Shown here: positions 1 through 64,000 of the stretch, piece after piece | Position numbering within the stretch: the stretch's first letter is position 1 | How the letters are laid out: each line of letters opens with the position of its first letter | The notes under the pieces: generated by a model | The model's database searches: none | Told to the model about the DNA's origin: nothing | What the model saw: the letters and a program-made list of their open reading frames with translations, nothing else | NCBI RefSeq assembly: GCF_021029445.1 | Contig: NZ_CP072610.1 | Span: 3,410,001-3,474,000, forward strand | Reading direction: 5' to 3' | Origin: Pseudomonas wenzhouensis | GTDB taxonomy: Bacteria; Pseudomonadota; Gammaproteobacteria; Pseudomonadales; Pseudomonadaceae | DNA: 64,000 bases | Position numbers and translations under genes: made by a program

Positions 1-270
1 GAAAAACACCACTGGCGCGGCATTGGCAAGGGCCCGCTGGAGGCGCTGGCGGCAGCCCTGCCGGTTGCCGTCGAGGTGATGGACTACAGCGAGCACGCCA
101 TCGGTGCCGGCACCAATGCCAAGGCAGCCGCCTACATCGAGCTGCGCGTCAACGGCGGCCGCGCCCTGCACGGCATCGGCATCGACGAGAACCTCACCAC
201 CGCGAGCTTCCGCGCCCTGTTCAGCGCGCTGAACCGCGCCCTGAGCCAGGCCGAGTCGCAAGCGGCCTGA
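1..270 (+). CDS. leuA: 2-isopropylmalate synthase, C-terminal end (partial)
   Basis: The reading frame is open from base 1 to a TGA, so only the last 89 residues are in the window. They match the C-terminal leucine-sensing dimerisation domain of LeuA, the first committed enzyme of leucine synthesis (2-ketoisovalerate plus acetyl-CoA to 2-isopropylmalate). The [11 protein letters not shown] stretch and the following strand-rich segment ([14 protein letters not shown]) are typical of that regulatory domain. The catalytic TIM barrel lies upstream, outside the window. A strong terminator follows 20 bases after the stop. The family call is confident; nothing can be said about its start. Confidence 0.9.
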
Positions 271-290
271 GCCCTGAGCCGAACGCACAA

Positions 291-315
291 CGCCGGGCAA
301 TGCCCGGCGTTTTTG
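291..315 (+). terminator. Rho-independent terminator after leuA
   Basis: A perfect GC-rich hairpin (CGCCGGGCA paired with TGCCCGGCG, 291-309) is followed at once by TTTTT. It lies 20 bases past the leuA stop. Confidence 0.85.
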
Positions 316-343
316 TATGCATACGGGAGGGTTATCGCAATTC

Positions 344-418
344 CGTAGGAGCGGCGCCCCACCGCGAACACCGGCGCCGTCGGCGCGAAAGGCTTCGCCC
401 CGAGGCGAGGCTCCTACG
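344..418. repeat. REP-like palindromic repeat, GTAGGAGC family
   Basis: The outer arms CGTAGGAGC (344-352) and GCTCCTACG (410-418) are inverted copies around a GC-rich core. This is the usual design of intergenic REP elements in Pseudomonas. A related copy lies at 51332-51406. Confidence 0.7.
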
Positions 419-446
419 AACAGCCGCCTTGCAGGTACTTGCATGC

Positions 447-467
447 GTAGCCCGGATGAAATCCGGG
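447..467. repeat. REP-like repeat, GTAGCCCGGAT family, single copy
   Basis: The short element begins GTAGCCCGGAT and ends ATCCGGG, forming a small hairpin. The same unit occurs as an inverted pair at 50335-50389. It sits just past the end of the membrane-protein gene on the minus strand. Confidence 0.6.
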
Positions 468-476
468 AACATGCGC

Positions 477-938
477 TCAGATATCGAAGATCATCAGCAC
501 GGCAAACATCAACGCGGCCAGGCCGAGGGTGAACATCAGGCCAATGCCCAGCGCCCGCCAGTTGGACAGAAATGCCCCCCTGGCTTCGGCATGCTGCTTG
601 AGATCGGCTTCCATCAGGCTCTTGGCAAACATGATCATCGCCATCAACTGGGCGATGGCGAACGGCATGCCGGGCACCTCTTCCGGCAAAAGGAAGGCCA
701 GGCCCAGGGTGACGACCAGAAAGACAACCGCAATCCCCCAGACCATCGCCACGCGATCTGCCTTGCCAAGCACTTGCAGGTTATGCGCCAGCAGCCAGGC
801 GCCAGCCAGCGGTGTACCGATGAAGGTGGCCAGACCGACACCGGCGATGCTGTAGAGCGGCGCCTGAGTGCTAGTGGCCTGTTGCAGATCGGCTTGCGGC
901 GGCTGGAAGGGATTATTTTGCGGTACGTCCATGTTCAT
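477..938 (-). CDS. Conserved inner-membrane protein of unknown function
   Basis: A 153-residue protein that I cannot assign to a named family. The first 30 residues are polar and rich in Pro, Gln and Asn. Four hydrophobic segments follow, at roughly 29-51, 62-84, 91-105 and 128-151, so it should be a small four-helix inner-membrane protein. The stop lies 12 bases from the next minus-strand gene (950-1732), and the two may share a transcript. The ATG start (936-938) is the natural one, because the N-terminus is hydrophilic and the helices begin inside. No catalytic motif is visible. Confidence 0.65.
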   Translation of the reverse strand: MNMDVPQNNPFQPPQADLQQATSTQAPLYSIAGVGLATFIGTPLAGAWLLAHNLQVLGKADRVAMVWGIAVVFLVVTLGLAFLLPEEVPGMPFAIAQLMAMIMFAKSLMEADLKQHAEARGAFLSNWRALGIGLMFTLGLAALMFAVLMIFDI

Positions 939-949
939 CTGGCTCCTGA

Positions 950-1732
950 TCAGTTCAAGGTAAAGGCATCGGCATCCAGATGTGCGGGGAAACGCTCGCG
1001 GTAGGCGGCCAGCGCCTCGCTCGACAGCCGGGCGCGGAACACACCATCACCCTCGCCTGCCGCCATCAACGTCTCGCCCTGGAAGTCCAACACCTGGGAG
1101 TCGCCAGTATAGCCGTGGCCCTTGCCGTCCTCGCCGACGCGGTTCACAGCCGCGACATAGCACAGGTTCTCGATGGCTCGCGCCGGCAGCAGGCTGTTCC
1201 AGTGGTGTCGGCGAGCGCCTGGCCAGTTGGCGGTATACAGCAGCAGGTCGGTGCCGCCTGCGTCACGGCTCCAGACCGGGAAGCGTAGGTCGTAGCAGAT
1301 CAGCGGGCGCACGCGCCAGCCCTTGAGTTCCAGCACGACCTGCTCGCTACCGGCGCTGTAATGCTTGTGCTCACCGGCCATGCGAAACAGGTGGCGCTTG
1401 TCGTAATGCGCCAGCGAGCCATCCGGGCGAGCCCAGAGCAGGCGATTGCGATAACTGCCGTCCGCCGCCTGAATGATCAGGCTGCCGCAGATCACCGCAT
1501 GGATACGCTGCGCCTGCTCACGCAACCAGTGGGTGGTCGGGCCATTCTCGGGCTCGGCCAATGCGGCCGACTCCATGGAAAAGCCGGTGCTAAACATCTC
1601 CGGCAGGATCACCAGATCGGCACCGCGCGCCTGCTCCAGCAGTTTCTGGAAGTGCTCGCGATTGGCAGCCGGATCATGCCAGGCCAGGCTGGTCTGGATC
1701 AGCACCAGTTCGAGATCGGGTTTATCGCTCAT
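950..1732 (-). CDS. yafV: Omega-amidase, nitrilase superfamily (YafV/Nit2-like)
   Basis: A 260-residue carbon-nitrogen hydrolase. The nitrilase triad is visible as Glu45 (LPEMFSTGF), Lys112 (HYDKRHLF) and Cys146 (ICYDLRFPVW), and the DLRFPVW context is typical of the omega-amidase branch. Family members hydrolyse alpha-ketoglutaramate and alpha-ketosuccinamate, the products left when glutamine or asparagine donates its amino group in transamination. I use the ATG at 1730-1732; an open frame extends 66 codons further upstream but has no nitrilase character. The next gene upstream on this strand (1794-2942) is a KAT-type aminotransferase, so donor and clean-up enzymes are adjacent. The exact substrate is inferred. 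Confidence 0.88.
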   Translation of the reverse strand: MSDKPDLELVLIQTSLAWHDPAANREHFQKLLEQARGADLVILPEMFSTGFSMESAALAEPENGPTTHWLREQAQRIHAVICGSLIIQAADGSYRNRLLWARPDGSLAHYDKRHLFRMAGEHKHYSAGSEQVVLELKGWRVRPLICYDLRFPVWSRDAGGTDLLLYTANWPGARRHHWNSLLPARAIENLCYVAAVNRVGEDGKGHGYTGDSQVLDFQGETLMAAGEGDGVFRARLSSEALAAYRERFPAHLDADAFTLN

Positions 1733-1793
1733 CGCAGTACCTCGCTTGCCGTAATCGTCAACGCCTTGCAGGCGGGTTGCCCCCGCCCTCCCC

Positions 1794-2942
1794 TTACACC
1801 GCGCATAGTTTCTCGGCGGCCTGGCGCAGGGTTTCTTCACGCTTGGCGAAGCAGAAGCGCACCAGACGCATGTCCTTCGGCGCCGACTGATAGAACACCG
1901 ACACCGGGATCGCCGCCACGCCATGCTCACGGGTCAGCCACTCGGCCATGGCCACGTCGTCCAGATCCGGGCGAATCGCCGAATAGTCGGCCAACTGGAA
2001 GTAGGTCCCCGGCGCGCGGGTGAAGGTGAAACGCGAACCCGACAGCAGATCGCAGAACAGATCACGCTTGGCCTGGTAGAAGGCCGGCAGCTCCTCGACA
2101 TGCTCGGGGCAGGCTGCCATGAAGTCAGCCAGAGCGAACTGCAGCGGCGTCACCCCGCAAAAGTTAACGTACTGGTGAATCTTGCGCAGCTCGGCAGTCA
2201 GCGCGGGCGGCGCCACCACGTAGCCGGTCTTCCAGCCGGTGACGTGGTAGGTCTTGCCGAAGGAGCTGACCACGAAGGCGCGCTGATACAGCTCCTCGTG
2301 GACCAGCACACTGGCATGGCGGGCGCCGTCGTAGATCAGGTGCTCATAGACCTCATCGCTGATCACATGGATATCGCGGCCACGAATCAGTTCGGCCAGC
2401 CTGTCCAGATCGGCACGGGTCAACAACGCACCGCTCGGGTTGTGTGGCGAGTTGAGGAAGATCAGCCGGGTACGCGGCGTGATGGCATCAGCCAGACGCT
2501 GCCAGTCGACAGCGAAGTCCGGCAATGCCAGCGGCACATGCACGCAACGTCCACCGGCCAGTTCCACCGACGGCTCGTAACTGTCGTAACAAGGGTCGAG
2601 GACGATGGCTTCATACCCCGGACGGATCAGCGCCTGCACCGCGCAAAAGATCGCCTCGGTAGCACCCGGGGTGATGGTGATCTCGCTGTCGGCATCACGT
2701 TGCATGCCATAGCTGCGCACGATCTGCGCCGCCACCTGCTGGCGTAGCGCGGGCAGGCCGGTCATCGGGCAATACTGGTTGCGCCCCTCCATGACGTGGC
2801 GCGCCACGGCTTCGCGCAGCGCCTGCGGCCCATCGAAATCAGGGAAGCCCTGGGACAGATTGATCGCACCAGTCTCCAGCGCGAGCTGGGACATCCGCGT
2901 GAAGATGGTGGTGCCGACGTTGGGCAGTTTGCTGATGAGCAT
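1794..2942 (-). CDS. ybdL: PLP-dependent aminotransferase, methionine/glutamine type (YbdL-like)
   Basis: A 382-residue class I/II aminotransferase. The PLP lysine is Lys230 in SSFGKTYHVTGWKTGY, with Asn168 (SPHNP) and Asp196 (ISDEVYE) in the usual cofactor contacts. The N-terminus (NLSQGFPDFDGP) is characteristic of the KAT/GTK subgroup that includes E. coli YbdL, which transaminates methionine and aromatic amino acids. It lies 61 bases upstream of yafV on the same strand. A role in methionine or keto-acid repair coupled to omega-amidase is therefore likely, by inference. The start is ATG, with no competing upstream extension. Confidence 0.88.
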   Translation of the reverse strand: MLISKLPNVGTTIFTRMSQLALETGAINLSQGFPDFDGPQALREAVARHVMEGRNQYCPMTGLPALRQQVAAQIVRSYGMQRDADSEITITPGATEAIFCAVQALIRPGYEAIVLDPCYDSYEPSVELAGGRCVHVPLALPDFAVDWQRLADAITPRTRLIFLNSPHNPSGALLTRADLDRLAELIRGRDIHVISDEVYEHLIYDGARHASVLVHEELYQRAFVVSSFGKTYHVTGWKTGYVVAPPALTAELRKIHQYVNFCGVTPLQFALADFMAACPEHVEELPAFYQAKRDLFCDLLSGSRFTFTRAPGTYFQLADYSAIRPDLDDVAMAEWLTREHGVAAIPVSVFYQSAPKDMRLVRFCFAKREETLRQAAEKLCAV

Positions 2943-3084
2943 CGCGACTTCCTACGAAGAACAAGGCAAGCCGCGAGGATAGCCGAAGGGCGCCATAGAC
3001 GGCACCCGCAGCCCTTATGAAAAGAAAGCCAAAGCTTATGCCGTGCATGTCGCATGAAGTCCGGCATGCACGGCGCGGCCACGT

Positions 3085-4560
3085 TTACTTGCGCTTGTCC
3101 TTGCGCTTCTTCTCGGCCTTCTTGTGGTGGCTCATCAGGCGACGTTTCTTGTTCACCTGGCGATCGGTGAGCTTGTTCTTGTTGCCCTCGTAGGGGTTTT
3201 CACCGCCCTTGTACTCGATGCGAATCGGCGTACCGACCAGCTTCAGCACTCGGCGGAAGGTGTTCTCCAGGTAACGGGTGTAGGCGCGCGGCACGGCGTC
3301 GACCTGGTTGCCGTGGATCACGATCAACGGCGGGTTGGCGCCACCCAGGTGGGCATAGCGCAGCTTGATACGGCGACCGTTGACCAGGGGTGGTGCATGG
3401 TCGCTGACGGCATCTTCGAGAATCTGCGTCAGGCGACTGGTCGGCCAGCGGGTAATAGCCGACTTGAACGAGGCCTGCACCGACTTGTACAGATGGCCAA
3501 CGCCTGTGCCGTGCAGGGCGGAGATGAAGTGGATATCGGCGAAGTCGACGAAGAACAGCCGGCGCTCCAGCTCAGTCTTCACGTAGTCCTTCTGCCCCTG
3601 ATCCATGCCGTCCCACTTGTTCAGGGCGATGACCAGCGCGCGGCCGCTTTCCAGCACAAAACCGAGCAGGTTGAGGTCGTGGTCGACCACGCCTTCGCGG
3701 GCGTCCATGACGAACACCACAACGTTGGAGTCCTGGATGGCTTGCAGCGTCTTGACCACGGAGAACTTCTCCACGGCCTCGAAGATCTTGCCGCGACGGC
3801 GCACACCGGCGGTGTCGATCAGGGTGTATTTCTCGTCGTCACGCTCGAAGGGGATGTAGATGCTGTCGCGCGTGGTGCCGGCCTGGTCATAAACGATGAC
3901 CCGCTCCTCGCCGAGCATACGGTTGACCAGGGTCGACTTGCCCACATTGGGACGGCCGATGATGGCCAGCTTGATACCGTCCTTCTCGCTCGGGCCGGGA
4001 ATACGCTTGGCCTCCTGGCCTTCCAGCACTTCTTCCTCTTCGCCGCCCTCTTCCGGCTCGCCGGCGTCTTTGGGGAAGGCGCCAAGCACCACTTCGAGCA
4101 TCTGGGTTATGCCGCGGCCATGGGCACCGGCAATCGCCAGTGGCTCGCCCAGGCCCATGGGGCTGAATTCGGCGCGGGCCAGGTCGACATCGAGGTTGTC
4201 GACCTTGTTCACCACCAGAAAGCTCTGCTTGTTCCGACGGCGCAGGTGCTCGCCGATCATCTGGTCCGAGGCGGTCATGCCGGCGCGCGCATCCACCAGG
4301 AACAGCACGGCATCGGCCTCTTCAATGGCCTGCAGGGACTGCTCGGCCATCTTCGCATCGATGCCTTCCTCGTCACCGGAAATACCCCCGGTGTCGATCA
4401 CGATATAGGTACGCCCCTGCCACTTCGCCTCGCCGTACTGGCGGTCGCGGGTCAGACCGGAAAGGTCGCCGACGATGGCGTCGCGGCTACGAGTGAGGCG
4501 GTTGAACAGGGTGGACTTGCCGACGTTCGGCCGGCCCACCAGGGCAATTACGGGAACCAT
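3085..4560 (-). CDS. der: Ribosome-assembly GTPase Der (EngA)
   Basis: A 491-residue tandem GTPase essential for maturation of the 50S ribosomal subunit. Two complete G domains are visible. The first has its P-loop GRPNVGKS at 9-16, DTGG at 56-59 and NKVD at 118-121. The second P-loop is at 202-209. A very acidic linker (about 167-183, [12 protein letters not shown]) joins them. The KH-like C-terminal domain ends in a Lys/Arg-rich tail ([12 protein letters not shown]), as in other gammaproteobacteria. I start at the ATG of [10 protein letters not shown]; an ATG four codons upstream is in frame but does not fit the family. It is last in the yfgM-bamB-der series, with a hairpin between bamB and der. 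Confidence 0.97.
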
Positions 4561-4591
4561 CAGGCTCTCCACTTGGTTAATTCAGAAAATG

Positions 4592-4620
4592 CAAAGGCCG
4601 CTGCACGGGCAGCGGCCGGG
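4592..4620 (-). terminator. Hairpin between bamB and der (attenuator or terminator)
   Basis: A 9-bp perfect stem (GGCCGCTGC with GCAGCGGCC, 4596-4617) is followed on the minus strand by TTTGCATTTTCT. It lies after bamB and 35 bases before the der start, so it could reduce read-through into der. The rest of 4618-4699 shows nothing recognisable. Confidence 0.5.
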
Positions 4621-4699
4621 ATGTTTCGTGCTGCCGGACATACCGGCAGCATAGTCAAGGAAGTCGTTCAGTATCGCGCGAGCGTACTGGACAGCGTCC

Positions 4700-5839
4700 T
4701 CACTTGATGGTCAGTGCCACCAACTTACCGCTGTTGCCGTAGACATACAGCCAGTCCCCGACCACCAGTGGTTGGGCACGCAGGCCGTCGCTGTCGATAC
4801 GGGTACGGCCGACGAAGCGACCATCGACCTGGCTCAGCAGGTGCAGATAGCCCTCGAAGTCACCTACGGCGACATAACTGGAGAACACCGCCGGGCCCGA
4901 GAGCTGACGGCGCGCCATCGAATCATTGCTCCACAAAGCCGAGGCGCTGCGTTCGTCGATGCCTTCGACGGTGCCGCTGGCATGGCTGACGTAGACGTTA
5001 CCAAAGCCCTGGGCAACACCCACCGAACTGGACGCCTCACGCTGCCACAGCACACGCCCGGATTCCAGATCCATGGCTGCGACGCGGCCCTGATAGCTCA
5101 CGGCATAGACGGTACCGCCGGACAACAGCAGGCCACCGTCGATATCCACCACACGCTCCAGCTCAGAGCGGCCTTGCGCAATGGCAACGCGCTGCTCCCA
5201 GACCGGCAGGCCACGCTGGGCGTCGACCGCAATCACCTTGCCACTGGACAGACCGGCAACCACCAGACGGTTGGTCACCAACGGCGCACCAGTACCACGC
5301 AGGGTCAGCACGGCCGGAGTATTTTCGACGATCCAGCGCTGGCTGCCGGTGCTGGCATCGAAGGCGATCAGGCGGTCGTCCTGGGTTTGCACCACGACGA
5401 CATCGCCGTTGCTGGCCGGCGCAGCCAGCACTTCGCTGGTCACACGCGAACGCCACTGCTCTTCACCGTCGCTGGTGTCGAGGGCGATCACTTCACCCTT
5501 GAGCGTACCCAGCAGTACCTGGCCGTAACCGACACCGATGGCACCGGACACTGGAATATCGAGTTTCTTGCGCCAGATGACCTTGCCGCTGGTGCGGTCC
5601 ATGGCCATGACCAGACCTTCGACATCGGCGGCGTAGATCACCTCGCCATCGATGGCCGGTACCAGCATATTGAAGGTTTCACCCTGACCATCACCTACGG
5701 AGCGGCTCCACTCGGTACGCAGCTCGACTTCTTCGTCGAATTTGGTCAGTTCAGCGGGCGGCAGTTCCTTCTTGCTATTGCTGCTGCAACCCACGACCAG
5801 AACGGCCAGAGCCAGCAGTGCGGCATTCTTCCAACGCAT
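4700..5839 (-). CDS. bamB: Outer-membrane assembly lipoprotein BamB
   Basis: A 379-residue lipoprotein of the BAM complex, which folds beta-barrel proteins into the outer membrane. The N-terminus is a lipoprotein signal with lipobox LVVGC (Cys18). The body shows repeated PQQ-like propeller blades with recurring patterns such as ALDTSDGEEQWR, AFDASTGSQRW and AMDLESGRVLWQ, giving an eight-bladed beta-propeller. I place the start at 5839 (MRWKN). An ATG four codons upstream (5851) overlaps the yfgM stop, and a GGGG run directly abuts it. The choice between the two is not certain. It follows yfgM by four bases. Confidence 0.95.
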   Translation of the reverse strand: MRWKNAALLALAVLVVGCSSNSKKELPPAELTKFDEEVELRTEWSRSVGDGQGETFNMLVPAIDGEVIYAADVEGLVMAMDRTSGKVIWRKKLDIPVSGAIGVGYGQVLLGTLKGEVIALDTSDGEEQWRSRVTSEVLAAPASNGDVVVVQTQDDRLIAFDASTGSQRWIVENTPAVLTLRGTGAPLVTNRLVVAGLSSGKVIAVDAQRGLPVWEQRVAIAQGRSELERVVDIDGGLLLSGGTVYAVSYQGRVAAMDLESGRVLWQREASSSVGVAQGFGNVYVSHASGTVEGIDERSASALWSNDSMARRQLSGPAVFSSYVAVGDFEGYLHLLSQVDGRFVGRTRIDSDGLRAQPLVVGDWLYVYGNSGKLVALTIK

Positions 5840-5843
5840 CACG

Positions 5844-6482
5844 TCACGCATCCCCTTTTGCCAGGTCGTCCAGCTTCATCTGCAGACCGCCAACAGCGGC
5901 GTCTTCGGCCAGCGCATCCTTGGCCTTCTGATAGGCGGCGTGCGCGTCATCGCTGCGGCCCAACTGCACCAGCAGGTCGCCCTTGAGTTCTTCACGGCTG
6001 GCCAGGTAGGCGTCGTCGACCTTAGCCTCGAGCAACTTCAAGGCTTCTTCGGCCTTGTCCTGCGCCGCCAGTACGAGTGCCAGACGCTGACGTGCCAGCT
6101 CGCCCAGCGTGGCATCGGCCGGCTTGTCGACTACAGCTTGCAGCGCGGCTGCGGCATCGTCGAGGCGACCCGCTTCGACCGCGACCTTGGCGACGAACAG
6201 GCTGCCGTACTGAGCATAGTGAGTACCGGCGAACTCGCTATCGAGCTTACCGGCCAACTCGGCGACTTTCGCGGCATCGGGCTTGCCGGCCGGGTCCAGC
6301 GCCGTTTCCAGCAGTTGCTGATAGAGCACCGAAGCACCCTGCGCCTGATTGTCCTGGTACTTCTGCCAGCCCTGCCAGCCGAATACGGCTACCAGCGCCA
6401 GTACGCCACCAGCGAGCAAAGGCTTGCCGTTGCGATCCCACCAATCCTTGAGTTGCGCGATCTGTTCGTCTTCGGTCTGCAT
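5844..6482 (-). CDS. yfgM: YfgM-family tetratricopeptide protein, SecYEG/periplasmic chaperone partner
   Basis: A 212-residue protein with a short cytoplasmic N-terminus, one transmembrane helix at about 21-39 (LAGGVLALVAVFGWQGW) and a periplasmic TPR-rich domain of helical Ala/Leu/Asp repeats. This matches YfgM (UPF0070), an inner-membrane protein associated with the SecYEG translocon and periplasmic chaperones. It lies between hisS and bamB, the conserved gammaproteobacterial order, which supports a role in outer-membrane protein export. It stops four bases before bamB. Confidence 0.9.
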   Translation of the reverse strand: MQTEDEQIAQLKDWWDRNGKPLLAGGVLALVAVFGWQGWQKYQDNQAQGASVLYQQLLETALDPAGKPDAAKVAELAGKLDSEFAGTHYAQYGSLFVAKVAVEAGRLDDAAAALQAVVDKPADATLGELARQRLALVLAAQDKAEEALKLLEAKVDDAYLASREELKGDLLVQLGRSDDAHAAYQKAKDALAEDAAVGGLQMKLDDLAKGDA

Positions 6483-6514
6483 GTCTAACCCCGTACTCCT
6501 AATCGAGAACCTGC

Positions 6515-7801
6515 TCAGGCCTGCTGGCAGGCAGCCAGATGCTCAGCCAGAGCATCCCAGGCAACACTTTGTTGTTCACTGTCGTCGCGCAGCGGTTTGC
6601 AACCTACCACGCGCCCGGCCAATTCGTCGTCCCCCAGAATCAGCGCATAACGTGCGCCGCTCTTGTCGGCTTTCTTGAACTGGCTCTTGAAACTGCCGCC
6701 ACCGGTGTTGAGCAACAGACGCAGCCCCGGTAACTCATCACGCAGACGCTCGACCAGGGTCAAGGCTGCCAGCTCCGCTGCCTCACCAAAGGCGCAGACG
6801 TACACGTCAGCCGCACGATTGAGTTCGGCCGGCAGCAGCTCGAGAGTCTCCAGCAGCAACACCAGACGCTCGACGCCCATGGCGAAACCGACACCCGGCG
6901 TAGCCTTGCCGCCCAGCATGGAAACCAGGCCGTCGTAACGGCCACCGGCACACACCGTACCCTGGGCACCGAGTTTGTCGGTGACCCACTCGAATACGGT
7001 GCGATTGTAATAGTCCAGGCCACGCACCAGCTTGTGGTTGATCTGATAGCGAATACCGGCCGCATCCAGGCGCGCCTTGACGCCCTCGAAGTGCAGACGC
7101 GATTCCTCGTCGAGGTAGTCGACCAGAGTCGGCGCATCAACCAGCACGGCCTGGGTCGCCTCGTTCTTGCTGTCGAGGATGCGCAGCGGGTTGGTGGTCA
7201 GGCGGCGCTGGCTGTCTTCGTCGAGCTGATCGAAGCGCTCACGCAGGTACGCCACCAGCGCATCGCGATAGGCCGCGCGCGCCTCGCTGGAACCCAGACT
7301 GTTGAGCTGCAGGGTCACGGCATCGGCCAGACCGAGCTTTTTCCACAGACGCCAGGTGAGCACGATCAGCTCGGCATCGACATCCGGCCCGGACAGGTTG
7401 AAGGCTTCCACACCGATCTGGTGAAACTGGCGATAGCGCCCCTTCTGTGGCTTCTCGTAACGGAACATGGGGCCGGCATACCACAGCTTCTGCACCTGAC
7501 CGCCACCGGCCAGGCCATGCTCAAGCACGGCACGCACGCAACCGGCGGTGCCTTCGGGACGCAGGGTCAGGGATTCTTCGTTGCGATCGAGGAAGGTGTA
7601 CATCTCCTTGTCGACCACGTCGGTGCCTTCACCGATACCGCGAGCGAACAGCTCGGTGTATTCGACGATGGGTAGGCGGATTTCCTTGTAGCCATAACCG
7701 TCGAGCAGGTTGACCAGGGTACTTTCCAGGTAACGCCAGGCAGGCGTCTGCTCCGGCAGGATGTCGTTCATGCCACGAATGGCTTGCAGGGACTTGCTCA
7801 A
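6515..7801 (-). CDS. hisS: Histidyl-tRNA synthetase
   Basis: A 428-residue class II aminoacyl-tRNA synthetase that charges tRNA-His. The histidine-specific motifs RGLDYYNRT (260-268) and GGRYDGL (286-292) are present, and motif 3 is at about 303-312 ([10 protein letters not shown]). The C-terminal anticodon-binding domain follows and is normal in length. The start codon is TTG (7799-7801): AAGGA lies six bases upstream, and the first residues [15 protein letters not shown] are those expected for Pseudomonas HisS. It is 32 bases upstream of yfgM and 20 bases downstream of ispG, probably in one operon. Confidence 0.97.
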
Positions 7802-7821
7802 ATGTATTCCTTACGCACGGA

Positions 7822-8934
7822 TCAGCCGCGCACGATCACGGCAGCATCGGCGGCGGCCTTTTCGGCCGCCTTGTCGCGAATGAGCTTTTCCAGCTCGTCC
7901 ACCAGGTTTTCGTTGGTCAGCTTCGAGGCCGGTTTGCCATCGATATAGACCAGGTTGTTCGGGCTACCGCCCGTGAGGCCAATATGCGCCTCCTTGGCTT
8001 CGCCAGGACCATTGACCACGCAGCCGATCACGGCCACGTCCAGCGGCACCAGCAGATCCTCGACGCGCGTTTCCAGCTCGTTCATGGTCTTGACCACATC
8101 GAAGTTCTGCCGCGAGCAGCTCGGGCAGGCGATGAAGTTGATGCCACGCGAGCGCAGGCGCAGGGACTTGAGGATGTCGAAACCGACCTTGATCTCTTCC
8201 ACCGGGTCGGCAGCCAGCGAGATACGGATGGTATCGCCAATGCCGTCAGCCAGCAGCATGCCCAGACCGACAGCGGATTTCACCGTACCGGAACGCAGGC
8301 CGCCAGCTTCGGTGATACCCAGGTGCAGCGGCTGCTCGATCTGTTTGGCCAGCAGGCGATAAGCCTCGACGGCCATGAACACGTCGGAGGCTTTCACACT
8401 GACCTTGAAATCAGCGAAGTTCAGGCGATCCAGATGCTCCACATGGCGCAGTGCAGACTCGACCAAGGCCTCGGGCGTCGGCTCGCCGTACTTCTTTTGC
8501 AGATCCTTTTCCAGTGAGCCGGCGTTGACGCCGATGCGGATCGGGATGCCCTTGTCGCGAGCGGCTTCAACCACCGCCCTGACGCGATCTTCACGACCGA
8601 TATTGCCAGGGTTGATGCGCAGGCAGTCGACACCCAGCTCAGCCACACGCAGGGCGATCTGGTAGTCGAAGTGAATGTCGGCCACCAGCGGTACACGCAC
8701 CTGCTGCTTGATGCGGCCGAACGCCTCGGCGGCGTCCATGTCCGGCACGGAAACCCGCACGATATCGGCACCGGCATCTTCCAGGCGACGGATCTGTGCC
8801 ACAGTGGCAGCCACATCGTTGGTGTCGGTATTGGTCATGCTCTGCACGGCAATCGGCGCATCGCCGCCTACCGGTACCGAGCCAACCCAAATCTTGCGCG
8901 ACAGGCGGCGCTTGATCGGCGATTCGCAATGCAT
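7822..8934 (-). CDS. ispG: 4-hydroxy-3-methylbut-2-enyl diphosphate synthase (IspG/GcpE)
   Basis: A 370-residue enzyme of the MEP isoprenoid pathway that converts methylerythritol cyclodiphosphate to HMBPP using a [4Fe-4S] cluster. The cluster ligands are Cys270 and Cys273 (CPSC), Cys305 (GCVVNGPGE) and Glu312. The N-terminal TIM barrel starts in the [10 protein letters not shown] region. It is separated from rodZ by three bases and from hisS by 20. The enzyme needs the iron-sulphur machinery encoded a few kilobases away. Confidence 0.97.
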
Positions 8935-8937
8935 GTT

Positions 8938-9957
8938 TTACAACCCCAGTTTCAGGCGTGCGGTTTCGCCTGTGGTGTGCGGCGCAACGTCCACGCTTTC
9001 GCCGTTATAGGTCACCTGAGCGCCACGGGCGAAACCCAGGCGCAACTCAAGCGGTGCCTTACCGACCAGTTCAATGCGCTCACCGCTGCGCTTGAGCGCG
9101 CTGAGCAGCACCTTGCCATCGGCATCGGTCACCTGCGTCCAACAATCGGCGGTGAACTGCACATTGACTACGCCCTGCCCAGCGGCCACAGCCGGCGCAG
9201 GCGATGGTGCCGGCACCGGCGCCGGCGCAGTGGCTGCAGGCGCTGCAGCCTGAGCAGCGACAGGTTCCGCTGCAACCGCTGCCGGCGCTGCATTTGCAGC
9301 CTCGGCAATGGGTGCGGCAGCGTTTTCAGGCGCGACCTCGGCAGCCGGCTGCTCGGCAGCGCCAGCATCTTCCGGAGCCTGTCCCGGTTCAACCGGCAAC
9401 AGCAGCGGGCTGCTTGGCTCACGGCCCTGCACATCGGCAACTGCCTGATCTTCCGGCTCGGCCAAGGAGTGCACCTGGGTCGTACCGTCGGCACCCTCCA
9501 CCTCTACATGCTCGAGCCCCAGATCGGCCAGGCTGGCAACCGGGCGGCCCTGATCCTGCCACCAGAAGAAACCGCCACCAATCAACGCCAGCAGCAACAA
9601 AAAGCTGACCAGACGCAGGATGCTCTGCGAATAGCGCACCGGCTCCTCGATACGGCCCAGCGCATGCACGCTGCTGCCGCTGGAATCGGCGCCGGTGAAC
9701 TGATCGAACTCCATCGCCAGGCGGTTCTGATCCATCTCCAGCAATTTGGCGTAGGCCCGGATGTAGCCACGGGCAAAGGTGTGGCCCGGCAGCTTGTCGA
9801 AGGCACCGGCCTCGATCTGGGCAAGACGCTGCGGCGTCAGATTGAGCTGCGTCGCCACCTCGGCAATGCTCAGCCCCTTGATTTCACGGGCCTGACGCAG
9901 GCTTTCACCAGGATTGGTCGGCATCGGCTGATTCACTTCGCTATGTGCCGCGTTCAT
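8938..9957 (-). CDS. rodZ: Cell-shape protein RodZ
   Basis: A 339-residue bitopic protein. It has an N-terminal HTH_25 domain at about 17-85 (ESLRQAREIKGLSIAEVATQ), which in RodZ binds MreB. One transmembrane helix follows at about 113-133, then a long Ala/Pro/Glu low-complexity periplasmic linker (about 185-265) and a C-terminal DUF4115 beta-domain that ends at the stop. RodZ links the MreB cytoskeleton to the peptidoglycan elongation complex. Its ATG overlaps the pilF TGA (ATGA), indicating translational coupling. The position between pilF and ispG is the usual Pseudomonas arrangement. Confidence 0.93.
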   Translation of the reverse strand: MNAAHSEVNQPMPTNPGESLRQAREIKGLSIAEVATQLNLTPQRLAQIEAGAFDKLPGHTFARGYIRAYAKLLEMDQNRLAMEFDQFTGADSSGSSVHALGRIEEPVRYSQSILRLVSFLLLLALIGGGFFWWQDQGRPVASLADLGLEHVEVEGADGTTQVHSLAEPEDQAVADVQGREPSSPLLLPVEPGQAPEDAGAAEQPAAEVAPENAAAPIAEAANAAPAAVAAEPVAAQAAAPAATAPAPVPAPSPAPAVAAGQGVVNVQFTADCWTQVTDADGKVLLSALKRSGERIELVGKAPLELRLGFARGAQVTYNGESVDVAPHTTGETARLKLGL

Positions 9958-10715
9958 TGTTGCCCCGAAACATATTGCTGATATTCCCGAGAAGCCGGGT
10001 ACAGGCGCCGTAATTGCAGGCCCAGGCTGGCAGCCCGGTCACGGTCCTCGAACACTTCGGCCAGGCGTGCACCCAGCAACAGGCTACGCGCGTTCTGCGG
10101 CGCCATATCGCTGTAACTGTCGTAGTAACGACGAGCCGGTACGTATTCCTTGTCCTCGTAGGACATGACGGCCATTTCCAGCAACGCACGCGGCTGGCGA
10201 CTGCTCAGGCGCAGGGCACGCTGAAAGTATTGCTTGGCCTGCTCACGCTGGTTCAGTTGCAGGGCCGTGAGCCCCAGATTCTCGAACACCCGGGAGCGCT
10301 CCGGGTAGAGATTGTCTTCTGCGGCCTTGAGGTAGGTGTTCATGGCGTCCTGATAACGCTGCTGCTCGAACAGGAAACCACCGTAGTTATTCAGCAAGCG
10401 CGCGTCGTTCGGGCGCTGCGACAGCGCCTTGCGAAAATGCTCGTCAGCCAGCTTCGACTCCATCTCCAGCTGGAAGGCCATGGCCAGCGCGGCATGGGCA
10501 TCCGCGTTCGAGGAGTCCAGCTCCAACGCATTCTTCAGCGGCACCTTGGCACGCTGGGTATCGCCCTGCTGGATATAGGCGATACCGAGTTGCACATAGG
10601 CATCGCGTGCTTCGTCACGCCCTTTCGCCGTACGCATGGGGTCGACATCGCCCGTGGTCACGCAACCACCGAGCAAACTGGCAACAAGCAATAGCAGCGT
10701 AGGGCGCAGGGTCAT
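9954..10715 (-). CDS. pilF: Type IV pilus biogenesis lipoprotein PilF/PilW
   Basis: A 253-residue lipoprotein with lipobox LLGGC (Cys18) followed by six or so tetratricopeptide repeats. This is the pilotin PilF that carries the secretin PilQ to the outer membrane. I choose the ATG at 10713-10715 because GAGAGG is six bases upstream; the other in-frame ATG at 10721 abuts that sequence. The gene lies 13 bases downstream of rlmN and overlaps rodZ by four bases. Confidence 0.92.
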   Translation of the reverse strand: MTLRPTLLLLVASLLGGCVTTGDVDPMRTAKGRDEARDAYVQLGIAYIQQGDTQRAKVPLKNALELDSSNADAHAALAMAFQLEMESKLADEHFRKALSQRPNDARLLNNYGGFLFEQQRYQDAMNTYLKAAEDNLYPERSRVFENLGLTALQLNQREQAKQYFQRALRLSSRQPRALLEMAVMSYEDKEYVPARRYYDSYSDMAPQNARSLLLGARLAEVFEDRDRAASLGLQLRRLYPASREYQQYVSGQQ

Positions 10716-10728
10716 GGACATCCTCTCT

Positions 10729-11877
10729 TCAATTTCGATTGGCGGCAGCATGAGGCTCTTGTGCCTCGTTGCCCAGCTGGCGCACGGCAATGTAACGCTC
10801 GCTGCGCCGAGTACGATCCATGACCTGACCAACCAGCTGGCCGCACGCCGCATCGATATCGTCACCGCGCGTGGTGCGCACCGTGACGTTGTGCCCGGCC
10901 TTGTGCAACAGATCCTGGAAGCGGCGAATGGCATTATTGCTGGGCCGCTCGTACCCCGAGAAGGGGAAGGGATTAAACGGAATTAGGTTGATCTTGCAAG
11001 GCACATCGGCCAGAAGTGCGATCATCTGCTCAGCATGCTCAGGCTGATCGTTGACGCCCTTGAGCAGGGTGTACTCGATGGTCAGCACGCGCTTCTCGCC
11101 CAGCTTGGAGACGTAGCGCTTGCAAGCTGCCAGCAGCATGTCCAGCGGGTACTTCTTGTTGATCGGCACCAGTTGGTTACGCAGCTCGTCATTGGGCGCG
11201 TGCAGCGACAGGGCCAGGGACACGTCGATGACTTCAGCCAGCTTGTCGATCATCGGCACCACGCCGGAGGTGGACAGCGTCACCTTGCGTTTGGAGATGC
11301 CGTAACCGAGGTCGTCCATCATGATCTGCATGGCGGAGACGACGTTGTCGAAATTCAGCAGCGGCTCGCCCATGCCCATCATCACCACGTTGGTGATGGC
11401 GCGATCGATCTTCGCCGGCACGGTGCCGAAGGATTTGTTGGCGATCCACACCTGGCCGATGATCTCGGCGCTGGTCAGGTCGCTGTTGAAGCCCTGTTTG
11501 CCGGTGGAGCAGAAGCTGCAGTCCAGGGCGCAACCGGCCTGCGACGACACGCACAGGGTGCCGCGGCCGTTCTGCGGGATATACACGGTTTCCACGCAGC
11601 TGCCCGACGCCACACGCACCACCCACTTGCGCGTGCCATCGGCGGAAATATTCTCGCTGACCACTTCCGGGCCGCGAATCTCGGCAGAGGCCTCGAGCTT
11701 CTCGCGCAAGGCCTTGCCGACATTGGTCATGGCGGCGAAATCATCGACGCCAAAGTGGTGAATCCACTTCATTACCTGGCCGGCACGGAAGCGCTTCTCG
11801 CCGATGGACTCGAAGAACTGCTCCATTTCCGGCTGGGTCAGGCCCAGCAGGTTGATCTTGCCGGAGGTATTGGTCAT
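10729..11877 (-). CDS. rlmN: 23S rRNA A2503 / tRNA A37 C2-methyltransferase, radical SAM
   Basis: A 382-residue radical SAM enzyme. The [4Fe-4S] motif CxxxCxxC is Cys116, Cys120 and Cys123 (GCALDCSFC). The C-terminal mechanistic cysteine is Cys345 in DIDAACGQL. RlmN methylates A2503 of 23S rRNA and A37 of some tRNAs through a covalent methylcysteine intermediate. All residues needed for this two-cysteine chemistry are present. It lies between ndk and pilF on the same strand. Confidence 0.97.
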
Positions 11878-11903
11878 GGCTTCACCCTCGCTTCATTCGC
11901 CAA

Positions 11904-12335
11904 TCAGCGAATGCGCGCGCACAGCTCGGTAGCGGAGAAGAAGTAAGCGATCTCGCGCGCAGCGGAAGCTTCGGAGTCCGAACCGTGAACGGCGTTTTCG
12001 TCGATGGAAACGGCGAAATCGGCACGAATGGTGCCCGGAGCAGCTTCTTTCGGGTTGGTAGCGCCCATCAGCTCGCGGTTCTTGGCAACGGCGTTCTCGC
12101 CTTCCAGAACCTGAACGATGACCGGGCCGGAGGTCATGAAGGCGACCAGATCCTTGAAGAAGCCGCGCTCGCTGTGCTCAGCGTAGAAACCGGCAGCTTC
12201 GCGCTCGGACAGTTGCACCATCTTCGAAGCGACGACGCGCAGACCGGCCTTTTCGAAACGGGTGGTGATCTCACCGATGACGTTCTTGGCAACGGCGTCA
12301 GGCTTGATGATGGAGAAAGTACGTTGAACAGCCAT
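11904..12335 (-). CDS. ndk: Nucleoside diphosphate kinase
   Basis: A 143-residue enzyme that transfers phosphate from ATP to other nucleoside diphosphates through phosphohistidine His117 (NAVHGSDS). The length and the opening ([14 protein letters not shown]) are standard for the small Ndk family. A minus-strand TATAAT box lies in the loop of the hairpin at 12375-12397, a plausible ndk promoter element, although no good -35 box is evident. It stands between iscX and rlmN. Confidence 0.97.
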
Positions 12336-12370
12336 GTGAAGCTCCAGAAACTTTAGGGTTAAAGCGAAAA

Positions 12371-12399
12371 ATTAAACCCGCGAATTATACGCGGGTTCA
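12371..12399 (-). terminator. Terminator after iscX that contains a -10-like box for ndk
   Basis: An eight-pair stem (AACCCGCG / CGCGGGTT, 12375-12397) is followed on the minus strand by TAATTTTTCG. Its loop contains TATAAT on the same strand. It marks the end of the isc operon and may overlap the ndk promoter. Confidence 0.65.
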
Positions 12400-12436
12400 G
12401 GTTAAAAGCGTAGGCCAGGCGCCGTAAGCGCCTGTT

Positions 12437-12637
12437 TCAGTCAAGCTCTTCGATCCAGGCGGCCTGTATCGCCTCCAGCACCTTCTCACCCCCGCGCTGC
12501 GGGTCATCGGAAAACTGCGGCAAAGCCACGACCCAGCGGTGCAGATCGACGAAGTTCACGTAGCGCGGATCGACATCCGGCTTTTGTTCGCTCAGCTCGA
12601 TGGCGATGTCCAGTACATCGGCCCACTTCAGACTCAT
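12437..12637 (-). CDS. iscX: Fe-S assembly regulator IscX
   Basis: A 66-residue acidic protein, exactly the usual IscX length, with the family motif DVDPRYVNFVDLHRWV. IscX binds IscS and iron and modulates cluster assembly. I use the ATG of MSLKW at 12637; an ATG two codons earlier (12643) is also possible, as AGGA can serve either. It is the last gene of the isc operon, 16 bases after fdx. Confidence 0.93.
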   Translation of the reverse strand: MSLKWADVLDIAIELSEQKPDVDPRYVNFVDLHRWVVALPQFSDDPQRGGEKVLEAIQAAWIEELD

Positions 12638-12653
12638 GATCATGTTTCCTGGA

Positions 12654-12995
12654 TCAGTGCGGCGCTTCGGCCGCGTGATTAAGCGAATACTTGGGAATCT
12701 CGATGGTGAGATCTTCTTCACCGACGATAGCCTGACAGGCCAGGCGCGAGTGAGCCTCAAGCCCCCACGCCTTGTCCAGATAGTCCTCTTCCAGCTCGTC
12801 GGCCTCGTTCAGCGAGTCGAAGCCCTCGCGCACGATGCAGTGACAGGTGGTGCAGGCGCACACGCCACCGCAGGCGCTTTCCATCTCGATATGGTGCTCA
12901 TGGGCCAGCTCGAGGATGGAAATACCAGGCTCAGCCTCGACCACCAGGCCATCCGGGCAGAAGCGCTCGTGGGGCAGAAAAATTACCTGCGGCAT
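12654..12995 (-). CDS. fdx: [2Fe-2S] ferredoxin of the Isc system
   Basis: A 113-residue adrenodoxin-type ferredoxin. The four cluster cysteines are Cys42, Cys48 and Cys51 (CGGVCACTTC) and Cys87 (RLACQA). It supplies electrons for cluster assembly on IscU. The ATG at 12993-12995 is preferred over the TTG immediately before it. It begins three bases after the hscA stop. Confidence 0.95.
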   Translation of the reverse strand: MPQVIFLPHERFCPDGLVVEAEPGISILELAHEHHIEMESACGGVCACTTCHCIVREGFDSLNEADELEEDYLDKAWGLEAHSRLACQAIVGEEDLTIEIPKYSLNHAAEAPH

Positions 12996-12998
12996 CAA

Positions 12999-14864
12999 TT
13001 ATTCCTCGATCTCGTTCAGATTGCGCCCGGCAAGCGCGGCTTTAACCGTCGAATCCAGGCGCCTGGCAGCGAATGCGTCGGTGACCTGCGACAGGCGTTT
13101 GGTCTGTCGCTCGATGGCCAGACCGTCGCTGCCGGCCAGCAGATCGCGCAACTCCTGCACCTGCAGCTCGATGACCTCGCGCTCCTCGGCGTCCAGCAAA
13201 CGCTCGCCATCGGCCTCCAGGGCGCCTTCGACCGCCTCGATCAGGCGCTGGGCATCGACCTGCTGCTCACGCAGCACGCGCGCGGCCTTGTCGTCGCCGG
13301 CGTTCTGGAAGGAGTCCTGCAGCATGCGCGCGATCTCGCCATCAGTCAGACCATAGGACGGCTTGACCTGGATGCTCGACTCGATGCCGGAACTCAGCTC
13401 CCGCGCCGCGACACTGAGCAGGCCATCAGCATCGACCTGGAAGGTCACGCGAATCTTCGCTGCACCCGCGACCATCGGCGGAATGCCGCGCAGCTCGAAG
13501 CGCGCCAGCGAACGGCAGTCGGCGATCAGCTCGCGCTCGCCCTGCAGCACATGAATCATCATGGCCGTCTGGCCATCCTTGTAGGTGGTGAATTCCTGCG
13601 CACGCGCCACCGGGATGGTGGTATTGCGCGGAATCACCTTTTCCATCAGCCCGCCCATGGTTTCCAGGCCGAGCGACAGTGGAATCACATCCAGCAGCAG
13701 CAACTCCTCGCCATCGTCACGCTGATTACCCGCCAGGGCATCGGCCTGGATTGCTGCACCGATGGCCACCACCTGATCCGGATCGATATTGGTCAGCGGC
13801 GCACGACCGAACAGCTCGCCTACCGCCTCGCGCACACGCGGCACACGGGTCGAGCCACCCACCATGACCACGGCACTGACCTCTTCCAGCTCGACACCCG
13901 AATCACGCACCGCGCGCCGGCAAGTCTTGAGGCTGCGCGCCACCATCGGCTCGATCAGCGTCTCGAACTGCTCGCGGCTCAACACAGCGCGCCAGTCGCC
14001 ATGGCTCAGTTCGGTGCTGTCCGCCTCGGTCAGCGCCTCTTTCGCGGCACAGGCAGCCTGTAGCAGGCTGCGCTGGGTTGCCGGATCGAGATCGCTGGAA
14101 ATCCCGGCCTGCTGGATGATCCAGTCGGCAATGGCATGATCGAAGTCGTCGCCACCCAGGGCGCTGTCGCCACCGGTGGCCAGTACCTCGAAAACACCGC
14201 CGGTCAGGCGCAGGATGGAAATATCAAAGGTGCCGCCGCCCAGGTCATAGATAGCAACCACGCCTTCGGCCTTCTGATCCAGACCATAAGCGACAGCGGC
14301 AGCAGTGGGTTCGTTGAGCAGACGTAGCACGCTAAGGCCGGCAAGACGCGCGGCATCCTTGGTGGCCTGACGCTGCGCGTCATCGAAGTAGGCCGGCACG
14401 GTAATCACCGCGCCCACCAGCTCGCCACCCAGCGTTTGCTCGGCACGCAAACGCAGAGTCTTGAGAATTTCCGCCGAGACTTCCACCGGGCTCTTGGCAC
14501 CCTGCACGGTCTCGATGAAGGGCATGTGCGACTCGCCCGCCACGAAGCGATAGGGCAATTGCTCGCCAAGCTGATGCACATCGGCGATACCGCGCCCCAT
14601 CAGGCGCTTGACCGACAACACGGTGTTCAACGGATCACTGGCAGCAGCCGACTTGGCCGACTCGCCGACCTCGATGCTGGCAGCGTGATAACGCACCGCC
14701 GAAGGCAGGATGACCTTGCCGGCAGCATCGGCCAGAGGCTCGGCCAGACCACTGCGCACGGCAGCGACCAGTGAATTGGTGGTGCCCAGGTCAATACCCA
14801 CTGCCAGCCGACGCTGGTGCGGTTGCGGGCTCTGTCCTGGCTCGGCGATCTGCAATAAGGCCAT
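12999..14864 (-). CDS. hscA: Hsp70-family chaperone HscA
   Basis: A 621-residue specialised DnaK. The N-terminal ATPase has its phosphate-binding loop at about 23-31 (GIDLGTTNS), and the substrate-binding and lid domains follow. HscA binds the LPPVK motif of IscU and drives transfer of finished clusters with HscB. The ATG at 14862-14864 gives the family N-terminus [10 protein letters not shown]; the frame is open 14 codons upstream without conserved content. It lies between hscB and fdx. Confidence 0.96.
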
Positions 14865-14909
14865 GGTCTTCTTGAAATCATCAGGCAGGCTGCCGAGGCA
14901 ACCCACAGG

Positions 14910-15431
14910 TTAATCGTCGAGGCGCTCTTCTAGTTGGCGCACTTCATGGGAGAGCTTGTCGAGAAACTGCATCCGCCGCATCAGGCGCTCAGCCTCTTCG
15001 CGACGAGCATCGTCGTCCCAGCATGCCGCGAAGCGCTCATTGAGCGCCTCCTGAGCGGTCTTCAGGCGACGCTTGAAGGCTGCGACACCAGCCAGGTCGG
15101 CGTCGTCCTGCAGCTCTTCCAGCTCTTCGCGCAGCTGCATCTGCTGCAGGAGAAAATCCGGGTCCTGCACCGTCACTTCCAGCGGAAGCTCCGGCCCACG
15201 CATGGCCAGCAGGTAACGGGCACGCTGCGATGGCGTTTTCAGAATCTGATACGCCTCGTTGAGACAGGCCGAGCGCTCCAGCGCCAGGCGCTGCTCACGC
15301 TCGCCGGCATCGGCGAAACGGTCAGGATGAACCTGACGCGCCAGCTCGCGGTAACGCGCAGCCAGCTGATCCAGATCCAGACGAAAACTCGGCTGCAGGT
15401 CGAACAGAGCGAAATGGCAGGGATTACCCAT
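14910..15431 (-). CDS. hscB: J-domain co-chaperone HscB
   Basis: A 173-residue protein with an N-terminal J domain, the HPD tripeptide at 35-37 (ARQVHPDRF), and a C-terminal three-helix domain that binds IscU. HscB brings IscU to HscA and stimulates its ATPase. Typical length. It starts eight bases after the iscA stop. Confidence 0.95.
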
Positions 15432-15439
15432 TCATGGCC

Positions 15440-15763
15440 TCAGACATTGAAGCTTTCGCCGCAACCGCATTCGCCGCGCACGTTGGGGTTGTTGAACTTG
15501 AAGCCCTCGTTGAGGCCTTCCTTGACGAAGTCCAACTCGGTGCCATCGAGATAGACCAGGCTCTTGGGATCGATGATCACCTTGACGCCATGGCTTTCGA
15601 ATACCTGATCCTCGGCCGCCAGTTCATCAACGAACTCGAGCACATAGGCCAGGCCGGAACAACCGGTAGTACGCACACCGAGGCGAATACCCTCGCCCTT
15701 GCCGCGCCCCTCGAGGGAGCGCTGCACATGACGAGCGGCTGCTTCAGACATGGTGATGGCCAT
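15440..15763 (-). CDS. iscA: A-type Fe-S carrier IscA
   Basis: A 107-residue protein with the three conserved cysteines Cys35 (TTGCSG), Cys99 and Cys101 (GECGCGESF). It acts as a carrier or scaffold in delivering clusters. The start at 15763 ([10 protein letters not shown]) is the family start; upstream codons in frame belong to the iscU-iscA gap. Confidence 0.96.
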
Positions 15764-15776
15764 TACAAACCTCGTA

Positions 15777-16163
15777 TCAGAGCAAGCCTTTCTTCTGCTT
15801 GTAGTCGCGCACGGCGGCCTTGATGGCATCCTCGGCGAGCACGGAGCAGTGAATTTTCACCGGCGGCAGTGCCAGTTCTTCGGCGAGCTGGGTGTTCTTG
15901 ATGCTCTCGGCTTCATCCAGGGTCTTGCCCTTCATCCACTCGGTGGCGAGGGAGCTGGAGGCAATAGCCGAACCGCAGCCATAGGTCTTGAACTTGGCGT
16001 CTTCGATCACGCCGCTTTCGTTGACCTTGATCTGCAGACGCATGACGTCGCCGCAAGCCGGCGCGCCGACCATACCGGTGCCGACATCGGGATCTTCGGC
16101 ATTGAGCTTGCCGACGTTGCGCGGATTTTCGTAGTGGTCGATGACCTTGTCACTGTAAGCCAT
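15777..16163 (-). CDS. iscU: Fe-S cluster scaffold IscU
   Basis: A 128-residue scaffold on which clusters are built from IscS-derived sulphur. The ligands Cys37, Cys63 and Cys106 are present, and the chaperone-recognition motif LPPVK is at 99-103. Length and sequence are typical. It lies between iscS and iscA. Confidence 0.97.
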
Positions 16164-16206
16164 GCTGTACTTCCTCTCTCATCAGGTGCCGCTCTTCAGG
16201 CAGCTA

Positions 16207-17421
16207 TCAGTGTGCTGCCCATTCCACGGTGGAAAGGTCGACACCTTCTTTGAACATATCCCACAGGGGCGACAGTTCGCGCAGCTTATCCACAGCCTCA
16301 CGAACCTTGGCGGCAGCGTAATCGACCTCTTCTTCAGTGGTGAAACGACCGAAGGTGAAGCGAATCGAGCTGTGCGCCAGCTCGTCGTTGCGGCCCAGGG
16401 CACGCAGCACGTAGGACGGCTCCAGGGAAGCCGAAGTGCACGCCGAACCGGACGATACGGCGAGGTCCTTGAGCGCCATGATCAGCGACTCGCCCTCGAC
16501 GTAGTTGAAACTCAGGTTGAGGTTGTGCGGCACACGCGCCGTCAGGCTGCCGTTGACGTACAACTCTTCCATGCCTTCGAGCTGGCGGTAGAAGCGATCA
16601 CGCAGCGCAGTGATGCGCTGGTTTTCCGCCGCCATCTCCTGCTTGGCGATACGGAAGGCCTCACCCATGCCGACGCACTGGTGGGTGGCCAGGGTGCCGG
16701 AACGCATGCCGCGCTCATGACCACCACCGTGGGTCTGCGCCTCCAGACGCACACGCGGCTTGCGGCGTACGTACAGGGCACCGACACCCTTGGGGCCGTA
16801 GGTCTTGTGCGCCGAGAAGGACATCAGGTCGACCTTCATCTTCTCCAGGTCGATCTCCACCTTGCCGGTGGACTGCGCGGCATCGACGTGCAGCAACACG
16901 CCACGCGAGCGGGTCAGCTCACCAATGGCAGCGATGTCGTTGATGGTGCCGATTTCGTTGTTGACGTGCATGACCGACACCAGCACGGTGTCCTCACGCA
17001 GCGCAGCCTCGATCATGGCCGGGGTGATCAGGCCATCTTCGCCTGGCTCCAGATAAGTCACCTCGAAGCCTTCGCGCTCGAGCTGGCGGGTCGTATCCAA
17101 CACCGCCTTGTGCTCGATCTTCGAGGTGATGATGTGCTTGCCCTTGCTGGTGTAGAAGTGCGCAACACCCTTGATCGCCAGGTTGTTGGACTCGGTTGCA
17201 CCGCTGGTCCAGACGATTTCGCGCGGGTCGGCATTGACCAGTTCGGCGACCTGACGGCGGGCATTTTCCACCGCTTCTTCGGCCTTCCAGCCAAACACAT
17301 GCGAGCGCGAAGCCGGGTTGCCGAAGTTACCATCGACCAGCAGGCACTCGCTCATTTTCTGCGCCACACGCGGATCGACCGGCGTGGTAGCGGAATAATC
17401 GAGGTAAATAGGCAATTTCAT
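16207..17421 (-). CDS. iscS: Cysteine desulfurase IscS
   Basis: A 404-residue PLP enzyme, the same length as E. coli IscS. The PLP lysine is Lys206 ([12 protein letters not shown]), and the catalytic persulfide cysteine is Cys328 ([10 protein letters not shown]) in the long mobile loop. It removes sulphur from cysteine for Fe-S clusters and tRNA thiolation. I use the ATG at 17421 ([10 protein letters not shown]); the 11 upstream in-frame codons are not conserved. It lies 29 bases after iscR. Confidence 0.97.
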
Positions 17422-17450
17422 CAGACTTCTCCTATCGGCAAGCGCACCGC

Positions 17451-17942
17451 TCATTCGACGGCGGACGCTTCAATCTTATCCAGGCGTGGCGCCTTGCCAG
17501 AGCAGCGACGCTGATCCTGACGCAAGGCCACTTCCTGCACCTCATGACGCGCGACCAGGTCGGCCAGGCTGATGCCACTGAGGAATTCATGAATCTGCTG
17601 GCTGAGGTCGCACCACAGATGGTGGGTCAGACAGGTGTCGCCGGCATGGCAATCACCCTGCCCCTGGCAACGCGTGGCATCCACCGACTCGTTGACCGCA
17701 TCGATCACCTGAGCCACCTGAATGCCGCGCATGTCGCGTGACAGCTGATAGCCGCCGCCCGGCCCGCGCACACTGGAAACCAGGCTGCCACGGCGCAGCT
17801 TGGCGAACAGTTGCTCGAGATAAGACAGGGAAATGCCCTGCCGCTCGGAAATATCGGCCAGGGAAACGGGACCGTGCTGCGCGTGCAGCGCCAGATCGAG
17901 CATGGCGGTAACGGCGTAACGGCCTTTGGTAGTCAGTCGCAT
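17451..17942 (-). CDS. iscR: Fe-S-sensing Rrf2 transcription regulator IscR
   Basis: A 163-residue Rrf2-family repressor. The winged helix-turn-helix covers about 1-75, and the [2Fe-2S] ligands Cys92, Cys98, Cys104 and His107 are all present. When loaded with a cluster it represses its own operon at type-1 sites, so cluster shortage switches the operon on. A good type-1 site covers its promoter (17982-18006). The start at 17942 gives the canonical [11 protein letters not shown]. Confidence 0.97.
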
Positions 17943-17973
17943 GGCTCTACCACGAATCACTGAAGTGCCGCGA

Positions 17974-18002
17974 AGTATGCGATTCCCGAGTATTTAAGTC
18001 AA
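17974..18002 (-). promoter_or_regulatory. iscR operon promoter
   Basis: On the minus strand, TTGACT (18002-17997) is followed after 17 bases by CATACT (17979-17974). The -10 box is about 30 bases upstream of the iscR start. Both boxes are close to the sigma-70 consensus. Confidence 0.7.
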
Positions 18003-18006
18003 CTAT
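17982..18006 (-). promoter_or_regulatory. Type-1 IscR operator
   Basis: Read on the minus strand, the 25-bp block runs ATAGTTGACT, a five-base A/T centre, then ACTCGGGAAT. It agrees at nearly every position with the published type-1 IscR consensus (ATASYYGACT, R, WWW, YAGTCRRSTAT). It overlaps the -35 box and spacer, the expected position for repression by holo-IscR. Confidence 0.7.
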
Positions 18007-18078
18007 AAGACCTATTGATTTACTCAGGTTTGCGCACAAAAGGAGGCGGCATCATAGCAAAGCCCGCCTCCCGCTGCA

Positions 18079-18864
18079 TCAGGCAGCCGGCTTGTCGCCC
18101 TGCTGCTGATCCTTGCACACGTCGGCGAAGTCCTCGTCGCGCAGGGTCGGCAGATCCTTGGCGCAATAATCACTGCCGAGCGCCGTCAGCGCCTTGCACA
18201 TCCCCTCCAGACGACCATCGACCGCATGCAGGTGATCGAGCAACTGGCCGATGGCACGGGCAACCGGGTCAGGCATGTCCTGACCCACGCCGTAGGCGTC
18301 GAAGCCGATCTTCTCGGCCATGGCCTGGCGCTTGGCTTCCTGCTCGTCATCTGACTTGACGATGATCTTGCCGGGAATGCCAACTGCCGTCGCCCCGGCC
18401 GGCACCGCCTTGGTCACCACCGCGTTGGAGCCGATCTTAGCCCCAGCCCCGACAGTGAACGGGCCCAGCACCTTGGCACCAGCACCCACCACCACCCCAT
18501 CTTCCAGGGTCGGGTGACGCTTGCCCTTGTTCCAACTGGTGCCACCGAGGGTGACCCCCTGGTAAAGGGTCACGTCGTTACCGATCTCGGCAGTTTCACC
18601 AATGACGATGCCCATGCCGTGATCGATGAAGAAACGCCGACCGATCTTCGCCCCCGGATGAATTTCGATACCGGTCATCCAGCGCCCGAAGTTGGAGACC
18701 ACGCGCGCCAGCCACTTCCAGCCCGAACGCCACAGCGCGTGCGCCACGCGATGCAGCCAGACAGCGTGCAGCCCGGGATAGCAGGTCACCACCTCGAACG
18801 CATTGCGCGCCGCCGGATCACGGTGAAAAACGCTCTGGATATCTTCTCGCATGCGCTCAAACAT
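18079..18864 (-). CDS. cysE: Serine O-acetyltransferase
   Basis: A 261-residue enzyme that acetylates serine to O-acetylserine, the direct precursor of cysteine. It has an N-terminal helical domain and a left-handed beta-helix of hexapeptide repeats (about 65-160), including [15 protein letters not shown] and [15 protein letters not shown], with a long C-terminal tail. The start at 18864 (MFERMRED) lies inside the end of trmJ, an eight-base overlap. It is immediately upstream of the isc promoter, so cysteine supply and the desulfurase that uses it are neighbours. Confidence 0.95.
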
Positions 18865-19636
18865 CAGACTTCCCCTGCTTGTGAGACTCTCCACGCACGG
18901 CCTTCTCCGTCTCGGTCAGGATGCCGCGCAGGATATTCATTTCCAACTTGCTCACCGCACTGCGCCCATACAGTCGACGCAGACGCGTCATCAGGTGCCG
19001 CGGCTTCTGGGGATCGAGAAAACCGATCATCACCAGCACGCGCCGCAGATGACCGTAGAAGGACTCCAGTTCGTCCGCTGTCGCCGCCTGAGCATTGAGC
19101 ATCGCTGTCGACTCCAGCTTCTCTACCTTGGTCGGCAGACTCGAGGCCGTCAGCCAGGCCATGCGCACTTCATAGGCCAGCACCTGCACCGCCGCCGCCA
19201 GATTCAGCGAGCTGAATTCCGGGTTGGACGGGATATGCACGTGGTACTGACATCGCTGCAACTCTTCGTTGGTCAGGCCGGCATATTCACGACCGAACAC
19301 CAACGCCACTTCGCCCCCCGCAGCAGCCTGCTCACAGCTGGTCACGCCGCATTCGCGCGGGTCCAGCAGAGGCCAGGGAATGCGCCGATCGCGCGCACTG
19401 GTGCCGACCACCAGGGTGCAGCCCACCAGCGCTTCCTCCAGGGTATCGACCACCTGTGCGGCATCCAGCACATCGGTCGCACCGGACGCGCGCGCGACAG
19501 CCTCGCCACTGGGGAAATCTTCGGGAGCCACCAATACCAGACGCGACAGCCCCATGTTTTTCATCGCCCGCGCGGCACCGCCGATATTGCCCGGATGACT
19601 GGTGCCCACCAAAACCACGCGAATATTGTCCAGCAA
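18857..19636 (-). CDS. trmJ: tRNA (cytidine/uridine-32 2'-O)-methyltransferase TrmJ
   Basis: A 259-residue SPOUT methyltransferase of the TrmH family that modifies position 32 in the anticodon loop. Family motifs include [20 protein letters not shown] near the N-terminus, [16 protein letters not shown] in the middle and [17 protein letters not shown] at the SAM-binding knot. There is no ATG in the right place. I assign a TTG start (19634-19636), giving [16 protein letters not shown], with GAGAG eight bases upstream; this matches the family length. The open frame continues 15 codons to another TTG. It overlaps cysE by eight bases. Confidence 0.9.
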
Positions 19637-19781
19637 CGCAGACGCTCTCAGAAATCTCAAGGGGGCGACGATCTTACCCAAGCCCTTCGATTAATGCCAT
19701 GCAGCGTACAGACGGCGCTTCATCGGCAACGGTTTTCTGCTAACATGGCCGGCTTTCTTTAACGCCCCAGGTGAACCGCCC

Positions 19782-20597
19782 ATGCAGCCCATGCTGAATA
19801 TCGCCCTGCGCGCCGCTCGTAGCGCCGGTGAAATGATCTTTCGCTCGATCGAGCGCCTGGATGTCATCTCGGTCGACGAGAAGGACGCCAAGGATTACGT
19901 CACCGAGGTCGACAAAGCCGCTGAGCTGATGATCGTCCAGGCCATCCGCAAGGCCTACCCGACCCACAGTTTCCTGGGCGAGGAAGGCGGCGTGCTGGAA
20001 GGCAGCGGCGACGGCGCCGACTACCAGTGGATCATCGACCCGCTGGACGGCACCACCAACTTCGTTCGCGGCGTACCGCACTTCGCCATCAGCATCGCTT
20101 GCAAATACCGCGGCCGCCTCGAGCACGCCATCGTCCTCGACCCGGTGCGCCAGGAAGAATTCACCGCCAGCCGTGGCCGTGGCGCCGCCCTCAACGGTCG
20201 CCGCCTGCGCGTCAGCAACCGCAAGAGCCTCGACGGCGCCCTGCTCGGCACCGGCTTCCCGTTCCGTGACGGCCAGCTCGATCACCTGGACAACTACCTG
20301 AACATGTTCCGCAGCCTGACCGGCCAGACCGCCGGCATTCGCCGTGCCGGCGCAGCCAGCCTGGATCTGGCCTATGTCGCCGCCGGTCGCTTCGATGCGT
20401 TCTGGGAGTTCGGCCTGTCCGAATGGGACATGGCAGCCGGCGCGCTGCTGATCCAGGAAGCAGGCGGCCTGGTCAGCGACTTCAGCGGCAGCCATGAATT
20501 CCTCGAAAAAGGTCAGATCGTGGCCGGCAACACCAAATGCTTCAAGGCTGTACTGACCGCGATCCAGCCGCACCTGGCGCCGTCGATGAAGCGCTGA
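19782..20597 (+). CDS. suhB: Inositol-1-monophosphatase / Nus factor SuhB
   Basis: A 271-residue Mg-dependent phosphatase of the IMPase family. The metal ligands Glu67 (GEEGG) and Asp86/Asp89 (WIIDPLDGTTNF) are visible, with a C-terminal Asp in SEWDMAAGA. SuhB also acts in ribosomal RNA antitermination in enterobacteria and regulates virulence genes in P. aeruginosa. It is divergent from trmJ, with a 145-base shared upstream region. AGGTGA lies seven bases before the start. Confidence 0.95.
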   Translation: MQPMLNIALRAARSAGEMIFRSIERLDVISVDEKDAKDYVTEVDKAAELMIVQAIRKAYPTHSFLGEEGGVLEGSGDGADYQWIIDPLDGTTNFVRGVPHFAISIACKYRGRLEHAIVLDPVRQEEFTASRGRGAALNGRRLRVSNRKSLDGALLGTGFPFRDGQLDHLDNYLNMFRSLTGQTAGIRRAGAASLDLAYVAAGRFDAFWEFGLSEWDMAAGALLIQEAGGLVSDFSGSHEFLEKGQIVAGNTKCFKAVLTAIQPHLAPSMKR

Positions 20598-20640
20598 GTG
20601 TCTGCCACGAGATTGTGACTGCCAGGGATGGCAGGCCATA

Positions 20641-20666
20641 AAAAACGCCCCGAGGGGCGTTTTTTG
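20641..20666. terminator. Bidirectional terminator between suhB and the glycine-zipper gene
   Basis: A seven-pair GC stem (ACGCCCC / GGGGCGT) is flanked by an A-run on the left and a T-run on the right, so it works in both directions for the two convergent genes. Confidence 0.85.
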
Positions 20667-20679
20667 TGGCTTGAGTTTC

Positions 20680-21222
20680 TTACTGGGCCTGCTGCACCAG
20701 CACCAACTCGCCCTGCTTGTTGACCGGAATACGGCTACCCGGATCACGATCCATGCGCACGGTGCCAACCTGCTCACCTAGTTGGTACTTGACGTCATAG
20801 CCCACGAGCTTCTCGCTGGTATCGGTCACGGTGTTGCAGCGGGTTTCCGTGGTGGTGTAGGTGTCGCGCTGCTGCATGCCTTCCTGAATCTTGTTGCCGG
20901 CATAACCGCCGCCAACCGCACCGGCCACGGTGGCGATCTTCTTGCCGGTGCCGCCGCCAACCTGATTACCCAACAGACCACCGGCGATGGCGCCGATAGC
21001 AGTACCGGCGATCTGGTGCTGGTCCTGCACCGGACGCTGGCGGGTGACGGTGACGTCCTTGCACACCTCGCGCGGCGTTTTAACGGTTTCGTTGATCGGC
21101 GTTACCGCCAGCACCTCGGCATAATCCGGCCCGCGGTCAACCAGGCTGTAGGTTGCTACGGCACCACCCGCGGTCACACCCACAGCACCCAGCACGGCAC
21201 CTACCAACATCGACTTGTTCAT
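20680..21222 (-). CDS. Glycine-zipper 2TM domain outer-membrane protein (17 kDa antigen-like)
   Basis: A 180-residue exported protein. The N-terminus (MNKSMLVGAVLGAVGVTAGGA) is a signal anchor or uncleaved signal. A Gly-rich 'glycine zipper 2TM' segment lies at about 75-110 (GTAIGAIAGGLLGNQVGG, then AGAVGGGYAGNKIQ). Polar beta-rich sequence with a GYDVKYQLGEQ motif follows. This is the pattern of the Rickettsia 17 kDa surface-antigen/SlyB-like family of envelope proteins. No specific function is known. It stands alone between terminators. Confidence 0.8.
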   Translation of the reverse strand: MNKSMLVGAVLGAVGVTAGGAVATYSLVDRGPDYAEVLAVTPINETVKTPREVCKDVTVTRQRPVQDQHQIAGTAIGAIAGGLLGNQVGGGTGKKIATVAGAVGGGYAGNKIQEGMQQRDTYTTTETRCNTVTDTSEKLVGYDVKYQLGEQVGTVRMDRDPGSRIPVNKQGELVLVQQAQ

Positions 21223-21277
21223 TTCATGTGTCTCCTAGGCTCGGCGACTCGCGCCCTTCTCCCTGCCTGGGACAGCA

Positions 21278-21310
21278 AAAAGCCGCGACAAGTTCGACTT
21301 GTCACGGCTT
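21278..21310 (-). terminator. Terminator after secF
   Basis: A 12-pair stem with one mismatch (21281-21292 with 21298-21309) is followed on the minus strand by TTTTTGCTG. It lies 30 bases past the secF stop and ends the yajC-secD-secF transcript. Confidence 0.85.
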
Positions 21311-21340
21311 TCGCTGAGTTTCATGAAGTCGATCACACCA

Positions 21341-22258
21341 TCAGGGGCGACCGTCGTCCGCCTCGGCCTCAGCCACTGGCGGAATCAGATCCTCGACGCT
21401 GAGTTTCATCCAGATCAGTACCACGGCGCCAATGTAGATCGACGAATAGGTACCGACCACCACACCCACCAGCAGGGTCAGGGCGAAGGCGGCCAGCACG
21501 TCACCACCGAAGAACAGCAGCGCTAACAGCGCCAACGCCGTGGAGAGCGATGTGGCAATGGTACGCAGCAGGGTCTGCGTGATCGAGATGTCGATGTTCT
21601 CGGTCAGCGAGGTTTTGCGCAGTACGCGGAAGTTCTCGCGGATACGGTCGTAGATGATGATGGTGTCGTTGAGCGAGTAACCGATCATCGCCAGCACCGC
21701 CGCCAGTACCGTCAGGTCGAACGGAATCTGGAAGAAGGCCAGCACACCCAGGGTGATCACCACGTCATGCACCAGAGAAGCGATCGCGCCAACACCGAAC
21801 TTCCACTGAAAGCGGAAGGCCAGGTAAAGCATGATCCCGCCCAGCGCCAGCAGCATGGCAATACCGCCCTGGTCGCGCAGCTCTTCGCCGACCTGTGGCC
21901 CCACGAACTCGACGCGCTTGACCTCGAAGCGCATCGACGCGTCGACCTGGCGCAGCGCCGCTGCAACCTCGTTGCCCAGGTCAGGTGAATCGCCAGCCAG
22001 GCGCACCAGTACATCAGTGCTGGCACCAAAGCTTTGCACCACGGCATCGGCATAGCCGGCCTGACCCAGCTCGCTCTTGATCAGATCGAGGTTGGCCGGC
22101 TGCTCATACTGCAGCTCGATCAGCGTGCCACCGGTGAAATCCAGACCAAAGTTAAGCCCTTTGGTGAACAGTGCACCCAGGCCGATCAGCGTCAGCACGA
22201 CCGTAATGGAAAAGGCGATATTGCGGATCGCCATGAAACGAATGGTTGATTTGATCAT
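21341..22258 (-). CDS. secF: Protein translocase subunit SecF
   Basis: A 305-residue inner-membrane protein of the SecDF export motor. It has one N-terminal helix, a periplasmic domain and five further helices at the C-terminus. The signature LNFGLDFTGGTLIELQY appears after the first helix, and YSLNDTIIIYDRIREN lies in the membrane part. SecDF uses the proton motive force to pull preproteins through SecYEG. It is nine bases downstream of secD. Confidence 0.96.
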   Translation of the reverse strand: MIKSTIRFMAIRNIAFSITVVLTLIGLGALFTKGLNFGLDFTGGTLIELQYEQPANLDLIKSELGQAGYADAVVQSFGASTDVLVRLAGDSPDLGNEVAAALRQVDASMRFEVKRVEFVGPQVGEELRDQGGIAMLLALGGIMLYLAFRFQWKFGVGAIASLVHDVVITLGVLAFFQIPFDLTVLAAVLAMIGYSLNDTIIIYDRIRENFRVLRKTSLTENIDISITQTLLRTIATSLSTALALLALLFFGGDVLAAFALTLLVGVVVGTYSSIYIGAVVLIWMKLSVEDLIPPVAEAEADDGRP

Positions 22259-22267
22259 GGCTGTACC

Positions 22268-24136
22268 TCAGATCCACAGCTTCTTGAAGTTGCGACCACC
22301 GAAGATCAGGTTGACCAGACCCCGGGTGAACATGATGGCTGTGAACATCGAAGTCACGATCCCCAGCGACATGGTTACCGCGAAGCCCTTGACCGGGCCG
22401 GTACCCATGGCAAAGAGAATGCCGCCGACCAGCAAGGTGGTCAGGTTACTGTCGAGAATTGCCGTGTAAGCACGATCAAAACCCTCATGAATCGCCCGCT
22501 GCACGGGCAAGCCATTGGCCAGCTCCTCGCGTATCCGCGAGAAGATCAGCACGTTGGCGTCGACCGCCATACCCAGGGTCAACACGATACCGGCGATACC
22601 CGGCAGGGTCAGGGTCGCGCCGATGGCCGACATCAGACCGACCAGCAGCACCAGGTTGAACGCCAGGGCAACGGTCGCCAGAAAGCCGAAGAAACGATAA
22701 ATGGCGATAATGAAGATGGCCACAAAGACCATCGCCCATTCGGTGGACGCAATACCCTTGGCGATGTTCTCGGCGCCCAGGCTCGGGCCGATGGTGCGCT
22801 CTTCGGCGAAGTACATCGGCGCGGCCAGACCACCGGCACGCAGCAGCAGCGCCAATTCCGACGACTCGCCCTGGCCGTTCAGCCCGGTGATGCGGAACTG
22901 GCTGCCCAGTGGCGACTGGATGGTGGCCAGGCTGATGATCTTCTTCTCTTCGACGAACGAAGAAACGGCGACTTCCTGCTCGACGCCGTCGACGCTCTGC
23001 CGCACATAGCGGGTGACCGGCTTCTGCTCGATGAAGATCACCGCCATGCTGCGACCGACATTGTTACGCGTGGCGCGGTTCATCAGGTCGCCGCCGTGAC
23101 CGTCGAGGCGGATGTTCACCTGCGGACGGCCGTTCTCGTCGAAGCTGGCCTGGGCATCGGTCACCTGGTCACCGGTGATGATCAGCTCACGCTCGAGTTG
23201 TACCGGCGGACGGCCTTCCTCGCGGAAACCGAAGGACTCGGTCGCGCCACGCGGCGCGTCGAAATCGGCCTGCAGGCGGAACTCCAGGTTGGCGGTCTTG
23301 CCGAGAATACGCTTGGCCTCGGCGGTGTCCTGCACACCCGGCAACTCGACCACGATGCGGTTGGCGCCCTGGCGCTGCACCAGCGGTTCGGCCACGCCCA
23401 GCTCGTTGACGCGATTGCGTACGGTGGTGAGGTTCTGGCGGATGGAGTATTCGCGAATCTCGGCGATCTTCGCCTGAGTCAGGCCCAGTTGCAGAACCTG
23501 TTGGCCATTGCGCTCGACGACGGCCAGGTCGAAGTCGCTGTAATCCTTGCGGATCAGGCGCTGCGCCTTGTCCAGCGTCTCGCTGTCGGCAAAGCCGAGC
23601 TGAATCCGGCCATTGCTTTCCGGCATGCTGCGGTAGCGAATACGCTCCTTGCGCAGCAGGCTCTTGATCTCACCTTCATAGACCTTGCGGCGCACATCCA
23701 GCGCCTTGTCCATGTCCACTTCCAGCAGGAAGTGCACACCACCGGACAGGTCGAGGCCGAGTTTCATCGGACTCGCACCCAGGTTGCGCAACCAGTCGGG
23801 GGTGGTTTGCGCCAGGTTCAGCGCCACGACGTAATCATCACCCAGCGCGCGACGGACGATGTCCTTGGCCGGCAACTGGTCATCCTGCCTATCCAGGCGA
23901 ATCAGGCCACCACGCCCCCGCTCGTCAATGCTGGCAGCCTTGACGGCAATACCCGCATCAGTGAGTGCCTTGCTGGCACGATCGATATCGGCCTGCTCGA
24001 TGCTCAACGCCGAACTGGCGCCACTGATCTGCACCGCAGGGTCATCTGGATAGAGGTTTGGAATGGAGTAGACCAGGCCGATCGCCAGTACGGACAGAAT
24101 CAGCAGGTACTTCCACAGAGGGTATTTATTGAGCAT
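22268..24136 (-). CDS. secD: Protein translocase subunit SecD
   Basis: A 622-residue RND-family membrane protein, partner of SecF. The first helix is at about 9-26. A large periplasmic P1 domain follows, including LGLDLSGGVHFLLEVDMD. Five helices occupy the last 170 residues, with GMAVDANVLIFSRIREE in the motif shared with SecF. The length is usual for Pseudomonas. It lies between yajC and secF. Confidence 0.96.
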   Translation of the reverse strand: MLNKYPLWKYLLILSVLAIGLVYSIPNLYPDDPAVQISGASSALSIEQADIDRASKALTDAGIAVKAASIDERGRGGLIRLDRQDDQLPAKDIVRRALGDDYVVALNLAQTTPDWLRNLGASPMKLGLDLSGGVHFLLEVDMDKALDVRRKVYEGEIKSLLRKERIRYRSMPESNGRIQLGFADSETLDKAQRLIRKDYSDFDLAVVERNGQQVLQLGLTQAKIAEIREYSIRQNLTTVRNRVNELGVAEPLVQRQGANRIVVELPGVQDTAEAKRILGKTANLEFRLQADFDAPRGATESFGFREEGRPPVQLERELIITGDQVTDAQASFDENGRPQVNIRLDGHGGDLMNRATRNNVGRSMAVIFIEQKPVTRYVRQSVDGVEQEVAVSSFVEEKKIISLATIQSPLGSQFRITGLNGQGESSELALLLRAGGLAAPMYFAEERTIGPSLGAENIAKGIASTEWAMVFVAIFIIAIYRFFGFLATVALAFNLVLLVGLMSAIGATLTLPGIAGIVLTLGMAVDANVLIFSRIREELANGLPVQRAIHEGFDRAYTAILDSNLTTLLVGGILFAMGTGPVKGFAVTMSLGIVTSMFTAIMFTRGLVNLIFGGRNFKKLWI

Positions 24137-24157
24137 GAACGGGCCGCCCGTTTAAAA

Positions 24158-24182
24158 CGCGGGGCGCTAAAAGCGCCCCGTG
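24158..24182 (-). terminator. Intergenic hairpin between yajC and secD
   Basis: A nine-pair perfect GC stem (CGGGGCGCT / AGCGCCCCG, 24160-24180) lies in the 69-base gap. On the minus strand it is followed by TTTTAAAC. It may be a partial terminator that sets the yajC to secD ratio, or a processing site. Confidence 0.5.
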
Positions 24183-24205
24183 GAATGGAAAAACCGAGAA
24201 CCGAA

Positions 24206-24535
24206 TCAGATGGCTTTCAGCGTGCCCTTGGGCAGAGTGGCGGCGATGGCCTGCTTCTGGAATTTCAGCTCGACGCTGTCGGACACTTCGATCACCACGA
24301 AATCATCGGCAACTTTGGACACCTTGCCGGCGATACCGCCGCTGGTGACCACTTCGTCGCCCTTCTGCAGGCTGCCAAGCAGGTTCTTGTGCTCTTTGGC
24401 ACGCTTGGCCTGCGGACGCCAGATCATCAGGTAGAAGATGACCAGGAAGCCGATCAGGAAAACCCACTCGAAACCACTGCCGGCAGGGCCAGCAGCTGCG
24501 GTGTCAGCGTAGGCGGCGGGGATGAAAAAGCTCAT
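24206..24535 (-). CDS. yajC: Sec translocon accessory protein YajC
   Basis: A 109-residue protein with one membrane helix at about 23-41 (WVFLIGFLVIFYLMIW), the RPQ..RAKEH motif that follows it in this family, and a small cytoplasmic KOW-like domain (LQKGDEVVTSGGIAGKV). YajC associates with SecDF and with multidrug efflux pumps. It is first of the secDF series and follows tgt by 41 bases. Confidence 0.95.
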   Translation of the reverse strand: MSFFIPAAYADTAAAGPAGSGFEWVFLIGFLVIFYLMIWRPQAKRAKEHKNLLGSLQKGDEVVTSGGIAGKVSKVADDFVVIEVSDSVELKFQKQAIAATLPKGTLKAI

Positions 24536-24576
24536 GTAACACTCCTAATGGAAAGGATCTTCAAACGTTCGGGAAA

Positions 24577-26756
<2,180 letters not shown>

Positions 26757-26791
26757 GATTCGGAGGGGGTATTTTTGCAGGGTCGCAGAGC

Positions 26792-27565
26792 TTACCGGAT
26801 TTCCACTGGCCCGACCACGTGAGCCTGCGGGGCATAGCGGGCAACGATACGCGCCAGGGTGCCATCGGCCTGCAGAGAACGGATCGCAGCATTAAAAGCC
26901 GCCAACCTGTTCGCCTGCTGCCGATGCAGGCGCAGACGCAACTGAGAGCGATTGATCGTCGGCCCCTCCTCTACCTGCCAACGAGCCCCCTGCAACATCG
27001 CATGCTCATGCTGCAGGTAGCGCCATTCGAGACGATTCAGAATACCGGCCTCGCTACGCCCCTGCGCGACCAGGTGAATCAGCGCCTGCACATCAGCACC
27101 ATCGTGACGCTGGAAATACTCACTGCCGACGTAGCCATAACCACGCACGGTCGCAATCGAACGCCCGCGCAAATCCTGCAGCCGTTGATAGGCAAAACGC
27201 CTGCCTGGCGCGAAAACCAGCATCTCCTCGCCCTCGAGCACCGGCACCGTCCACAACGACACCTCACCCTGCCCGGCATCACGGCGCCAGTGCTTGCTCA
27301 CGCAACACTCAATCTGTAGCTCCCCCTCGCGAAACAGCTTCTGCGTGCGCAGCGGCGGCAAGGGACGACTGGCTTGCAACTGTTCTGGCAAGCGCTCATC
27401 CAGTGCGAGCATGAATTCATGAAGAATACCGCTCACGTGCTGCTGCTCGACAATCCAGTAGGGCGCCCAGCTTTCGTCAGTAACGCCGTAGACCAATGGT
27501 GCAGCACGGGCAGTTGGCGCCAGCAGCAGACTAACAAAAAACGCTCCGCAGAAGATTCTGATCAC
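26792..27565 (-). CDS. Periplasmic substrate-binding protein, family 3, orphan
   Basis: A 257-residue exported protein with a signal peptide ([18 protein letters not shown], cleavage near ARA-AP). The body has the two-lobe architecture of bacterial solute-binding family 3: [14 protein letters not shown] at the start, a hinge region, and [20 protein letters not shown] at the end, which is typical of amino-acid-binding proteins. No transporter genes adjoin it, so it may be a sensor or accessory protein. I choose the GTG at 27563-27565, which has GGAGG five bases upstream; the ATG four codons earlier has no binding site. The ligand is unknown. Confidence 0.75.
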
Positions 27566-27726
27566 ACCCTCCTCCATGACTGGATATACGCCAGCGCCAC
27601 TATATACAGGCCATAGCCATCACGCTCGCCGCCTTGAACCGGCAAACCGTAACAACAACGCTGCCCCCCCGATGACAACGGCCTGCAAACAGACGGACTC
27701 ACCATTGACCAGAGAACAACAGCAAC

Positions 27727-27813
27727 GCCGATTGACCCGCGCCAGACGCATCCCTATACTTCGCCGCCATCGTGCCCCGGTGGCGGAATCGGTAGACGCG
27801 GCGGATTCAAAAT
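27727..27813 (+). repeat. attL of element 1: promoter and 5' half of tRNA-Leu
   Basis: 87 bases matching 35791-35877 at a constant offset of 8,064 bases. They are identical except for six mismatches in the promoter spacer. From 27774 to 27813 it is the 5' half of tRNA-Leu(CAA) up to the anticodon loop; the sequence then diverges. No 3' half follows, so this copy cannot make a tRNA. Confidence 0.85.
27732..27760 (+). promoter_or_regulatory. Original tRNA-Leu promoter, now separated from the tRNA
   Basis: TTGACC (27732-27737), 17 bases, then TATACT (27755-27760). The same boxes with the same spacing stand before the intact tRNA-Leu at 35796-35824. Six of the 17 spacer bases differ between the copies. 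Confidence 0.75.
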
Positions 27814-27870
27814 GACTCCAGCCAACTACCAAACCCCTCTAGATCGCACCTTTCAGGCCATCAAGGCCGC

Positions 27871-27889
27871 TGCTACACCGCTGAGTCAC
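27871..27889 (+). repeat. Candidate integrase arm site, left end of element 1
   Basis: TGCTACACCGCTGAGTCAC, repeated in the same orientation with one change at 35651-35669. The CTGMGTCAC core also occurs at 35639-35647 and inverted near 35691-35699. Confidence 0.55.
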
Positions 27890-27939
27890 GGTTAAGACTC
27901 GATCCTGACAGCCTCGTCAATCGGCTTCAAGATTCCCTT

Positions 27940-28434
27940 CTACGCCACTTCCTCAGCCACTCTCCTGACTCGTTTTTTGTACGTCCTCCCGGTCGCCCCA
28001 AGCCTCGCCAGAACATCTGCCCGCTCGTTACCTTGCGTGCCATTGTGGCCCCTTAACCACCTGACAGTGACGTCCTTCTCCAGCAGTAGTTGAGCCAGGC
28101 GTTGCCATAAGTCGAGGTGCTTCGGTGGCTTCTTGTCGGCCTTCTTCCAGCCCTTGGCCTTCCAGCCTTCCAAGCCCCCATTGCAGGCGTTGGCGATGTA
28201 CTCGCTATCGGTGCGCAGGGTGATAGGTGCAGGCTGAGTGCATCGTTCCAGAGCCTCGACCAAGGCCATGAGTTCGGCTCGGCTGTTAGTCTGCTCCTGG
28301 GCCTCGGGGACTGGCCCGGCAATCTCCAGGGTGTCGCCTTGCGGGTTGGTCAGAACAGCGCCCCAGCCAGCTCTGGCGTTGGGCTTTCCGTTGTTGGTGC
28401 ATGCGCCGTCGGTGTAGATCGTGTAGGTGCTCAT
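27940..28434 (-). CDS. rnhA: Ribonuclease HI, element-borne
   Basis: A 164-residue RNase H type I that cleaves RNA in RNA-DNA hybrids. The catalytic set is complete: Asp9 (TDGACTNNGK), Glu54 (SRAELMAL), Asp76 (RTDSEY), His130 and Asp140 (NERADVLA). The basic protrusion helix (GWKAKGWKKADKKPP) is present. The start at 28434 gives MSTYTIYTDG; the frame is open 74 codons upstream without family similarity. It is the leftmost gene of element 1, so it probably serves the element's replication, or it may be a hitch-hiker. The chromosome presumably has its own rnhA elsewhere. Confidence 0.93.
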   Translation of the reverse strand: MSTYTIYTDGACTNNGKPNARAGWGAVLTNPQGDTLEIAGPVPEAQEQTNSRAELMALVEALERCTQPAPITLRTDSEYIANACNGGLEGWKAKGWKKADKKPPKHLDLWQRLAQLLLEKDVTVRWLRGHNGTQGNERADVLARLGATGRTYKKRVRRVAEEVA

Positions 28435-28774
28435 GGGTAAGTGTTCCTTGTCTGAAGTGCAGGCAGACCTCTCCCTCCTGACGTTTCTCAGGTGGAGACC
28501 TCCGGTGATGCCGGTCAGGTAGTCGAGGCCGAAGGCCTTCGGGGGAAGACCAAGCTTTAAGGAGATACCATGTGATGGCTGAGGGTGACGCTGAGAGTTG
28601 CGCCTGGAGATGGCCCAGGTGTTGGTCTTTGCTTGGTTTGCCTTTGATGGGAGCAACTACAGCAACTGCACCAGAGCGAACCCCCGGAGGCCTCTTGGAG
28701 GTACTGGTCTTGGTGGTCTTTTATATTATTGGGGGCTTTCCATACCCTCTGATACAAGCGGCCTGCAGGCAATA
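28435..28774. other. Gene-free interval upstream of rnhA
   Basis: 340 bases with no convincing gene in any frame. It contains a perfect ten-base palindrome GAAGGCCTTC (28531-28540) and an AT-rich stretch near 28718-28732. It should hold the rnhA promoter, but I cannot pick boxes with confidence. Confidence 0.4.
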
Positions 28775-29386
28775 TCAGCCGCCAGTTTTGGCGGTTCTGA
28801 ACACCCATTGCTGCAATGCGTGGCTTCTGGCTTGAAGGTCACCTCTCCAGGCATACCAAGGGTGAAGGCTGATTTTCATTGGCCAGTAACGCCCCTGATG
28901 CTTTCGCTCAATCAGACGGTGTCGCTCCAGATCAGACAAAGCCCGCTCTATGTTTCGCAGCGGGGTATAAAGCGCCTTGGATAACTCGGCCACGGAGCCA
29001 TACCAGATATTGCGAGCCGACAACGCACGCGCAAGATGCTTGAAAAGCCTGACCGCCTTGTCGCTCAGTCCGACATCAAGAAGGTCTAGGATATTGTCGG
29101 CGTCATAAACCAGCCGGTCGGCCCACCAGTCAAATGTCTGGACAGCCTGCCACAGCTCCTCTTCGTTCCTGGCGTCATTTGGCCAAGGCGTATCAAGCCC
29201 AACATAAGGGGCATCCCTCAGGTCACGCTTCGTTAGTGCAGCGGGCTTTTCCAGCATTTGTTCAGTGGGGTTCAGTATTTCGCCTGACGCAACGTCAACA
29301 TAGAAACGCAGGCCAAGCCCGCAGGGGACAACATCCACAGTCTTGGTTTCAACATCGGCGATCGTGACGCTCGGTAGTTGTTCCAT
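28775..29386 (-). CDS. Winged-helix protein, possible plasmid-type replication or regulatory protein
   Basis: A 203-residue protein not assigned to a named family with certainty. Residues about 105-180 read as a winged helix-turn-helix: helices RLFKHLARALS and SVAELSKALYTPLRNIERALSDL, then the wing HRLIERKHQGRYWPMKISLHPWYAWRGD. A wing ending in a P-x-W-x-W-R-G-D-like stretch resembles initiators of small plasmids (RepL type), so a replication role is possible, but this is inference. AAGGGGG lies five bases before the ATG. The previous gene (29396-29680) ends nine bases upstream, suggesting a two-gene operon. Confidence 0.6.
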   Translation of the reverse strand: MEQLPSVTIADVETKTVDVVPCGLGLRFYVDVASGEILNPTEQMLEKPAALTKRDLRDAPYVGLDTPWPNDARNEEELWQAVQTFDWWADRLVYDADNILDLLDVGLSDKAVRLFKHLARALSARNIWYGSVAELSKALYTPLRNIERALSDLERHRLIERKHQGRYWPMKISLHPWYAWRGDLQARSHALQQWVFRTAKTGG

Positions 29387-29395
29387 GCGTCCCCC

Positions 29396-29680
29396 TTAGC
29401 GGCTCAGTTCAGCCGGAGTGAGCGCCTTCCCGCCCATGCGATTGACTGGGCCAAGCTTCAGCCAGTGAGGGGCATCCTTGTCGTCCTGGGCAAGATCCAA
29501 GAGGTCGGCAAGTGATTTGCTCAGGCCAGCAACCAGGGCCAGCTCCAGGGCTTCGCCCAGGCGTGTATCGCGCCCCTTCCGTTTCGCCAAGGCGTTGGCC
29601 AGGGCGACCAACTGGGTGGCATGGTCTCGGAGCATATGAACGTGGAAGCGCACCAGGGGCGCAGGCAGTTGATGCTTCAT
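29396..29680 (-). CDS. Small alpha-helical protein of unknown function
   Basis: 94 residues, predicted all-helical, with Ala/Leu-rich amphipathic stretches (QLVALANALAKRKGRD, LGEALELALVAGLSKSLADLLDL) and a loose C-terminus. I do not recognise it. It is closely followed by the winged-helix gene and preceded by a 263-base interval holding one copy of a 24-bp element-specific repeat. It could be a partner of the winged-helix protein. Confidence 0.5.
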   Translation of the reverse strand: MKHQLPAPLVRFHVHMLRDHATQLVALANALAKRKGRDTRLGEALELALVAGLSKSLADLLDLAQDDKDAPHWLKLGPVNRMGGKALTPAELSR

Positions 29681-29803
29681 CGGGTAGTGTTCCTGTGTGA
29701 TAGGCGAACGCCAGCGCCCCGCTAGGGGTAGCCCTGCAGGGTGTCGGGAGGAGTCGCCGGGGGAGTGCTGAGAGGCAGGAAAGACGCCGCCTGGAGCGGT
29801 TTT

Positions 29804-29827
29804 CTTTTCTGCTATTACTGGGGGTAA
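29804..29827 (-). repeat. 24-bp element-specific repeat, copy 1
   Basis: On the plus strand it reads CTTTTCTGCTA, T, TACTGGGGGTAA. The second copy at 30741-30764 differs at one base. Each copy lies downstream of one minus-strand gene and upstream of the next. Confidence 0.6.
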
Positions 29828-29943
29828 AGGGGCGTCAGCGGCTCGTTCTCGCGGACGGTGACTTCACACCGCCCAAAGAACGCTTCAAGGGTCTTCTGAA
29901 CTTCGTAGAGAGAGCCTCGCAGGGCGTAGTTCAGACTTGAGTA

Positions 29944-30690
29944 TCAAGCCACCTCTATGGCGCTACCGCCGATGATGCGACTCAGCTCGTCGAAGCCCTT
30001 CTGGGTTACAAAGACCTCGGGAATGCTGTCGTAGCTGCCCGCACGCTGCAGCATGCGAACGACTAGCCAACCCTTGTCGACTGCTCTCTTGCTGGGAGTA
30101 TCAGCATCACGACGCGACTTCCACCCGATGTGGCGCAAGACCCTATCGACGGCGATAGCGCTCTGGAAACCAAGCATGTGAGCCACCTGAGTGGAGGTAT
30201 AGAGGTCATTGTTGCTCACGGTGGCGTCGCAACCTTCAGCTTTCGGCAGGAGGACGGTGTTCTCCTGCTTCAGGGCTACACGCTTTTCTTCCAGTTCGGC
30301 TGCTAGGCGCAGAGCGTCAGCGAACGACTGAGACCGATTCATCACTGCAGACTCTTCCGGCTTGGTGATGGTCAGCTCGGCCTTCTTGTTCAGGATGTCG
30401 TGGATAACCATGTCGCAGAACACCGCGAACTTTACGTCCAGCCAGCGGGCGAAGAAGACGGCCAGTTTGGGGTGCCCCCAGGTGCCACCATTACGTCCCT
30501 GGTGCGATTCATAAATGCGTGAAAATCCCACCTTTTCCAGAGCCTCGACGTACTTATTAGTGGAAGGAAGACGAAGGAACTCTTTGACCTCCTTCCCAAA
30601 CTCCTTCGCGGCCTTGGTCATGTTGAAGTAACCATCCTCACGAAACTGGAAGACGTTACCGTTGTAGTCGCGGGTGATGATGTTGCTCAT
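29944..30690 (-). CDS. KilA-N domain DNA-binding protein
   Basis: A 248-residue protein. The KilA-N domain occupies about 1-110: YFNMTKAAKEFGKEVKEFLRLP near the start and GGTWGHPKLAVFFARWLDV later, which are family hallmarks. A middle coiled region (ALRLAAELEEKRVALKQEN) and a C-terminal domain with a second possible DNA-binding helix pair (YTSTQVAHMLGFQSAIAVDRVLRHIGW) follow. KilA-N proteins are phage and plasmid regulators. AGGAGAG lies five bases before the ATG. It is homologous over the KilA-N part to the element 2 protein at 38892-39548. After its TGA the frame stays open for about 41 codons. Confidence 0.85.
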   Translation of the reverse strand: MSNIITRDYNGNVFQFREDGYFNMTKAAKEFGKEVKEFLRLPSTNKYVEALEKVGFSRIYESHQGRNGGTWGHPKLAVFFARWLDVKFAVFCDMVIHDILNKKAELTITKPEESAVMNRSQSFADALRLAAELEEKRVALKQENTVLLPKAEGCDATVSNNDLYTSTQVAHMLGFQSAIAVDRVLRHIGWKSRRDADTPSKRAVDKGWLVVRMLQRAGSYDSIPEVFVTQKGFDELSRIIGGSAIEVA

Positions 30691-30740
30691 GGTGTCTCTC
30701 CTAAAGACTGGTCAATTCGTGGCCTTGGTGGCCTGCAGTG

Positions 30741-30764
30741 CTTTTCTGCTAGTACTGGGGGTAA
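30741..30764 (-). repeat. 24-bp element-specific repeat, copy 2
   Basis: Same as 29804-29827 with one substitution. It lies 51 bases upstream of the KilA-N start, in the promoter position, and could be an operator for an element protein. Confidence 0.6.
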
Positions 30765-30787
30765 TTGGTTGGAGACGGGGGCGAGCC

Positions 30788-30946
30788 TTACTTCTCGCCC
30801 AGCAGTTCCTTGATGTTGTTGGCGATGGATTGGGCCTTGGTGGCCTCGGTCAGCAGCTCGTCCGCTTGTTCTTCCAGCAGCGTGGCCTGCTCGATCTTGC
30901 TGGCGGCTACTGCGCGGTTACGGGCGTTGACGTCTTCCAGGGCCAT
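30788..30946 (-). CDS. Small coiled-coil protein
   Basis: 52 residues from the ATG at 30944-30946 (MALEDVNARNRAVAASKIEQ onward). The sequence is a single helical coiled coil rich in Ala, Glu, Gln and Leu, ending NNIKELLGEK. The frame is open a further 47 codons upstream, but that part has no protein-like character. There is no clear ribosome-binding site. It lies between the recombinase and the KilA-N gene. Unknown function; low certainty that it is expressed. Confidence 0.4.
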   Translation of the reverse strand: MALEDVNARNRAVAASKIEQATLLEEQADELLTEATKAQSIANNIKELLGEK

Positions 30947-31157
30947 GAGGGTTTTCTGGAAGGACTTGAGGAGAGGAGAAAACAACAGGGGGTTGGAGAT
31001 GCAGGCAGTGGTTGTGCAACGGACGGGGAATCCGTGAAGCCCTAAATTGCTGGTGGTTATGACACGGACTAGGTATCCGTTTATCAACCACCAGATACGC
31101 CAAGCCCCCGTTGGGTGACCTCTAGGGGCTTCGTCTTTGCGGTACTGGTGATAGGCC

Positions 31158-31790
31158 TCAGGCTGTGGCGCTGGCCTTGTCTCTGGCTCTTAGCACAGTG
31201 CTGGTGCTGACCCTCAAGAGCTTGGCCGTCTCTCTGATACCTGTTCCCTTGTTCAACAGGGCCAGGATGCTGGCGTGCTTATCCTTGTCGATGCCTCGGC
31301 CTTTGTAAGCCCCCAGAGCTTTAGCCTTGGTGATGCCTTCGTTCTGGCGTCTGCGCCTGTCTTCGTAGTCCTTCCGGGCAACCGCTGCGAGCATGTCCAG
31401 CAGCATGTCATTGATTGCGCCCAGCATCCGAGAGGTGAAGGCATCGGCTGCGGTATTGCTGGCGCTGGCCATGAACTGGTGAGAGGTCGGCAGATCCAGG
31501 GCAACGACCCGCACCTCCTTCGCCTTGATGGTTGCCCGGAGTTGCTGCCAGTCGCCCTCAGTGAGGCGGCTCAGACGGTCGACCTGCTCAACCAAGAGAA
31601 CATCCCCCGGCTTCGCGTCGGCCAGCAGACGGAACAGCTCAGGGCGCTGTAGAGAGGCGCCGCTTTCGTTCTCGGTGTAGTAGCTAGCGATGTGCTGACC
31701 ATGGCTTTGGGCGAAGGCGTCCAGGGCAGACCGCGCTCGGCTAGCGTCTTGCTCAGTAGTGGATGCCCGGAGATACGCACGGACAAACAT
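31158..31790 (-). CDS. Serine recombinase, resolvase/invertase family
   Basis: A 210-residue site-specific recombinase. The nucleophile is Ser10 (RAYLRASTTEQ), and the conserved arginines lie in VEQVDRLSRLTEGDW. The long E helix (FTSRMLGAINDMLLDMLAAVARKDYEDRRRRQNEGI) and a C-terminal helix-turn-helix (GTGIRETAKLLRVSTSTVLRARDK) complete the family plan. AGGAG lies about ten bases before the ATG and abuts a 13-bp repeat arm that belongs to a res-like cluster at 31803-31906. It probably resolves multimers of the excised element or inverts DNA; which of these cannot be told. Confidence 0.9.
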   Translation of the reverse strand: MFVRAYLRASTTEQDASRARSALDAFAQSHGQHIASYYTENESGASLQRPELFRLLADAKPGDVLLVEQVDRLSRLTEGDWQQLRATIKAKEVRVVALDLPTSHQFMASASNTAADAFTSRMLGAINDMLLDMLAAVARKDYEDRRRRQNEGITKAKALGAYKGRGIDKDKHASILALLNKGTGIRETAKLLRVSTSTVLRARDKASATA

Positions 31791-31802
31791 TGGTGACAGC
31801 TC

Positions 31803-31906
31803 CTTGTTGTCGTTTAGGTGTTGTCACTATGCATGTTGCCGTATGAGTGGTCAAGGCCATACCAAACGACAACAAGTCAGGCGGCTGTTGCTGTTGTCGC
31901 TGAGGT
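31803..31906. promoter_or_regulatory. res-like recombination/operator cluster before the serine recombinase
   Basis: A perfect 13-bp inverted pair, CTTGTTGTCGTTT (31803-31815) and AAACGACAACAAG (31864-31876). A third related copy, TGTTGTCGCTGAGGT (31892-31906), matches 31805-31819 at 13 of 15 bases. Several related sites just upstream of a resolvase gene are the usual design of a res site. Confidence 0.6.
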
Positions 31907-32033
31907 ATACCCAAAGAGAACGCCCTGGAAGGTAGCGAGAGAGTTGGTTGGCTTATGAGCGCCAGCAATACGACTGGCAGAGCTCCCCCTACGCCCTTAT
32001 CCTTCCTCCCCCTACCTGAGACGAGCTCCTGAC

Positions 32034-33032
32034 ATGATGTCGAAACCCTTCACTAGCTTACTCCTTGCACTCAGCATGCTTGCTTGTGTCAGCAGTGCCA
32101 ACGCCTCAGAGCCAGCTCTGGCTCAGGCGCGGATGGTTATGCAGTCAGTGATGAACGCCGAAAGTGGTTTTATAAATAAGTCTGTTCACGACGAATTCTG
32201 GCGCTTGTTGAAGACGGATGCTGAAAATGAACCGGAGGCACTTCATCAGATCGTGGCAGCACTGCACCAAGCAAGAGTCATGGCGAGCGGCTATCCGTTG
32301 GAAACCTGGAAGAGCATTCAACAAAGCTACGAGCAGCGGAAAGTTGTTAGGACACCTGGCTTTGTCAAAATGTCAGCCAATCTCCGGGGGCTCCAGCCGC
32401 AAATTGCTGCGTCAGTGGATAACGCTGAGCGCTTCTTGGCAGCAGCGGCCAATCGCACCCCAATATCAGCCAATGGCCAGACTGTTTATATCGACGAAGA
32501 AAGGATCGGCACAGTGCTCAACGGGATTGAAGCCTCGCAAAGCCGCCTCGACAGACTCTTCAATCCGCAATGGTCAGAAGAGATGATAGAGCAGGCAATT
32601 CCAGCTGCTCGAGTCACGATTCTCACGCCCGACTTGTTCGCCATCTCACGGGATACGATTGCCGGCATAGCGGTGCCGACCGTTACGGCGCAACGCAACC
32701 TTGGGCCGAGCTCCACGGAGCAGATTATGTTTATTCAAGTCCCAGGAGCGGACAAGACCGATCTTGATAGGCGCGCACTTTCAGCCTGCAGGGGCGCCTT
32801 CGGTGTGGTCGGCCTTACTTGTAAGGCAACAGCAGTGCAATGGCGCGGCTTGCCGGGGATTACTGCAGCTGACTCAACAAGCGTGGATGGCATCAAAATC
32901 GGGCTTGCTGTGCAGGTTATCAAGCTTGAGTCAGAGCAGGCCTTGCAAACATTCTCAGTCGTCGCACCAGGCACCGCAACAGACGCCTCGTTGGCGCTTG
33001 ACGCCTTCATGCGTCGGGTAAAGTATGACTAG
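32034..33032 (+). CDS. Exported protein of unknown function, element cargo
   Basis: A 332-residue protein with a clear signal peptide (SLLLALSMLACVSSANAS, cleavage near ANA-SEP), so it should reach the periplasm or beyond. The mature part is mixed helical and strand sequence with two cysteines (SACRGAFGVVGLTCKA) that could form a disulphide. I recognise no family or catalytic motif. Two consecutive ATG codons (32034, 32037) begin the frame; no strong ribosome-binding site is visible. Codon use is less GC-rich than in the chromosome, which suggests recent transfer. No neighbour hints at its job. Confidence 0.7.
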   Translation: MMSKPFTSLLLALSMLACVSSANASEPALAQARMVMQSVMNAESGFINKSVHDEFWRLLKTDAENEPEALHQIVAALHQARVMASGYPLETWKSIQQSYEQRKVVRTPGFVKMSANLRGLQPQIAASVDNAERFLAAAANRTPISANGQTVYIDEERIGTVLNGIEASQSRLDRLFNPQWSEEMIEQAIPAARVTILTPDLFAISRDTIAGIAVPTVTAQRNLGPSSTEQIMFIQVPGADKTDLDRRALSACRGAFGVVGLTCKATAVQWRGLPGITAADSTSVDGIKIGLAVQVIKLESEQALQTFSVVAPGTATDASLALDAFMRRVKYD

Positions 33033-33133
33033 CCAGCTCCAACTTGGTCGTCACAGCAGTCGCAGGCTCTAGCAACCCAAGTGCCGACCAGGCTCACAAG
33101 TGGACATTAAGAGCTACTCACGAACAGCCCCCG

Positions 33134-33964
33134 TCAAGGATTAGTCTTTCCTGAGAGCTGAGGCCAATCGAATATCTCTTCAATACCTGACGTCTCGTAA
33201 ATGAAGCCTCCATGAATGGCTGAAAAGTCAGGAGTATCCATATCTAGCCAGGCATCATGCGCATCCAATCTGATGACGTTCTCCCCCGGAGACAGCTTCT
33301 CTTGCACCTGATATTTGCTCCCACTGAAGAAGGATGCTGGGTCTTCAGCGACGGCGTCCTTGAGCCTACTTATGTCAGTCTTCAGGTGAGAATGCATTGC
33401 CAGCACTGCAGAGCTAGCGTGGGTCTTGAAAGCTTCAACAGTGGCCCTTTCACTTGGCCGGGAAATGGACTTATTCGACATCCTCACGTTCAAGGGAGTG
33501 AACTGTCCATTTAGCTCTGTCCCCTGCAGGAGCAACCGAGGAGGAATGGCGTCAAGGTCATCATGTGCTATGAGAGTGTTTCGGATGCTCAGAAGATGCT
33601 GATGGATCGCTGCATCAAAGCCCTCTGCGCGGGTAACCCTGCTCTCTTTATATCGAACAGGCTTCCCGTCAATGTTGTGATTAAGAAAAGGCTTCGTATA
33701 GCGAATGACGGCCCAGTGAAATATCGACGCCGGGATAATCGCTACAGGGTCATCGTGACGCTCTAGCAAAAGATGAAAGCCATTAGCAGCACCCAGCATG
33801 TTGTGGAGCGCTTTCATCCCGATCTTGCATTGAAGCATTAATCCTTCGACCTTCATGTCGCCACTCTTTGAGCCGTAGAGACGCTCGATGGTACCCCCGA
33901 TACGGGGGGAAGAGGGCCAATTCCTTACTACAAGAGGTAGCTCAGATTTTTCTACCAAAAACAT
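33134..33964 (-). CDS. HEPN-motif protein of unknown function
   Basis: A 276-residue protein. The middle part has helical sequence with FHWAVIRYTKPFL and then FDAAIHQHLLSIRNTLIAHDD, which contains RN-x4-H (Arg128, Asn129, His134). That motif, placed after a long helix, is the mark of HEPN domains, many of which are ribonucleases in toxin or phage-defence systems. No nucleotidyltransferase antitoxin (MNT type) gene accompanies it, and not all RNx4H proteins are active. The C-terminal 100 residues are unassigned. The divergent gene at 34028 shares its upstream region. Codon use suggests foreign origin. Confidence 0.65.
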   Translation of the reverse strand: MFLVEKSELPLVVRNWPSSPRIGGTIERLYGSKSGDMKVEGLMLQCKIGMKALHNMLGAANGFHLLLERHDDPVAIIPASIFHWAVIRYTKPFLNHNIDGKPVRYKESRVTRAEGFDAAIHQHLLSIRNTLIAHDDLDAIPPRLLLQGTELNGQFTPLNVRMSNKSISRPSERATVEAFKTHASSAVLAMHSHLKTDISRLKDAVAEDPASFFSGSKYQVQEKLSPGENVIRLDAHDAWLDMDTPDFSAIHGGFIYETSGIEEIFDWPQLSGKTNP

Positions 33965-34027
33965 TCTGGCAATCTATGCCTCCCGACATTTAGCCGGTAA
34001 CCAATTGATTCGCATGGAGACATTTCC

Positions 34028-34417
34028 TTGAAGCTCAGGATTTCCTTGATAGCCGTATTGCTGGCTAGCGCAGGATGCACGCAGTACTCCTCCAACCTGC
34101 AGGTAGGCAATGAGCAGATTTATACAAGCCTCAAAGACCAACGCGAAGCACTCCGAACGGTACGTCAATATGAGGCGCTACCGGCTGGTGCCGAGGTACT
34201 AGGCCCAGTTGAAGCAGGCCGCTGCCATCGCAGCTGGGTTGAAAAAGAGCCCGAGGAAAGCAGTCTTTTGATAGACCTCAAAGTTGCTGCATATGCCAAG
34301 GGCGCTGACGGAATCACAGATGTGAAATTCTCGAAAGACTCAGGCTTAAACCGCAACTGTTGGTACATCTTAGGGGCAACTGCTGTGATGTTTGCGCTTC
34401 CCTCGAAGGCGGAGTAA
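34028..34417 (+). CDS. Small lipoprotein, RcsF-like in pattern
   Basis: A 129-residue lipoprotein: signal SLIAVLLASAGC with lipobox ASAGC (Cys17). The rest has a GAEVLGPVEAGRCHRSW segment, a helix with DLKVAAYAKGADGITDVKF and a late cysteine (LNRNCWYI). Gly-Glu/Pro-Val followed by spaced cysteines and an 'AxxxGAD' turn is the pattern of the RcsF envelope-stress lipoprotein fold. The resemblance is by eye only. It is divergent from the HEPN-motif gene, 63 bases away. The start is supported by the signal peptide. Confidence 0.65.
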   Translation: MKLRISLIAVLLASAGCTQYSSNLQVGNEQIYTSLKDQREALRTVRQYEALPAGAEVLGPVEAGRCHRSWVEKEPEESSLLIDLKVAAYAKGADGITDVKFSKDSGLNRNCWYILGATAVMFALPSKAE

Positions 34418-34441
34418 CTGAACACGCCAGGATGTACATAC

Positions 34442-35650
34442 CTATATCCTGGCTTCTCCATATGCACTACAACCACGCACCATCTCGAAAGCATCCTCCA
34501 CCGCCTGCATCGGCTCCCTCAAGTCCTCCACACTCAGTCTCAGGTAGTGCTTCATGGTCACGTCACCACCCACGCTGTGGTTGACCAGACGCTTGACCGT
34601 GGCCAAGTCCTTGAGCGTGCGCTGGGCAATCGTGACAAACGTCCTGCGTAGGTCATGGGGTGACCAACTGAACTGCAACTGCTTGACCAGATGCTCGACC
34701 ACCAGCTCCAAGCGCCGGGTCGACAACTGGAAGACCAACCCCTGTCGCCCCTCACAGTGAACCTTCAGCATCGCGTATAGGCGCCTGCAGAGGGGTAGCC
34801 TATGGTCGCTGCCGTTCTTGGTGTCGTGGAAGGTGACCGTCTTACCCTGCCAATCAATGTCAGTGGTCTTCAGCCTCAGCGCCTCCCCTCTTCTGCAACC
34901 GGTCAGGGATATGAATACGAAGGCAGCCGATGCTTCCTTGTCTGGCAGCGACTCAACAGCCCTCCACCACCGTGGCTGCAGTGAGTCAGGTATAATGCCA
35001 TCCCTTGGCTTGATGTGGTGCAGCCCACCCATCGCCTTGAGACGCTGAGTCGGGTTAATCGTCGTGATGCCGTGTTTGGCAGCCCCGAACGACCAGACAG
35101 CAGAAAAGATGCGGGCAAGCTGATTGGCCTGGGCCTTGGACTTGGTGCTGACCTCATTGAAGCGTTTCTCGAAAGCATCCGATGAAATAGCCAGCCAGCT
35201 TCGCTCCAGCCAGTCAGCGGCATAGCGATTGAAGACCTTCTGGTAGTCGTCAGCAGTGGATGCCTTCAGCTTGCGAGTGTTGCGATACATATCGAAGACC
35301 GCCTGCAGTGTCGGTGCTGGCTTGGTCTTTTGCTTAGGCGCTGGTGCTGGGAGTGTCGCTGCCTCAACCCGAGCAACATCCTGCCTACCAGCAACCCCAA
35401 GCCTTGCTCTCAGGGCATCCAGCGCCGCCGCCCTGGCCTCCTCCGCGCTCATGACAGGCCAATGGCCAAGCGTCCTATAGCTACCCCGCAGGCGAACCCG
35501 AAACACCCTTGAGCGCGCCCCTGCGACCATCTGGAAGCCCACCAAGTGGCTATCGTGGACAACCTGCCGAGTGCTGCCCGAACAATTGATCCGAGCGACC
35601 GAGGAATCGGAAAGGAGGAAGCGTCTTGCTGTTGAGTTCTGCGTCACCAT
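34442..35650 (-). CDS. int: Tyrosine integrase of element 1
   Basis: A 402-residue phage-type integrase. The catalytic residues are in place: Arg253 (LTGCRRGEAL), His332 and Arg335 (SPHDLRRTF), His358 (LVNHSVGG) and Tyr369 (MKHYLRL). The N-terminal part contains an arm-type-like domain and an SAM-like core-binding domain (about 112-205). It lies against the right end of the element, as is normal. One candidate arm site, CTGCGTCAC, overlaps its first codons, so the integrase may repress itself. No ribosome-binding site is obvious. The attachment site is the anticodon region of tRNA-Leu. Confidence 0.93.
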   Translation of the reverse strand: MVTQNSTARRFLLSDSSVARINCSGSTRQVVHDSHLVGFQMVAGARSRVFRVRLRGSYRTLGHWPVMSAEEARAAALDALRARLGVAGRQDVARVEAATLPAPAPKQKTKPAPTLQAVFDMYRNTRKLKASTADDYQKVFNRYAADWLERSWLAISSDAFEKRFNEVSTKSKAQANQLARIFSAVWSFGAAKHGITTINPTQRLKAMGGLHHIKPRDGIIPDSLQPRWWRAVESLPDKEASAAFVFISLTGCRRGEALRLKTTDIDWQGKTVTFHDTKNGSDHRLPLCRRLYAMLKVHCEGRQGLVFQLSTRRLELVVEHLVKQLQFSWSPHDLRRTFVTIAQRTLKDLATVKRLVNHSVGGDVTMKHYLRLSVEDLREPMQAVEDAFEMVRGCSAYGEARI

Positions 35651-35702
35651 TGCTACACCGCTGCGTCACCAAAGTGCATGGGCGTGACTCAGCAGCGAAT
35701 GG
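35639..35702 (+). repeat. Candidate integrase arm sites, right end of element 1
   Basis: CTGCGTCACCA occurs at 35639 and again at 35661, and GTGACTCAGCAG lies inverted at about 35691. Together with the left-end copy they make a set of CTGMGTCAC motifs at both ends, as expected for integrase or excisionase binding. Confidence 0.5.
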
Positions 35703-35790
35703 CCAGGAGCAGGCCAAACGCACTCGTCGGAGTAGCTTAAGAAAGACGCCTAACTGCCTGAAAAGGCTCTAGATCAGGGATTCCACGCAA

Positions 35791-35877
35791 GCCGATTGAC
35801 CAACCCCACCGGCATCCCTATACTTCGCCGCCATCGTGCCCCGGTGGCGGAATCGGTAGACGCGGCGGATTCAAAAT
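35791..35877 (+). repeat. attR of element 1 (promoter and tRNA 5' half)
   Basis: The right-hand copy of the 87-bp direct repeat, ending in the anticodon loop of tRNA-Leu. Confidence 0.85.
35796..35824 (+). promoter_or_regulatory. Promoter of tRNA-Leu(CAA), from element 1 DNA
   Basis: TTGACC (35796-35801), 17-base spacer, TATACT (35819-35824), about 14 bases before the tRNA. The boxes are identical to the displaced copy at 27732-27760, but the spacer differs. Confidence 0.75.
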
Positions 35878-35921
35878 CCGTTTTCGAAAGGAGTGGGAGT
35901 TCGAGTCTCCCCGGGGCACCA
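35838..35921 (+). tRNA. tRNA-Leu, anticodon CAA
   Basis: 84 bases that fold as a complete tRNA with a long variable arm, as expected for leucine. The acceptor stem is GCCCCGG with CCGGGGC, then ACCA with an encoded CCA. The D arm contains GGTAGACGC. The anticodon stem GCGGA / TCCGT encloses TTCAAAA, giving anticodon CAA (codon UUG). The T arm contains GTTCGAGTC. The 5' half is duplicated at 27774-27813 and the last 22 bases, with one mismatch, at 45225-45246. It is therefore the target of both flanking elements. Confidence 0.97.
35900..35921 (+). repeat. attL of element 2 (tRNA 3' end)
   Basis: The T arm to CCA end of tRNA-Leu. 21 of 22 bases recur at 45225-45246. Confidence 0.8.
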
Positions 35922-35965
35922 TACAAACATCTCAGGACGTACCGAAACGACCTGAAACCCTAGAG

Positions 35966-35990
35966 AACCGGCCACTTGAGCCGGTTTTTT
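35966..35990 (+). terminator. Terminator after tRNA-Leu, inside element 2
   Basis: AACCGGC (35966-35972) pairs with GCCGGTT (35980-35986), followed by TTTT. It stops the tRNA transcript before the integrase gene. Confidence 0.8.
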
Positions 35991-36034
35991 ATTGCCCGCA
36001 ATTCCCTACCGTTACCTTGTAAGCCCACTGGATT

Positions 36035-36082
36035 GTGAGTAGATTTGTGAGTAGATCGAGTTTGGTCGATAAATCTACTCAC
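36035..36082. repeat. Candidate integrase arm sites, left end of element 2
   Basis: GTGAGTAGAT at 36035 and again 12 bases on at 36047, and its inverse ATCTACTCAC at 36073-36082. The first two recur with the same spacing at 45151-45172. Confidence 0.65.
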
Positions 36083-36128
36083 ACCTGAGCCGCCAAACGC
36101 CGCCCGGCATGGCTCACACGGGGGCACC

Positions 36129-37337
36129 ATGCCGCTGACCGATTCCGCAATCAAAACAGCCAAGCCCAAGGACAAGCTGTATCGCTTAGCCGACAGCAAC
36201 GGCCTGTGCTTAGAGGTCGCCCCAACCGGCTCCAAGCTGTGGCGCTACCGCTACCGCTTCAACGGCAAAGCTAAAATGCTTTCCTTGGGTGCCTATCCTG
36301 CCGTGCCTTTGGCCGCGGCCCGCCGCAAGCGTGATGACGCCCGCTTACTGCTGGACGAAGGCGCAGACCCAGGCGCAGAACGCCAAGCCACTAAACAGGC
36401 GCAAGCACTTGAGGCGCAGACATTCGAGGAACTGGCGCGTGAGTGGCACGCTTACCGCTCGCCACGCTGGGCAAAGTCCACAGCCGACAAGGCCGCTGCT
36501 TACTTAGAGTCTGACTTATTGCCCGCCCTTGGCCACCGCCCCGTCAAGGCCATTACCCGCCCTGAGCTGGTAGCACTAATCCGCAAGATCGAATCACGCG
36601 GGGCGCACAACGTCGCCAAGAAAACCCGCCAATGGCTAAGTCAGATTTTCCGCTTTGGCCTGGCACAAGGGTCGGTAGAGGCAAACCCAGCAACTGACTT
36701 GGACGTGATCGCAGCTCACGCACCAGCAACGCGGCACCATCCGCACGTCACCTGTGCAGAGTTACCCGAACTGCTGAGCAAGATCGAAGCAGCCAACATC
36801 AATACCCTGACCCGCCACGCCATCCGCCTGCTGGTGCTGACGGCTGTGCGCCCTGGTGAATTGCGCGCCGCACCCTGGGCCGAGTTCGACCTTGAGGCCG
36901 CCACTTGGACGATTCCGAAAGAGCGCATGAAAGCCCGACGCGACCACTCGGTGCCACTGCCACGCCAGGCCGTTGCCATCCTGCGCCAGCTTCAAGAAGT
37001 CACCGGGGGTTATGCATTGGTATTTGCCGGGCGCAACAACACCAACCGCCCAATGAGTGAAAACACCATCAACAAGGCATTGGCTGACACCGGCTATAAA
37101 GGCCGGCAAACCGGCCACGGCTTCCGCCACCTGCTGAGCACCGAACTTAATGGGCGCGGCTACAACCGGGATTGGATCGAGCGCCAGCTTGCCCACGGTG
37201 ATGACGACGAAATGCGCGACACTTACAACCACGCCGCCTACCTGGAGCAGCGCCGGGAGATGATGCAAGCGTGGGCCGACTCGATAGACGCCCTGCGCGC
37301 TGGAGCCAACGTGGTTAGCATCAAGCGTAAGGCTTGA
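36129..37337 (+). CDS. int: P4-type tyrosine integrase of element 2
   Basis: A 402-residue integrase with the N-terminal DUF4102 domain of the P4/IntS group (MPLTDSAIKTAKPKDKLYRL, then LEVAPTGSKLWRYRYRF). A core-binding domain follows, then a catalytic domain with Arg in LTAVRPGELR (about 240), HGFRH (about 331), the LAHGDDDEMRDTYNHAAY block with the late His, and the nucleophile Tyr. P4-type enzymes integrate at tRNA 3' ends, which is the case here. The gene begins about 200 bases inside the element, downstream of the arm-site repeats. Confidence 0.95.
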   Translation: MPLTDSAIKTAKPKDKLYRLADSNGLCLEVAPTGSKLWRYRYRFNGKAKMLSLGAYPAVPLAAARRKRDDARLLLDEGADPGAERQATKQAQALEAQTFEELAREWHAYRSPRWAKSTADKAAAYLESDLLPALGHRPVKAITRPELVALIRKIESRGAHNVAKKTRQWLSQIFRFGLAQGSVEANPATDLDVIAAHAPATRHHPHVTCAELPELLSKIEAANINTLTRHAIRLLVLTAVRPGELRAAPWAEFDLEAATWTIPKERMKARRDHSVPLPRQAVAILRQLQEVTGGYALVFAGRNNTNRPMSENTINKALADTGYKGRQTGHGFRHLLSTELNGRGYNRDWIERQLAHGDDDEMRDTYNHAAYLEQRREMMQAWADSIDALRAGANVVSIKRKA

Positions 37338-37714
37338 GCGCAACGAAGCCAGCGTAGTTGCCCAAAAGCCCCCATATGCGCCTTATGTCACTGGAGCGAT
37401 AAATAAGGCGGCAATAACGCCAAAAACGCCTCTATATATGACAATCCTTCATCAGCACGGTTATTTGTACTGACTCGCCTAGCACCTTGGGAGGGCTATA
37501 TATTTCAAATCTGGCAACCTCATTGCCACCGGTGGAGATACACGCCGCCAAACGATGAGCACATAAAACTAAAAAGCATATAAGACTGCTTTTTAAACCA
37601 ACAAAAGGTCTATTAAATTTAATAGCCAGCTCTTCCCATGCACTCCCAGTGACATACCTCTAGCTCACGAGCAGCACAAGCAAGCTCAACCTAATCGTGA
37701 CTAGAGGATTTAAA
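37338..37714. other. Gene-free AT-rich control region between int and alpA
   Basis: 377 bases without a credible gene. It holds an inverted pair CGCCTTAT / ATAAGGCG (37379-37410) and a perfect 16-bp palindrome CTATTAAATTTAATAG (37610-37625), and is clearly more AT-rich than its surroundings. Promoters for the rightward early genes and a possible operator are expected here. Confidence 0.5.
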
Positions 37715-37939
37715 ATGCCTGCAATTACTAGCAGTGAAAACCTACCTCCCCGCCGCTTTATCAAGCTACCCAAGGTGAAGGATTACACCAGCCTTTCCAC
37801 TTCCGAGATTTACCGCCGCATTGCCGCCGGCACCTTTCCCGCCCAAGTGAACCTTGGCCCCAAGTCTGTTGCCTGGATCGAAGCAGAGGTATTGGCCTGG
37901 TGTGATTCGCTGGCCTCACAGCGCGAGGTGGCAGCATGA
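37715..37939 (+). CDS. alpA: AlpA-family regulator/excisionase
   Basis: A 74-residue winged-helix protein. The sequence FIKLPKVKDYTSLSTSEIYRRIAAGTFPAQVNLGPKSVAWIEAEV is the AlpA pattern (MerR-like helix-turn-helix), found in phage P4 and cryptic prophage CP4-57 as activator of excision. AGAGGA lies seven bases before this ATG; a GTG six codons upstream is less likely. The next gene overlaps its end by four bases. Confidence 0.92.
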   Translation: MPAITSSENLPPRRFIKLPKVKDYTSLSTSEIYRRIAAGTFPAQVNLGPKSVAWIEAEVLAWCDSLASQREVAA

Positions 37940-38589
37940 GCAATCTAACTGTCCTGCATCACAAGCAGACGACTGTTGTTATTGACGCTGACGGCATGGT
38001 TAACGCCTCGCTGCTGGCTAAGCAGTTCGGCCGCAACCCCATCGAATACATCATGCTCGACGGCACCCAGCCGACCATTGCCCAGGTCGCAGAGTGCAAC
38101 GGCAGCCCTATGCGCGAACAATGGCAAGACAGCCGAGTCCGCCAACGCTGCAAACCTGAATATCTGCGCGCCCTGCTCGCAGCCGGGATAACTCGCCACG
38201 TTGCAGGCACCCCTGGCGGCCATATGGCGGCGGCGCCAAACGCCGGGGGCAACGGCGTCTATAACCATGATGCAGGGCTGTGGGTCCATCCTGCACTGGC
38301 TGCTGGCCTGGCCCGTTGGCTTGAGTGCCGTGGTGATGACTGGAAGCCGAGCCCGTTGGCCGAGTTCGTCAAACAGGCCCTTGCCGGCCGTGAAATCGGG
38401 AAATCCAGCACATGCGATAGCACGGCGCCGAATAGTGCCGCGGGCACTTTCGCTGACACGGTGGACGCTCAAACCCTGGAGAACTTGCGGGCCATGGATC
38501 AGATCCTGATCGGCGGTGGCGTTTCCTTCAGTGAGCGGCGCCAAACCCTTCAGGCTCGCCTTGAGCAACAAGCGCGGCAGGAGGGCTAA
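37936..38589 (+). CDS. KilA-N domain protein, paralogue 1
   Basis: A 217-residue protein. The N-terminus (TTVVIDADGMVNASLLAKQFGRNPIEYI) and DAGLWVHPALAAGLARWLECR are the two halves of a KilA-N domain. The C-terminal motif LRAMDQILIGGGVSFSERRQ is shared with the protein at 38892-39548 (LRDTVLIGQGMAYAERKSNL), which marks the two as paralogues. Its start overlaps the alpA stop. Probably a DNA-binding regulator of the element. Confidence 0.8.
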   Translation: MSNLTVLHHKQTTVVIDADGMVNASLLAKQFGRNPIEYIMLDGTQPTIAQVAECNGSPMREQWQDSRVRQRCKPEYLRALLAAGITRHVAGTPGGHMAAAPNAGGNGVYNHDAGLWVHPALAAGLARWLECRGDDWKPSPLAEFVKQALAGREIGKSSTCDSTAPNSAAGTFADTVDAQTLENLRAMDQILIGGGVSFSERRQTLQARLEQQARQEG

Positions 38590-38592
38590 ACG

Positions 38593-38895
38593 ATGAGCAC
38601 AAAAAAGGCCGACCAACAGGCCAGCCCAAAGAAAACGCACGTAAATGATACCAGCGGCCATGCCCAGCGCGCCCGACTGTTAGCGCGCTTGCACCTCGGC
38701 CCGGTGGACACCATCACCGCCCGCGCCGAACTGAACATCATGATGCCCGCAGCCCGCGCGAAGGAACTACGCGAGCAGGGGCATCCTATCAAGACACACC
38801 GCATCACCATGACTGATGAGCAAGGCCGTACCCATCACGGCATAGCGCTGTACTACATCGGCGCACTTCTGGACGACTGCGAGGTGAGCCAATGA
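38593..38895 (+). CDS. Helix-turn-helix protein (HTH_39-like)
   Basis: A 100-residue protein. The central part, RARLLARLHLGPVDTITARAELNIMMPAARAKELREQGHPI, fits the small phage helix-turn-helix family in which a winged domain ends in HxxxxHGIALY. The basic, polar N-terminus (MSTKKADQQASPKKT) is disordered. It starts three bases after the previous gene and overlaps the next by four, so it belongs to the early operon. Confidence 0.75.
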   Translation: MSTKKADQQASPKKTHVNDTSGHAQRARLLARLHLGPVDTITARAELNIMMPAARAKELREQGHPIKTHRITMTDEQGRTHHGIALYYIGALLDDCEVSQ

Positions 38896-39548
38896 ATGCG
38901 CGCATTATTCCCTTCGACTACGACGGCCAGGCTGTGCGCTTCAATGCTGACGGTTGGATCAATGCAACGGAAGCGGCGGCGCGGTTCGGTAAAGAACCTA
39001 CGCAGTGGCTCAGGCTGCCCGACGCGACCCGCTACCTGGAGGCTCTGCAACGTACATATGGGGAAATCACATATGTAAAAACGAGTCGCGCCCGAAGTGA
39101 TCGCGGTGGCGGAACCTGGCTGCACCCGAAGCTGGCGGTGAAGTTTGCCCGCTGGCTATCCGTGGACTTTGAAATCTGGTGTGACACGCAGGTGGACGCC
39201 CTGTTGCGCGGCGAGCCGAAGCCTTGGGCCAGCGCCAGGCGTGAGGCTGCAATCGGCTACCGCGCAATGTGCGACGCCTTGGCGCTCAACTGTGAAGCGC
39301 AGGGCAAGACGCCCCAGCGGCACCACTTCATCAACGAAGCACGATTGATTAACGAGGTCATCACCGGGGCTTTCACTGGCCGCAACCGTGACCAGTTGAA
39401 CGCCGCCGAGCTTGAGCTTGTGACCCTGGCCGAGCTGCGCGACACGGTGTTAATCGGCCAAGGCATGGCCTACGCCGAACGAAAGTCCAACCTGCTGCGC
39501 TATGTGCATGAGTTGCAGGGCAAGCACCTACGGAGGCTGGCCGCATGA
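38892..39548 (+). CDS. KilA-N domain protein, paralogue 2
   Basis: A 218-residue KilA-N protein. The domain covers about 1-105: FNADGWINATEAAARFGKEP and GGTWLHPKLAVKFARWLSVDF. It is closely similar there to the element 1 protein at 29944-30690. The C-terminal region (HHFINEARLINEVITGAF) resembles the phage antirepressor-associated C-terminal domain. Its ATGA start overlaps the previous stop. It lies directly before the C4-like RNA region, so a role in control of lysogeny or copy number is possible. Confidence 0.82.
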   Translation: MNARIIPFDYDGQAVRFNADGWINATEAAARFGKEPTQWLRLPDATRYLEALQRTYGEITYVKTSRARSDRGGGTWLHPKLAVKFARWLSVDFEIWCDTQVDALLRGEPKPWASARREAAIGYRAMCDALALNCEAQGKTPQRHHFINEARLINEVITGAFTGRNRDQLNAAELELVTLAELRDTVLIGQGMAYAERKSNLLRYVHELQGKHLRRLAA

Positions 39549-39620
39549 ATACCGCACGCACCTTCCCGACCATTGCCAAGCTGGCGCATCGGCGTTATCG
39601 TGCGACCGTCGCTGCAAATT

Positions 39621-39694
39621 CAGTGACCGGGTTTGGCGACCCGAACTATCCAAGGCGCACAAGCGCCGCACCGCAGACAGCTGGCGCTTTTTTT
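39621..39694 (+). ncRNA. C4/CI-like antisense RNA with terminator
   Basis: Three stems in a row: CGGGT/ACCCG (39628-39643), GGCGC/GCGCC (39654-39667), and AAGCGCC/GGCGCTT (39661-39689) followed by TTTTTTT. Two alternative hairpins, the last a terminator, upstream of an Ash-like coding remnant and the primase operon, are the layout of the P4 CI and P1 C4 antisense RNAs. The loop GTTTGGCGAC recurs unchanged at 39798-39807 and is partly complementary to TTCGCCAA at 39764-39771. A covariance search was not possible. Confidence 0.55.
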
Positions 39695-39780
39695 GTGCCC
39701 GCAGTCCGTTATGGCGGCTGTGCGTGGGAGACCGAAAGGTCTGCCGGTTCCCTTGGATGCCGGTTCGCCAACCCGCGTAC

Positions 39781-39821
39781 AGCTGCCACCCATAATCGTT
39801 TGGCGACGGTTCGTGGCAGCT
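39781..39821 (+). promoter_or_regulatory. Leader hairpin before the small early genes
   Basis: A nine-pair perfect stem (AGCTGCCAC / GTGGCAGCT) holds in its loop GTTTGGCGAC, a repeat of the C4-like loop. It ends 24 bases before the next ATG. Possible target or mimic of the antisense RNA. Confidence 0.45.
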
Positions 39822-39844
39822 CCACAATCCAAGGAGCACCACCC

Positions 39845-40006
39845 ATGCAAACCACCCGCAATCCGTCCGCATCACACGCAGCCGCCTGGAAGGCCCGCGC
39901 CCTGGCCGCCCTGCGCGCCGACTGTTCCCTGTCCGTCCGCCTGGCTCGCTACAACGCAGCCATGGCCAAGGCCCGCACCCTGGAAGCTGTAGGAGGTGCG
40001 CAATGA
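39845..40006 (+). CDS. Small protein of unknown function
   Basis: 53 residues (MQTTRNPSASHAAAWKARAL onward), helical and basic. The frame is open 100 codons upstream to 39545, but that part covers the structured RNA and repeats, so I use the ATG at 39845, which has AAGGAG ten bases upstream. It overlaps the next start by four bases (ATGA). Not recognised. Confidence 0.5.
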   Translation: MQTTRNPSASHAAAWKARALAALRADCSLSVRLARYNAAMAKARTLEAVGGAQ

Positions 40007-40269
40007 GCGTTCAAATCGAAACACTGATTAGCCGACTCCAAGCCGAGCGAGCCCATGCCTCGCAAGTCTGGACGATCCTTAACGAACTGCGCATTCAAGG
40101 CCATCTCCCAGAGTGGGCCAAAGCGCTGGACGCCGGCACCATGCGCCAGGCCGATGATATGGGGCGCGCTCAGAAAGCAGTAAACGCCGCACTGCTGGAG
40201 CTGGTGCCCGGCTTGGCGCAGGTAACGGGCACCGCCCGCCCCACCGAAGCCCAAGGGGGTGCGCAATGA
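40003..40269 (+). CDS. Small helical protein of unknown function
   Basis: 88 residues, predicted helical, beginning MSVQIETLISRLQAERAHAS, with a coiled-coil-like first half. It overlaps its neighbours on both sides by four bases and so is translated as part of a chain of coupled genes leading to the primase. No family recognised. Confidence 0.6.
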   Translation: MSVQIETLISRLQAERAHASQVWTILNELRIQGHLPEWAKALDAGTMRQADDMGRAQKAVNAALLELVPGLAQVTGTARPTEAQGGAQ

Positions 40270-40586
40270 GCCGTCACGCTTTGTCACGCAGCGTCACCCG
40301 TGGTCACGTCGTCACCGTCTGCCAACCCAGCGATGGACGCCGCCGCGAACTGCCACCGCTGACCATCGGCGGGCTGGCGCTTGAGCTGGCCGGCATGATC
40401 CGCGACGCACTGCCCGCCGCCCTGGTCTGCATCGTGCGCGTTGATCTGCGTCCGACCGAGCGCGAGCAGGCCGAGCAGCAAACACACGCCATCAAGCGCC
40501 AGGTGATCGAGGCGCGAGAAGCCGAGCAGCCCGGCCACGCTTTCCTGGCCGCCACCGGCTTCTGGCCAACCGCCCAGCAGGAGTAA
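40266..40586 (+). CDS. Small protein of unknown function
   Basis: 106 residues. A short beta-like start (HVVTVCQPSDGRRRELPPLTIGG) is followed by strongly helical, Gln/Glu/Arg-rich sequence to the end. It overlaps the previous gene by four bases. Not recognised; its position before the primase suggests a replication accessory. Confidence 0.6.
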   Translation: MSRHALSRSVTRGHVVTVCQPSDGRRRELPPLTIGGLALELAGMIRDALPAALVCIVRVDLRPTEREQAEQQTHAIKRQVIEAREAEQPGHAFLAATGFWPTAQQE

Positions 40587-40591
40587 CCACC

Positions 40592-40732
40592 ATGCATACA
40601 AAAAACGGCGCCCATGCGCCGATGGGTTCGGCTTGCCTGAAAAAAGCCCGCGCCCTGTTGCTGGCGCTGCAACCGGCTGGCGCCGACCTGGTGCTACTGA
40701 CCGGACTGGAGGTGCTGCTATGGACGGTGTAA
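40592..40732 (+). CDS. Very small ORF overlapping the primase start
   Basis: 46 residues (MHTKNGAHAPMGSACLKKAR onward), with a Leu/Ala-rich second half that could be a short membrane or amphipathic helix. It begins five bases after the previous stop (GGAGTAACC upstream) and runs 13 bases into the primase gene in another frame. Termination there would couple translation of the primase. Uncertain, but the spacing is that of a real gene. Confidence 0.45.
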   Translation: MHTKNGAHAPMGSACLKKARALLLALQPAGADLVLLTGLEVLLWTV

Positions 40733-41589
40733 TCGCATTCCGTGATGCCATGCAAAGCACGTTCGGACTGCTTGATTGGCTGCCCATTGCCGACGGCAGC
40801 ATTCAACGCTTCCACGTTCCGGACGACAAGGCCGGCACCCTTAACGGCTGGTATGTGCTGTACTTGGATGGCATCGTCTCCGGTGCGTTCGGCAGTTGGA
40901 AGGCCGGCAGCGCACACACCTGGTGTAGCCGTGAGCCAGTGGACGCCAGAGAGGCCGAGCAGGTGCGCCAGCGCATCGAGCAGGCACGCCGCCAGCGCCA
41001 AGTCGAGCAGCACCAGCGCCAGCAGGCCGCCGCTGAATATGCCAACCGCCTGTGGCGCGACGCCCGTCGCGCCGATCCTGCACACCCGTATCTGATCCGT
41101 AAAGGGCTGCGCACCCAGGGCCTACGCCAGCGCGGGGACGCCCTGCTGGTGCCGTTGGTGCGAAATGGCGTGTTGGCCAACCTTCAACGCATCTACCTGG
41201 ACGGCAGTAAGCGCTTCCTGAGTGGCGGGATAGTCATCGGGTGCTATTCGCCACTGGGCGTTATTACACCGGGTGCGCCGCTATACGTCTGCGAGGGCTG
41301 GGCTACCGGCGCGACGATCCACGCCGACACCGGGGCCGCTGTGGCCTGTGCAATGAATGCCGGCAACCTCAAACCGACAGCGCTGGCGCTGCGGGCGAAG
41401 CACCCGCACGCCTCGATCATCATCGCGGGTGACGACGACCGCCAGACCGAGGGCAACCCGGGGCGTACCGCGGCCAATGCAGCCGCCGTGGCAGTGGGCG
41501 GGCTGGTGGTCTTCCCTCTGTGGCCAGCCGATGCGCCAAACAACCTGACCGACTTCAACGACCTCGCCAATTGGAGGGCAGCCCAATGA
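40720..41589 (+). CDS. Toprim-domain primase
   Basis: A 289-residue protein. The N-terminal half resembles the DUF3987/P4 primase front part. A long Arg/Gln helix follows (about 75-105, QRIEQARRQRQVEQHQRQQAA), then the linker region AHPYLIRKGLR and a Toprim fold with the catalytic Glu in LYVCEGWATGATIH and the acidic triad in IIIAGDDDRQ. It should make primers for replication of element 2. I use the ATG at 40720; the frame is open upstream to 40633. It overlaps the helicase gene by four bases. Confidence 0.88.
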   Translation: MDGVIAFRDAMQSTFGLLDWLPIADGSIQRFHVPDDKAGTLNGWYVLYLDGIVSGAFGSWKAGSAHTWCSREPVDAREAEQVRQRIEQARRQRQVEQHQRQQAAAEYANRLWRDARRADPAHPYLIRKGLRTQGLRQRGDALLVPLVRNGVLANLQRIYLDGSKRFLSGGIVIGCYSPLGVITPGAPLYVCEGWATGATIHADTGAAVACAMNAGNLKPTALALRAKHPHASIIIAGDDDRQTEGNPGRTAANAAAVAVGGLVVFPLWPADAPNNLTDFNDLANWRAAQ

Positions 41590-43376
41590 GCGCCGCCGAA
41601 CCGACCTTATCCCTGGTGCCTTCGCCCACTTCGCCAACCATCACGCCCGAGCGGCCATGTTGGGGCGTGTATGAACACTGGGTAACAAATGAGGTGGGCC
41701 GCAAGCTACGCCCAGGCGTTTACTGGCACGGCTTCAAGCGCGCCGCGGTGGGCGACGACGATAGCGAAGAAACCGCCCGGCCTATCACTGACGACTGGCT
41801 GGCCACGCCCGTGATCGTGACCGCGCGCACCACCAATAGCGACGACGGCAGCGAGGGCCGGTTACTGCGCCTGCTGACCAACAGCGGTGCCAAGGAGTGG
41901 ATCATTCCAATGGAGGTGTTTGGCGGCAGTGGTGAAGACGCCCGGCGTGCACTGTTCGGCATGGGGGCCATCATCGCCCCACGCAAGCGCGGTTTGTTTA
42001 TGGAGTACCTACTGGAGCAGCGCCCCGCACAAACCATTATCACCACGGCGCGGCCAGGCTGGCACGCCTCGGGCGCGTTCGTGCTACCCCAGCGCACCAT
42101 AGGTAGCGACACCGTGCGTTATCAGGCCGGCGCACGCAGCCTCAACCTGTACAGCACCAGCGGCACGCTTGAGCAATGGCAAACCGAGGTGGCCGCCAAG
42201 TGCGCGGGCAATCCGGTACTGACCTTGGCCATTGGCTGCGCACTGGCCGGGCCGCTGCTGAGCCTGGTCGGGGTGGTCGGCGGCGGCGTACACCTAGTGG
42301 GCGATAGCTCCAGCGGTAAGTCCCTGGCGCAGCTGGTGGGCTCATCGGTGTGGGGTGATCCCGGTGTGTTTGCTGCCAGCTGGGATATGAGCAAGGGCGG
42401 GCTTGAGATTGAAGCGGCCAGCCGTAATGACACCATCCTGCCGCTGGACGAAATCAAACGTGCTGACCCCAAGCAGGTGCAGGCCATGGCCTACTCCCTC
42501 GCCAACGGCCAGGGCAAAGGCACCATGACCCGCGAGCGCGAGGGCCGGCCTAAGCTGACGTGGCGGCTGCTGGCGCTGTCCAGTGGTGAGCGTTCGCTGT
42601 CTGAGCACGCTGCTATATCCGGCAACGCCGCCCATGCTGGTGCTGAGCTGCGCATGGTGGACGTGAACGCCGGCACTCGCACACACCGCGCCTTTGACCA
42701 ACTGCACGGCCTGGAGGGTGCCGACTTTCACCGCCTGCTGACCGTGGCCGTCGCTCACCAGCACGGCCACTTAGGCCCGGCCTTTGTTGAGCGACTGCTA
42801 GCTGCTGACGATCTGCCCGGCCTGCTGCAAGACTTCGCCCAGGTGCGCGGTCAGTTCGTGGAAGACAACGCCCAAGCCGGGCGCGTGGCGGATCGCTTCG
42901 CCGTGATTGCCCTGGCTGGGGAAATGGCGATTGCATACGGCCTGCTGCCATGGCCCCAGGGTAGCGCCCTGGCTGATTGCCAGTTGCTGTATGGCGAGTG
43001 GCTGAGCCGAGTCGGCAGCGGCAATGCCGAGGATCGCCAGATACTGGCCGGCATTCTCGACTTTATCGACAGGCACGGCAGTAGCCGATTCTCTGACGTG
43101 GAAGAGCCGACACCAGACGCCAAGGTTTTTAATCGCGCCGGCTGGTGGGAATTGATTGGCACCAAGCGGCTGTATCTGTTCAACAGACCGGCGCTAGTGG
43201 AAGCGGCGCACGGGTATGGCTTGAGCCGGGTGGTCAAAGCGCTTGAGGTCGCTGGAGCAATCGCCGGGCGCGACACCGACCGCAAAACCAAGAACTACCG
43301 ACTACCCGGGGGCGGTCAATCGCGGCTGTATGTGATAGACCCGACGGCGATAGAAACCGAGGGTGGCGGGGTATGA
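41586..43376 (+). CDS. DUF927-domain replicative helicase-like ATPase
   Basis: A 596-residue protein. DUF927 occupies roughly 60-350. The ATPase core has a Walker A loop at about 239-246 (GDSSSGKS) and a Walker B in ILPLDEIKRAD. Conserved residues follow in TWRLLALSSGERSLSEHA. Proteins of this kind replace the helicase half of the P4 alpha protein in many islands. Translationally coupled to the primase (ATGA) and followed by the iteron cluster, it is the likely origin-melting or helicase component. Confidence 0.88.
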   Translation: MSAAEPTLSLVPSPTSPTITPERPCWGVYEHWVTNEVGRKLRPGVYWHGFKRAAVGDDDSEETARPITDDWLATPVIVTARTTNSDDGSEGRLLRLLTNSGAKEWIIPMEVFGGSGEDARRALFGMGAIIAPRKRGLFMEYLLEQRPAQTIITTARPGWHASGAFVLPQRTIGSDTVRYQAGARSLNLYSTSGTLEQWQTEVAAKCAGNPVLTLAIGCALAGPLLSLVGVVGGGVHLVGDSSSGKSLAQLVGSSVWGDPGVFAASWDMSKGGLEIEAASRNDTILPLDEIKRADPKQVQAMAYSLANGQGKGTMTREREGRPKLTWRLLALSSGERSLSEHAAISGNAAHAGAELRMVDVNAGTRTHRAFDQLHGLEGADFHRLLTVAVAHQHGHLGPAFVERLLAADDLPGLLQDFAQVRGQFVEDNAQAGRVADRFAVIALAGEMAIAYGLLPWPQGSALADCQLLYGEWLSRVGSGNAEDRQILAGILDFIDRHGSSRFSDVEEPTPDAKVFNRAGWWELIGTKRLYLFNRPALVEAAHGYGLSRVVKALEVAGAIAGRDTDRKTKNYRLPGGGQSRLYVIDPTAIETEGGGV

Positions 43377-43738
43377 AGGCACACAAAGCAGCCCCGACCC
43401 AGCAAACACAATTACACAGGAACCTAAAACCACTGGCAACAGTGGCAACACCGGCAACGGCCTTGCGGGGCGGGGCTTTCAGCCGTTGCCGGTTAATAAA
43501 AGAAGTGGCAACAGGTGGCAACACAAACTCGATTCTGAATATAAGAGCCTGCCACTACTGCGCACTTTGGTTATCACTGTTGCCGGTAAAAAAGCACTGG
43601 CAACAAAAACGAGGGTTTGGCAACGCCTGGAAGGCCCGTTCTAGAGCGGTTGTTGCCACTGTTGCCACTGTTGCCGGTGTTTTTGAAACCAGACGCACAT
43701 GTGTATGTGTGTTTTCACGGTGCGAGGCTACGCGATGA
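43373..43738 (+). CDS. Doubtful ORF lying over the iteron cluster
   Basis: 121 codons are open from an ATG overlapping the helicase stop. However, the product is mainly the translation of repeats (VATVATPATA, VVATVATVAG) with many cysteines and arginines, and another frame over the same DNA is also open. I think the DNA is an origin rather than a gene. It is listed because it is coupled to the upstream stop. Confidence 0.2.
   Translation: MKAHKAAPTQQTQLHRNLKPLATVATPATALRGGAFSRCRLIKEVATGGNTNSILNIRACHYCALWLSLLPVKKHWQQKRGFGNAWKARSRAVVATVATVAGVFETRRTCVCVFSRCEATR
43434..43675. repeat. TGGCAAC iteron cluster, candidate replication origin of element 2
   Basis: About twelve copies of a 7-8 base unit in 242 bases. 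TGGCAAC or CGGCAAC in the plus direction start at 43434, 43443, 43452, 43506, 43516, 43598 and 43618. The reverse GTTGCC is at about 43484, 43578, 43652, 43661 and 43670, the last three exactly nine bases apart. The AT-richer gap at 43530-43550 could be the melting region. It sits right after the helicase gene, as iterons do in P4-type replicons. Confidence 0.7.
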
Positions 43739-44154
43739 GCCTGCTTTCTGGACTGTTTACCGAACTGGAGAAAGTGCCCGCGCCACGTTTTGTAGTGAGT
43801 GAAAGCGTGGCACGCGGCATGGCCAAGACCAGCAGCCAGCAATCCCACCCACAGACTGTGGCGCACCTGGAGCAGCACCAGCAACCGAGAACCGAGCGCG
43901 CGCCAGCGCTTAGAAACCAACACGGCGTGCCAGGATCAACACTCACAACACGCCGGAGTGAGACTGAGCCGCACGACGACGAACCGCAGCACTTCATTCA
44001 AACCGCCGTCACGGCCTCACCTGAATGGCTGGCTACGCGTGACGCCTTCTATCACCACCTGATGCCGTGCCGTGCGTGCCATGCGCCTGTGGGGCGGTAC
44101 TGCCCTGCTGGTGCTGAGTTGCGCCAGCGGTATGACCTCACGCCCATGGTGTAG
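43735..44154 (+). CDS. Phage-type zinc-finger protein
   Basis: A 139-residue protein. Its N-terminus is SLLSGLFTELEKVPAPRFVV, a polar disordered middle follows, and a C-terminal zinc-binding cluster includes MPCRACHAPVGRYCPAGAEL (four possible Cys/His ligands, CxxCHAP..RYC). This cysteine cluster recurs in small proteins of Pseudomonas islands. I start at the ATG of 43735; the frame is open 12 codons earlier. Function unknown. Confidence 0.65.
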   Translation: MSLLSGLFTELEKVPAPRFVVSESVARGMAKTSSQQSHPQTVAHLEQHQQPRTERAPALRNQHGVPGSTLTTRRSETEPHDDEPQHFIQTAVTASPEWLATRDAFYHHLMPCRACHAPVGRYCPAGAELRQRYDLTPMV

Positions 44155-44383
44155 CGACGGGAAAACCGAAGTGGCCGCACTGAATTGGAAACGCTGTTAA
44201 CACCTAAGGAAACACCCCTTACGCGCGGGGACTGTTAACTGGTACGAGGTAAGTACGAGGGCATACGCGAGGCAAGCGGGTATTACCGTGCGGGCATCAC
44301 ACGTTTCCAAACGAGAGGTTTCCACCATAGTTTCCAGCAAATCGCCCGCTTCTCGCAGCTCTACGCGGCATTGCGCTTAGCGC
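44155..44383. other. Repeat-bearing interval between convergent genes
   Basis: No gene seen. GTTTCCA occurs at 44303, 44318 and 44330 and its inverse (T)GGAAAC at 44186 and 44208. CTGTTAAC occurs at 44194 and 44232. Possible binding sites of an element protein. Confidence 0.4.
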
Positions 44384-44998
44384 TTAGCGCTCCGGCGTAA
44401 CCTCTTCCACCAGAAAGCCTTCAAGGTCATAACCTTTTTCTGTCAGCCGCATATTGAGGCGCAGGTCATCACAGAAGATTGTCAGCTGTCCGCCGCAGCC
44501 TGGATGCTCGAGGCCGATAGGTTCAGGCACTGGCTCTGGATCGTAGTACCTGGCCTCATGCGGTGGCAGCTGTAGGCAATCATCAGACCCGCAGCTCAGG
44601 CAGCGCCCCCGGCTGACTCTTGAGGACAACGCTTCGCGCGCCAACTGATATTCAGCGAGCGCCTCCGCTGCTGATTCGACTTCGCCCTCCAATATCATCT
44701 GCCTGGTGCTTTTGTTAGCCGAGAACTGCCACCAACGCTTTCGGGGTGAGTCAATGGCAAGCACTTCGCTAAGTTCGGCCCGATAGGCCTCCAGCTTTCG
44801 TTGGCGTTCCAGCTCGCCAGCAGCATCAGGTAGGACTTCAATCACTCCAAGGTCAGCACATGCATGGCACCAGCCAATGGCGACACGCATGCGCACCTTG
44901 GCCTCTCCATGCAGGTAATACCTGTAGCCCCAGGTGCCGGCGTCCCAGCGGCTAAGATCGCACGCGGTACATCCGTAGGTAACGACTGGCATCGACAT
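44384..44998 (-). CDS. Zinc-ribbon-like protein of unknown function, element 2 cargo
   Basis: A 204-residue protein on the opposite strand to the rest of the element. It has paired cysteines resembling two zinc ribbons: CTAC near residue 10 with CHAC near 45, and CLSCGSDDC (about 133-141) with HPGCGG (about 165). A coiled segment rich in Glu, Ala and Arg (about 60-130) joins them. I do not recognise the family. Being the only gene outside the replication and control module, it is the sole evident cargo. Confidence 0.65.
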   Translation of the reverse strand: MSMPVVTYGCTACDLSRWDAGTWGYRYYLHGEAKVRMRVAIGWCHACADLGVIEVLPDAAGELERQRKLEAYRAELSEVLAIDSPRKRWWQFSANKSTRQMILEGEVESAAEALAEYQLAREALSSRVSRGRCLSCGSDDCLQLPPHEARYYDPEPVPEPIGLEHPGCGGQLTIFCDDLRLNMRLTEKGYDLEGFLVEEVTPER

Positions 44999-45150
44999 AA
45001 CTGGTCATCCTTGAGCGAGTGAGTACGCGGCTGAGAGGTTGCGGCATTAACAAGGCTATGGTCAACACGACTGGCACCGGCTGGCCGAACGACGGTGGTG
45101 CCTTTTCTTACGCCCCAAAATTCATGTTTTAGGTGGGCACAAAACAAATA

Positions 45151-45175
45151 GTGAGTAGATTTGTGAGTAGATCGA
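45151..45175 (+). repeat. Candidate integrase arm sites, right end of element 2
   Basis: Two GTGAGTAGAT units 12 bases apart, part of a 25-base block identical to 36035-36059. They lie about 50 bases inside attR. Confidence 0.65.
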
Positions 45176-45224
45176 AAACCGCACAGACCTTAAACCCAGC
45201 AAATACGTGGCCTGCAGCGCTAGA

Positions 45225-45246
45225 TTCGAGTCTCCCCCGGGCACCA
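45225..45246 (+). repeat. attR of element 2: copy of the tRNA-Leu 3' end
   Basis: TTCGAGTCTCCCC, then C in place of G, then GGGCACCA: 21 of 22 bases match the end of the tRNA gene. The mismatch would break one acceptor-stem pair if it were used. Confidence 0.8.
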
Positions 45247-45256
45247 CGATACAAGA

Positions 45257-45289
45257 AGCCCGTAAGACATTGGTCTTACGGGCTTTTTC
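45257..45289 (+). terminator. Original tRNA-Leu terminator, now displaced
   Basis: A 12-pair perfect stem (AGCCCGTAAGAC / GTCTTACGGGCT) with a TTTTT tail lies 10 bases after the attR copy of the tRNA end. It presumably terminated tRNA-Leu before element 2 entered. Confidence 0.85.
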
Positions 45290-45585
45290 GTTTGCGTCCG
45301 AGCAACCCGGACGCCGCTCCAGGACAGGTTACTGCCACACCGGCATTGCGCCCGGACAGCCCCCGCAAAACCTGGCCGGCGACCTTGCCGGCGGGGGTTG
45401 GCATTTGCGCAAAACTTAGCGTAGAGTGAAGCCACTGTTTGCATGGGTCGCTGTGAATCGTGACTCTGGTGCAGCAGATCATCAAGATCCGCTACATCCC
45501 GCTCGACTTCTATTACTCCTTGCAACCAGTCTCAGCCCTCTATTATGTGGAGGCTGTCATCAACTCTAGTTTCAAGGAAAAAGAC

Positions 45586-45798
45586 ATGTCGAATCGTCAG
45601 AACGGTACCGTCAAGTGGTTTAACGACGAGAAAGGTTTTGGTTTTATCACTCCCGAAAGCGGTCCGGATCTGTTCGTGCACTTCCGCGCGATCGAAGGTA
45701 ATGGCTTCAAGAGCCTGAAAGAAGGCCAGAAAGTCAGCTTCGTAGCTGTGCAAGGTCAAAAAGGTATGCAGGCTGACCAGGTTCAAGTCCTGGGCTAA
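45586..45798 (+). CDS. Cold-shock-domain protein (CspA family)
   Basis: 70 residues, one cold-shock domain with RNP1 KGFGFI and RNP2 LFVHF: an RNA-binding OB fold that acts as RNA chaperone. AAGGA lies seven bases before the ATG. The 296 bases before it hold no gene; they include a possible TATTAT -10 box near 45541 and would give a leader of some length, as is usual for csp genes. Which paralogue this is cannot be decided. Confidence 0.93.
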
Positions 45799-45812
45799 TC
45801 GCCGCCGCCTTG

Positions 45813-45846
45813 AAAAACCCCTGATAACTGTCAGGGGTTTTTTTTG
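45813..45846 (+). terminator. Terminator after the cold-shock gene
   Basis: AACCCCTGA (45816-45824) pairs with TCAGGGGTT (45831-45839), followed by eight or more T. Confidence 0.9.
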
Positions 45847-45955
45847 CCTGTCTTTCCCGTAGCAGCGCCAGGTTACAGATAGCCCGCGCACATCTTTATG
45901 CCGACAGAGAAGTCGCGGTTAGAATGGCGCGCACTTTCGTCTAAGCGAGCCCATC

Positions 45956-46453
45956 ATGCCGAAACACCAGTTACGCCCGCAGGGTGACTTTCCCACTGCA
46001 GGGCCGATTCGTCGCCTGGCGGCCCTCTTCTACGATTCTCTGCTCTGCGTGGCATTGATCATGGTGGTCACCCTGATCTATCAGCAGGGCATTTTGCGCC
46101 TGATCCACGGCGGCGATAGGCTGATGGCCATGTCCGAAGCCGGCGCACTGGATAATGACCCGCTGCTTGCCAGCCTAGTGCTGCTGTCACTGTTCGCCTT
46201 CTTCGCCAAGTTCTGGACGCACAATGGCCAGACGCTGGGCATGCAGGCCTGGGGATTGCGCATTCAGAACGCCGACGGCAGTGCCATCGACCTGTGGCAG
46301 GCTCTGCTGCGCTTTGTGGTCGCCATCGGCTCCTGGCTGTTTGCCGGCCTGGGTTTTCTCTGGCTGCTGTGGGACAAGCAGGGGCGCACCTGGCACGATA
46401 TCTATTCCGACAGTCGTGTGGTGCAACTGCCGAAGAATATTCACAAGAAGTAG
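45956..46453 (+). CDS. RDD-family membrane protein
   Basis: A 165-residue inner-membrane protein with the RDD signature: an Arg near the first helix (PIRRLAALFYDSLL, with Asp), then GQTLGMQAWGLRIQNADG and the final Asp-rich DIYSDSRVV. Three membrane helices are visible at about 23-42, 69-87 and 115-140. Some RDD proteins act as cation antiporters; here no function can be assigned. It converges with lptG across a shared terminator. Confidence 0.85.
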   Translation: MPKHQLRPQGDFPTAGPIRRLAALFYDSLLCVALIMVVTLIYQQGILRLIHGGDRLMAMSEAGALDNDPLLASLVLLSLFAFFAKFWTHNGQTLGMQAWGLRIQNADGSAIDLWQALLRFVVAIGSWLFAGLGFLWLLWDKQGRTWHDIYSDSRVVQLPKNIHKK

Positions 46454-46466
46454 TGGCGCAGATGCA

Positions 46467-46495
46467 AAAAAGCCGGTTCATCGAACCGGCTTTTT
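46467..46495. terminator. Bidirectional terminator between the RDD gene and lptG
   Basis: AGCCGGTTC / GAACCGGCT (46471-46491) with A-run before and T-run after, serving the two convergent genes. Confidence 0.88.
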
Positions 46496-46514
46496 CATGC
46501 CCACGACAATCTGC

Positions 46515-47571
46515 TCAACCGGCACGCCGCAGCAGCCACACCCCGGCCAGCGCACAGATGCCGGCCGGTACCAGCACCGCCAGCAGCGGCGAGAAACCAA
46601 ATACCAGGCTCGATGGGCCGAGCAGGTCCTGGGCAATACGGAAGATGAAGCCCACCAGCACCCCCGTGAACACACGCTGCCCCAGGGTCACCGAGCGCAG
46701 CGGGCCGAAGATGAAGGAAATCGCCATCAATACCAGCGCGCCGGTTACCAGTGGCTGCAGCACCTTGGTCCAAAATGCCAGCCAGTAGCGCGCGTTATTC
46801 AACCCCTGCTCGCCCAGATAATGGATGTACTGCCACAGTCCGGTGACCGACAGCGCCTCGGGCTCCATCACGACAGTGCCGAGCAGTTCCGGATTGAGCT
46901 CGATATCCCAGCGCTCCCCAGGCTGGTTGATCACCTCGGAGCGATCCTCATGCAGCACGGTGGTCTGCACATTGCGCAGCATCCAGTGGCTGTCCCGGTA
47001 TTCGGCACGACGGGCAAAGCTGGCCGAGAGCAGGCGACGCTCGTCATCGAAGCGATAACGCGTCACCCCCAACAGGATGCCATTGGGTTGCACGGCGTTG
47101 ATATGCACGTACTCCTGGCCCTGGCGATGCCACATGCCACGCTTGGAGCTTTGCGCCGCGCCACCGCCCTGGGCCAACGCGCGATCCGCCTGGGCCTGAT
47201 TCTCGGTCAGCGGCGCGACGTATTCGCCGATCAGAATACCGGCCAGCATCAGCACCAGCATGGGTTTCATCACCGCCCAGACGATACGCCCGATGGAGAC
47301 ACCGGCGGCGCGCATGATGGTCAGCTCACTGTTGCTGGCCAGCGTACCGAGGCCGATCAGGCAACCGATCAGCGCCGCCATCGGCAGCATTTCATAGGCG
47401 CGACGCGGCGCCGTCAGCAGCACGTACCAGAGCACCTGACCCAGGCCATAGTCGCCCTTGTTGAGGTCGCTGAGCTCGTCGATGAAGGCGAACAGCAATG
47501 CCAGCCCGAGAATGATCCCCAGTACCGCCAGAATGGCGAAGAACACCTGTGTGCCGATGTAGCGATCCAAC

Positions 47572-47579
<8 letters not shown>
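46515..47579 (-). CDS. lptG: LPS export permease LptG
   Basis: A 354-residue YjgP/YjgQ permease: six membrane helices (three at each end) and a large periplasmic jellyroll domain between. With LptF and the ATPase LptB it extracts lipopolysaccharide from the inner membrane and passes it to LptC. Conserved parts include FAFIDELSDLNKG and SNSELTIMRAAGVS. The start at 47579 (MAKLDRYIG) overlaps the lptF stop by eight bases, so the two are coupled. Confidence 0.95.
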
Positions 47580-50327
<2,748 letters not shown>

Positions 50328-50334
50328 TGCGCCC

Positions 50335-50389
50335 GTAGCCCGGATGCAATCCGGGGACACCCACCTGTCCCGGATTGCATCCGGGCTAC
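50335..50389. repeat. REP-like inverted pair, GTAGCCCGGAT family
   Basis: GTAGCCCGGATGCAATCCGG and its inverse flank a 14-base loop. This repeat pairs into a long hairpin between pepA and holC and matches the single copy at 447-467. Confidence 0.8.
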
Positions 50390-50419
50390 ACCTGCCCTTT
50401 TCACCGTCGAAAGCCCGCC

Positions 50420-50839
50420 ATGCCCAAAATCGAGTTCTACGTTCTCTCCTCCAGCGACGCCACAGGCCGCCTGCGCGCGGCCTGCCAACTGGCGCTCAAG
50501 GCCTGGAGCGCAGGCCTGCCGGTATTCTTGCGCGGCAGTGACGAAGCGCAGTGCGGCGAACTCGATGAGATGCTCTGGCGCTTCAAGGCCGAACGCTTCG
50601 TGCCACACGACCTGCACCGCGATGCGCCGCTGTCGCCCGTGGCGCTGGGTATCGACGAAGCGCCAAGCCGCGAACAGGGCGTGCTGATCAACCTCGGCAG
50701 CAGCCTGTCGCCGCATGTCGAGCGCTTTTCCCGCATCATCGAGATCGTCAATCAGCAGCCCGAGTTGCTGAGCGCCTGTCGCGAGAATTTCCGCACCTAC
50801 CGCCAGCGCGGGTATGATCCGCAGCGCGTCGAACTTTAG
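50420..50839 (+). CDS. holC: DNA polymerase III chi subunit
   Basis: A 139-residue protein of the clamp-loader complex that links DnaX to single-strand-binding protein. Recognised from the start MPKIEFYVLSSSDA, the middle KAWSAGLPVFLRGSDEAQ, LDEMLWRFKAERFVPHDL and the C-terminal FSRIIEIVNQQPEL. The gene order pepA-holC-valS is standard in gammaproteobacteria. I use the ATG at 50420. Confidence 0.93.
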   Translation: MPKIEFYVLSSSDATGRLRAACQLALKAWSAGLPVFLRGSDEAQCGELDEMLWRFKAERFVPHDLHRDAPLSPVALGIDEAPSREQGVLINLGSSLSPHVERFSRIIEIVNQQPELLSACRENFRTYRQRGYDPQRVEL

Positions 50840-50898
50840 TGGCCGTCGGCGCTCACACTTCAGGCTACTTCTGCCCTTTTCTCGCTGCGCCGATAACC

Positions 50899-51321
50899 AT
50901 GGACACCCCCAAGCCGCCACAAAAGCCCACTCAGTTGCTGCACGACCTGGAGTCGATACGCGAGCTGCTGGGTGATGGCAGCACTGAGCCGCCACTGCTG
51001 ATCGACTCGCTCGACCCGGACAGCATCCCCGTGCTGTCCGATATCGTCAGCGCGCCGCCCGGCCCGCCGCCGCCCTTTCATGCCACGCCGACGCCCAAAC
51101 CAACGCCAGCCCCGCAGCCAGCGCCAAGCACGCTGCGCGAGCGCATCGAACCGCGCCTGCATGACAGCGCCCGCGATCTGCAGCATGTGCATGGCGAGTT
51201 GCGCGCCGCTGCCCAGTTGATCCTGCAGGACGTGATTGACGACTTCGTGCCGCAGATCGAGGCTGAACTCAAGCGCCGCCTGGAAGCCCGCCTGCCGCGT
51301 CTGCTGCCGCCGCGCAAGTAA
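50899..51321 (+). CDS. Conserved proline-rich protein between holC and valS
   Basis: A 140-residue protein. The acidic N-terminal part (TQLLHDLESIRELLGDG, IDSLDPDSIPVLSDIV) is followed by a Pro/Ala/Thr linker (about 54-85) and a helical C-terminus ending in LKRRLEARLPRLLPPRK. A protein of this kind occurs at this place in other pseudomonads; its function is not known to me. The first half looks like a short binding segment for a partner, possibly replication proteins. I use the ATG at 50899. Confidence 0.7.
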   Translation: MDTPKPPQKPTQLLHDLESIRELLGDGSTEPPLLIDSLDPDSIPVLSDIVSAPPGPPPPFHATPTPKPTPAPQPAPSTLRERIEPRLHDSARDLQHVHGELRAAAQLILQDVIDDFVPQIEAELKRRLEARLPRLLPPRK

Positions 51322-51331
51322 GCCCCTGCCC

Positions 51332-51406
51332 TGTAGGAGCCCCGCCCCGGGGCGAAGCCTTTGATCTTTGGCTGCCAGACATTCGCCCCGAGGCGGGGCT
51401 CCTACA
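51332..51406. repeat. REP-like palindrome, GTAGGAGC family
   Basis: TGTAGGAGCCCCGCC (51332-51346) and its exact inverse (51392-51406) flank a GC-rich centre. Same family as 344-418. Confidence 0.8.
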
Positions 51407-51511
51407 AAAATGAACGCTGGTCTGCCCTGCCGCGCAGGGCTTATGGCTTGGCGCTCAGAAGCGGTATACTTGTCGGCTTTTCCGATCAGCCGTCAAAGGG
51501 TCCCGCCGCGC

Positions 51512-54343
51512 ATGGACAAGACCTACCAGCCGCACGCCATTGAAACCGCCCTGTACCAGAACTGGGAAACCAAGGGCTATTTCGCCCCGCAAGGCTCGGG
51601 CGAGCCCTACACCATCATGATCCCGCCGCCGAACGTCACCGGCAGCTTGCATATGGGCCACGGCTTCAACAACTCGATCATGGACTGCCTGATCCGCTTC
51701 CGCCGCATGCAGGGCCGCAATACGCTGTGGCAGCCAGGCACCGACCACGCGGGTATCGCCACGCAGATGGTGGTCGAGCGTCAGTTGGCCGCCGACGGCA
51801 TCGGTCGCCACGACCTGGGCCGCGAGAAATTCCTGGAGAAGGTCTGGGAGTGGAAGGAACAGTCCGGTGGCACCATCACCCGGCAGATCCGTCGCCTGGG
51901 CAGCTCGGTGGACTGGTCGCGCGAGCGCTTCACCATGGACGAAGGTTTGTCCGAAGCGGTCAAGGAAGCCTTCGTCCGCCTGCATGAAGACGGCCTGATC
52001 TATCGCGGCAAGCGCCTGGTCAACTGGGACACCAAGTTCCACACCGCCATCTCTGACCTGGAAGTGGAAAACCACGACGAGAAAGGCTCGCTGTGGAACC
52101 TGCGCTACCCGCTGGCCGACGGCAAGAAGACCGCCGAGGGCCTGGACTACCTGATCGTCGCCACCACCCGCCCGGAAACCATGCTCGGCGACAGCGCCGT
52201 GGCCGTGCACCCGGAAGACGAGCGCTACAAGGCACTGATCGGCAGCTTCGTCGAGCTGCCGCTGCTGGGCCGCCGTATCCCGATCATCGCCGATGACTAC
52301 TGCGACCCCGAGTTCGGCACCGGCTGCGTGAAGATCACCCCGGCGCACGACTTCAACGACTACGAAGTGGGCAAGCGCCACAACCTGCCGCTGATCAACA
52401 TCTTCGACAAGAACGCCGCCGTGCTGGCTCAGGCCCAGGTATTCAACCTCGATGGCAGCGTCAACGAGCAGGTCGAAGCCAACATTCCGGCGCAGTTCGC
52501 CGGGCTGGATCGCTTCGAGGCGCGCAAGCAGATCGTCGCCGCCTTCGACGCCGCCGGCCTGCTGGAGAAGATCGAAGACCACGCGCTGAAAGTGCCGAAG
52601 GGCGACCGTTCAGGCACCGTGATCGAGCCGTGGCTGACCGACCAATGGTACGTCTCCACCAAGCCGCTGGCCGAAAAGGCCATCGCCGTGGTCGAGAGTG
52701 GCGAAATCCAGTTCGTGCCCAAGCAGTACGAGAACATGTACTTCAGCTGGATGCGTGACATTCAGGACTGGTGCATCAGCCGTCAGCTATGGTGGGGCCA
52801 CCGCATTCCGGCCTGGTACGACGACGCCGGCAACGTCTACGTCGGCCGCGACGAAGCGGAAGTGCGCGCCAAGCACAACCTCGAAGGCGTCGCCCTGCGC
52901 CAGGACGAAGACGTGCTCGACACCTGGTTCAGCTCCGGCCTGTGGACCTTCTCCACCCTCGGCTGGCCGCAGCAGACGGACTTCCTCAAGACCTTCCACC
53001 CCACCGACGTACTGGTCACCGGCTTCGACATCATCTTCTTCTGGGTCGCCCGGATGATCATGCTGTCGACTCACCTGACCGGGCAAATCCCGTTCAAGAC
53101 CGTCTATGTGCACGGCCTGGTACGCGACGGCCAGGGGCAGAAGATGTCCAAGTCCAAGGGCAACGTGCTCGACCCGCTGGATATCGTCGACGGTATCGAT
53201 CTGGAATCGCTGCTGGCCAAGCGCACCAGCGGCATGATGCAGCCCAAGCTGGCCGAGAAGATCGCCAAGCAGACCCGCGCCGAGTTCCCCGACGGCATCG
53301 CCGCCTACGGCACCGACGCCCTGCGCTTCACCAACCTGGCGCTGGCCTCCACCGGCCGCGACATCAAGTTCGACATGGGCCGCGTCGAGGGTTACCGCAA
53401 CTTCTGCAACAAGCTGTGGAACGCCGCCAACTTCGTCATCGAGAACACCGATGACAAGGACACCGGTATCAAGGGCGAAGCCGTCGAGCTGTCGCCGGTA
53501 GACCGCTGGATCATCTCCGCCCTGCAGCGCACCGAGGCTGACGTCACCCGCCACCTCGACGCCTTCCGCTTCGACCTGGCGGCGCAAACCCTGTACGAGT
53601 TCATCTGGGACGAATACTGCGCCTGGTACCTGGAGCTGGTGAAACCCGTTCTGTGGGACGAAAACGCGCCGATCGAACGCCAGCGCGGCACCCGCCGCAC
53701 CCTGGTGCGCGTGCTGGAAGTGATCCTGCGCCTGGCCCACCCGTTCATGCCGTTCATCACCGAAGAAATCTGGCAGCGCATCAAGGCCCAGGCTGGCGTG
53801 CAGGGTGAAACCCTGATGCTGCAACCCTGGCCGGTGGCCAACGAGAGCCGCATCGACGCCGCCGCCGAAGGTGACATCGAGTGGGTCAAGCAATTGATGC
53901 TCGGCGTACGGCAGATCCGTGGCGAGATGAAGATCTCCATGGCCAAGCGCATCGACATCATCGTTGCCAACGCTTCGGCCGAAGACCTGCGCCGCCTGGC
54001 CGACTTCGAGCCGCTGCTGAGCAAGCTGGCCAAACTCGAATCCGTGCGCGTACTGGCAGCCGGTGAAGAAGCGCCGATGTCCGCCACCACCCTGGTCGGC
54101 GAGATGGAAGTGCTGGTACCGATGGCCGGGCTGATCGACAAGGGCGCCGAACTGGCGCGCCTGGACAAGGAAGTTGCCCGCCTCGAAGGCGAGGTCAAGC
54201 GTGTTGGCGGCAAGCTGGCCAACGAAGGCTTCGTCGCCAAGGCGCCGGCCGAAGTGCTGGAGAAGGAGCGCGCCAAGCTGGCCGAGGCCGAACAAGCCCT
54301 GGCCAAGATGGTCGAGCAGCGCGGCAAGATCGCCGCACTCTAA
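51512..54343 (+). CDS. valS: Valyl-tRNA synthetase
   Basis: A 943-residue class Ia synthetase. The HIGH-type motif is in [13 protein letters not shown] (38-50), KMSKSKGN is at about residue 545, and the editing domain with [17 protein letters not shown] lies between. The tRNA-binding coiled coil at the C-terminus (about 880-943) is Lys/Glu/Ala-rich. The start at 51512 ([11 protein letters not shown]) is the family start; 48 more in-frame codons upstream cover the repeat. Complete. Confidence 0.97.
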
Positions 54344-54364
54344 GCACCGCGCGACACCCACAGG

Positions 54365-54396
54365 CCCGCGCCCTAACCGGCGCGGGTTTGCTTTTT
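54365..54396 (+). terminator. Terminator after valS
   Basis: CCCGCGCC / GGCGCGGG (54365-54386) followed by TTTGCTTTTT. Confidence 0.85.
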
Positions 54397-54414
54397 GTGG
54401 GGCCCCGCCCGTAG

Positions 54415-54432
54415 GGTGGGCTTCAGCCCACC
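54415..54432. repeat. Short intergenic palindrome GGTGGGCT-AGCCCACC
   Basis: An eight-pair hairpin with a two-base loop, of a repeat type common between Pseudomonas genes. It may have no role in the neighbouring genes. Confidence 0.5.
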
Positions 54433-54555
54433 ATGGGTACTTCGGCTGAGCGACCTGGCAAGCTTGCACAACCCGCCCGATAACACCCCCGACCTGTTTA
54501 TGAAGAACGCCACCCCGGCTTCTGCCCCTTGTTTGATCGATCCCCCGGAACACCC

Positions 54556-55986
54556 ATGACCGCCCGCGCCCCTTCCCTGCTCGACGCCTTGCTGCCTATT
54601 GGCGTGCTCGTCGTACTGCTCAGTCTCTCCGTTTACCTGTTCGGTGACGCCTCCTCCAGCGGCCCGAACCAGATCGCCCTGATGAGCGCCGCCTTCGTCG
54701 CCGGCCTGGTCGGCCTGAAGAATGGCCTGCGCTGGACCGAGATCGAGGAAGGCATCCTCGCCGGCATCCATATGGCGATGAAGGCCAACCTGATCCTGCT
54801 GGCGGTCGGTGCGCTGATCGGCACCTGGATTCTCGCCGGCACGGTGCCGACCATGATCTGGCTGGGCCTGAAGCTGATCAGCGCCGAGTACTTCTACCTC
54901 ACCAGTTGCCTGATCTGCGCGCTCACCGCACTGTCCATCGGCAGCTCGTGGACGGTGGCCGGCACCCTCGGCATCGGCCTAATGGGCGTGGCGGCCGGGT
55001 TGGGCCTGGACCCGGCGATCACCGCCGGCGCGATCATTTCCGGCGCCTACTTCGGCGACAAGCTGTCGCCATTGTCGGACACCACCAACCTGGCCCCGGC
55101 CGCTGCCGGCGCCGATCTGTTCGCGCATATCCGCAACATGCTGCGCACCACCGTACCGGCGTTGCTGATCGCCCTGGTGATCTTCTTCGCCCTCGGCCAG
55201 CAGGCCAGCGCCGAACATGACACCAGCCGCATCGTCGAGGTGCTGGGCGCGCTGGAGGCACAGTTCAACCTCGGCTGGCACCTGCTGCTACCGGTAGCCT
55301 TCCTGCTGCTGCTCGCCGTGCGCCAGTGGGCGGCCTTCCCCGCGGTATTTCTCGCCGCCCTGCTCGGCGCGGTATTCGCCATCGTGTTCCAGCCCGACGT
55401 GATGAGCCGCCTGGCCGATCCGGCGGCCGGCGCACTGGCGCCACTGAAAACGGTATGGACTGCGCTGTTCGCCGGTTATGAATCGGCCAGCGGCAACGCC
55501 GAACTCGACGGCCTGCTGTCCAAGGGCGGCATGGCCAGCATGCTCACCACCGTCTGGCTGATCATCTGCGCCATGTGCTTCGGCGGCGTGCTGGAGCGCC
55601 TCGGCCTGCTGCAACGCCTGCTGCAAAGCGCCCTGCGCCTGGTGCGCAGCAACAGCGGCCTGGTCGCCAGCACCATCACCACCACCATCGGCACCAACAT
55701 CATCACCGCCGACCAGTACATCGCCCTGGTGCTGCCGGGGCGCATGTACCGTGCCGAATACGAGAAGCGCGGGCTGGCACCGACCAGCCTGTCTCGCGCG
55801 CTGGAAGACGGCGGCACCCTGACCTCGGTGCTGGTACCGTGGAACACCTGCGGCGCCTACATGGCCGCGACTCTCGGCGTGGCTACGCTAAGCTACCTGC
55901 CGTACTGCTTCTTCAACCTGATCATGCCGGTTATGGCCATCGCCCTCGCCTATCTGCTGCCGCCCAAACCCCAGACTGCCGTTTGA
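54556..55986 (+). CDS. nhaC: Na+/H+ antiporter, NhaC family
   Basis: A 476-residue membrane protein with 11-12 predicted helices. Motifs such as SIGSSWTVAGTLGIG, AYFGDKLSPLSDTTNLAPAAAG, and near the end EDGGTLTSVLVPWNTCGAYM are diagnostic of NhaC. It should exchange cytoplasmic Na+ (or Li+) for protons. I use the ATG at 54556 (GGAA upstream); an in-frame TTG at 54529 is possible. It is followed, 187 bases on, by a second antiporter of another family. Confidence 0.9.
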   Translation: MTARAPSLLDALLPIGVLVVLLSLSVYLFGDASSSGPNQIALMSAAFVAGLVGLKNGLRWTEIEEGILAGIHMAMKANLILLAVGALIGTWILAGTVPTMIWLGLKLISAEYFYLTSCLICALTALSIGSSWTVAGTLGIGLMGVAAGLGLDPAITAGAIISGAYFGDKLSPLSDTTNLAPAAAGADLFAHIRNMLRTTVPALLIALVIFFALGQQASAEHDTSRIVEVLGALEAQFNLGWHLLLPVAFLLLLAVRQWAAFPAVFLAALLGAVFAIVFQPDVMSRLADPAAGALAPLKTVWTALFAGYESASGNAELDGLLSKGGMASMLTTVWLIICAMCFGGVLERLGLLQRLLQSALRLVRSNSGLVASTITTTIGTNIITADQYIALVLPGRMYRAEYEKRGLAPTSLSRALEDGGTLTSVLVPWNTCGAYMAATLGVATLSYLPYCFFNLIMPVMAIALAYLLPPKPQTAV

Positions 55987-55995
55987 TTTCGCAGC

Positions 55996-56027
55996 CGTTC
56001 GGGCCGGCCAGCGCAGCGGCCCGAACG
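55996..56027 (+). terminator. Hairpin after nhaC
   Basis: A ten-pair stem CGTTCGGGCC / GGCCCGAACG without a T-run, so at best a weak or Rho-assisted terminator. Confidence 0.45.
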
Positions 56028-56173
56028 CCTCATTAAGTAGCAAAACACTCATCTCTTTGCCCTTTTCGCTATAAAAACCCTCCCTTTTTCCAATTGTTTC
56101 AGGCATCTTCACCCGCCTGGCAGCAGCCCTCCGGCACGTCCCAACTAATAAAAATCAGAGCGGAACTCCGAAC

Positions 56174-57550
56174 ATGTATGCGTTGATGGCACTCGTCTTC
56201 GTCCTCGGCTACCTGTGCATTGCACTCGAGCACCCGTTAAAGATCGACAAGGCAGCCTCCGCCCTGCTCACGGCCGTTATCGCCTGGACCCTGCTGGTTC
56301 TCGGCGCAGACAGCATCCTGCCTCTGCTCGGCACCGGTACGGCTGGCGCCAGCACCAACACCCATCATGTGGTCGAGGAACTGCGCCATCATCTCGGCGA
56401 GATTTCCGAGATCCTGTTCTTTCTCATGGGCGCGATGACCATCGTCGAGCTGATCGATGCCCACGAAGGTTTCAAGGTCATCACCGACCGCATCCGTACC
56501 CACAAACGCGTGCATCTGCTGTGGCTGGTGGGGTTGATCACCTTCTTCCTGTCCTCCGCGCTGGACAACCTGGCCACCACCATCGTGATGATCTCGCTGC
56601 TGCGCAAGCTGATCGCCGATATGCACGAGCGCTGGTTCTACGCCGGCATCGTGGTGATCGCCGCCAACGCCGGCGGTGCCTGGTCGCCGATTGGTGACGT
56701 CACCACCACCATGCTGTGGATTGGTAACCAGGTCACGGCCACCGGCATCATCTCCAAGCTGTTCCTGCCCAGCCTGGTCTGCCTGCTGGTGCCGCTGCTG
56801 ATCATGAGCTTCCGTCTCAAGGGTGAAGTGGCTGAACCACGCATCAAGGAAAGCGCCGAGAGCCGTCGCGATCCGACCACATCCTTCGAACGTAACCTTG
56901 TGTTCTGCCTGGGCCTCGGTGCGCTGATCTTCGTGCCGGTGTTCAAGACCATCACTCATCTGCCGCCGTACATGGGCATCCTCTTCGGCCTCAGCCTGCT
57001 GTGGATCACCACCGAGATCATCCACCGCAGCAAGAACAGCGAAGACAAGGACCCGCTGTCGGTAGTGGGCGTATTGCGCCGTATCGACATCACCAGCGTG
57101 CTGTTCTTCCTCGGTATCCTGCTGGCGGTTTCCGCGCTGTCCAGCGCCGGGCACCTGATCCAGGTGGCGACCCTGCTCAAGGACAGCCTGGGTAACGTCT
57201 ACAGCATCGCTATCTCCATCGGCATGCTGTCGGCCGTGGTGGACAACGTGCCGATGGTCGCCGGTGCCATGAAGATGTACCCGCTGATCAGCCCGGAAAC
57301 CCTGGCCACGGCTGCGGCAGAAGAGCTGCCCTGGCTGCGCAACTTCGTGGTCGACGGCAACTTCTGGGAAATGCTCGCCTACTGCGCCGGTACCGGTGGT
57401 AGCTGCCTGATCATCGGTTCGGCCGCTGGCGTGGCCGCCATGGGCATGGAGAAGATCAACTTCATCTGGTACCTGAAGAAGATCAGCGGCCTGGCCTTCA
57501 TCGGTTACCTGGCCGGTGCCGTCACCTATATGCTGATGTTCGCCGCCTGA
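56174..57550 (+). CDS. nhaD: Na+/H+ antiporter NhaD
   Basis: A 458-residue protein of the ion-transporter superfamily with about 12 helices. Recognised by ALDNLATTIVMISLLRK, NAGGAWSPIGDVTTTMLWIG, VVDNVPMVAGAMKMYP and GTGGSCLIIGSAAGVAAMGME, the conserved Asp, Asn and Ser/Thr positions of NhaD. NhaD works best at alkaline pH and high sodium in halophiles and Vibrio. The AT-rich stretch at 56060-56100 probably holds its promoter. Confidence 0.93.
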   Translation: MYALMALVFVLGYLCIALEHPLKIDKAASALLTAVIAWTLLVLGADSILPLLGTGTAGASTNTHHVVEELRHHLGEISEILFFLMGAMTIVELIDAHEGFKVITDRIRTHKRVHLLWLVGLITFFLSSALDNLATTIVMISLLRKLIADMHERWFYAGIVVIAANAGGAWSPIGDVTTTMLWIGNQVTATGIISKLFLPSLVCLLVPLLIMSFRLKGEVAEPRIKESAESRRDPTTSFERNLVFCLGLGALIFVPVFKTITHLPPYMGILFGLSLLWITTEIIHRSKNSEDKDPLSVVGVLRRIDITSVLFFLGILLAVSALSSAGHLIQVATLLKDSLGNVYSIAISIGMLSAVVDNVPMVAGAMKMYPLISPETLATAAAEELPWLRNFVVDGNFWEMLAYCAGTGGSCLIIGSAAGVAAMGMEKINFIWYLKKISGLAFIGYLAGAVTYMLMFAA

Positions 57551-57586
57551 CACGCGGCGGCCCTCGGCTCAGAGAAGGAAGTTGCC

Positions 57587-57883
57587 ATGCAGACGAGCAA
57601 GACCCGCACCAGCTTCTACCGTCGCCTCTACGTGGCCTGGCTGATCGACAGCGGCCAGGCCGTCAGCGTGCCGGCGCTGATGGACGCCACCGGCATGCCT
57701 CGGCGCACCGCGCAGGACACCCTCACCGCCCTGGCCGAACTGGACATCGACTGCCAGTTCGAACAAAACGCAGGCGAGCGTAACAATGCCGGCCACTACC
57801 GGATTCGCGACTGGGGGCCAATCGACCCACGCTGGATCGCCGCGAACCTGCAACAGATCAAGACCACACTGGGTTATCCCTGA
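57587..57883 (+). CDS. Small winged-helix regulator-like protein
   Basis: A 98-residue protein. Residues about 10-60 form a helix-turn-helix: YRRLYVAWLIDSGQAVSVPALMDATGMPRRTAQDTLTALAELDI, followed by a wing. It lies 36 bases after nhaD with a good AGAAGGAA site and before the SLC13 permease, so it may be a local regulator of the ion-transport genes. It has no ligand domain. Confidence 0.75.
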   Translation: MQTSKTRTSFYRRLYVAWLIDSGQAVSVPALMDATGMPRRTAQDTLTALAELDIDCQFEQNAGERNNAGHYRIRDWGPIDPRWIAANLQQIKTTLGYP

Positions 57884-57915
57884 AATAATCGCTCCCATAC
57901 TGACTGGGAAGTACG

Positions 57916-59745
57916 ATGAATCCTGACCTGCTCTGGGTGCTGGGCCTGCTGGCCGGTGCCGTCACCCTCTTCGTCATCGGCAAGCCACGCATGGACGTGG
58001 TCGCCCTGCTGGTGCTGGTCGCCCTGCCGCTGACCGGCGTACTCGACCTGCAGCAGACCCTGGCCGGTTTCAGCGACGCCAACGTCATCCTGATTGCCGC
58101 GCTGTTCGTCATCGGCGACGGCCTGGTGCGCACCGGCATCGCCTACCGCCTGGGCGACTGGCTGGTGGCCAAGGCTGGTAGCAGCGAGACGCGCCTGCTG
58201 ATTCTGCTGATGCTGGCGGTGGCCGGCCTGGGCTCGGTGATGAGCTCCACCGGTGTAGTGGCGATCTTCATCCCCGTGGTGCTCGGTGTAGCTGCGCGCC
58301 TGCGCATCGCCCCGGCGCGACTGATGATGCCACTGGCCTTCGCCGGCCTGATCAGCGGCATGCTGACGCTGGTCGCCACACCACCAAACCTGGTGGTGCA
58401 TGCCGAACTGCGCCGCGCCGGGCTGGATGGTTTTGGCTTTTTTGATCTCACGCCCATTGGCCTGGCGGTGCTGGTGCTCGGCATCGGCTACATGCTGATC
58501 GCCCGGCGTTGGCTGGTGCGCAAGCACGCGGGTGAAGGGGGCGAGCCGCCACGCCTGACCCTGGCCGATCTGGCCAAGCGCTATCGCCTGAGCGAGCGCG
58601 AGCGGCGCCTGCAGGTACGCGCCGACTCGCCTCTGGCCAATCAGGTGCTCAACGAGCTGCAACTGCGTCGTGATCATGGCATCAACGTCATCGCCATCGA
58701 ACGCCGCCAGCGCCTGCGCACCCTGTTGCTGATGGCCAGCGGCAATACCCTGCTGGAACCGGGCGACGTGCTGTTGGTGGATATCGCCAGTCCCGCCATC
58801 GGCCTGCTCGGCAGCTACCAGGTGCTAGGCCTCGAGCCCATGCCGCTGCCGCATTCGTATTTCAGCCTGCACGCCCATGAACTGGGCATTGCCGAAGTGG
58901 CGCTGCCGCCGGAGTCGCAACTGCCGGGCAAGACCATTCAGGAACTGGGCTTTCGCTCGCGGCACAAACTCAACGTGGTCGGCCTGCGCCGCCAGGGCCA
59001 GGCGCTGGAGGGCGTGCTGGTGGACGAGAAGCTCAAAGCCTCCGATACCCTGCTGGTGGCCGGATCCTGGCGCGACATTCACCGCCTGCAAGGGCTGAGC
59101 CGCGATTTCCTGGTACTCAGCCTACCGGCGGAAGTGGCCGAAGTGGCGCCCGCCGCGCGCAAGGCGCCCTACGCCCTGCTGAGCCTGGCGGTGATGGTCG
59201 TGCTGATGGTTTCCGGCCTGGTGCCCAACGTACAGGCCGCACTGATTGCCTGCCTGCTGATGGGCGCCTTTCGCTGCATCGACCTGGACAGCGCCTACCG
59301 CGCCATTCACTGGCCGACGCTGATTCTTATCGTCGGCATGCTGCCTTTCGCCCAGGCATTGCAGCAGACCGGCGGCGTCGAGCTGGCCGTACAGGGCCTG
59401 GTGGGTGGCCTGGGCGAAGCCGGGCCGCATCTGATACTCGCCAGCCTGTTCGTGCTGACCGCCGTGATTGGCCTGTTCATCTCCAACACCGCCACGGCGG
59501 TGCTGATGGCGCCGGTGGCCATCGCCACCGCGCAGGCACTGGGCGCCTCGCCGCTGCCTTTCGCCATGACCGTCGCACTGGCTGCCTCGGCGGCGTTCAT
59601 GACGCCGATCTCCTCGCCAGTGAATACCCTGGTGCTCGGCCCCGGCCAGTACCGCTTCGGCGACTTCGTGCGGGTCGGTGTGCCCTTTACCCTGCTGGTG
59701 ATGATCGTCAGCGTGGTGCTGGTGCCACTGATCTTTCCACTCTGA
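57916..59745 (+). CDS. SLC13-type permease with two RCK_C (TrkA-C) domains
   Basis: A 609-residue transporter. N-terminal helices occupy about 1-200, and C-terminal helices 420-609, with the inverted repeats typical of the ion-transporter superfamily (SSTGVVAIFIPVVLG and SNTATAVLMAPVAIATAQ). Between them are two cytoplasmic RCK_C domains (about 220-295 and 310-390; GNTLLEPGDVLLVD, SDTLLVAGSW). Such proteins carry sulphate, dicarboxylates or other anions with Na+. The substrate is not determined by sequence. It follows nhaC-nhaD, fitting a sodium-cycle cluster. Confidence 0.88.
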   Translation: MNPDLLWVLGLLAGAVTLFVIGKPRMDVVALLVLVALPLTGVLDLQQTLAGFSDANVILIAALFVIGDGLVRTGIAYRLGDWLVAKAGSSETRLLILLMLAVAGLGSVMSSTGVVAIFIPVVLGVAARLRIAPARLMMPLAFAGLISGMLTLVATPPNLVVHAELRRAGLDGFGFFDLTPIGLAVLVLGIGYMLIARRWLVRKHAGEGGEPPRLTLADLAKRYRLSERERRLQVRADSPLANQVLNELQLRRDHGINVIAIERRQRLRTLLLMASGNTLLEPGDVLLVDIASPAIGLLGSYQVLGLEPMPLPHSYFSLHAHELGIAEVALPPESQLPGKTIQELGFRSRHKLNVVGLRRQGQALEGVLVDEKLKASDTLLVAGSWRDIHRLQGLSRDFLVLSLPAEVAEVAPAARKAPYALLSLAVMVVLMVSGLVPNVQAALIACLLMGAFRCIDLDSAYRAIHWPTLILIVGMLPFAQALQQTGGVELAVQGLVGGLGEAGPHLILASLFVLTAVIGLFISNTATAVLMAPVAIATAQALGASPLPFAMTVALAASAAFMTPISSPVNTLVLGPGQYRFGDFVRVGVPFTLLVMIVSVVLVPLIFPL

Positions 59746-59751
59746 GAACAT

Positions 59752-60222
59752 TCACGCCGCACCGCGGAAAAAACGCCGCCCGGCGCGACGCAGCCACCCA
59801 CCTTCGGAGACGTCGGCACTCAGTCGACGCAGGTTATCGTTAACGGCGTCGACATAGTTGCGGTCGTCGCTGCGGATATGGCTGAACAGCCAGCGTCCCA
59901 GCAAGCCCTTGAGCTCGTCGGTAATATCCTCGCCGGCGGTGAAATGCTGGCGATAGTCCTCCACACGCTTGATAAACAGCGCATGCACCCGTTTGTGCGC
60001 CTTGGTGAAAACATAACCGGCCTCTTCGAGCATCGCCTCCTCGAAGGCGAAGTGCGAGACGGTATAGTCGATCAGCTCGTCGATTACCGCAGCCACCTTC
60101 GCCTTGCTGGCGGTGCGCTGGGCATCGTCCAACTGATTGATCATGGCGACAATGCGCTTGTGCTGATCGTCGATTACCGCGATACCGGTATCGAGGTCGT
60201 CGCTCCACCCCAGGTATGCCAT
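59752..60222 (-). CDS. Bacteriohemerythrin
   Basis: A 156-residue single-domain hemerythrin. All seven ligands of the di-iron oxygen-binding site are present: His21 (DDQHKRI), His57, Glu61 (HFAFEE), His76, His80 (HKRVH), His115 and Asp120 (HIRSDD). It binds O2 in the cytoplasm. The C-terminal 25 residues (GGWLRRAGRRFFRG) are a basic extension. It converges with the SLC13 gene with only six bases between. Confidence 0.93.
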   Translation of the reverse strand: MAYLGWSDDLDTGIAVIDDQHKRIVAMINQLDDAQRTASKAKVAAVIDELIDYTVSHFAFEEAMLEEAGYVFTKAHKRVHALFIKRVEDYRQHFTAGEDITDELKGLLGRWLFSHIRSDDRNYVDAVNDNLRRLSADVSEGGWLRRAGRRFFRGAA

Positions 60223-60430
60223 GGTGCCTCCTTGCTGCTGATCGAAGAGGCGCGAAGTCTAAGGCCGCCAGCAAGTCTCCGATTGACCTGGATCAATACA
60301 AAGCCAGCTGCTTTATGGCCACTTGCCAGCTTTCATTAACGGCAGCACAGGCCGCTCCCGCACTGCCATGGGTTACGGGTTGCAAGCAAAGCATGAGAAA
60401 ATCCGCGCCCACATCGCCAGATGCTCGCTC

Positions 60431-61432
60431 ATGTCCCAGCCACCGAAACGCCCGCGCAAACCTGCCCCTGCCGCTGTAAAGACTGCACCGAGCAAGGGCC
60501 AGTTGCACCCGCGTAACCGTCACCAGGGGCATTACGATTTTCCCGCGCTGATCAAGGCCAGCCCCGAGCTGGGCCAGTTCGTGATCACCAATCCCTACGG
60601 CAAGCCCAGCATCGACTTCGCCAACCCGGCGGCGGTCAAGGTGTTCAACCGCGCGCTGCTGGCGCAGTACTACGGCATCCGCCACTGGGACATTCCCGAC
60701 GGCTACCTGTGCCCGCCGATTCCCGGTCGCGCCGACTATTTGCACAACCTCGCCGATCTGCTGGCGACCGACAATGACGGGCAAATACCTCGCGGCGCCA
60801 GGGTACACGCGCTGGATATCGGCGTCGGGGCCAACTGCATCTACCCGCTGATCGGCCATTGCGAGTACGCCTGGCACTTTATCGGCGCCGATATCGCCCC
60901 GGCCGCGCTGGCCTCGGCGCGGGCCATCGTCACCGCCAACCCGCAACTGGCCAGCAGCATCGAACTGCGCCAGCAGGCCAATGCCGAGCATATCTTCCTC
61001 GGCCTGCTGGGCAGCGAGGAGCGTATCGACCTGACCCTGTGCAACCCGCCCTTCCACGCCAGCGCCGACGAGGCCAGCAGCGGCAGCACGCGCAAATGGC
61101 GCAACCTCGGCAAGCTCGACCCCAAACGCAAGCTGCCGGTACTCAACTTCGGCGGGCAGGCGGCCGAACTGTGGTGCCCAGGTGGCGAGGCTGCCTTTCT
61201 CAAGCGCATGGCTAGCGAGAGCGCGCAGGTCGCCGAGCAGGTGCTGTGGTTCAGCAGCCTGGTATCGAAAGGCGGTAACGTCGAACTGCTGCAAGGCTGG
61301 CTGGCCAGGGCCGGTGCGGTCGAGGTACGCATCCTCGGCATGTCCCAGGGTCAGAAGCAGAGCCGCCTGGTGGCCTGGACGTTCAAGGACGGACAAGCCC
61401 GCAGTGCCTGGCGCGACAGCCGCTGGTGCTGA
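60431..61432 (+). CDS. rlmF: 23S rRNA (adenine-1618-N6)-methyltransferase RlmF
   Basis: A 333-residue protein with the SAM-binding fold ([16 protein letters not shown], then the acidic GADIAPAAL) and the base-methyltransferase motif NPPF in [10 protein letters not shown], plus RlmF-specific TRKWRNLGK and [27 protein letters not shown] segments. It methylates A1618 of 23S rRNA. I use the ATG at 60431; 36 codons upstream are open but not family-like. Confidence 0.94.
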
Positions 61433-61457
61433 GACCTAATGGTGCGCACTGATCGCC

Positions 61458-62702
61458 CTACCAGGGCAACCAGCCCCCAGACACCAGCCAAAGCCCGGCC
61501 ACGGCCATGCTCAGCAGCGTCACCGGCACGCCGCTGCGCGCATAGTCGACAAAGCCGATGCGCACGCCCTGGCGCTTCGCCCCTTCAGCGACGATCAGGT
61601 TGACCACGCTGCCAATCAGCAGCAGGTTGCCGGCCAGGGTCGACATCACCGCCAGGCCGATCAGCAATTCAGGCGACAACTGCGGCATCAACCCCAGCAG
61701 CAACACCACGAACGGTACGTTGCCGATCAGGTTGCCCGCCACCAGCGAAGAAGTCGCAAGCGATATCACCCCCTGCGGCAACAAGCCGTGATCGGCCATC
61801 CAGGCGGCCCCCTGCGCCATTTGCGGCAACTGCAAGGCGGCACCGCTGACCAGAAACAGCCCGACGAACAGCAGCAGCAGATTCCAGTCCACCTTGCTCA
61901 CGTAATCGCGGCTGTCTACCCGGCGCGACACCATCACCAGCACCGCGATCAGCAATGCCGACAATTCACGCGGCAGCGCCGTGGCGAACAGCGCCAGCAG
62001 CGCCACGCTGGCCAGCAGCGGCTTGAGGTAACTGCGCGCACCATGGATCAGCTCGACCGGCGTATCGTCCGCCGTCAGTGGCATGGCCACGCCCCAGCGC
62101 TGCCGCCACTGCAGCCAGATCACCGCATAAACGATGGCCATCGCCGTCAGCGCTGGCGGCCCGGCCACGGCCACATAACCCCAGAAATCCAGACCGCCGG
62201 CCTGACCGATAAGGATGTTCTGCGGATTGCCGATCAGGCTGGCGGCCGAGCCAGCATTACAGGACAACGCCAACGCCAGGAGAAATGGCCGAGGCTCCAG
62301 CCCACGCAAATGCAGGCTGCGACACAGCAGCGGAGTCAGGGCGAAGGCAACGATATCGTTGACCAGCACCGCCGACAGCACACCGCCCAGCAACACCACA
62401 CCCAGCAGCAACAGCGCCGGACGCTCGGCATGCTCGGTCAGGTAGCGGTTGAGCCAGGCATACACCCCGGAAAAGTCGAACTGCGCGGAAATCAGCATCA
62501 GCGCCAGCAGCAGCAACAGCGCGCCAGGGTCGAGATGATGGGCCGCATCCTGCATGCTCAGCGCGCCGCTGACCAACAGCAATACGGCGGCGCAACAGGC
62601 GATCCAGCTGCGGTCGATGCGCAGGCCGCGAATGCCGCCAGCCGCCATGCCCAGGTAGGTGAGAACGAACAGGCTGATCGTCAGCCAGGCAGCGAAGGTC
62701 AT
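61458..62702 (-). CDS. ArsB/SLC13-type anion transporter
   Basis: A 414-residue, 11-12-helix protein of the ion-transporter superfamily. Conserved parts are VLVNDIVAFALTPLL and NAGSAASLIGNPQNILIGQ in the first half, and LVAGNLIGNVPFVVLLLGLMP and STLAGNLLLIGSVVNLIVAEGAKR in the second. This repeat pair is typical of the arsenite/anion permease family (YbiR-like). The substrate is unknown. It stands alone, 26 bases from the rlmF stop on the other strand. Confidence 0.85.
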   Translation of the reverse strand: MTFAAWLTISLFVLTYLGMAAGGIRGLRIDRSWIACCAAVLLLVSGALSMQDAAHHLDPGALLLLLALMLISAQFDFSGVYAWLNRYLTEHAERPALLLLGVVLLGGVLSAVLVNDIVAFALTPLLCRSLHLRGLEPRPFLLALALSCNAGSAASLIGNPQNILIGQAGGLDFWGYVAVAGPPALTAMAIVYAVIWLQWRQRWGVAMPLTADDTPVELIHGARSYLKPLLASVALLALFATALPRELSALLIAVLVMVSRRVDSRDYVSKVDWNLLLLFVGLFLVSGAALQLPQMAQGAAWMADHGLLPQGVISLATSSLVAGNLIGNVPFVVLLLGLMPQLSPELLIGLAVMSTLAGNLLLIGSVVNLIVAEGAKRQGVRIGFVDYARSGVPVTLLSMAVAGLWLVSGGWLPW

Positions 62703-62786
62703 GCGTTATGGACCCGAAAGATGCACGGAAGAAGCGGCGGACTCTAGCGATACCGAAGCGCCACGGGAATACCCATGGTCATTTTC

Positions 62787-63566
62787 TCAGGGATCGGGCC
62801 GCGCCAGATAAGCCCTGACGCGCGCCTGATACGCCGCCGAGTCACGCTGGCGCTGCACTTCACTCCAGATCCGCTCGGCCAGCTCGGGGTCACGCATCAG
62901 CAGCGCCCTGGACAGCATCAGGTAATAGGCTTTCTCTTCGAGTAGATGCGGCAACTTCTCCACCTGCCGAGCCAACTGCGGATTGGCCTGCAGGATGAAA
63001 TCACCACGCATGGTCTGCAAGGCGACCGCTTCGACCCGGCCGTGCACCAGCATCTGCAATAACGCCAGCGGGTCGCGGCTCGACTCGTCCACCGCCAGCC
63101 CGTGGTCGAGCAACAGATCGCGGATGGAAAACCCGCTGAGCGAGCCGACCTGGCCATTGACCTGGCTGAAATGCCGGCCATCCCAGGACACCGCGCTGCC
63201 AACCCGGCGATACAGGGTATAGCGTGAGCTGTGCAAACGCCTGTGCGCGTCCACCTGCCCTCGGCTATCGCTCGGGTAATGGCCCATCTGCAGGCGTTCG
63301 GGCTTGAAGCTGGCGGCGAAGGCGCCGTCGTAGACCCCCTGTTCAAGCCCTGAAAGGCAGCGCTTCCAGGGCACTGCAACGTAAGTCACCTGCAGCCCCA
63401 AAGCCTGCTGAACCAGGCCGAGCAGTTCCAGGTTCAGGCCGGTGCCGTCGGTCATTACCCAGGGGAAGGAGTCCTGGTCTTCGTGACAGAAGGTCAGCGT
63501 CGGCTGCGCGCCGTAACAGGCGCCGGCCAACAGCCAGAACAGGCAGTAATGCAGCGCTTTGTGCAA
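62787..63566 (-). CDS. Periplasmic substrate-binding protein, family 3, orphan
   Basis: A 259-residue exported protein: signal peptide LHYCLFWLLAGACYGA, then a two-lobed binding fold with LTFCHEDQDSFPWVM, GLNLELLGLVQQALGLQVTYVAVPWKRCLSGLEQGVYDGAFAAS and a late IWSEVQRQRD. No transporter accompanies it. The start is TTG (63564-63566) with GGAG eight bases upstream; no ATG precedes the signal sequence. It is divergent from a second binding-protein gene at 63815. Confidence 0.78.
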   Translation of the reverse strand: MHKALHYCLFWLLAGACYGAQPTLTFCHEDQDSFPWVMTDGTGLNLELLGLVQQALGLQVTYVAVPWKRCLSGLEQGVYDGAFAASFKPERLQMGHYPSDSRGQVDAHRRLHSSRYTLYRRVGSAVSWDGRHFSQVNGQVGSLSGFSIRDLLLDHGLAVDESSRDPLALLQMLVHGRVEAVALQTMRGDFILQANPQLARQVEKLPHLLEEKAYYLMLSRALLMRDPELAERIWSEVQRQRDSAAYQARVRAYLARPDP

Positions 63567-63814
63567 AACGAGACTCCATCACCGGAATGCCTGACGCCAG
63601 GCCTTCGATTCGCGGCTTGCCACCGACTTGTTGCTCCAAGCATAGGCATATCTGCCTGCTGGCGCCCGCATCAAGTGGGTGCAAAAACCGATACAGGGTC
63701 ATCCCCCAGGCTGTCATCATTTCACGCGCCTGAGAGCACGACGCTGACTGGGATCAACAGAACAAAAGCCGTAAAGTTGAATAATCCTCCCGCCTGAGCT
63801 GTCGGAGTCATCAG

Positions 63815-64000
63815 ATGCGCCAACGCCTGTTAATCGCCCTGTTCGGCCTGATCGTCTGCAGCCCTCTGGGCGCTACCGAAGCCCCGCTGTTACGCATCAG
63901 CGCCGGCGAGTGGCCGCCCTACCTGTCAGCCCGGCTCGAACACCAGGGGCCAGTGGCCCACCTGCTGCGCGACCTGCTGGCCGAGGAAGGCTACCGTGTC
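63815..64000 (+). CDS. Periplasmic binding-protein family 3 homologue, N-terminal part
   Basis: 62 codons are visible to the window end. The signal peptide (RLLIALFGLIVCSPLGA, cleavage near GA-TEAP) is followed by LRISAGEWPPYL, the usual opening of family 3 solute-binding proteins or of the sensor domains built on them. The C-terminus is outside, so it may be an orphan binding protein or part of a sensor. Divergent from the previous gene with a 248-base shared control region. Confidence 0.75.
   Translation, partial: MRQRLLIALFGLIVCSPLGATEAPLLRISAGEWPPYLSARLEHQGPVAHLLRDLLAEEGYRV

Follow-up and report, generated by a model that had tools for sequence, protein, structure and literature searches.

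What remains of a host tRNA gene when islands have entered it from both sides, and how can an island enter from the 5' side at all? In all but a few islands the tRNA gene is rebuilt from the 3' side, a bias commonly ascribed to the need to keep the promoter, and the tRNA-Leu(CAA) locus of Pseudomonas wenzhouensis bears on why this is so. The window, meaning the whole stretch of 64,000 nt that was analysed (NZ_CP072610.1, positions 3,410,001-3,474,000 of the forward strand, GCF_021029445.1), contains this single tRNA gene, and all coordinates given here are window positions (Table 1). The explanation that we consider highly likely as a whole is that two tRNA-targeting islands, independent of each other, entered this one gene, each from its own side, with island 1 bringing the upstream half of the promoter, island 2 the terminator, and the integrase of island 1 (Int1) reading its core from a particular strand.

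Table 1. Features of the tRNA-Leu(CAA) locus and its two islands, in window positions.
Feature	Position	Strand	Evidence
Native promoter (TTGACC-17-TATACT) with tRNA-Leu(CAA) 5' half, both displaced, at the left end of island 1	27727..27813	+	Repeat, relatives, promoter scan
Island 1, ~8 kb: RNase H, KilA-N/antirepressor, resolvase, integrase, other genes	27814..35790		Absent at the empty site of G201
Island 1 arm-type repeat, P' side, TGCTACACCGCTGAGTCAC	27871..27889	+	Repeat search
Int1, tyrosine integrase of island 1, 402 aa	34442..35650	-	Pfam PF00589, PHROG 1
Island 1 arm-type repeat, integrase side	35651..35669	+	Repeat search; collinear in L087, the G147 scar and P. taeanensis
Working promoter and 5' half of tRNA-Leu(CAA)	35791..35877	+	Island type to 35811; 35812-35877 identical to native
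tRNA-Leu(CAA), 84 nt including CCA, one base shorter than in relatives	35838..35921	+	tRNA scan and comparison
Predicted crossover core of island 1, palindrome CGGATTCAAAATCCG, in the anticodon stem-loop	35866..35880		Core search of the genome
CACCA and terminator, probably supplied by island 2	35917..35990	+	Locus comparison, fold
Island 2, ~9.3 kb: integrase, KilA-N regulators, Toprim primase, DUF927 primase/helicase, other genes	35922..45224		Absent in G201
Island 2 arm-type repeat, integrase end	36032..36059	+	Repeat search
Int2, tyrosine integrase with Arm-DNA-bind_3 (PF13356), 402 aa	36129..37337	+	Domain search
Island 2 arm-type repeat, far end	45148..45175	+	Repeat search
Displaced 3' end of tRNA-Leu with one-G deletion ("damage")	45225..45246	+	Same deletion in L087, G081, G257 and G160
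Native tRNA terminator, now split from the gene	45254..45290	+	Directly after the tRNA in G201; fold

Two repeats and an empty site around one tRNA gene

Repeat search and alignment showed that 27727-27813 and 35791-35877 form an 87-bp repeat, identical at 81/87 positions and without a difference over the last 66 bases, and the TTGACC-17-TATACT promoter was found in both copies, at 27732-27760 and 35796-35824, by a promoter scan. This duplication of the promoter and 5' half had been noticed in an earlier note on the sequence and holds. The same note described a 22-base duplication of the 3' end with one mismatch. The repeat is indeed present (35900-35921 and 45225-45246, 21/22 without gaps), but against the native 23-mer its single mismatch resolves into two one-base deletions at different places, of a C in the tRNA and of a G in the displaced copy. 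A nearby second full tRNA-Leu(CAA), which the note had named as another possible source of the repeats, was looked for and rejected, as none was found in the window or in the genome; a DNA search of the 4,452,100 bases gave one full tRNA-Leu(CAA), one displaced 5' half and two tRNA-Leu(CAG). The promoter and 5' half were matched in 344 of 348 genomes of the genus and, with two candidates scored per genome, were present in two copies only in P. wenzhouensis, so that the genus at large does not share the 5' repeat.

The empty site predicted in the earlier note is found in relatives. At the G201 locus, a single unbroken alignment of 96.7% identity joins 27813 to 35878 and 35921 to 45247. Five more of the eight loci tested are contiguous across both joints, and the remaining two across the left joint only. 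This supports the two-island reading. The integrase genes of both islands adjoin the rebuilt tRNA ends: a 5' fragment in the same orientation lies upstream at 27727 with Int1 between it and the gene, and a 3' fragment, again in the same orientation, lies downstream at 45225 with Int2 between. Both islands are thus like those of Islander (Hudson, Lau and Williams, PMC4383910), which, in the accessible part of its description, have the integrase inside and the rebuilt tRNA and displaced fragment as ends. That part counts 3760 of 3919 islands that rebuild the gene from the 3' side and 159 that leave a 5' fragment, and it reports anticodon (A) and T/acceptor junction (J) subsites, 125 tandem arrays and 148 islands with damage (PMC4383910). 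Rebuilding from the 5' side is therefore rare but not unprecedented; the earlier note had called rebuilding from both sides, with both expression signals, unusual. One gene common to a 5' and a 3' island is not described in the same part of the source (PMC4383910). While 5' islands and tandems are already known, the two-sided gene and the polarity switch proposed below look new as variants.

The same two-sided layout is found in the Pseudomonas MAG C17_concoct.bin.54 (L087), in which tRNA-Leu(CAA) has an Int1-type island on its 5' side and an Int2-type island on its 3' side, with 91 identical bases at the ends of island 1. It differs in that island 1 is down to ~1.3 kb with Int1 cut short, that ~1.9 kb of extra DNA separates the host flank from the displaced 3' copy, and that the host lineage is another one by promoter type. 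PFGI-2 and T-PAI, at the Pseudomonas tRNA-Leu beside tgt/queA, share the chromosomal neighbourhood, whereas the accessible text on them does not mention a 5'-side insertion (PMC2647930).

It is doubtful that the rebuilt gene is a decaying pseudogene whose tRNA no longer works after loss of a base at the T-stem/acceptor junction. The gene has 84 instead of 85 nt, its tRNA score is 48.3 bits against 58.7 in G201 with two T-stem pairs unformed, and the exact shortened variant occurs in 2 of 298 genomes, P. wenzhouensis and G079. The latter, however, is a one-contig assembly of 86% completeness in which a homopolymer sequencing error is likely, and the same error is possible in the window; ARAGORN still reports a tRNA, whose start it shifts. 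Neither version of the tRNA forms a cloverleaf in its minimum-energy fold, and these folds were set aside.

Int1 and the side of entry

Int1 contains R253, K278, H332, R335, H358 and Y369, which we take from the family motif to be the catalytic set. It would cross over in the anticodon loop, the attP of island 1 carrying the promoter and the 5' tRNA half, and insertion by such an attP would put 8 kb between the gene and its native promoter and 5' half. The 87-bp repeat ends at the anticodon loop in the window as in L087, while its 66 identical bases permit other crossover positions. We infer that Int1 alone made the insertion, and likewise the exact crossover points. The pTN3-like archaeal integrases also attach at a tRNA-Leu 5' half and cut the tRNA off from its original promoter, but, as far as the accessible parts of the two reports go, their integrase gene splits and its promoter drives the tRNA (PMC5495485, PMC8371274). 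Int1, unlike a suicidal integrase of the pTN3/SSV type, has a complete frame outside the repeat, and island 1 brings a copy of a tRNA promoter. PADLOC assigned none of 10 cargo proteins to a defence family.

The opposite polarity is seen in an element of P. taeanensis MS-3 at tRNA-Cys(GCA) (L065/L086). Its integrase, 68% identical to Int1 and encoded beside the rebuilt gene, rebuilds tRNA-Cys from the 3' side, and a repeat of 57 bases of the tRNA 3' half (56/57) is present. Both elements use the same core, CGGATTNNNAAT, on opposite strands of the palindromic anticodon stem. Because the anticodon stem-loop is palindromic, tRNA-Cys can be matched in antisense and tRNA-Leu in sense by one and the same core and set of arms. 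On the basis of this one clean relative with an opposite insertion, Int1 would read the core CGGATT-NNN-AATCCG from the strand opposite to that of its relative, which would explain its reversed polarity. We lean slightly towards the view that one integrase family can switch the tRNA half that it rebuilds, and that islands then move tRNA promoters between Pseudomonas lineages, since after the switch the element must carry a tRNA promoter. In G147, a scar from an Int1-type element lies 5' of tRNA-Leu; it is consistent with the loss of an element of the switched kind whose promoter side stayed in place. Close integrases with opposite polarity on one palindromic core would be a simple and testable route to the rare 5' islands.

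Alternatively, the core match may be coincidental, the two integrases having adopted their tRNA targets independently with no strand switch. The finding of a single relative with opposite polarity, and the fact that anticodon stems are all palindromic to some degree, leave some room for this. We think it unlikely, since the 15-base core has three sites in the genome, tRNA-Leu(CAA), tRNA-Cys(GCA) and tRNA-Ser(CGA), among 65 tRNA matches, two of the three being the targets. The arms and their spacing are also collinear between the two elements, the distance from the 27871-27889 arm to the core being 68 bases in the window and L087 and 69 in P. taeanensis.

The listing of Int1 homologues included 27 proteins with 44% identity or more. 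More distant ones had no tRNA at any of 13 loci within scanned flanks of ~1.5 kb or less; six of these loci, from the genus, are 25-29% identical, and the other seven come from the order. No tRNA is present either on the Bowmanella contig L085, which holds a fragment of an Int1-like gene as well as another Int1 homologue. Phage and plasmid records were also examined and rejected as a lead: Int1 relatives in them (13 and 14 records, respectively) reach 31.9% identity at most. A first scan of viral contigs for Int1 relatives and a scan with P0021 both gave no hits, and a wider profile picked up 44 distant loci in viral sequences, with 23-60% identity across the matched part.

Origin of the promoter and 5' half

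Over 57 upstream bases, the relatives G201, G254 and G269 match the displaced copy at 27727 in 56/57 positions and the working copy in 44/57. The displaced copy is therefore the native one, and the upstream half of the working promoter came from island 1. The claim of the earlier note that island 1 rebuilt the upstream half with its own promoter thus stands for the promoter region to at least 35811, but 35812-35877, being identical to the native gene, is not assignable, and the exchange could have occurred anywhere in that stretch. In a comparison that covered 42 of 45 loci (L204, L206 and L207 dropped out, probably by a misfit of the search pattern), 27 lean to the upstream type of the working copy, none of the loci agreeing with it at more than 9 of the 13 columns that differ. 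As this type is the commoner one among the loci compared, the donor cannot be singled out. The tRNA gene would thus be left under promoter DNA from island 1, at least in its upstream half.

Island 1 might instead have entered, or have been altered later, by ordinary homologous recombination in the common promoter and 5'-half DNA, in which case only DNA upstream of 35812 would be island-derived, and the -10 box and tRNA half would have stayed host. Up to 35811 the working copy resembles foreign DNA, from 35812 on it equals the native gene, and G257, G153, G122 and L087, which are among the closest in their upstream parts, have other bases just past the -10 box, G122 and L087 differing in the tRNA half as well. 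Even so, such an event is improbable: the repeat of L087, identical over its 91 bases, also stops exactly at the anticodon loop, island 1 of the window keeps a complete integrase frame, core and arms, and later gene conversion between the two copies would give the same picture.

Island 2 and the 3' end

Int2, a P4-type integrase, carries the PF13356 domain, and its island has the features of a P4-type island at a J subsite with damage, namely this domain and a deletion near the discriminator. One G is missing from 5/5 displaced 3' copies of island-2-type elements. One search for such copies covered 7 loci, tRNA-Phe elements being left out, and found them in 3. A close relative of Int2 occurs in 25 other genomes, and the tRNA survey covered 17 of them. 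As the deletion is common to the displaced copies, the crossover probably lay 3' of it. Int2 would then cross over near the tRNA 3' end, island 2 bringing about CACCA and a new terminator. In the earlier note, island 2 had entered at the T arm and rebuilt the last 22 bases, leaving ~22 host bases (35878-35899). The common deletion speaks against this, and island 2 very probably did not rebuild the last 22 bases. The host part would be ~39 bases rather than 22, because only some five bases at the very end, together with the terminator, would come from island 2. Although the common 22-bp block starts at the T loop, a crossover there is very improbable, as a one-G deletion just before the discriminator, common to displaced copies in five genomes, is unexpected for host-derived copies and is damage of a kind described in the accessible part of the Islander paper (PMC4383910).

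With both islands in place, the promoter and the terminator of a host tRNA gene can be altered while the tRNA itself stays nearly unchanged. A simple consensus scan listed neither of the two terminators, probably owing to pairing of the T run with the stem. Both of them, the one close to the tRNA within island 2 and the one past the displaced 3' copy, nevertheless fold as the earlier note had proposed, at -16.3 and -23.8 kcal/mol (z -6.2 and -7.9).

Locus and empty site

The host genome is one contig of 4,452,100 bases. The genes at the site follow the order tgt, queA, solute-binding-protein gene, tRNA-Leu(CAA), cold-shock gene, RDD gene, LptF/G gene, leucine-aminopeptidase-type gene and holC, which, judging also from relatives, we take to be the Pseudomonas order. 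The tRNA gene lies between island 1 on its 5′ side (integrase Int1) and island 2 on its 3′ side (integrase Int2). The repeats described in the earlier note proved exact in their coordinates (table). The two 5′ copies agree at 81 of 87 bases, the final 66 being identical, and both contain TTGACC-17-TATACT; the 3′ copies agree at 21 of 22. Of 348 genus genomes searched, 344 have a match, and only the window's genome has a second 5′ half. In the interval 27732-28656, the displaced native promoter faces into island 1, on the opposite strand from the island's RNase H gene.

Features of the tRNA-Leu(CAA) locus
Feature	Positions in window
Displaced copy of native promoter and 5′ half	27727-27813
Working copy of promoter and 5′ half	35791-35877
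3′ end of tRNA gene	35900-35921
Putative island 2-derived terminator	35958-35992
Displaced 3′ copy	45225-45246
Native terminator of tRNA-Leu(CAA)	45254-45290

The empty site that the same note predicted is present in relatives. The segments 27400-27813, 35878-35921 and 45247-45800 were joined and compared with genus genomes, then with eight fetched loci. All 149 genus genomes matched somewhere, G062 and G063 being listed end to end at 82%. In six of the eight loci (G201, G326, G062, G063, G323 and G247) a single alignment spans both joints, with 96.7% identity over 810 columns in G201. In the other two (G254 and G269) the alignment crosses the left joint and reaches a short way beyond the tRNA before diverging from the window; these loci thus lack island 1 and carry some other sequence 3′ of the tRNA. 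In G201, G254 and G269 the solute-binding-protein gene lacks about 187 bases at its 5′ end (27418-27604) and therefore seems truncated.

Probable sources of the rebuilt promoter and 3′ end

In the three nearest relatives, 56 of the 57 bases preceding the tRNA agree with the displaced copy and 44 with the working copy. The window copies differ at 13 columns; at 12 of these the relatives share the base of the displaced copy, and at no column that of the working copy. Of the 45 loci supplied, 42 entered the comparison: 27 resemble the working copy more closely and 15 the displaced copy, and the top score for the working copy is 9 of 13 columns (G257, G153, G122, G223 and G026). Since the nearest relatives fit the displaced copy and the best working-copy score is 9 of 13, another Pseudomonas lineage is the most likely source of the upstream part of the working copy, although no lineage can be named from these alignments. 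Positions 35812-35877 do not differ between the two window copies and the native gene; later gene conversion could explain this, as could exchange inside this stretch. Rebuilding from the 5′ side is itself known: the Islander report lists 159 such cases among 3919 islands, together with 125 tandem arrays and 148 islands with damage (PMC4383910). For pTN3, a tRNA rebuilt apart from its original promoter has been described (PMC5495485; PMC8371274); according to the review, a similar situation is rarely encountered in bacteria (PMC8371274).

On the 3′ side, one acceptor-strand G is missing in all five displaced tRNA-Leu copies read (window, metagenome-assembled Pseudomonas locus L087, G081, G257 and G160); the Islander report describes damage of this kind, located three bases before the discriminator (PMC4383910). 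Because this mark is common to displaced copies of several elements, the crossover of island 2 would lie 3′ of it, and the earlier suggestion that island 2 rebuilt the last 22 bases very probably does not hold. From the sequence, island 2 would provide only about CACCA and the terminator.

Int2 contains an Arm-DNA-bind_3 domain, as P4-type integrases do. Of 298 genus genomes, 26 (the window's included) carry a copy with at least 69% identity. In 17 loci (L193-L207, L080 and L192) from the 25 others, the adjoining tRNA is tRNA-Phe(GAA) in 10, tRNA-Leu(CAA) in five and none in two. In G257, about 48 kb separate tRNA-Leu(CAA) from an Int2 relative on one contig (L192:8718, L221:5440-5524), and this stretch is possibly a 3′-end tandem array. 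Island 2 encodes KilA-N regulators, a Toprim primase and a DUF927 primase/helicase (37936-43376). No structural gene was found among its proteins searched, so island 2 is perhaps satellite-like.

The tRNA itself has four C at 35907-35921 and is one base shorter than its relatives, which have five C or an equivalent full-length junction (copies from 19 of 29 short and 18 of 20 longer loci, genomes partly overlapping, plus L087). It scores 48.3 bits vs 58.7 in G201, with two T-stem pairs unformed. The exact variant occurs in two of 298 genus genomes, the window's and G079, a one-contig assembly of 86% completeness that is likely error-prone. The missing C is either a real loss or a homopolymer error; if real, the gene may be weak. 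UUG is also readable by tRNA-Leu(UAA).

Opposite polarity in Pseudomonas taeanensis

In P. taeanensis MS-3 (G059, L065 and L086), the Int1 relative is located in tRNA-Cys(GCA), which is rebuilt from the 3′ side, adjoining the integrase; a 57-base copy of its 3′ half (56/57) stands at the element's far end, before tRNA-Leu(UAA). When both elements are drawn with the integrase at left, the core of the window's element is CGGATTCAAAAT and that of the P. taeanensis element CGGATTTGCAAT, which is the tRNA's antisense strand. The integrase-side arm repeats are collinear, and the first arm on the other side lies 68 bases from the core in the window and 69 in P. taeanensis. Of 65 tRNA matches in the window's genome, three contain the full palindrome CGGATTNNNAATCCG, those of tRNA-Leu(CAA), tRNA-Cys(GCA) and tRNA-Ser(CGA), and it occurs nowhere else in that genome. 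Most simply, the two elements would share one recombinase complex, with polarity reversed just by meeting the tRNA from the opposite direction; that such a switch took place, and its direction, we infer. The match between anticodon stem-loop and recombinase core already appears in the review (PMC8371274). The titles and abstract beginnings listed from open-licence literature gave neither a polarity switch within an integrase family nor one tRNA entered from both sides.

Island 1 in other genomes

A 401-base query from the integrase-side end matched in 15 of 398 genus genomes, three at length (window's genome 401 bases, G059 140, G147 96) and 12 as pieces of 26-53 bases. Int1 has three loci in the genome collection. 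Its protein matches in 70 of 298 genomes (E 0.001 or better), with a close one in G059 only (68%) and the next by E-value at 28%; at least 27 of 62 proteins listed from the protein database (8000 best candidates scored) have 44% identity or more.

The two-sided layout recurs in L087 (C17_concoct.bin.54), with an Int2-type 3′ element and an Int1-type 5′ element reduced to about 1.3 kb, whose two ends share 91 identical bases. Its native promoter equals that of G257 (compared by eye), so its host lineage is not the window's. Probably, then, the arrangement has two origins or travelled as a block. About 1.9 kb of further DNA (L087:3078-4946) separates the displaced 3′ copy region of L087 from the host flank; it includes a second island-2-type terminator copy and is perhaps the remains of a further element. 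In G147 (L066:7400-7690), arm repeats and a piece of 34 residues like the Int1 start (56%) lie directly upstream of tRNA-Leu(CAA), flanked by two copies of a 17-base −35-region stretch; this is probably the scar left by a 5′-side element of Int1 type. A Bowmanella contig (L085:1-4108) carries a partial Int1-like gene and a second Int1 relative, 56% identical; the DNA after the latter matches the window's resolvase region at 95% identity, and the contig is possibly contamination from Pseudomonas.
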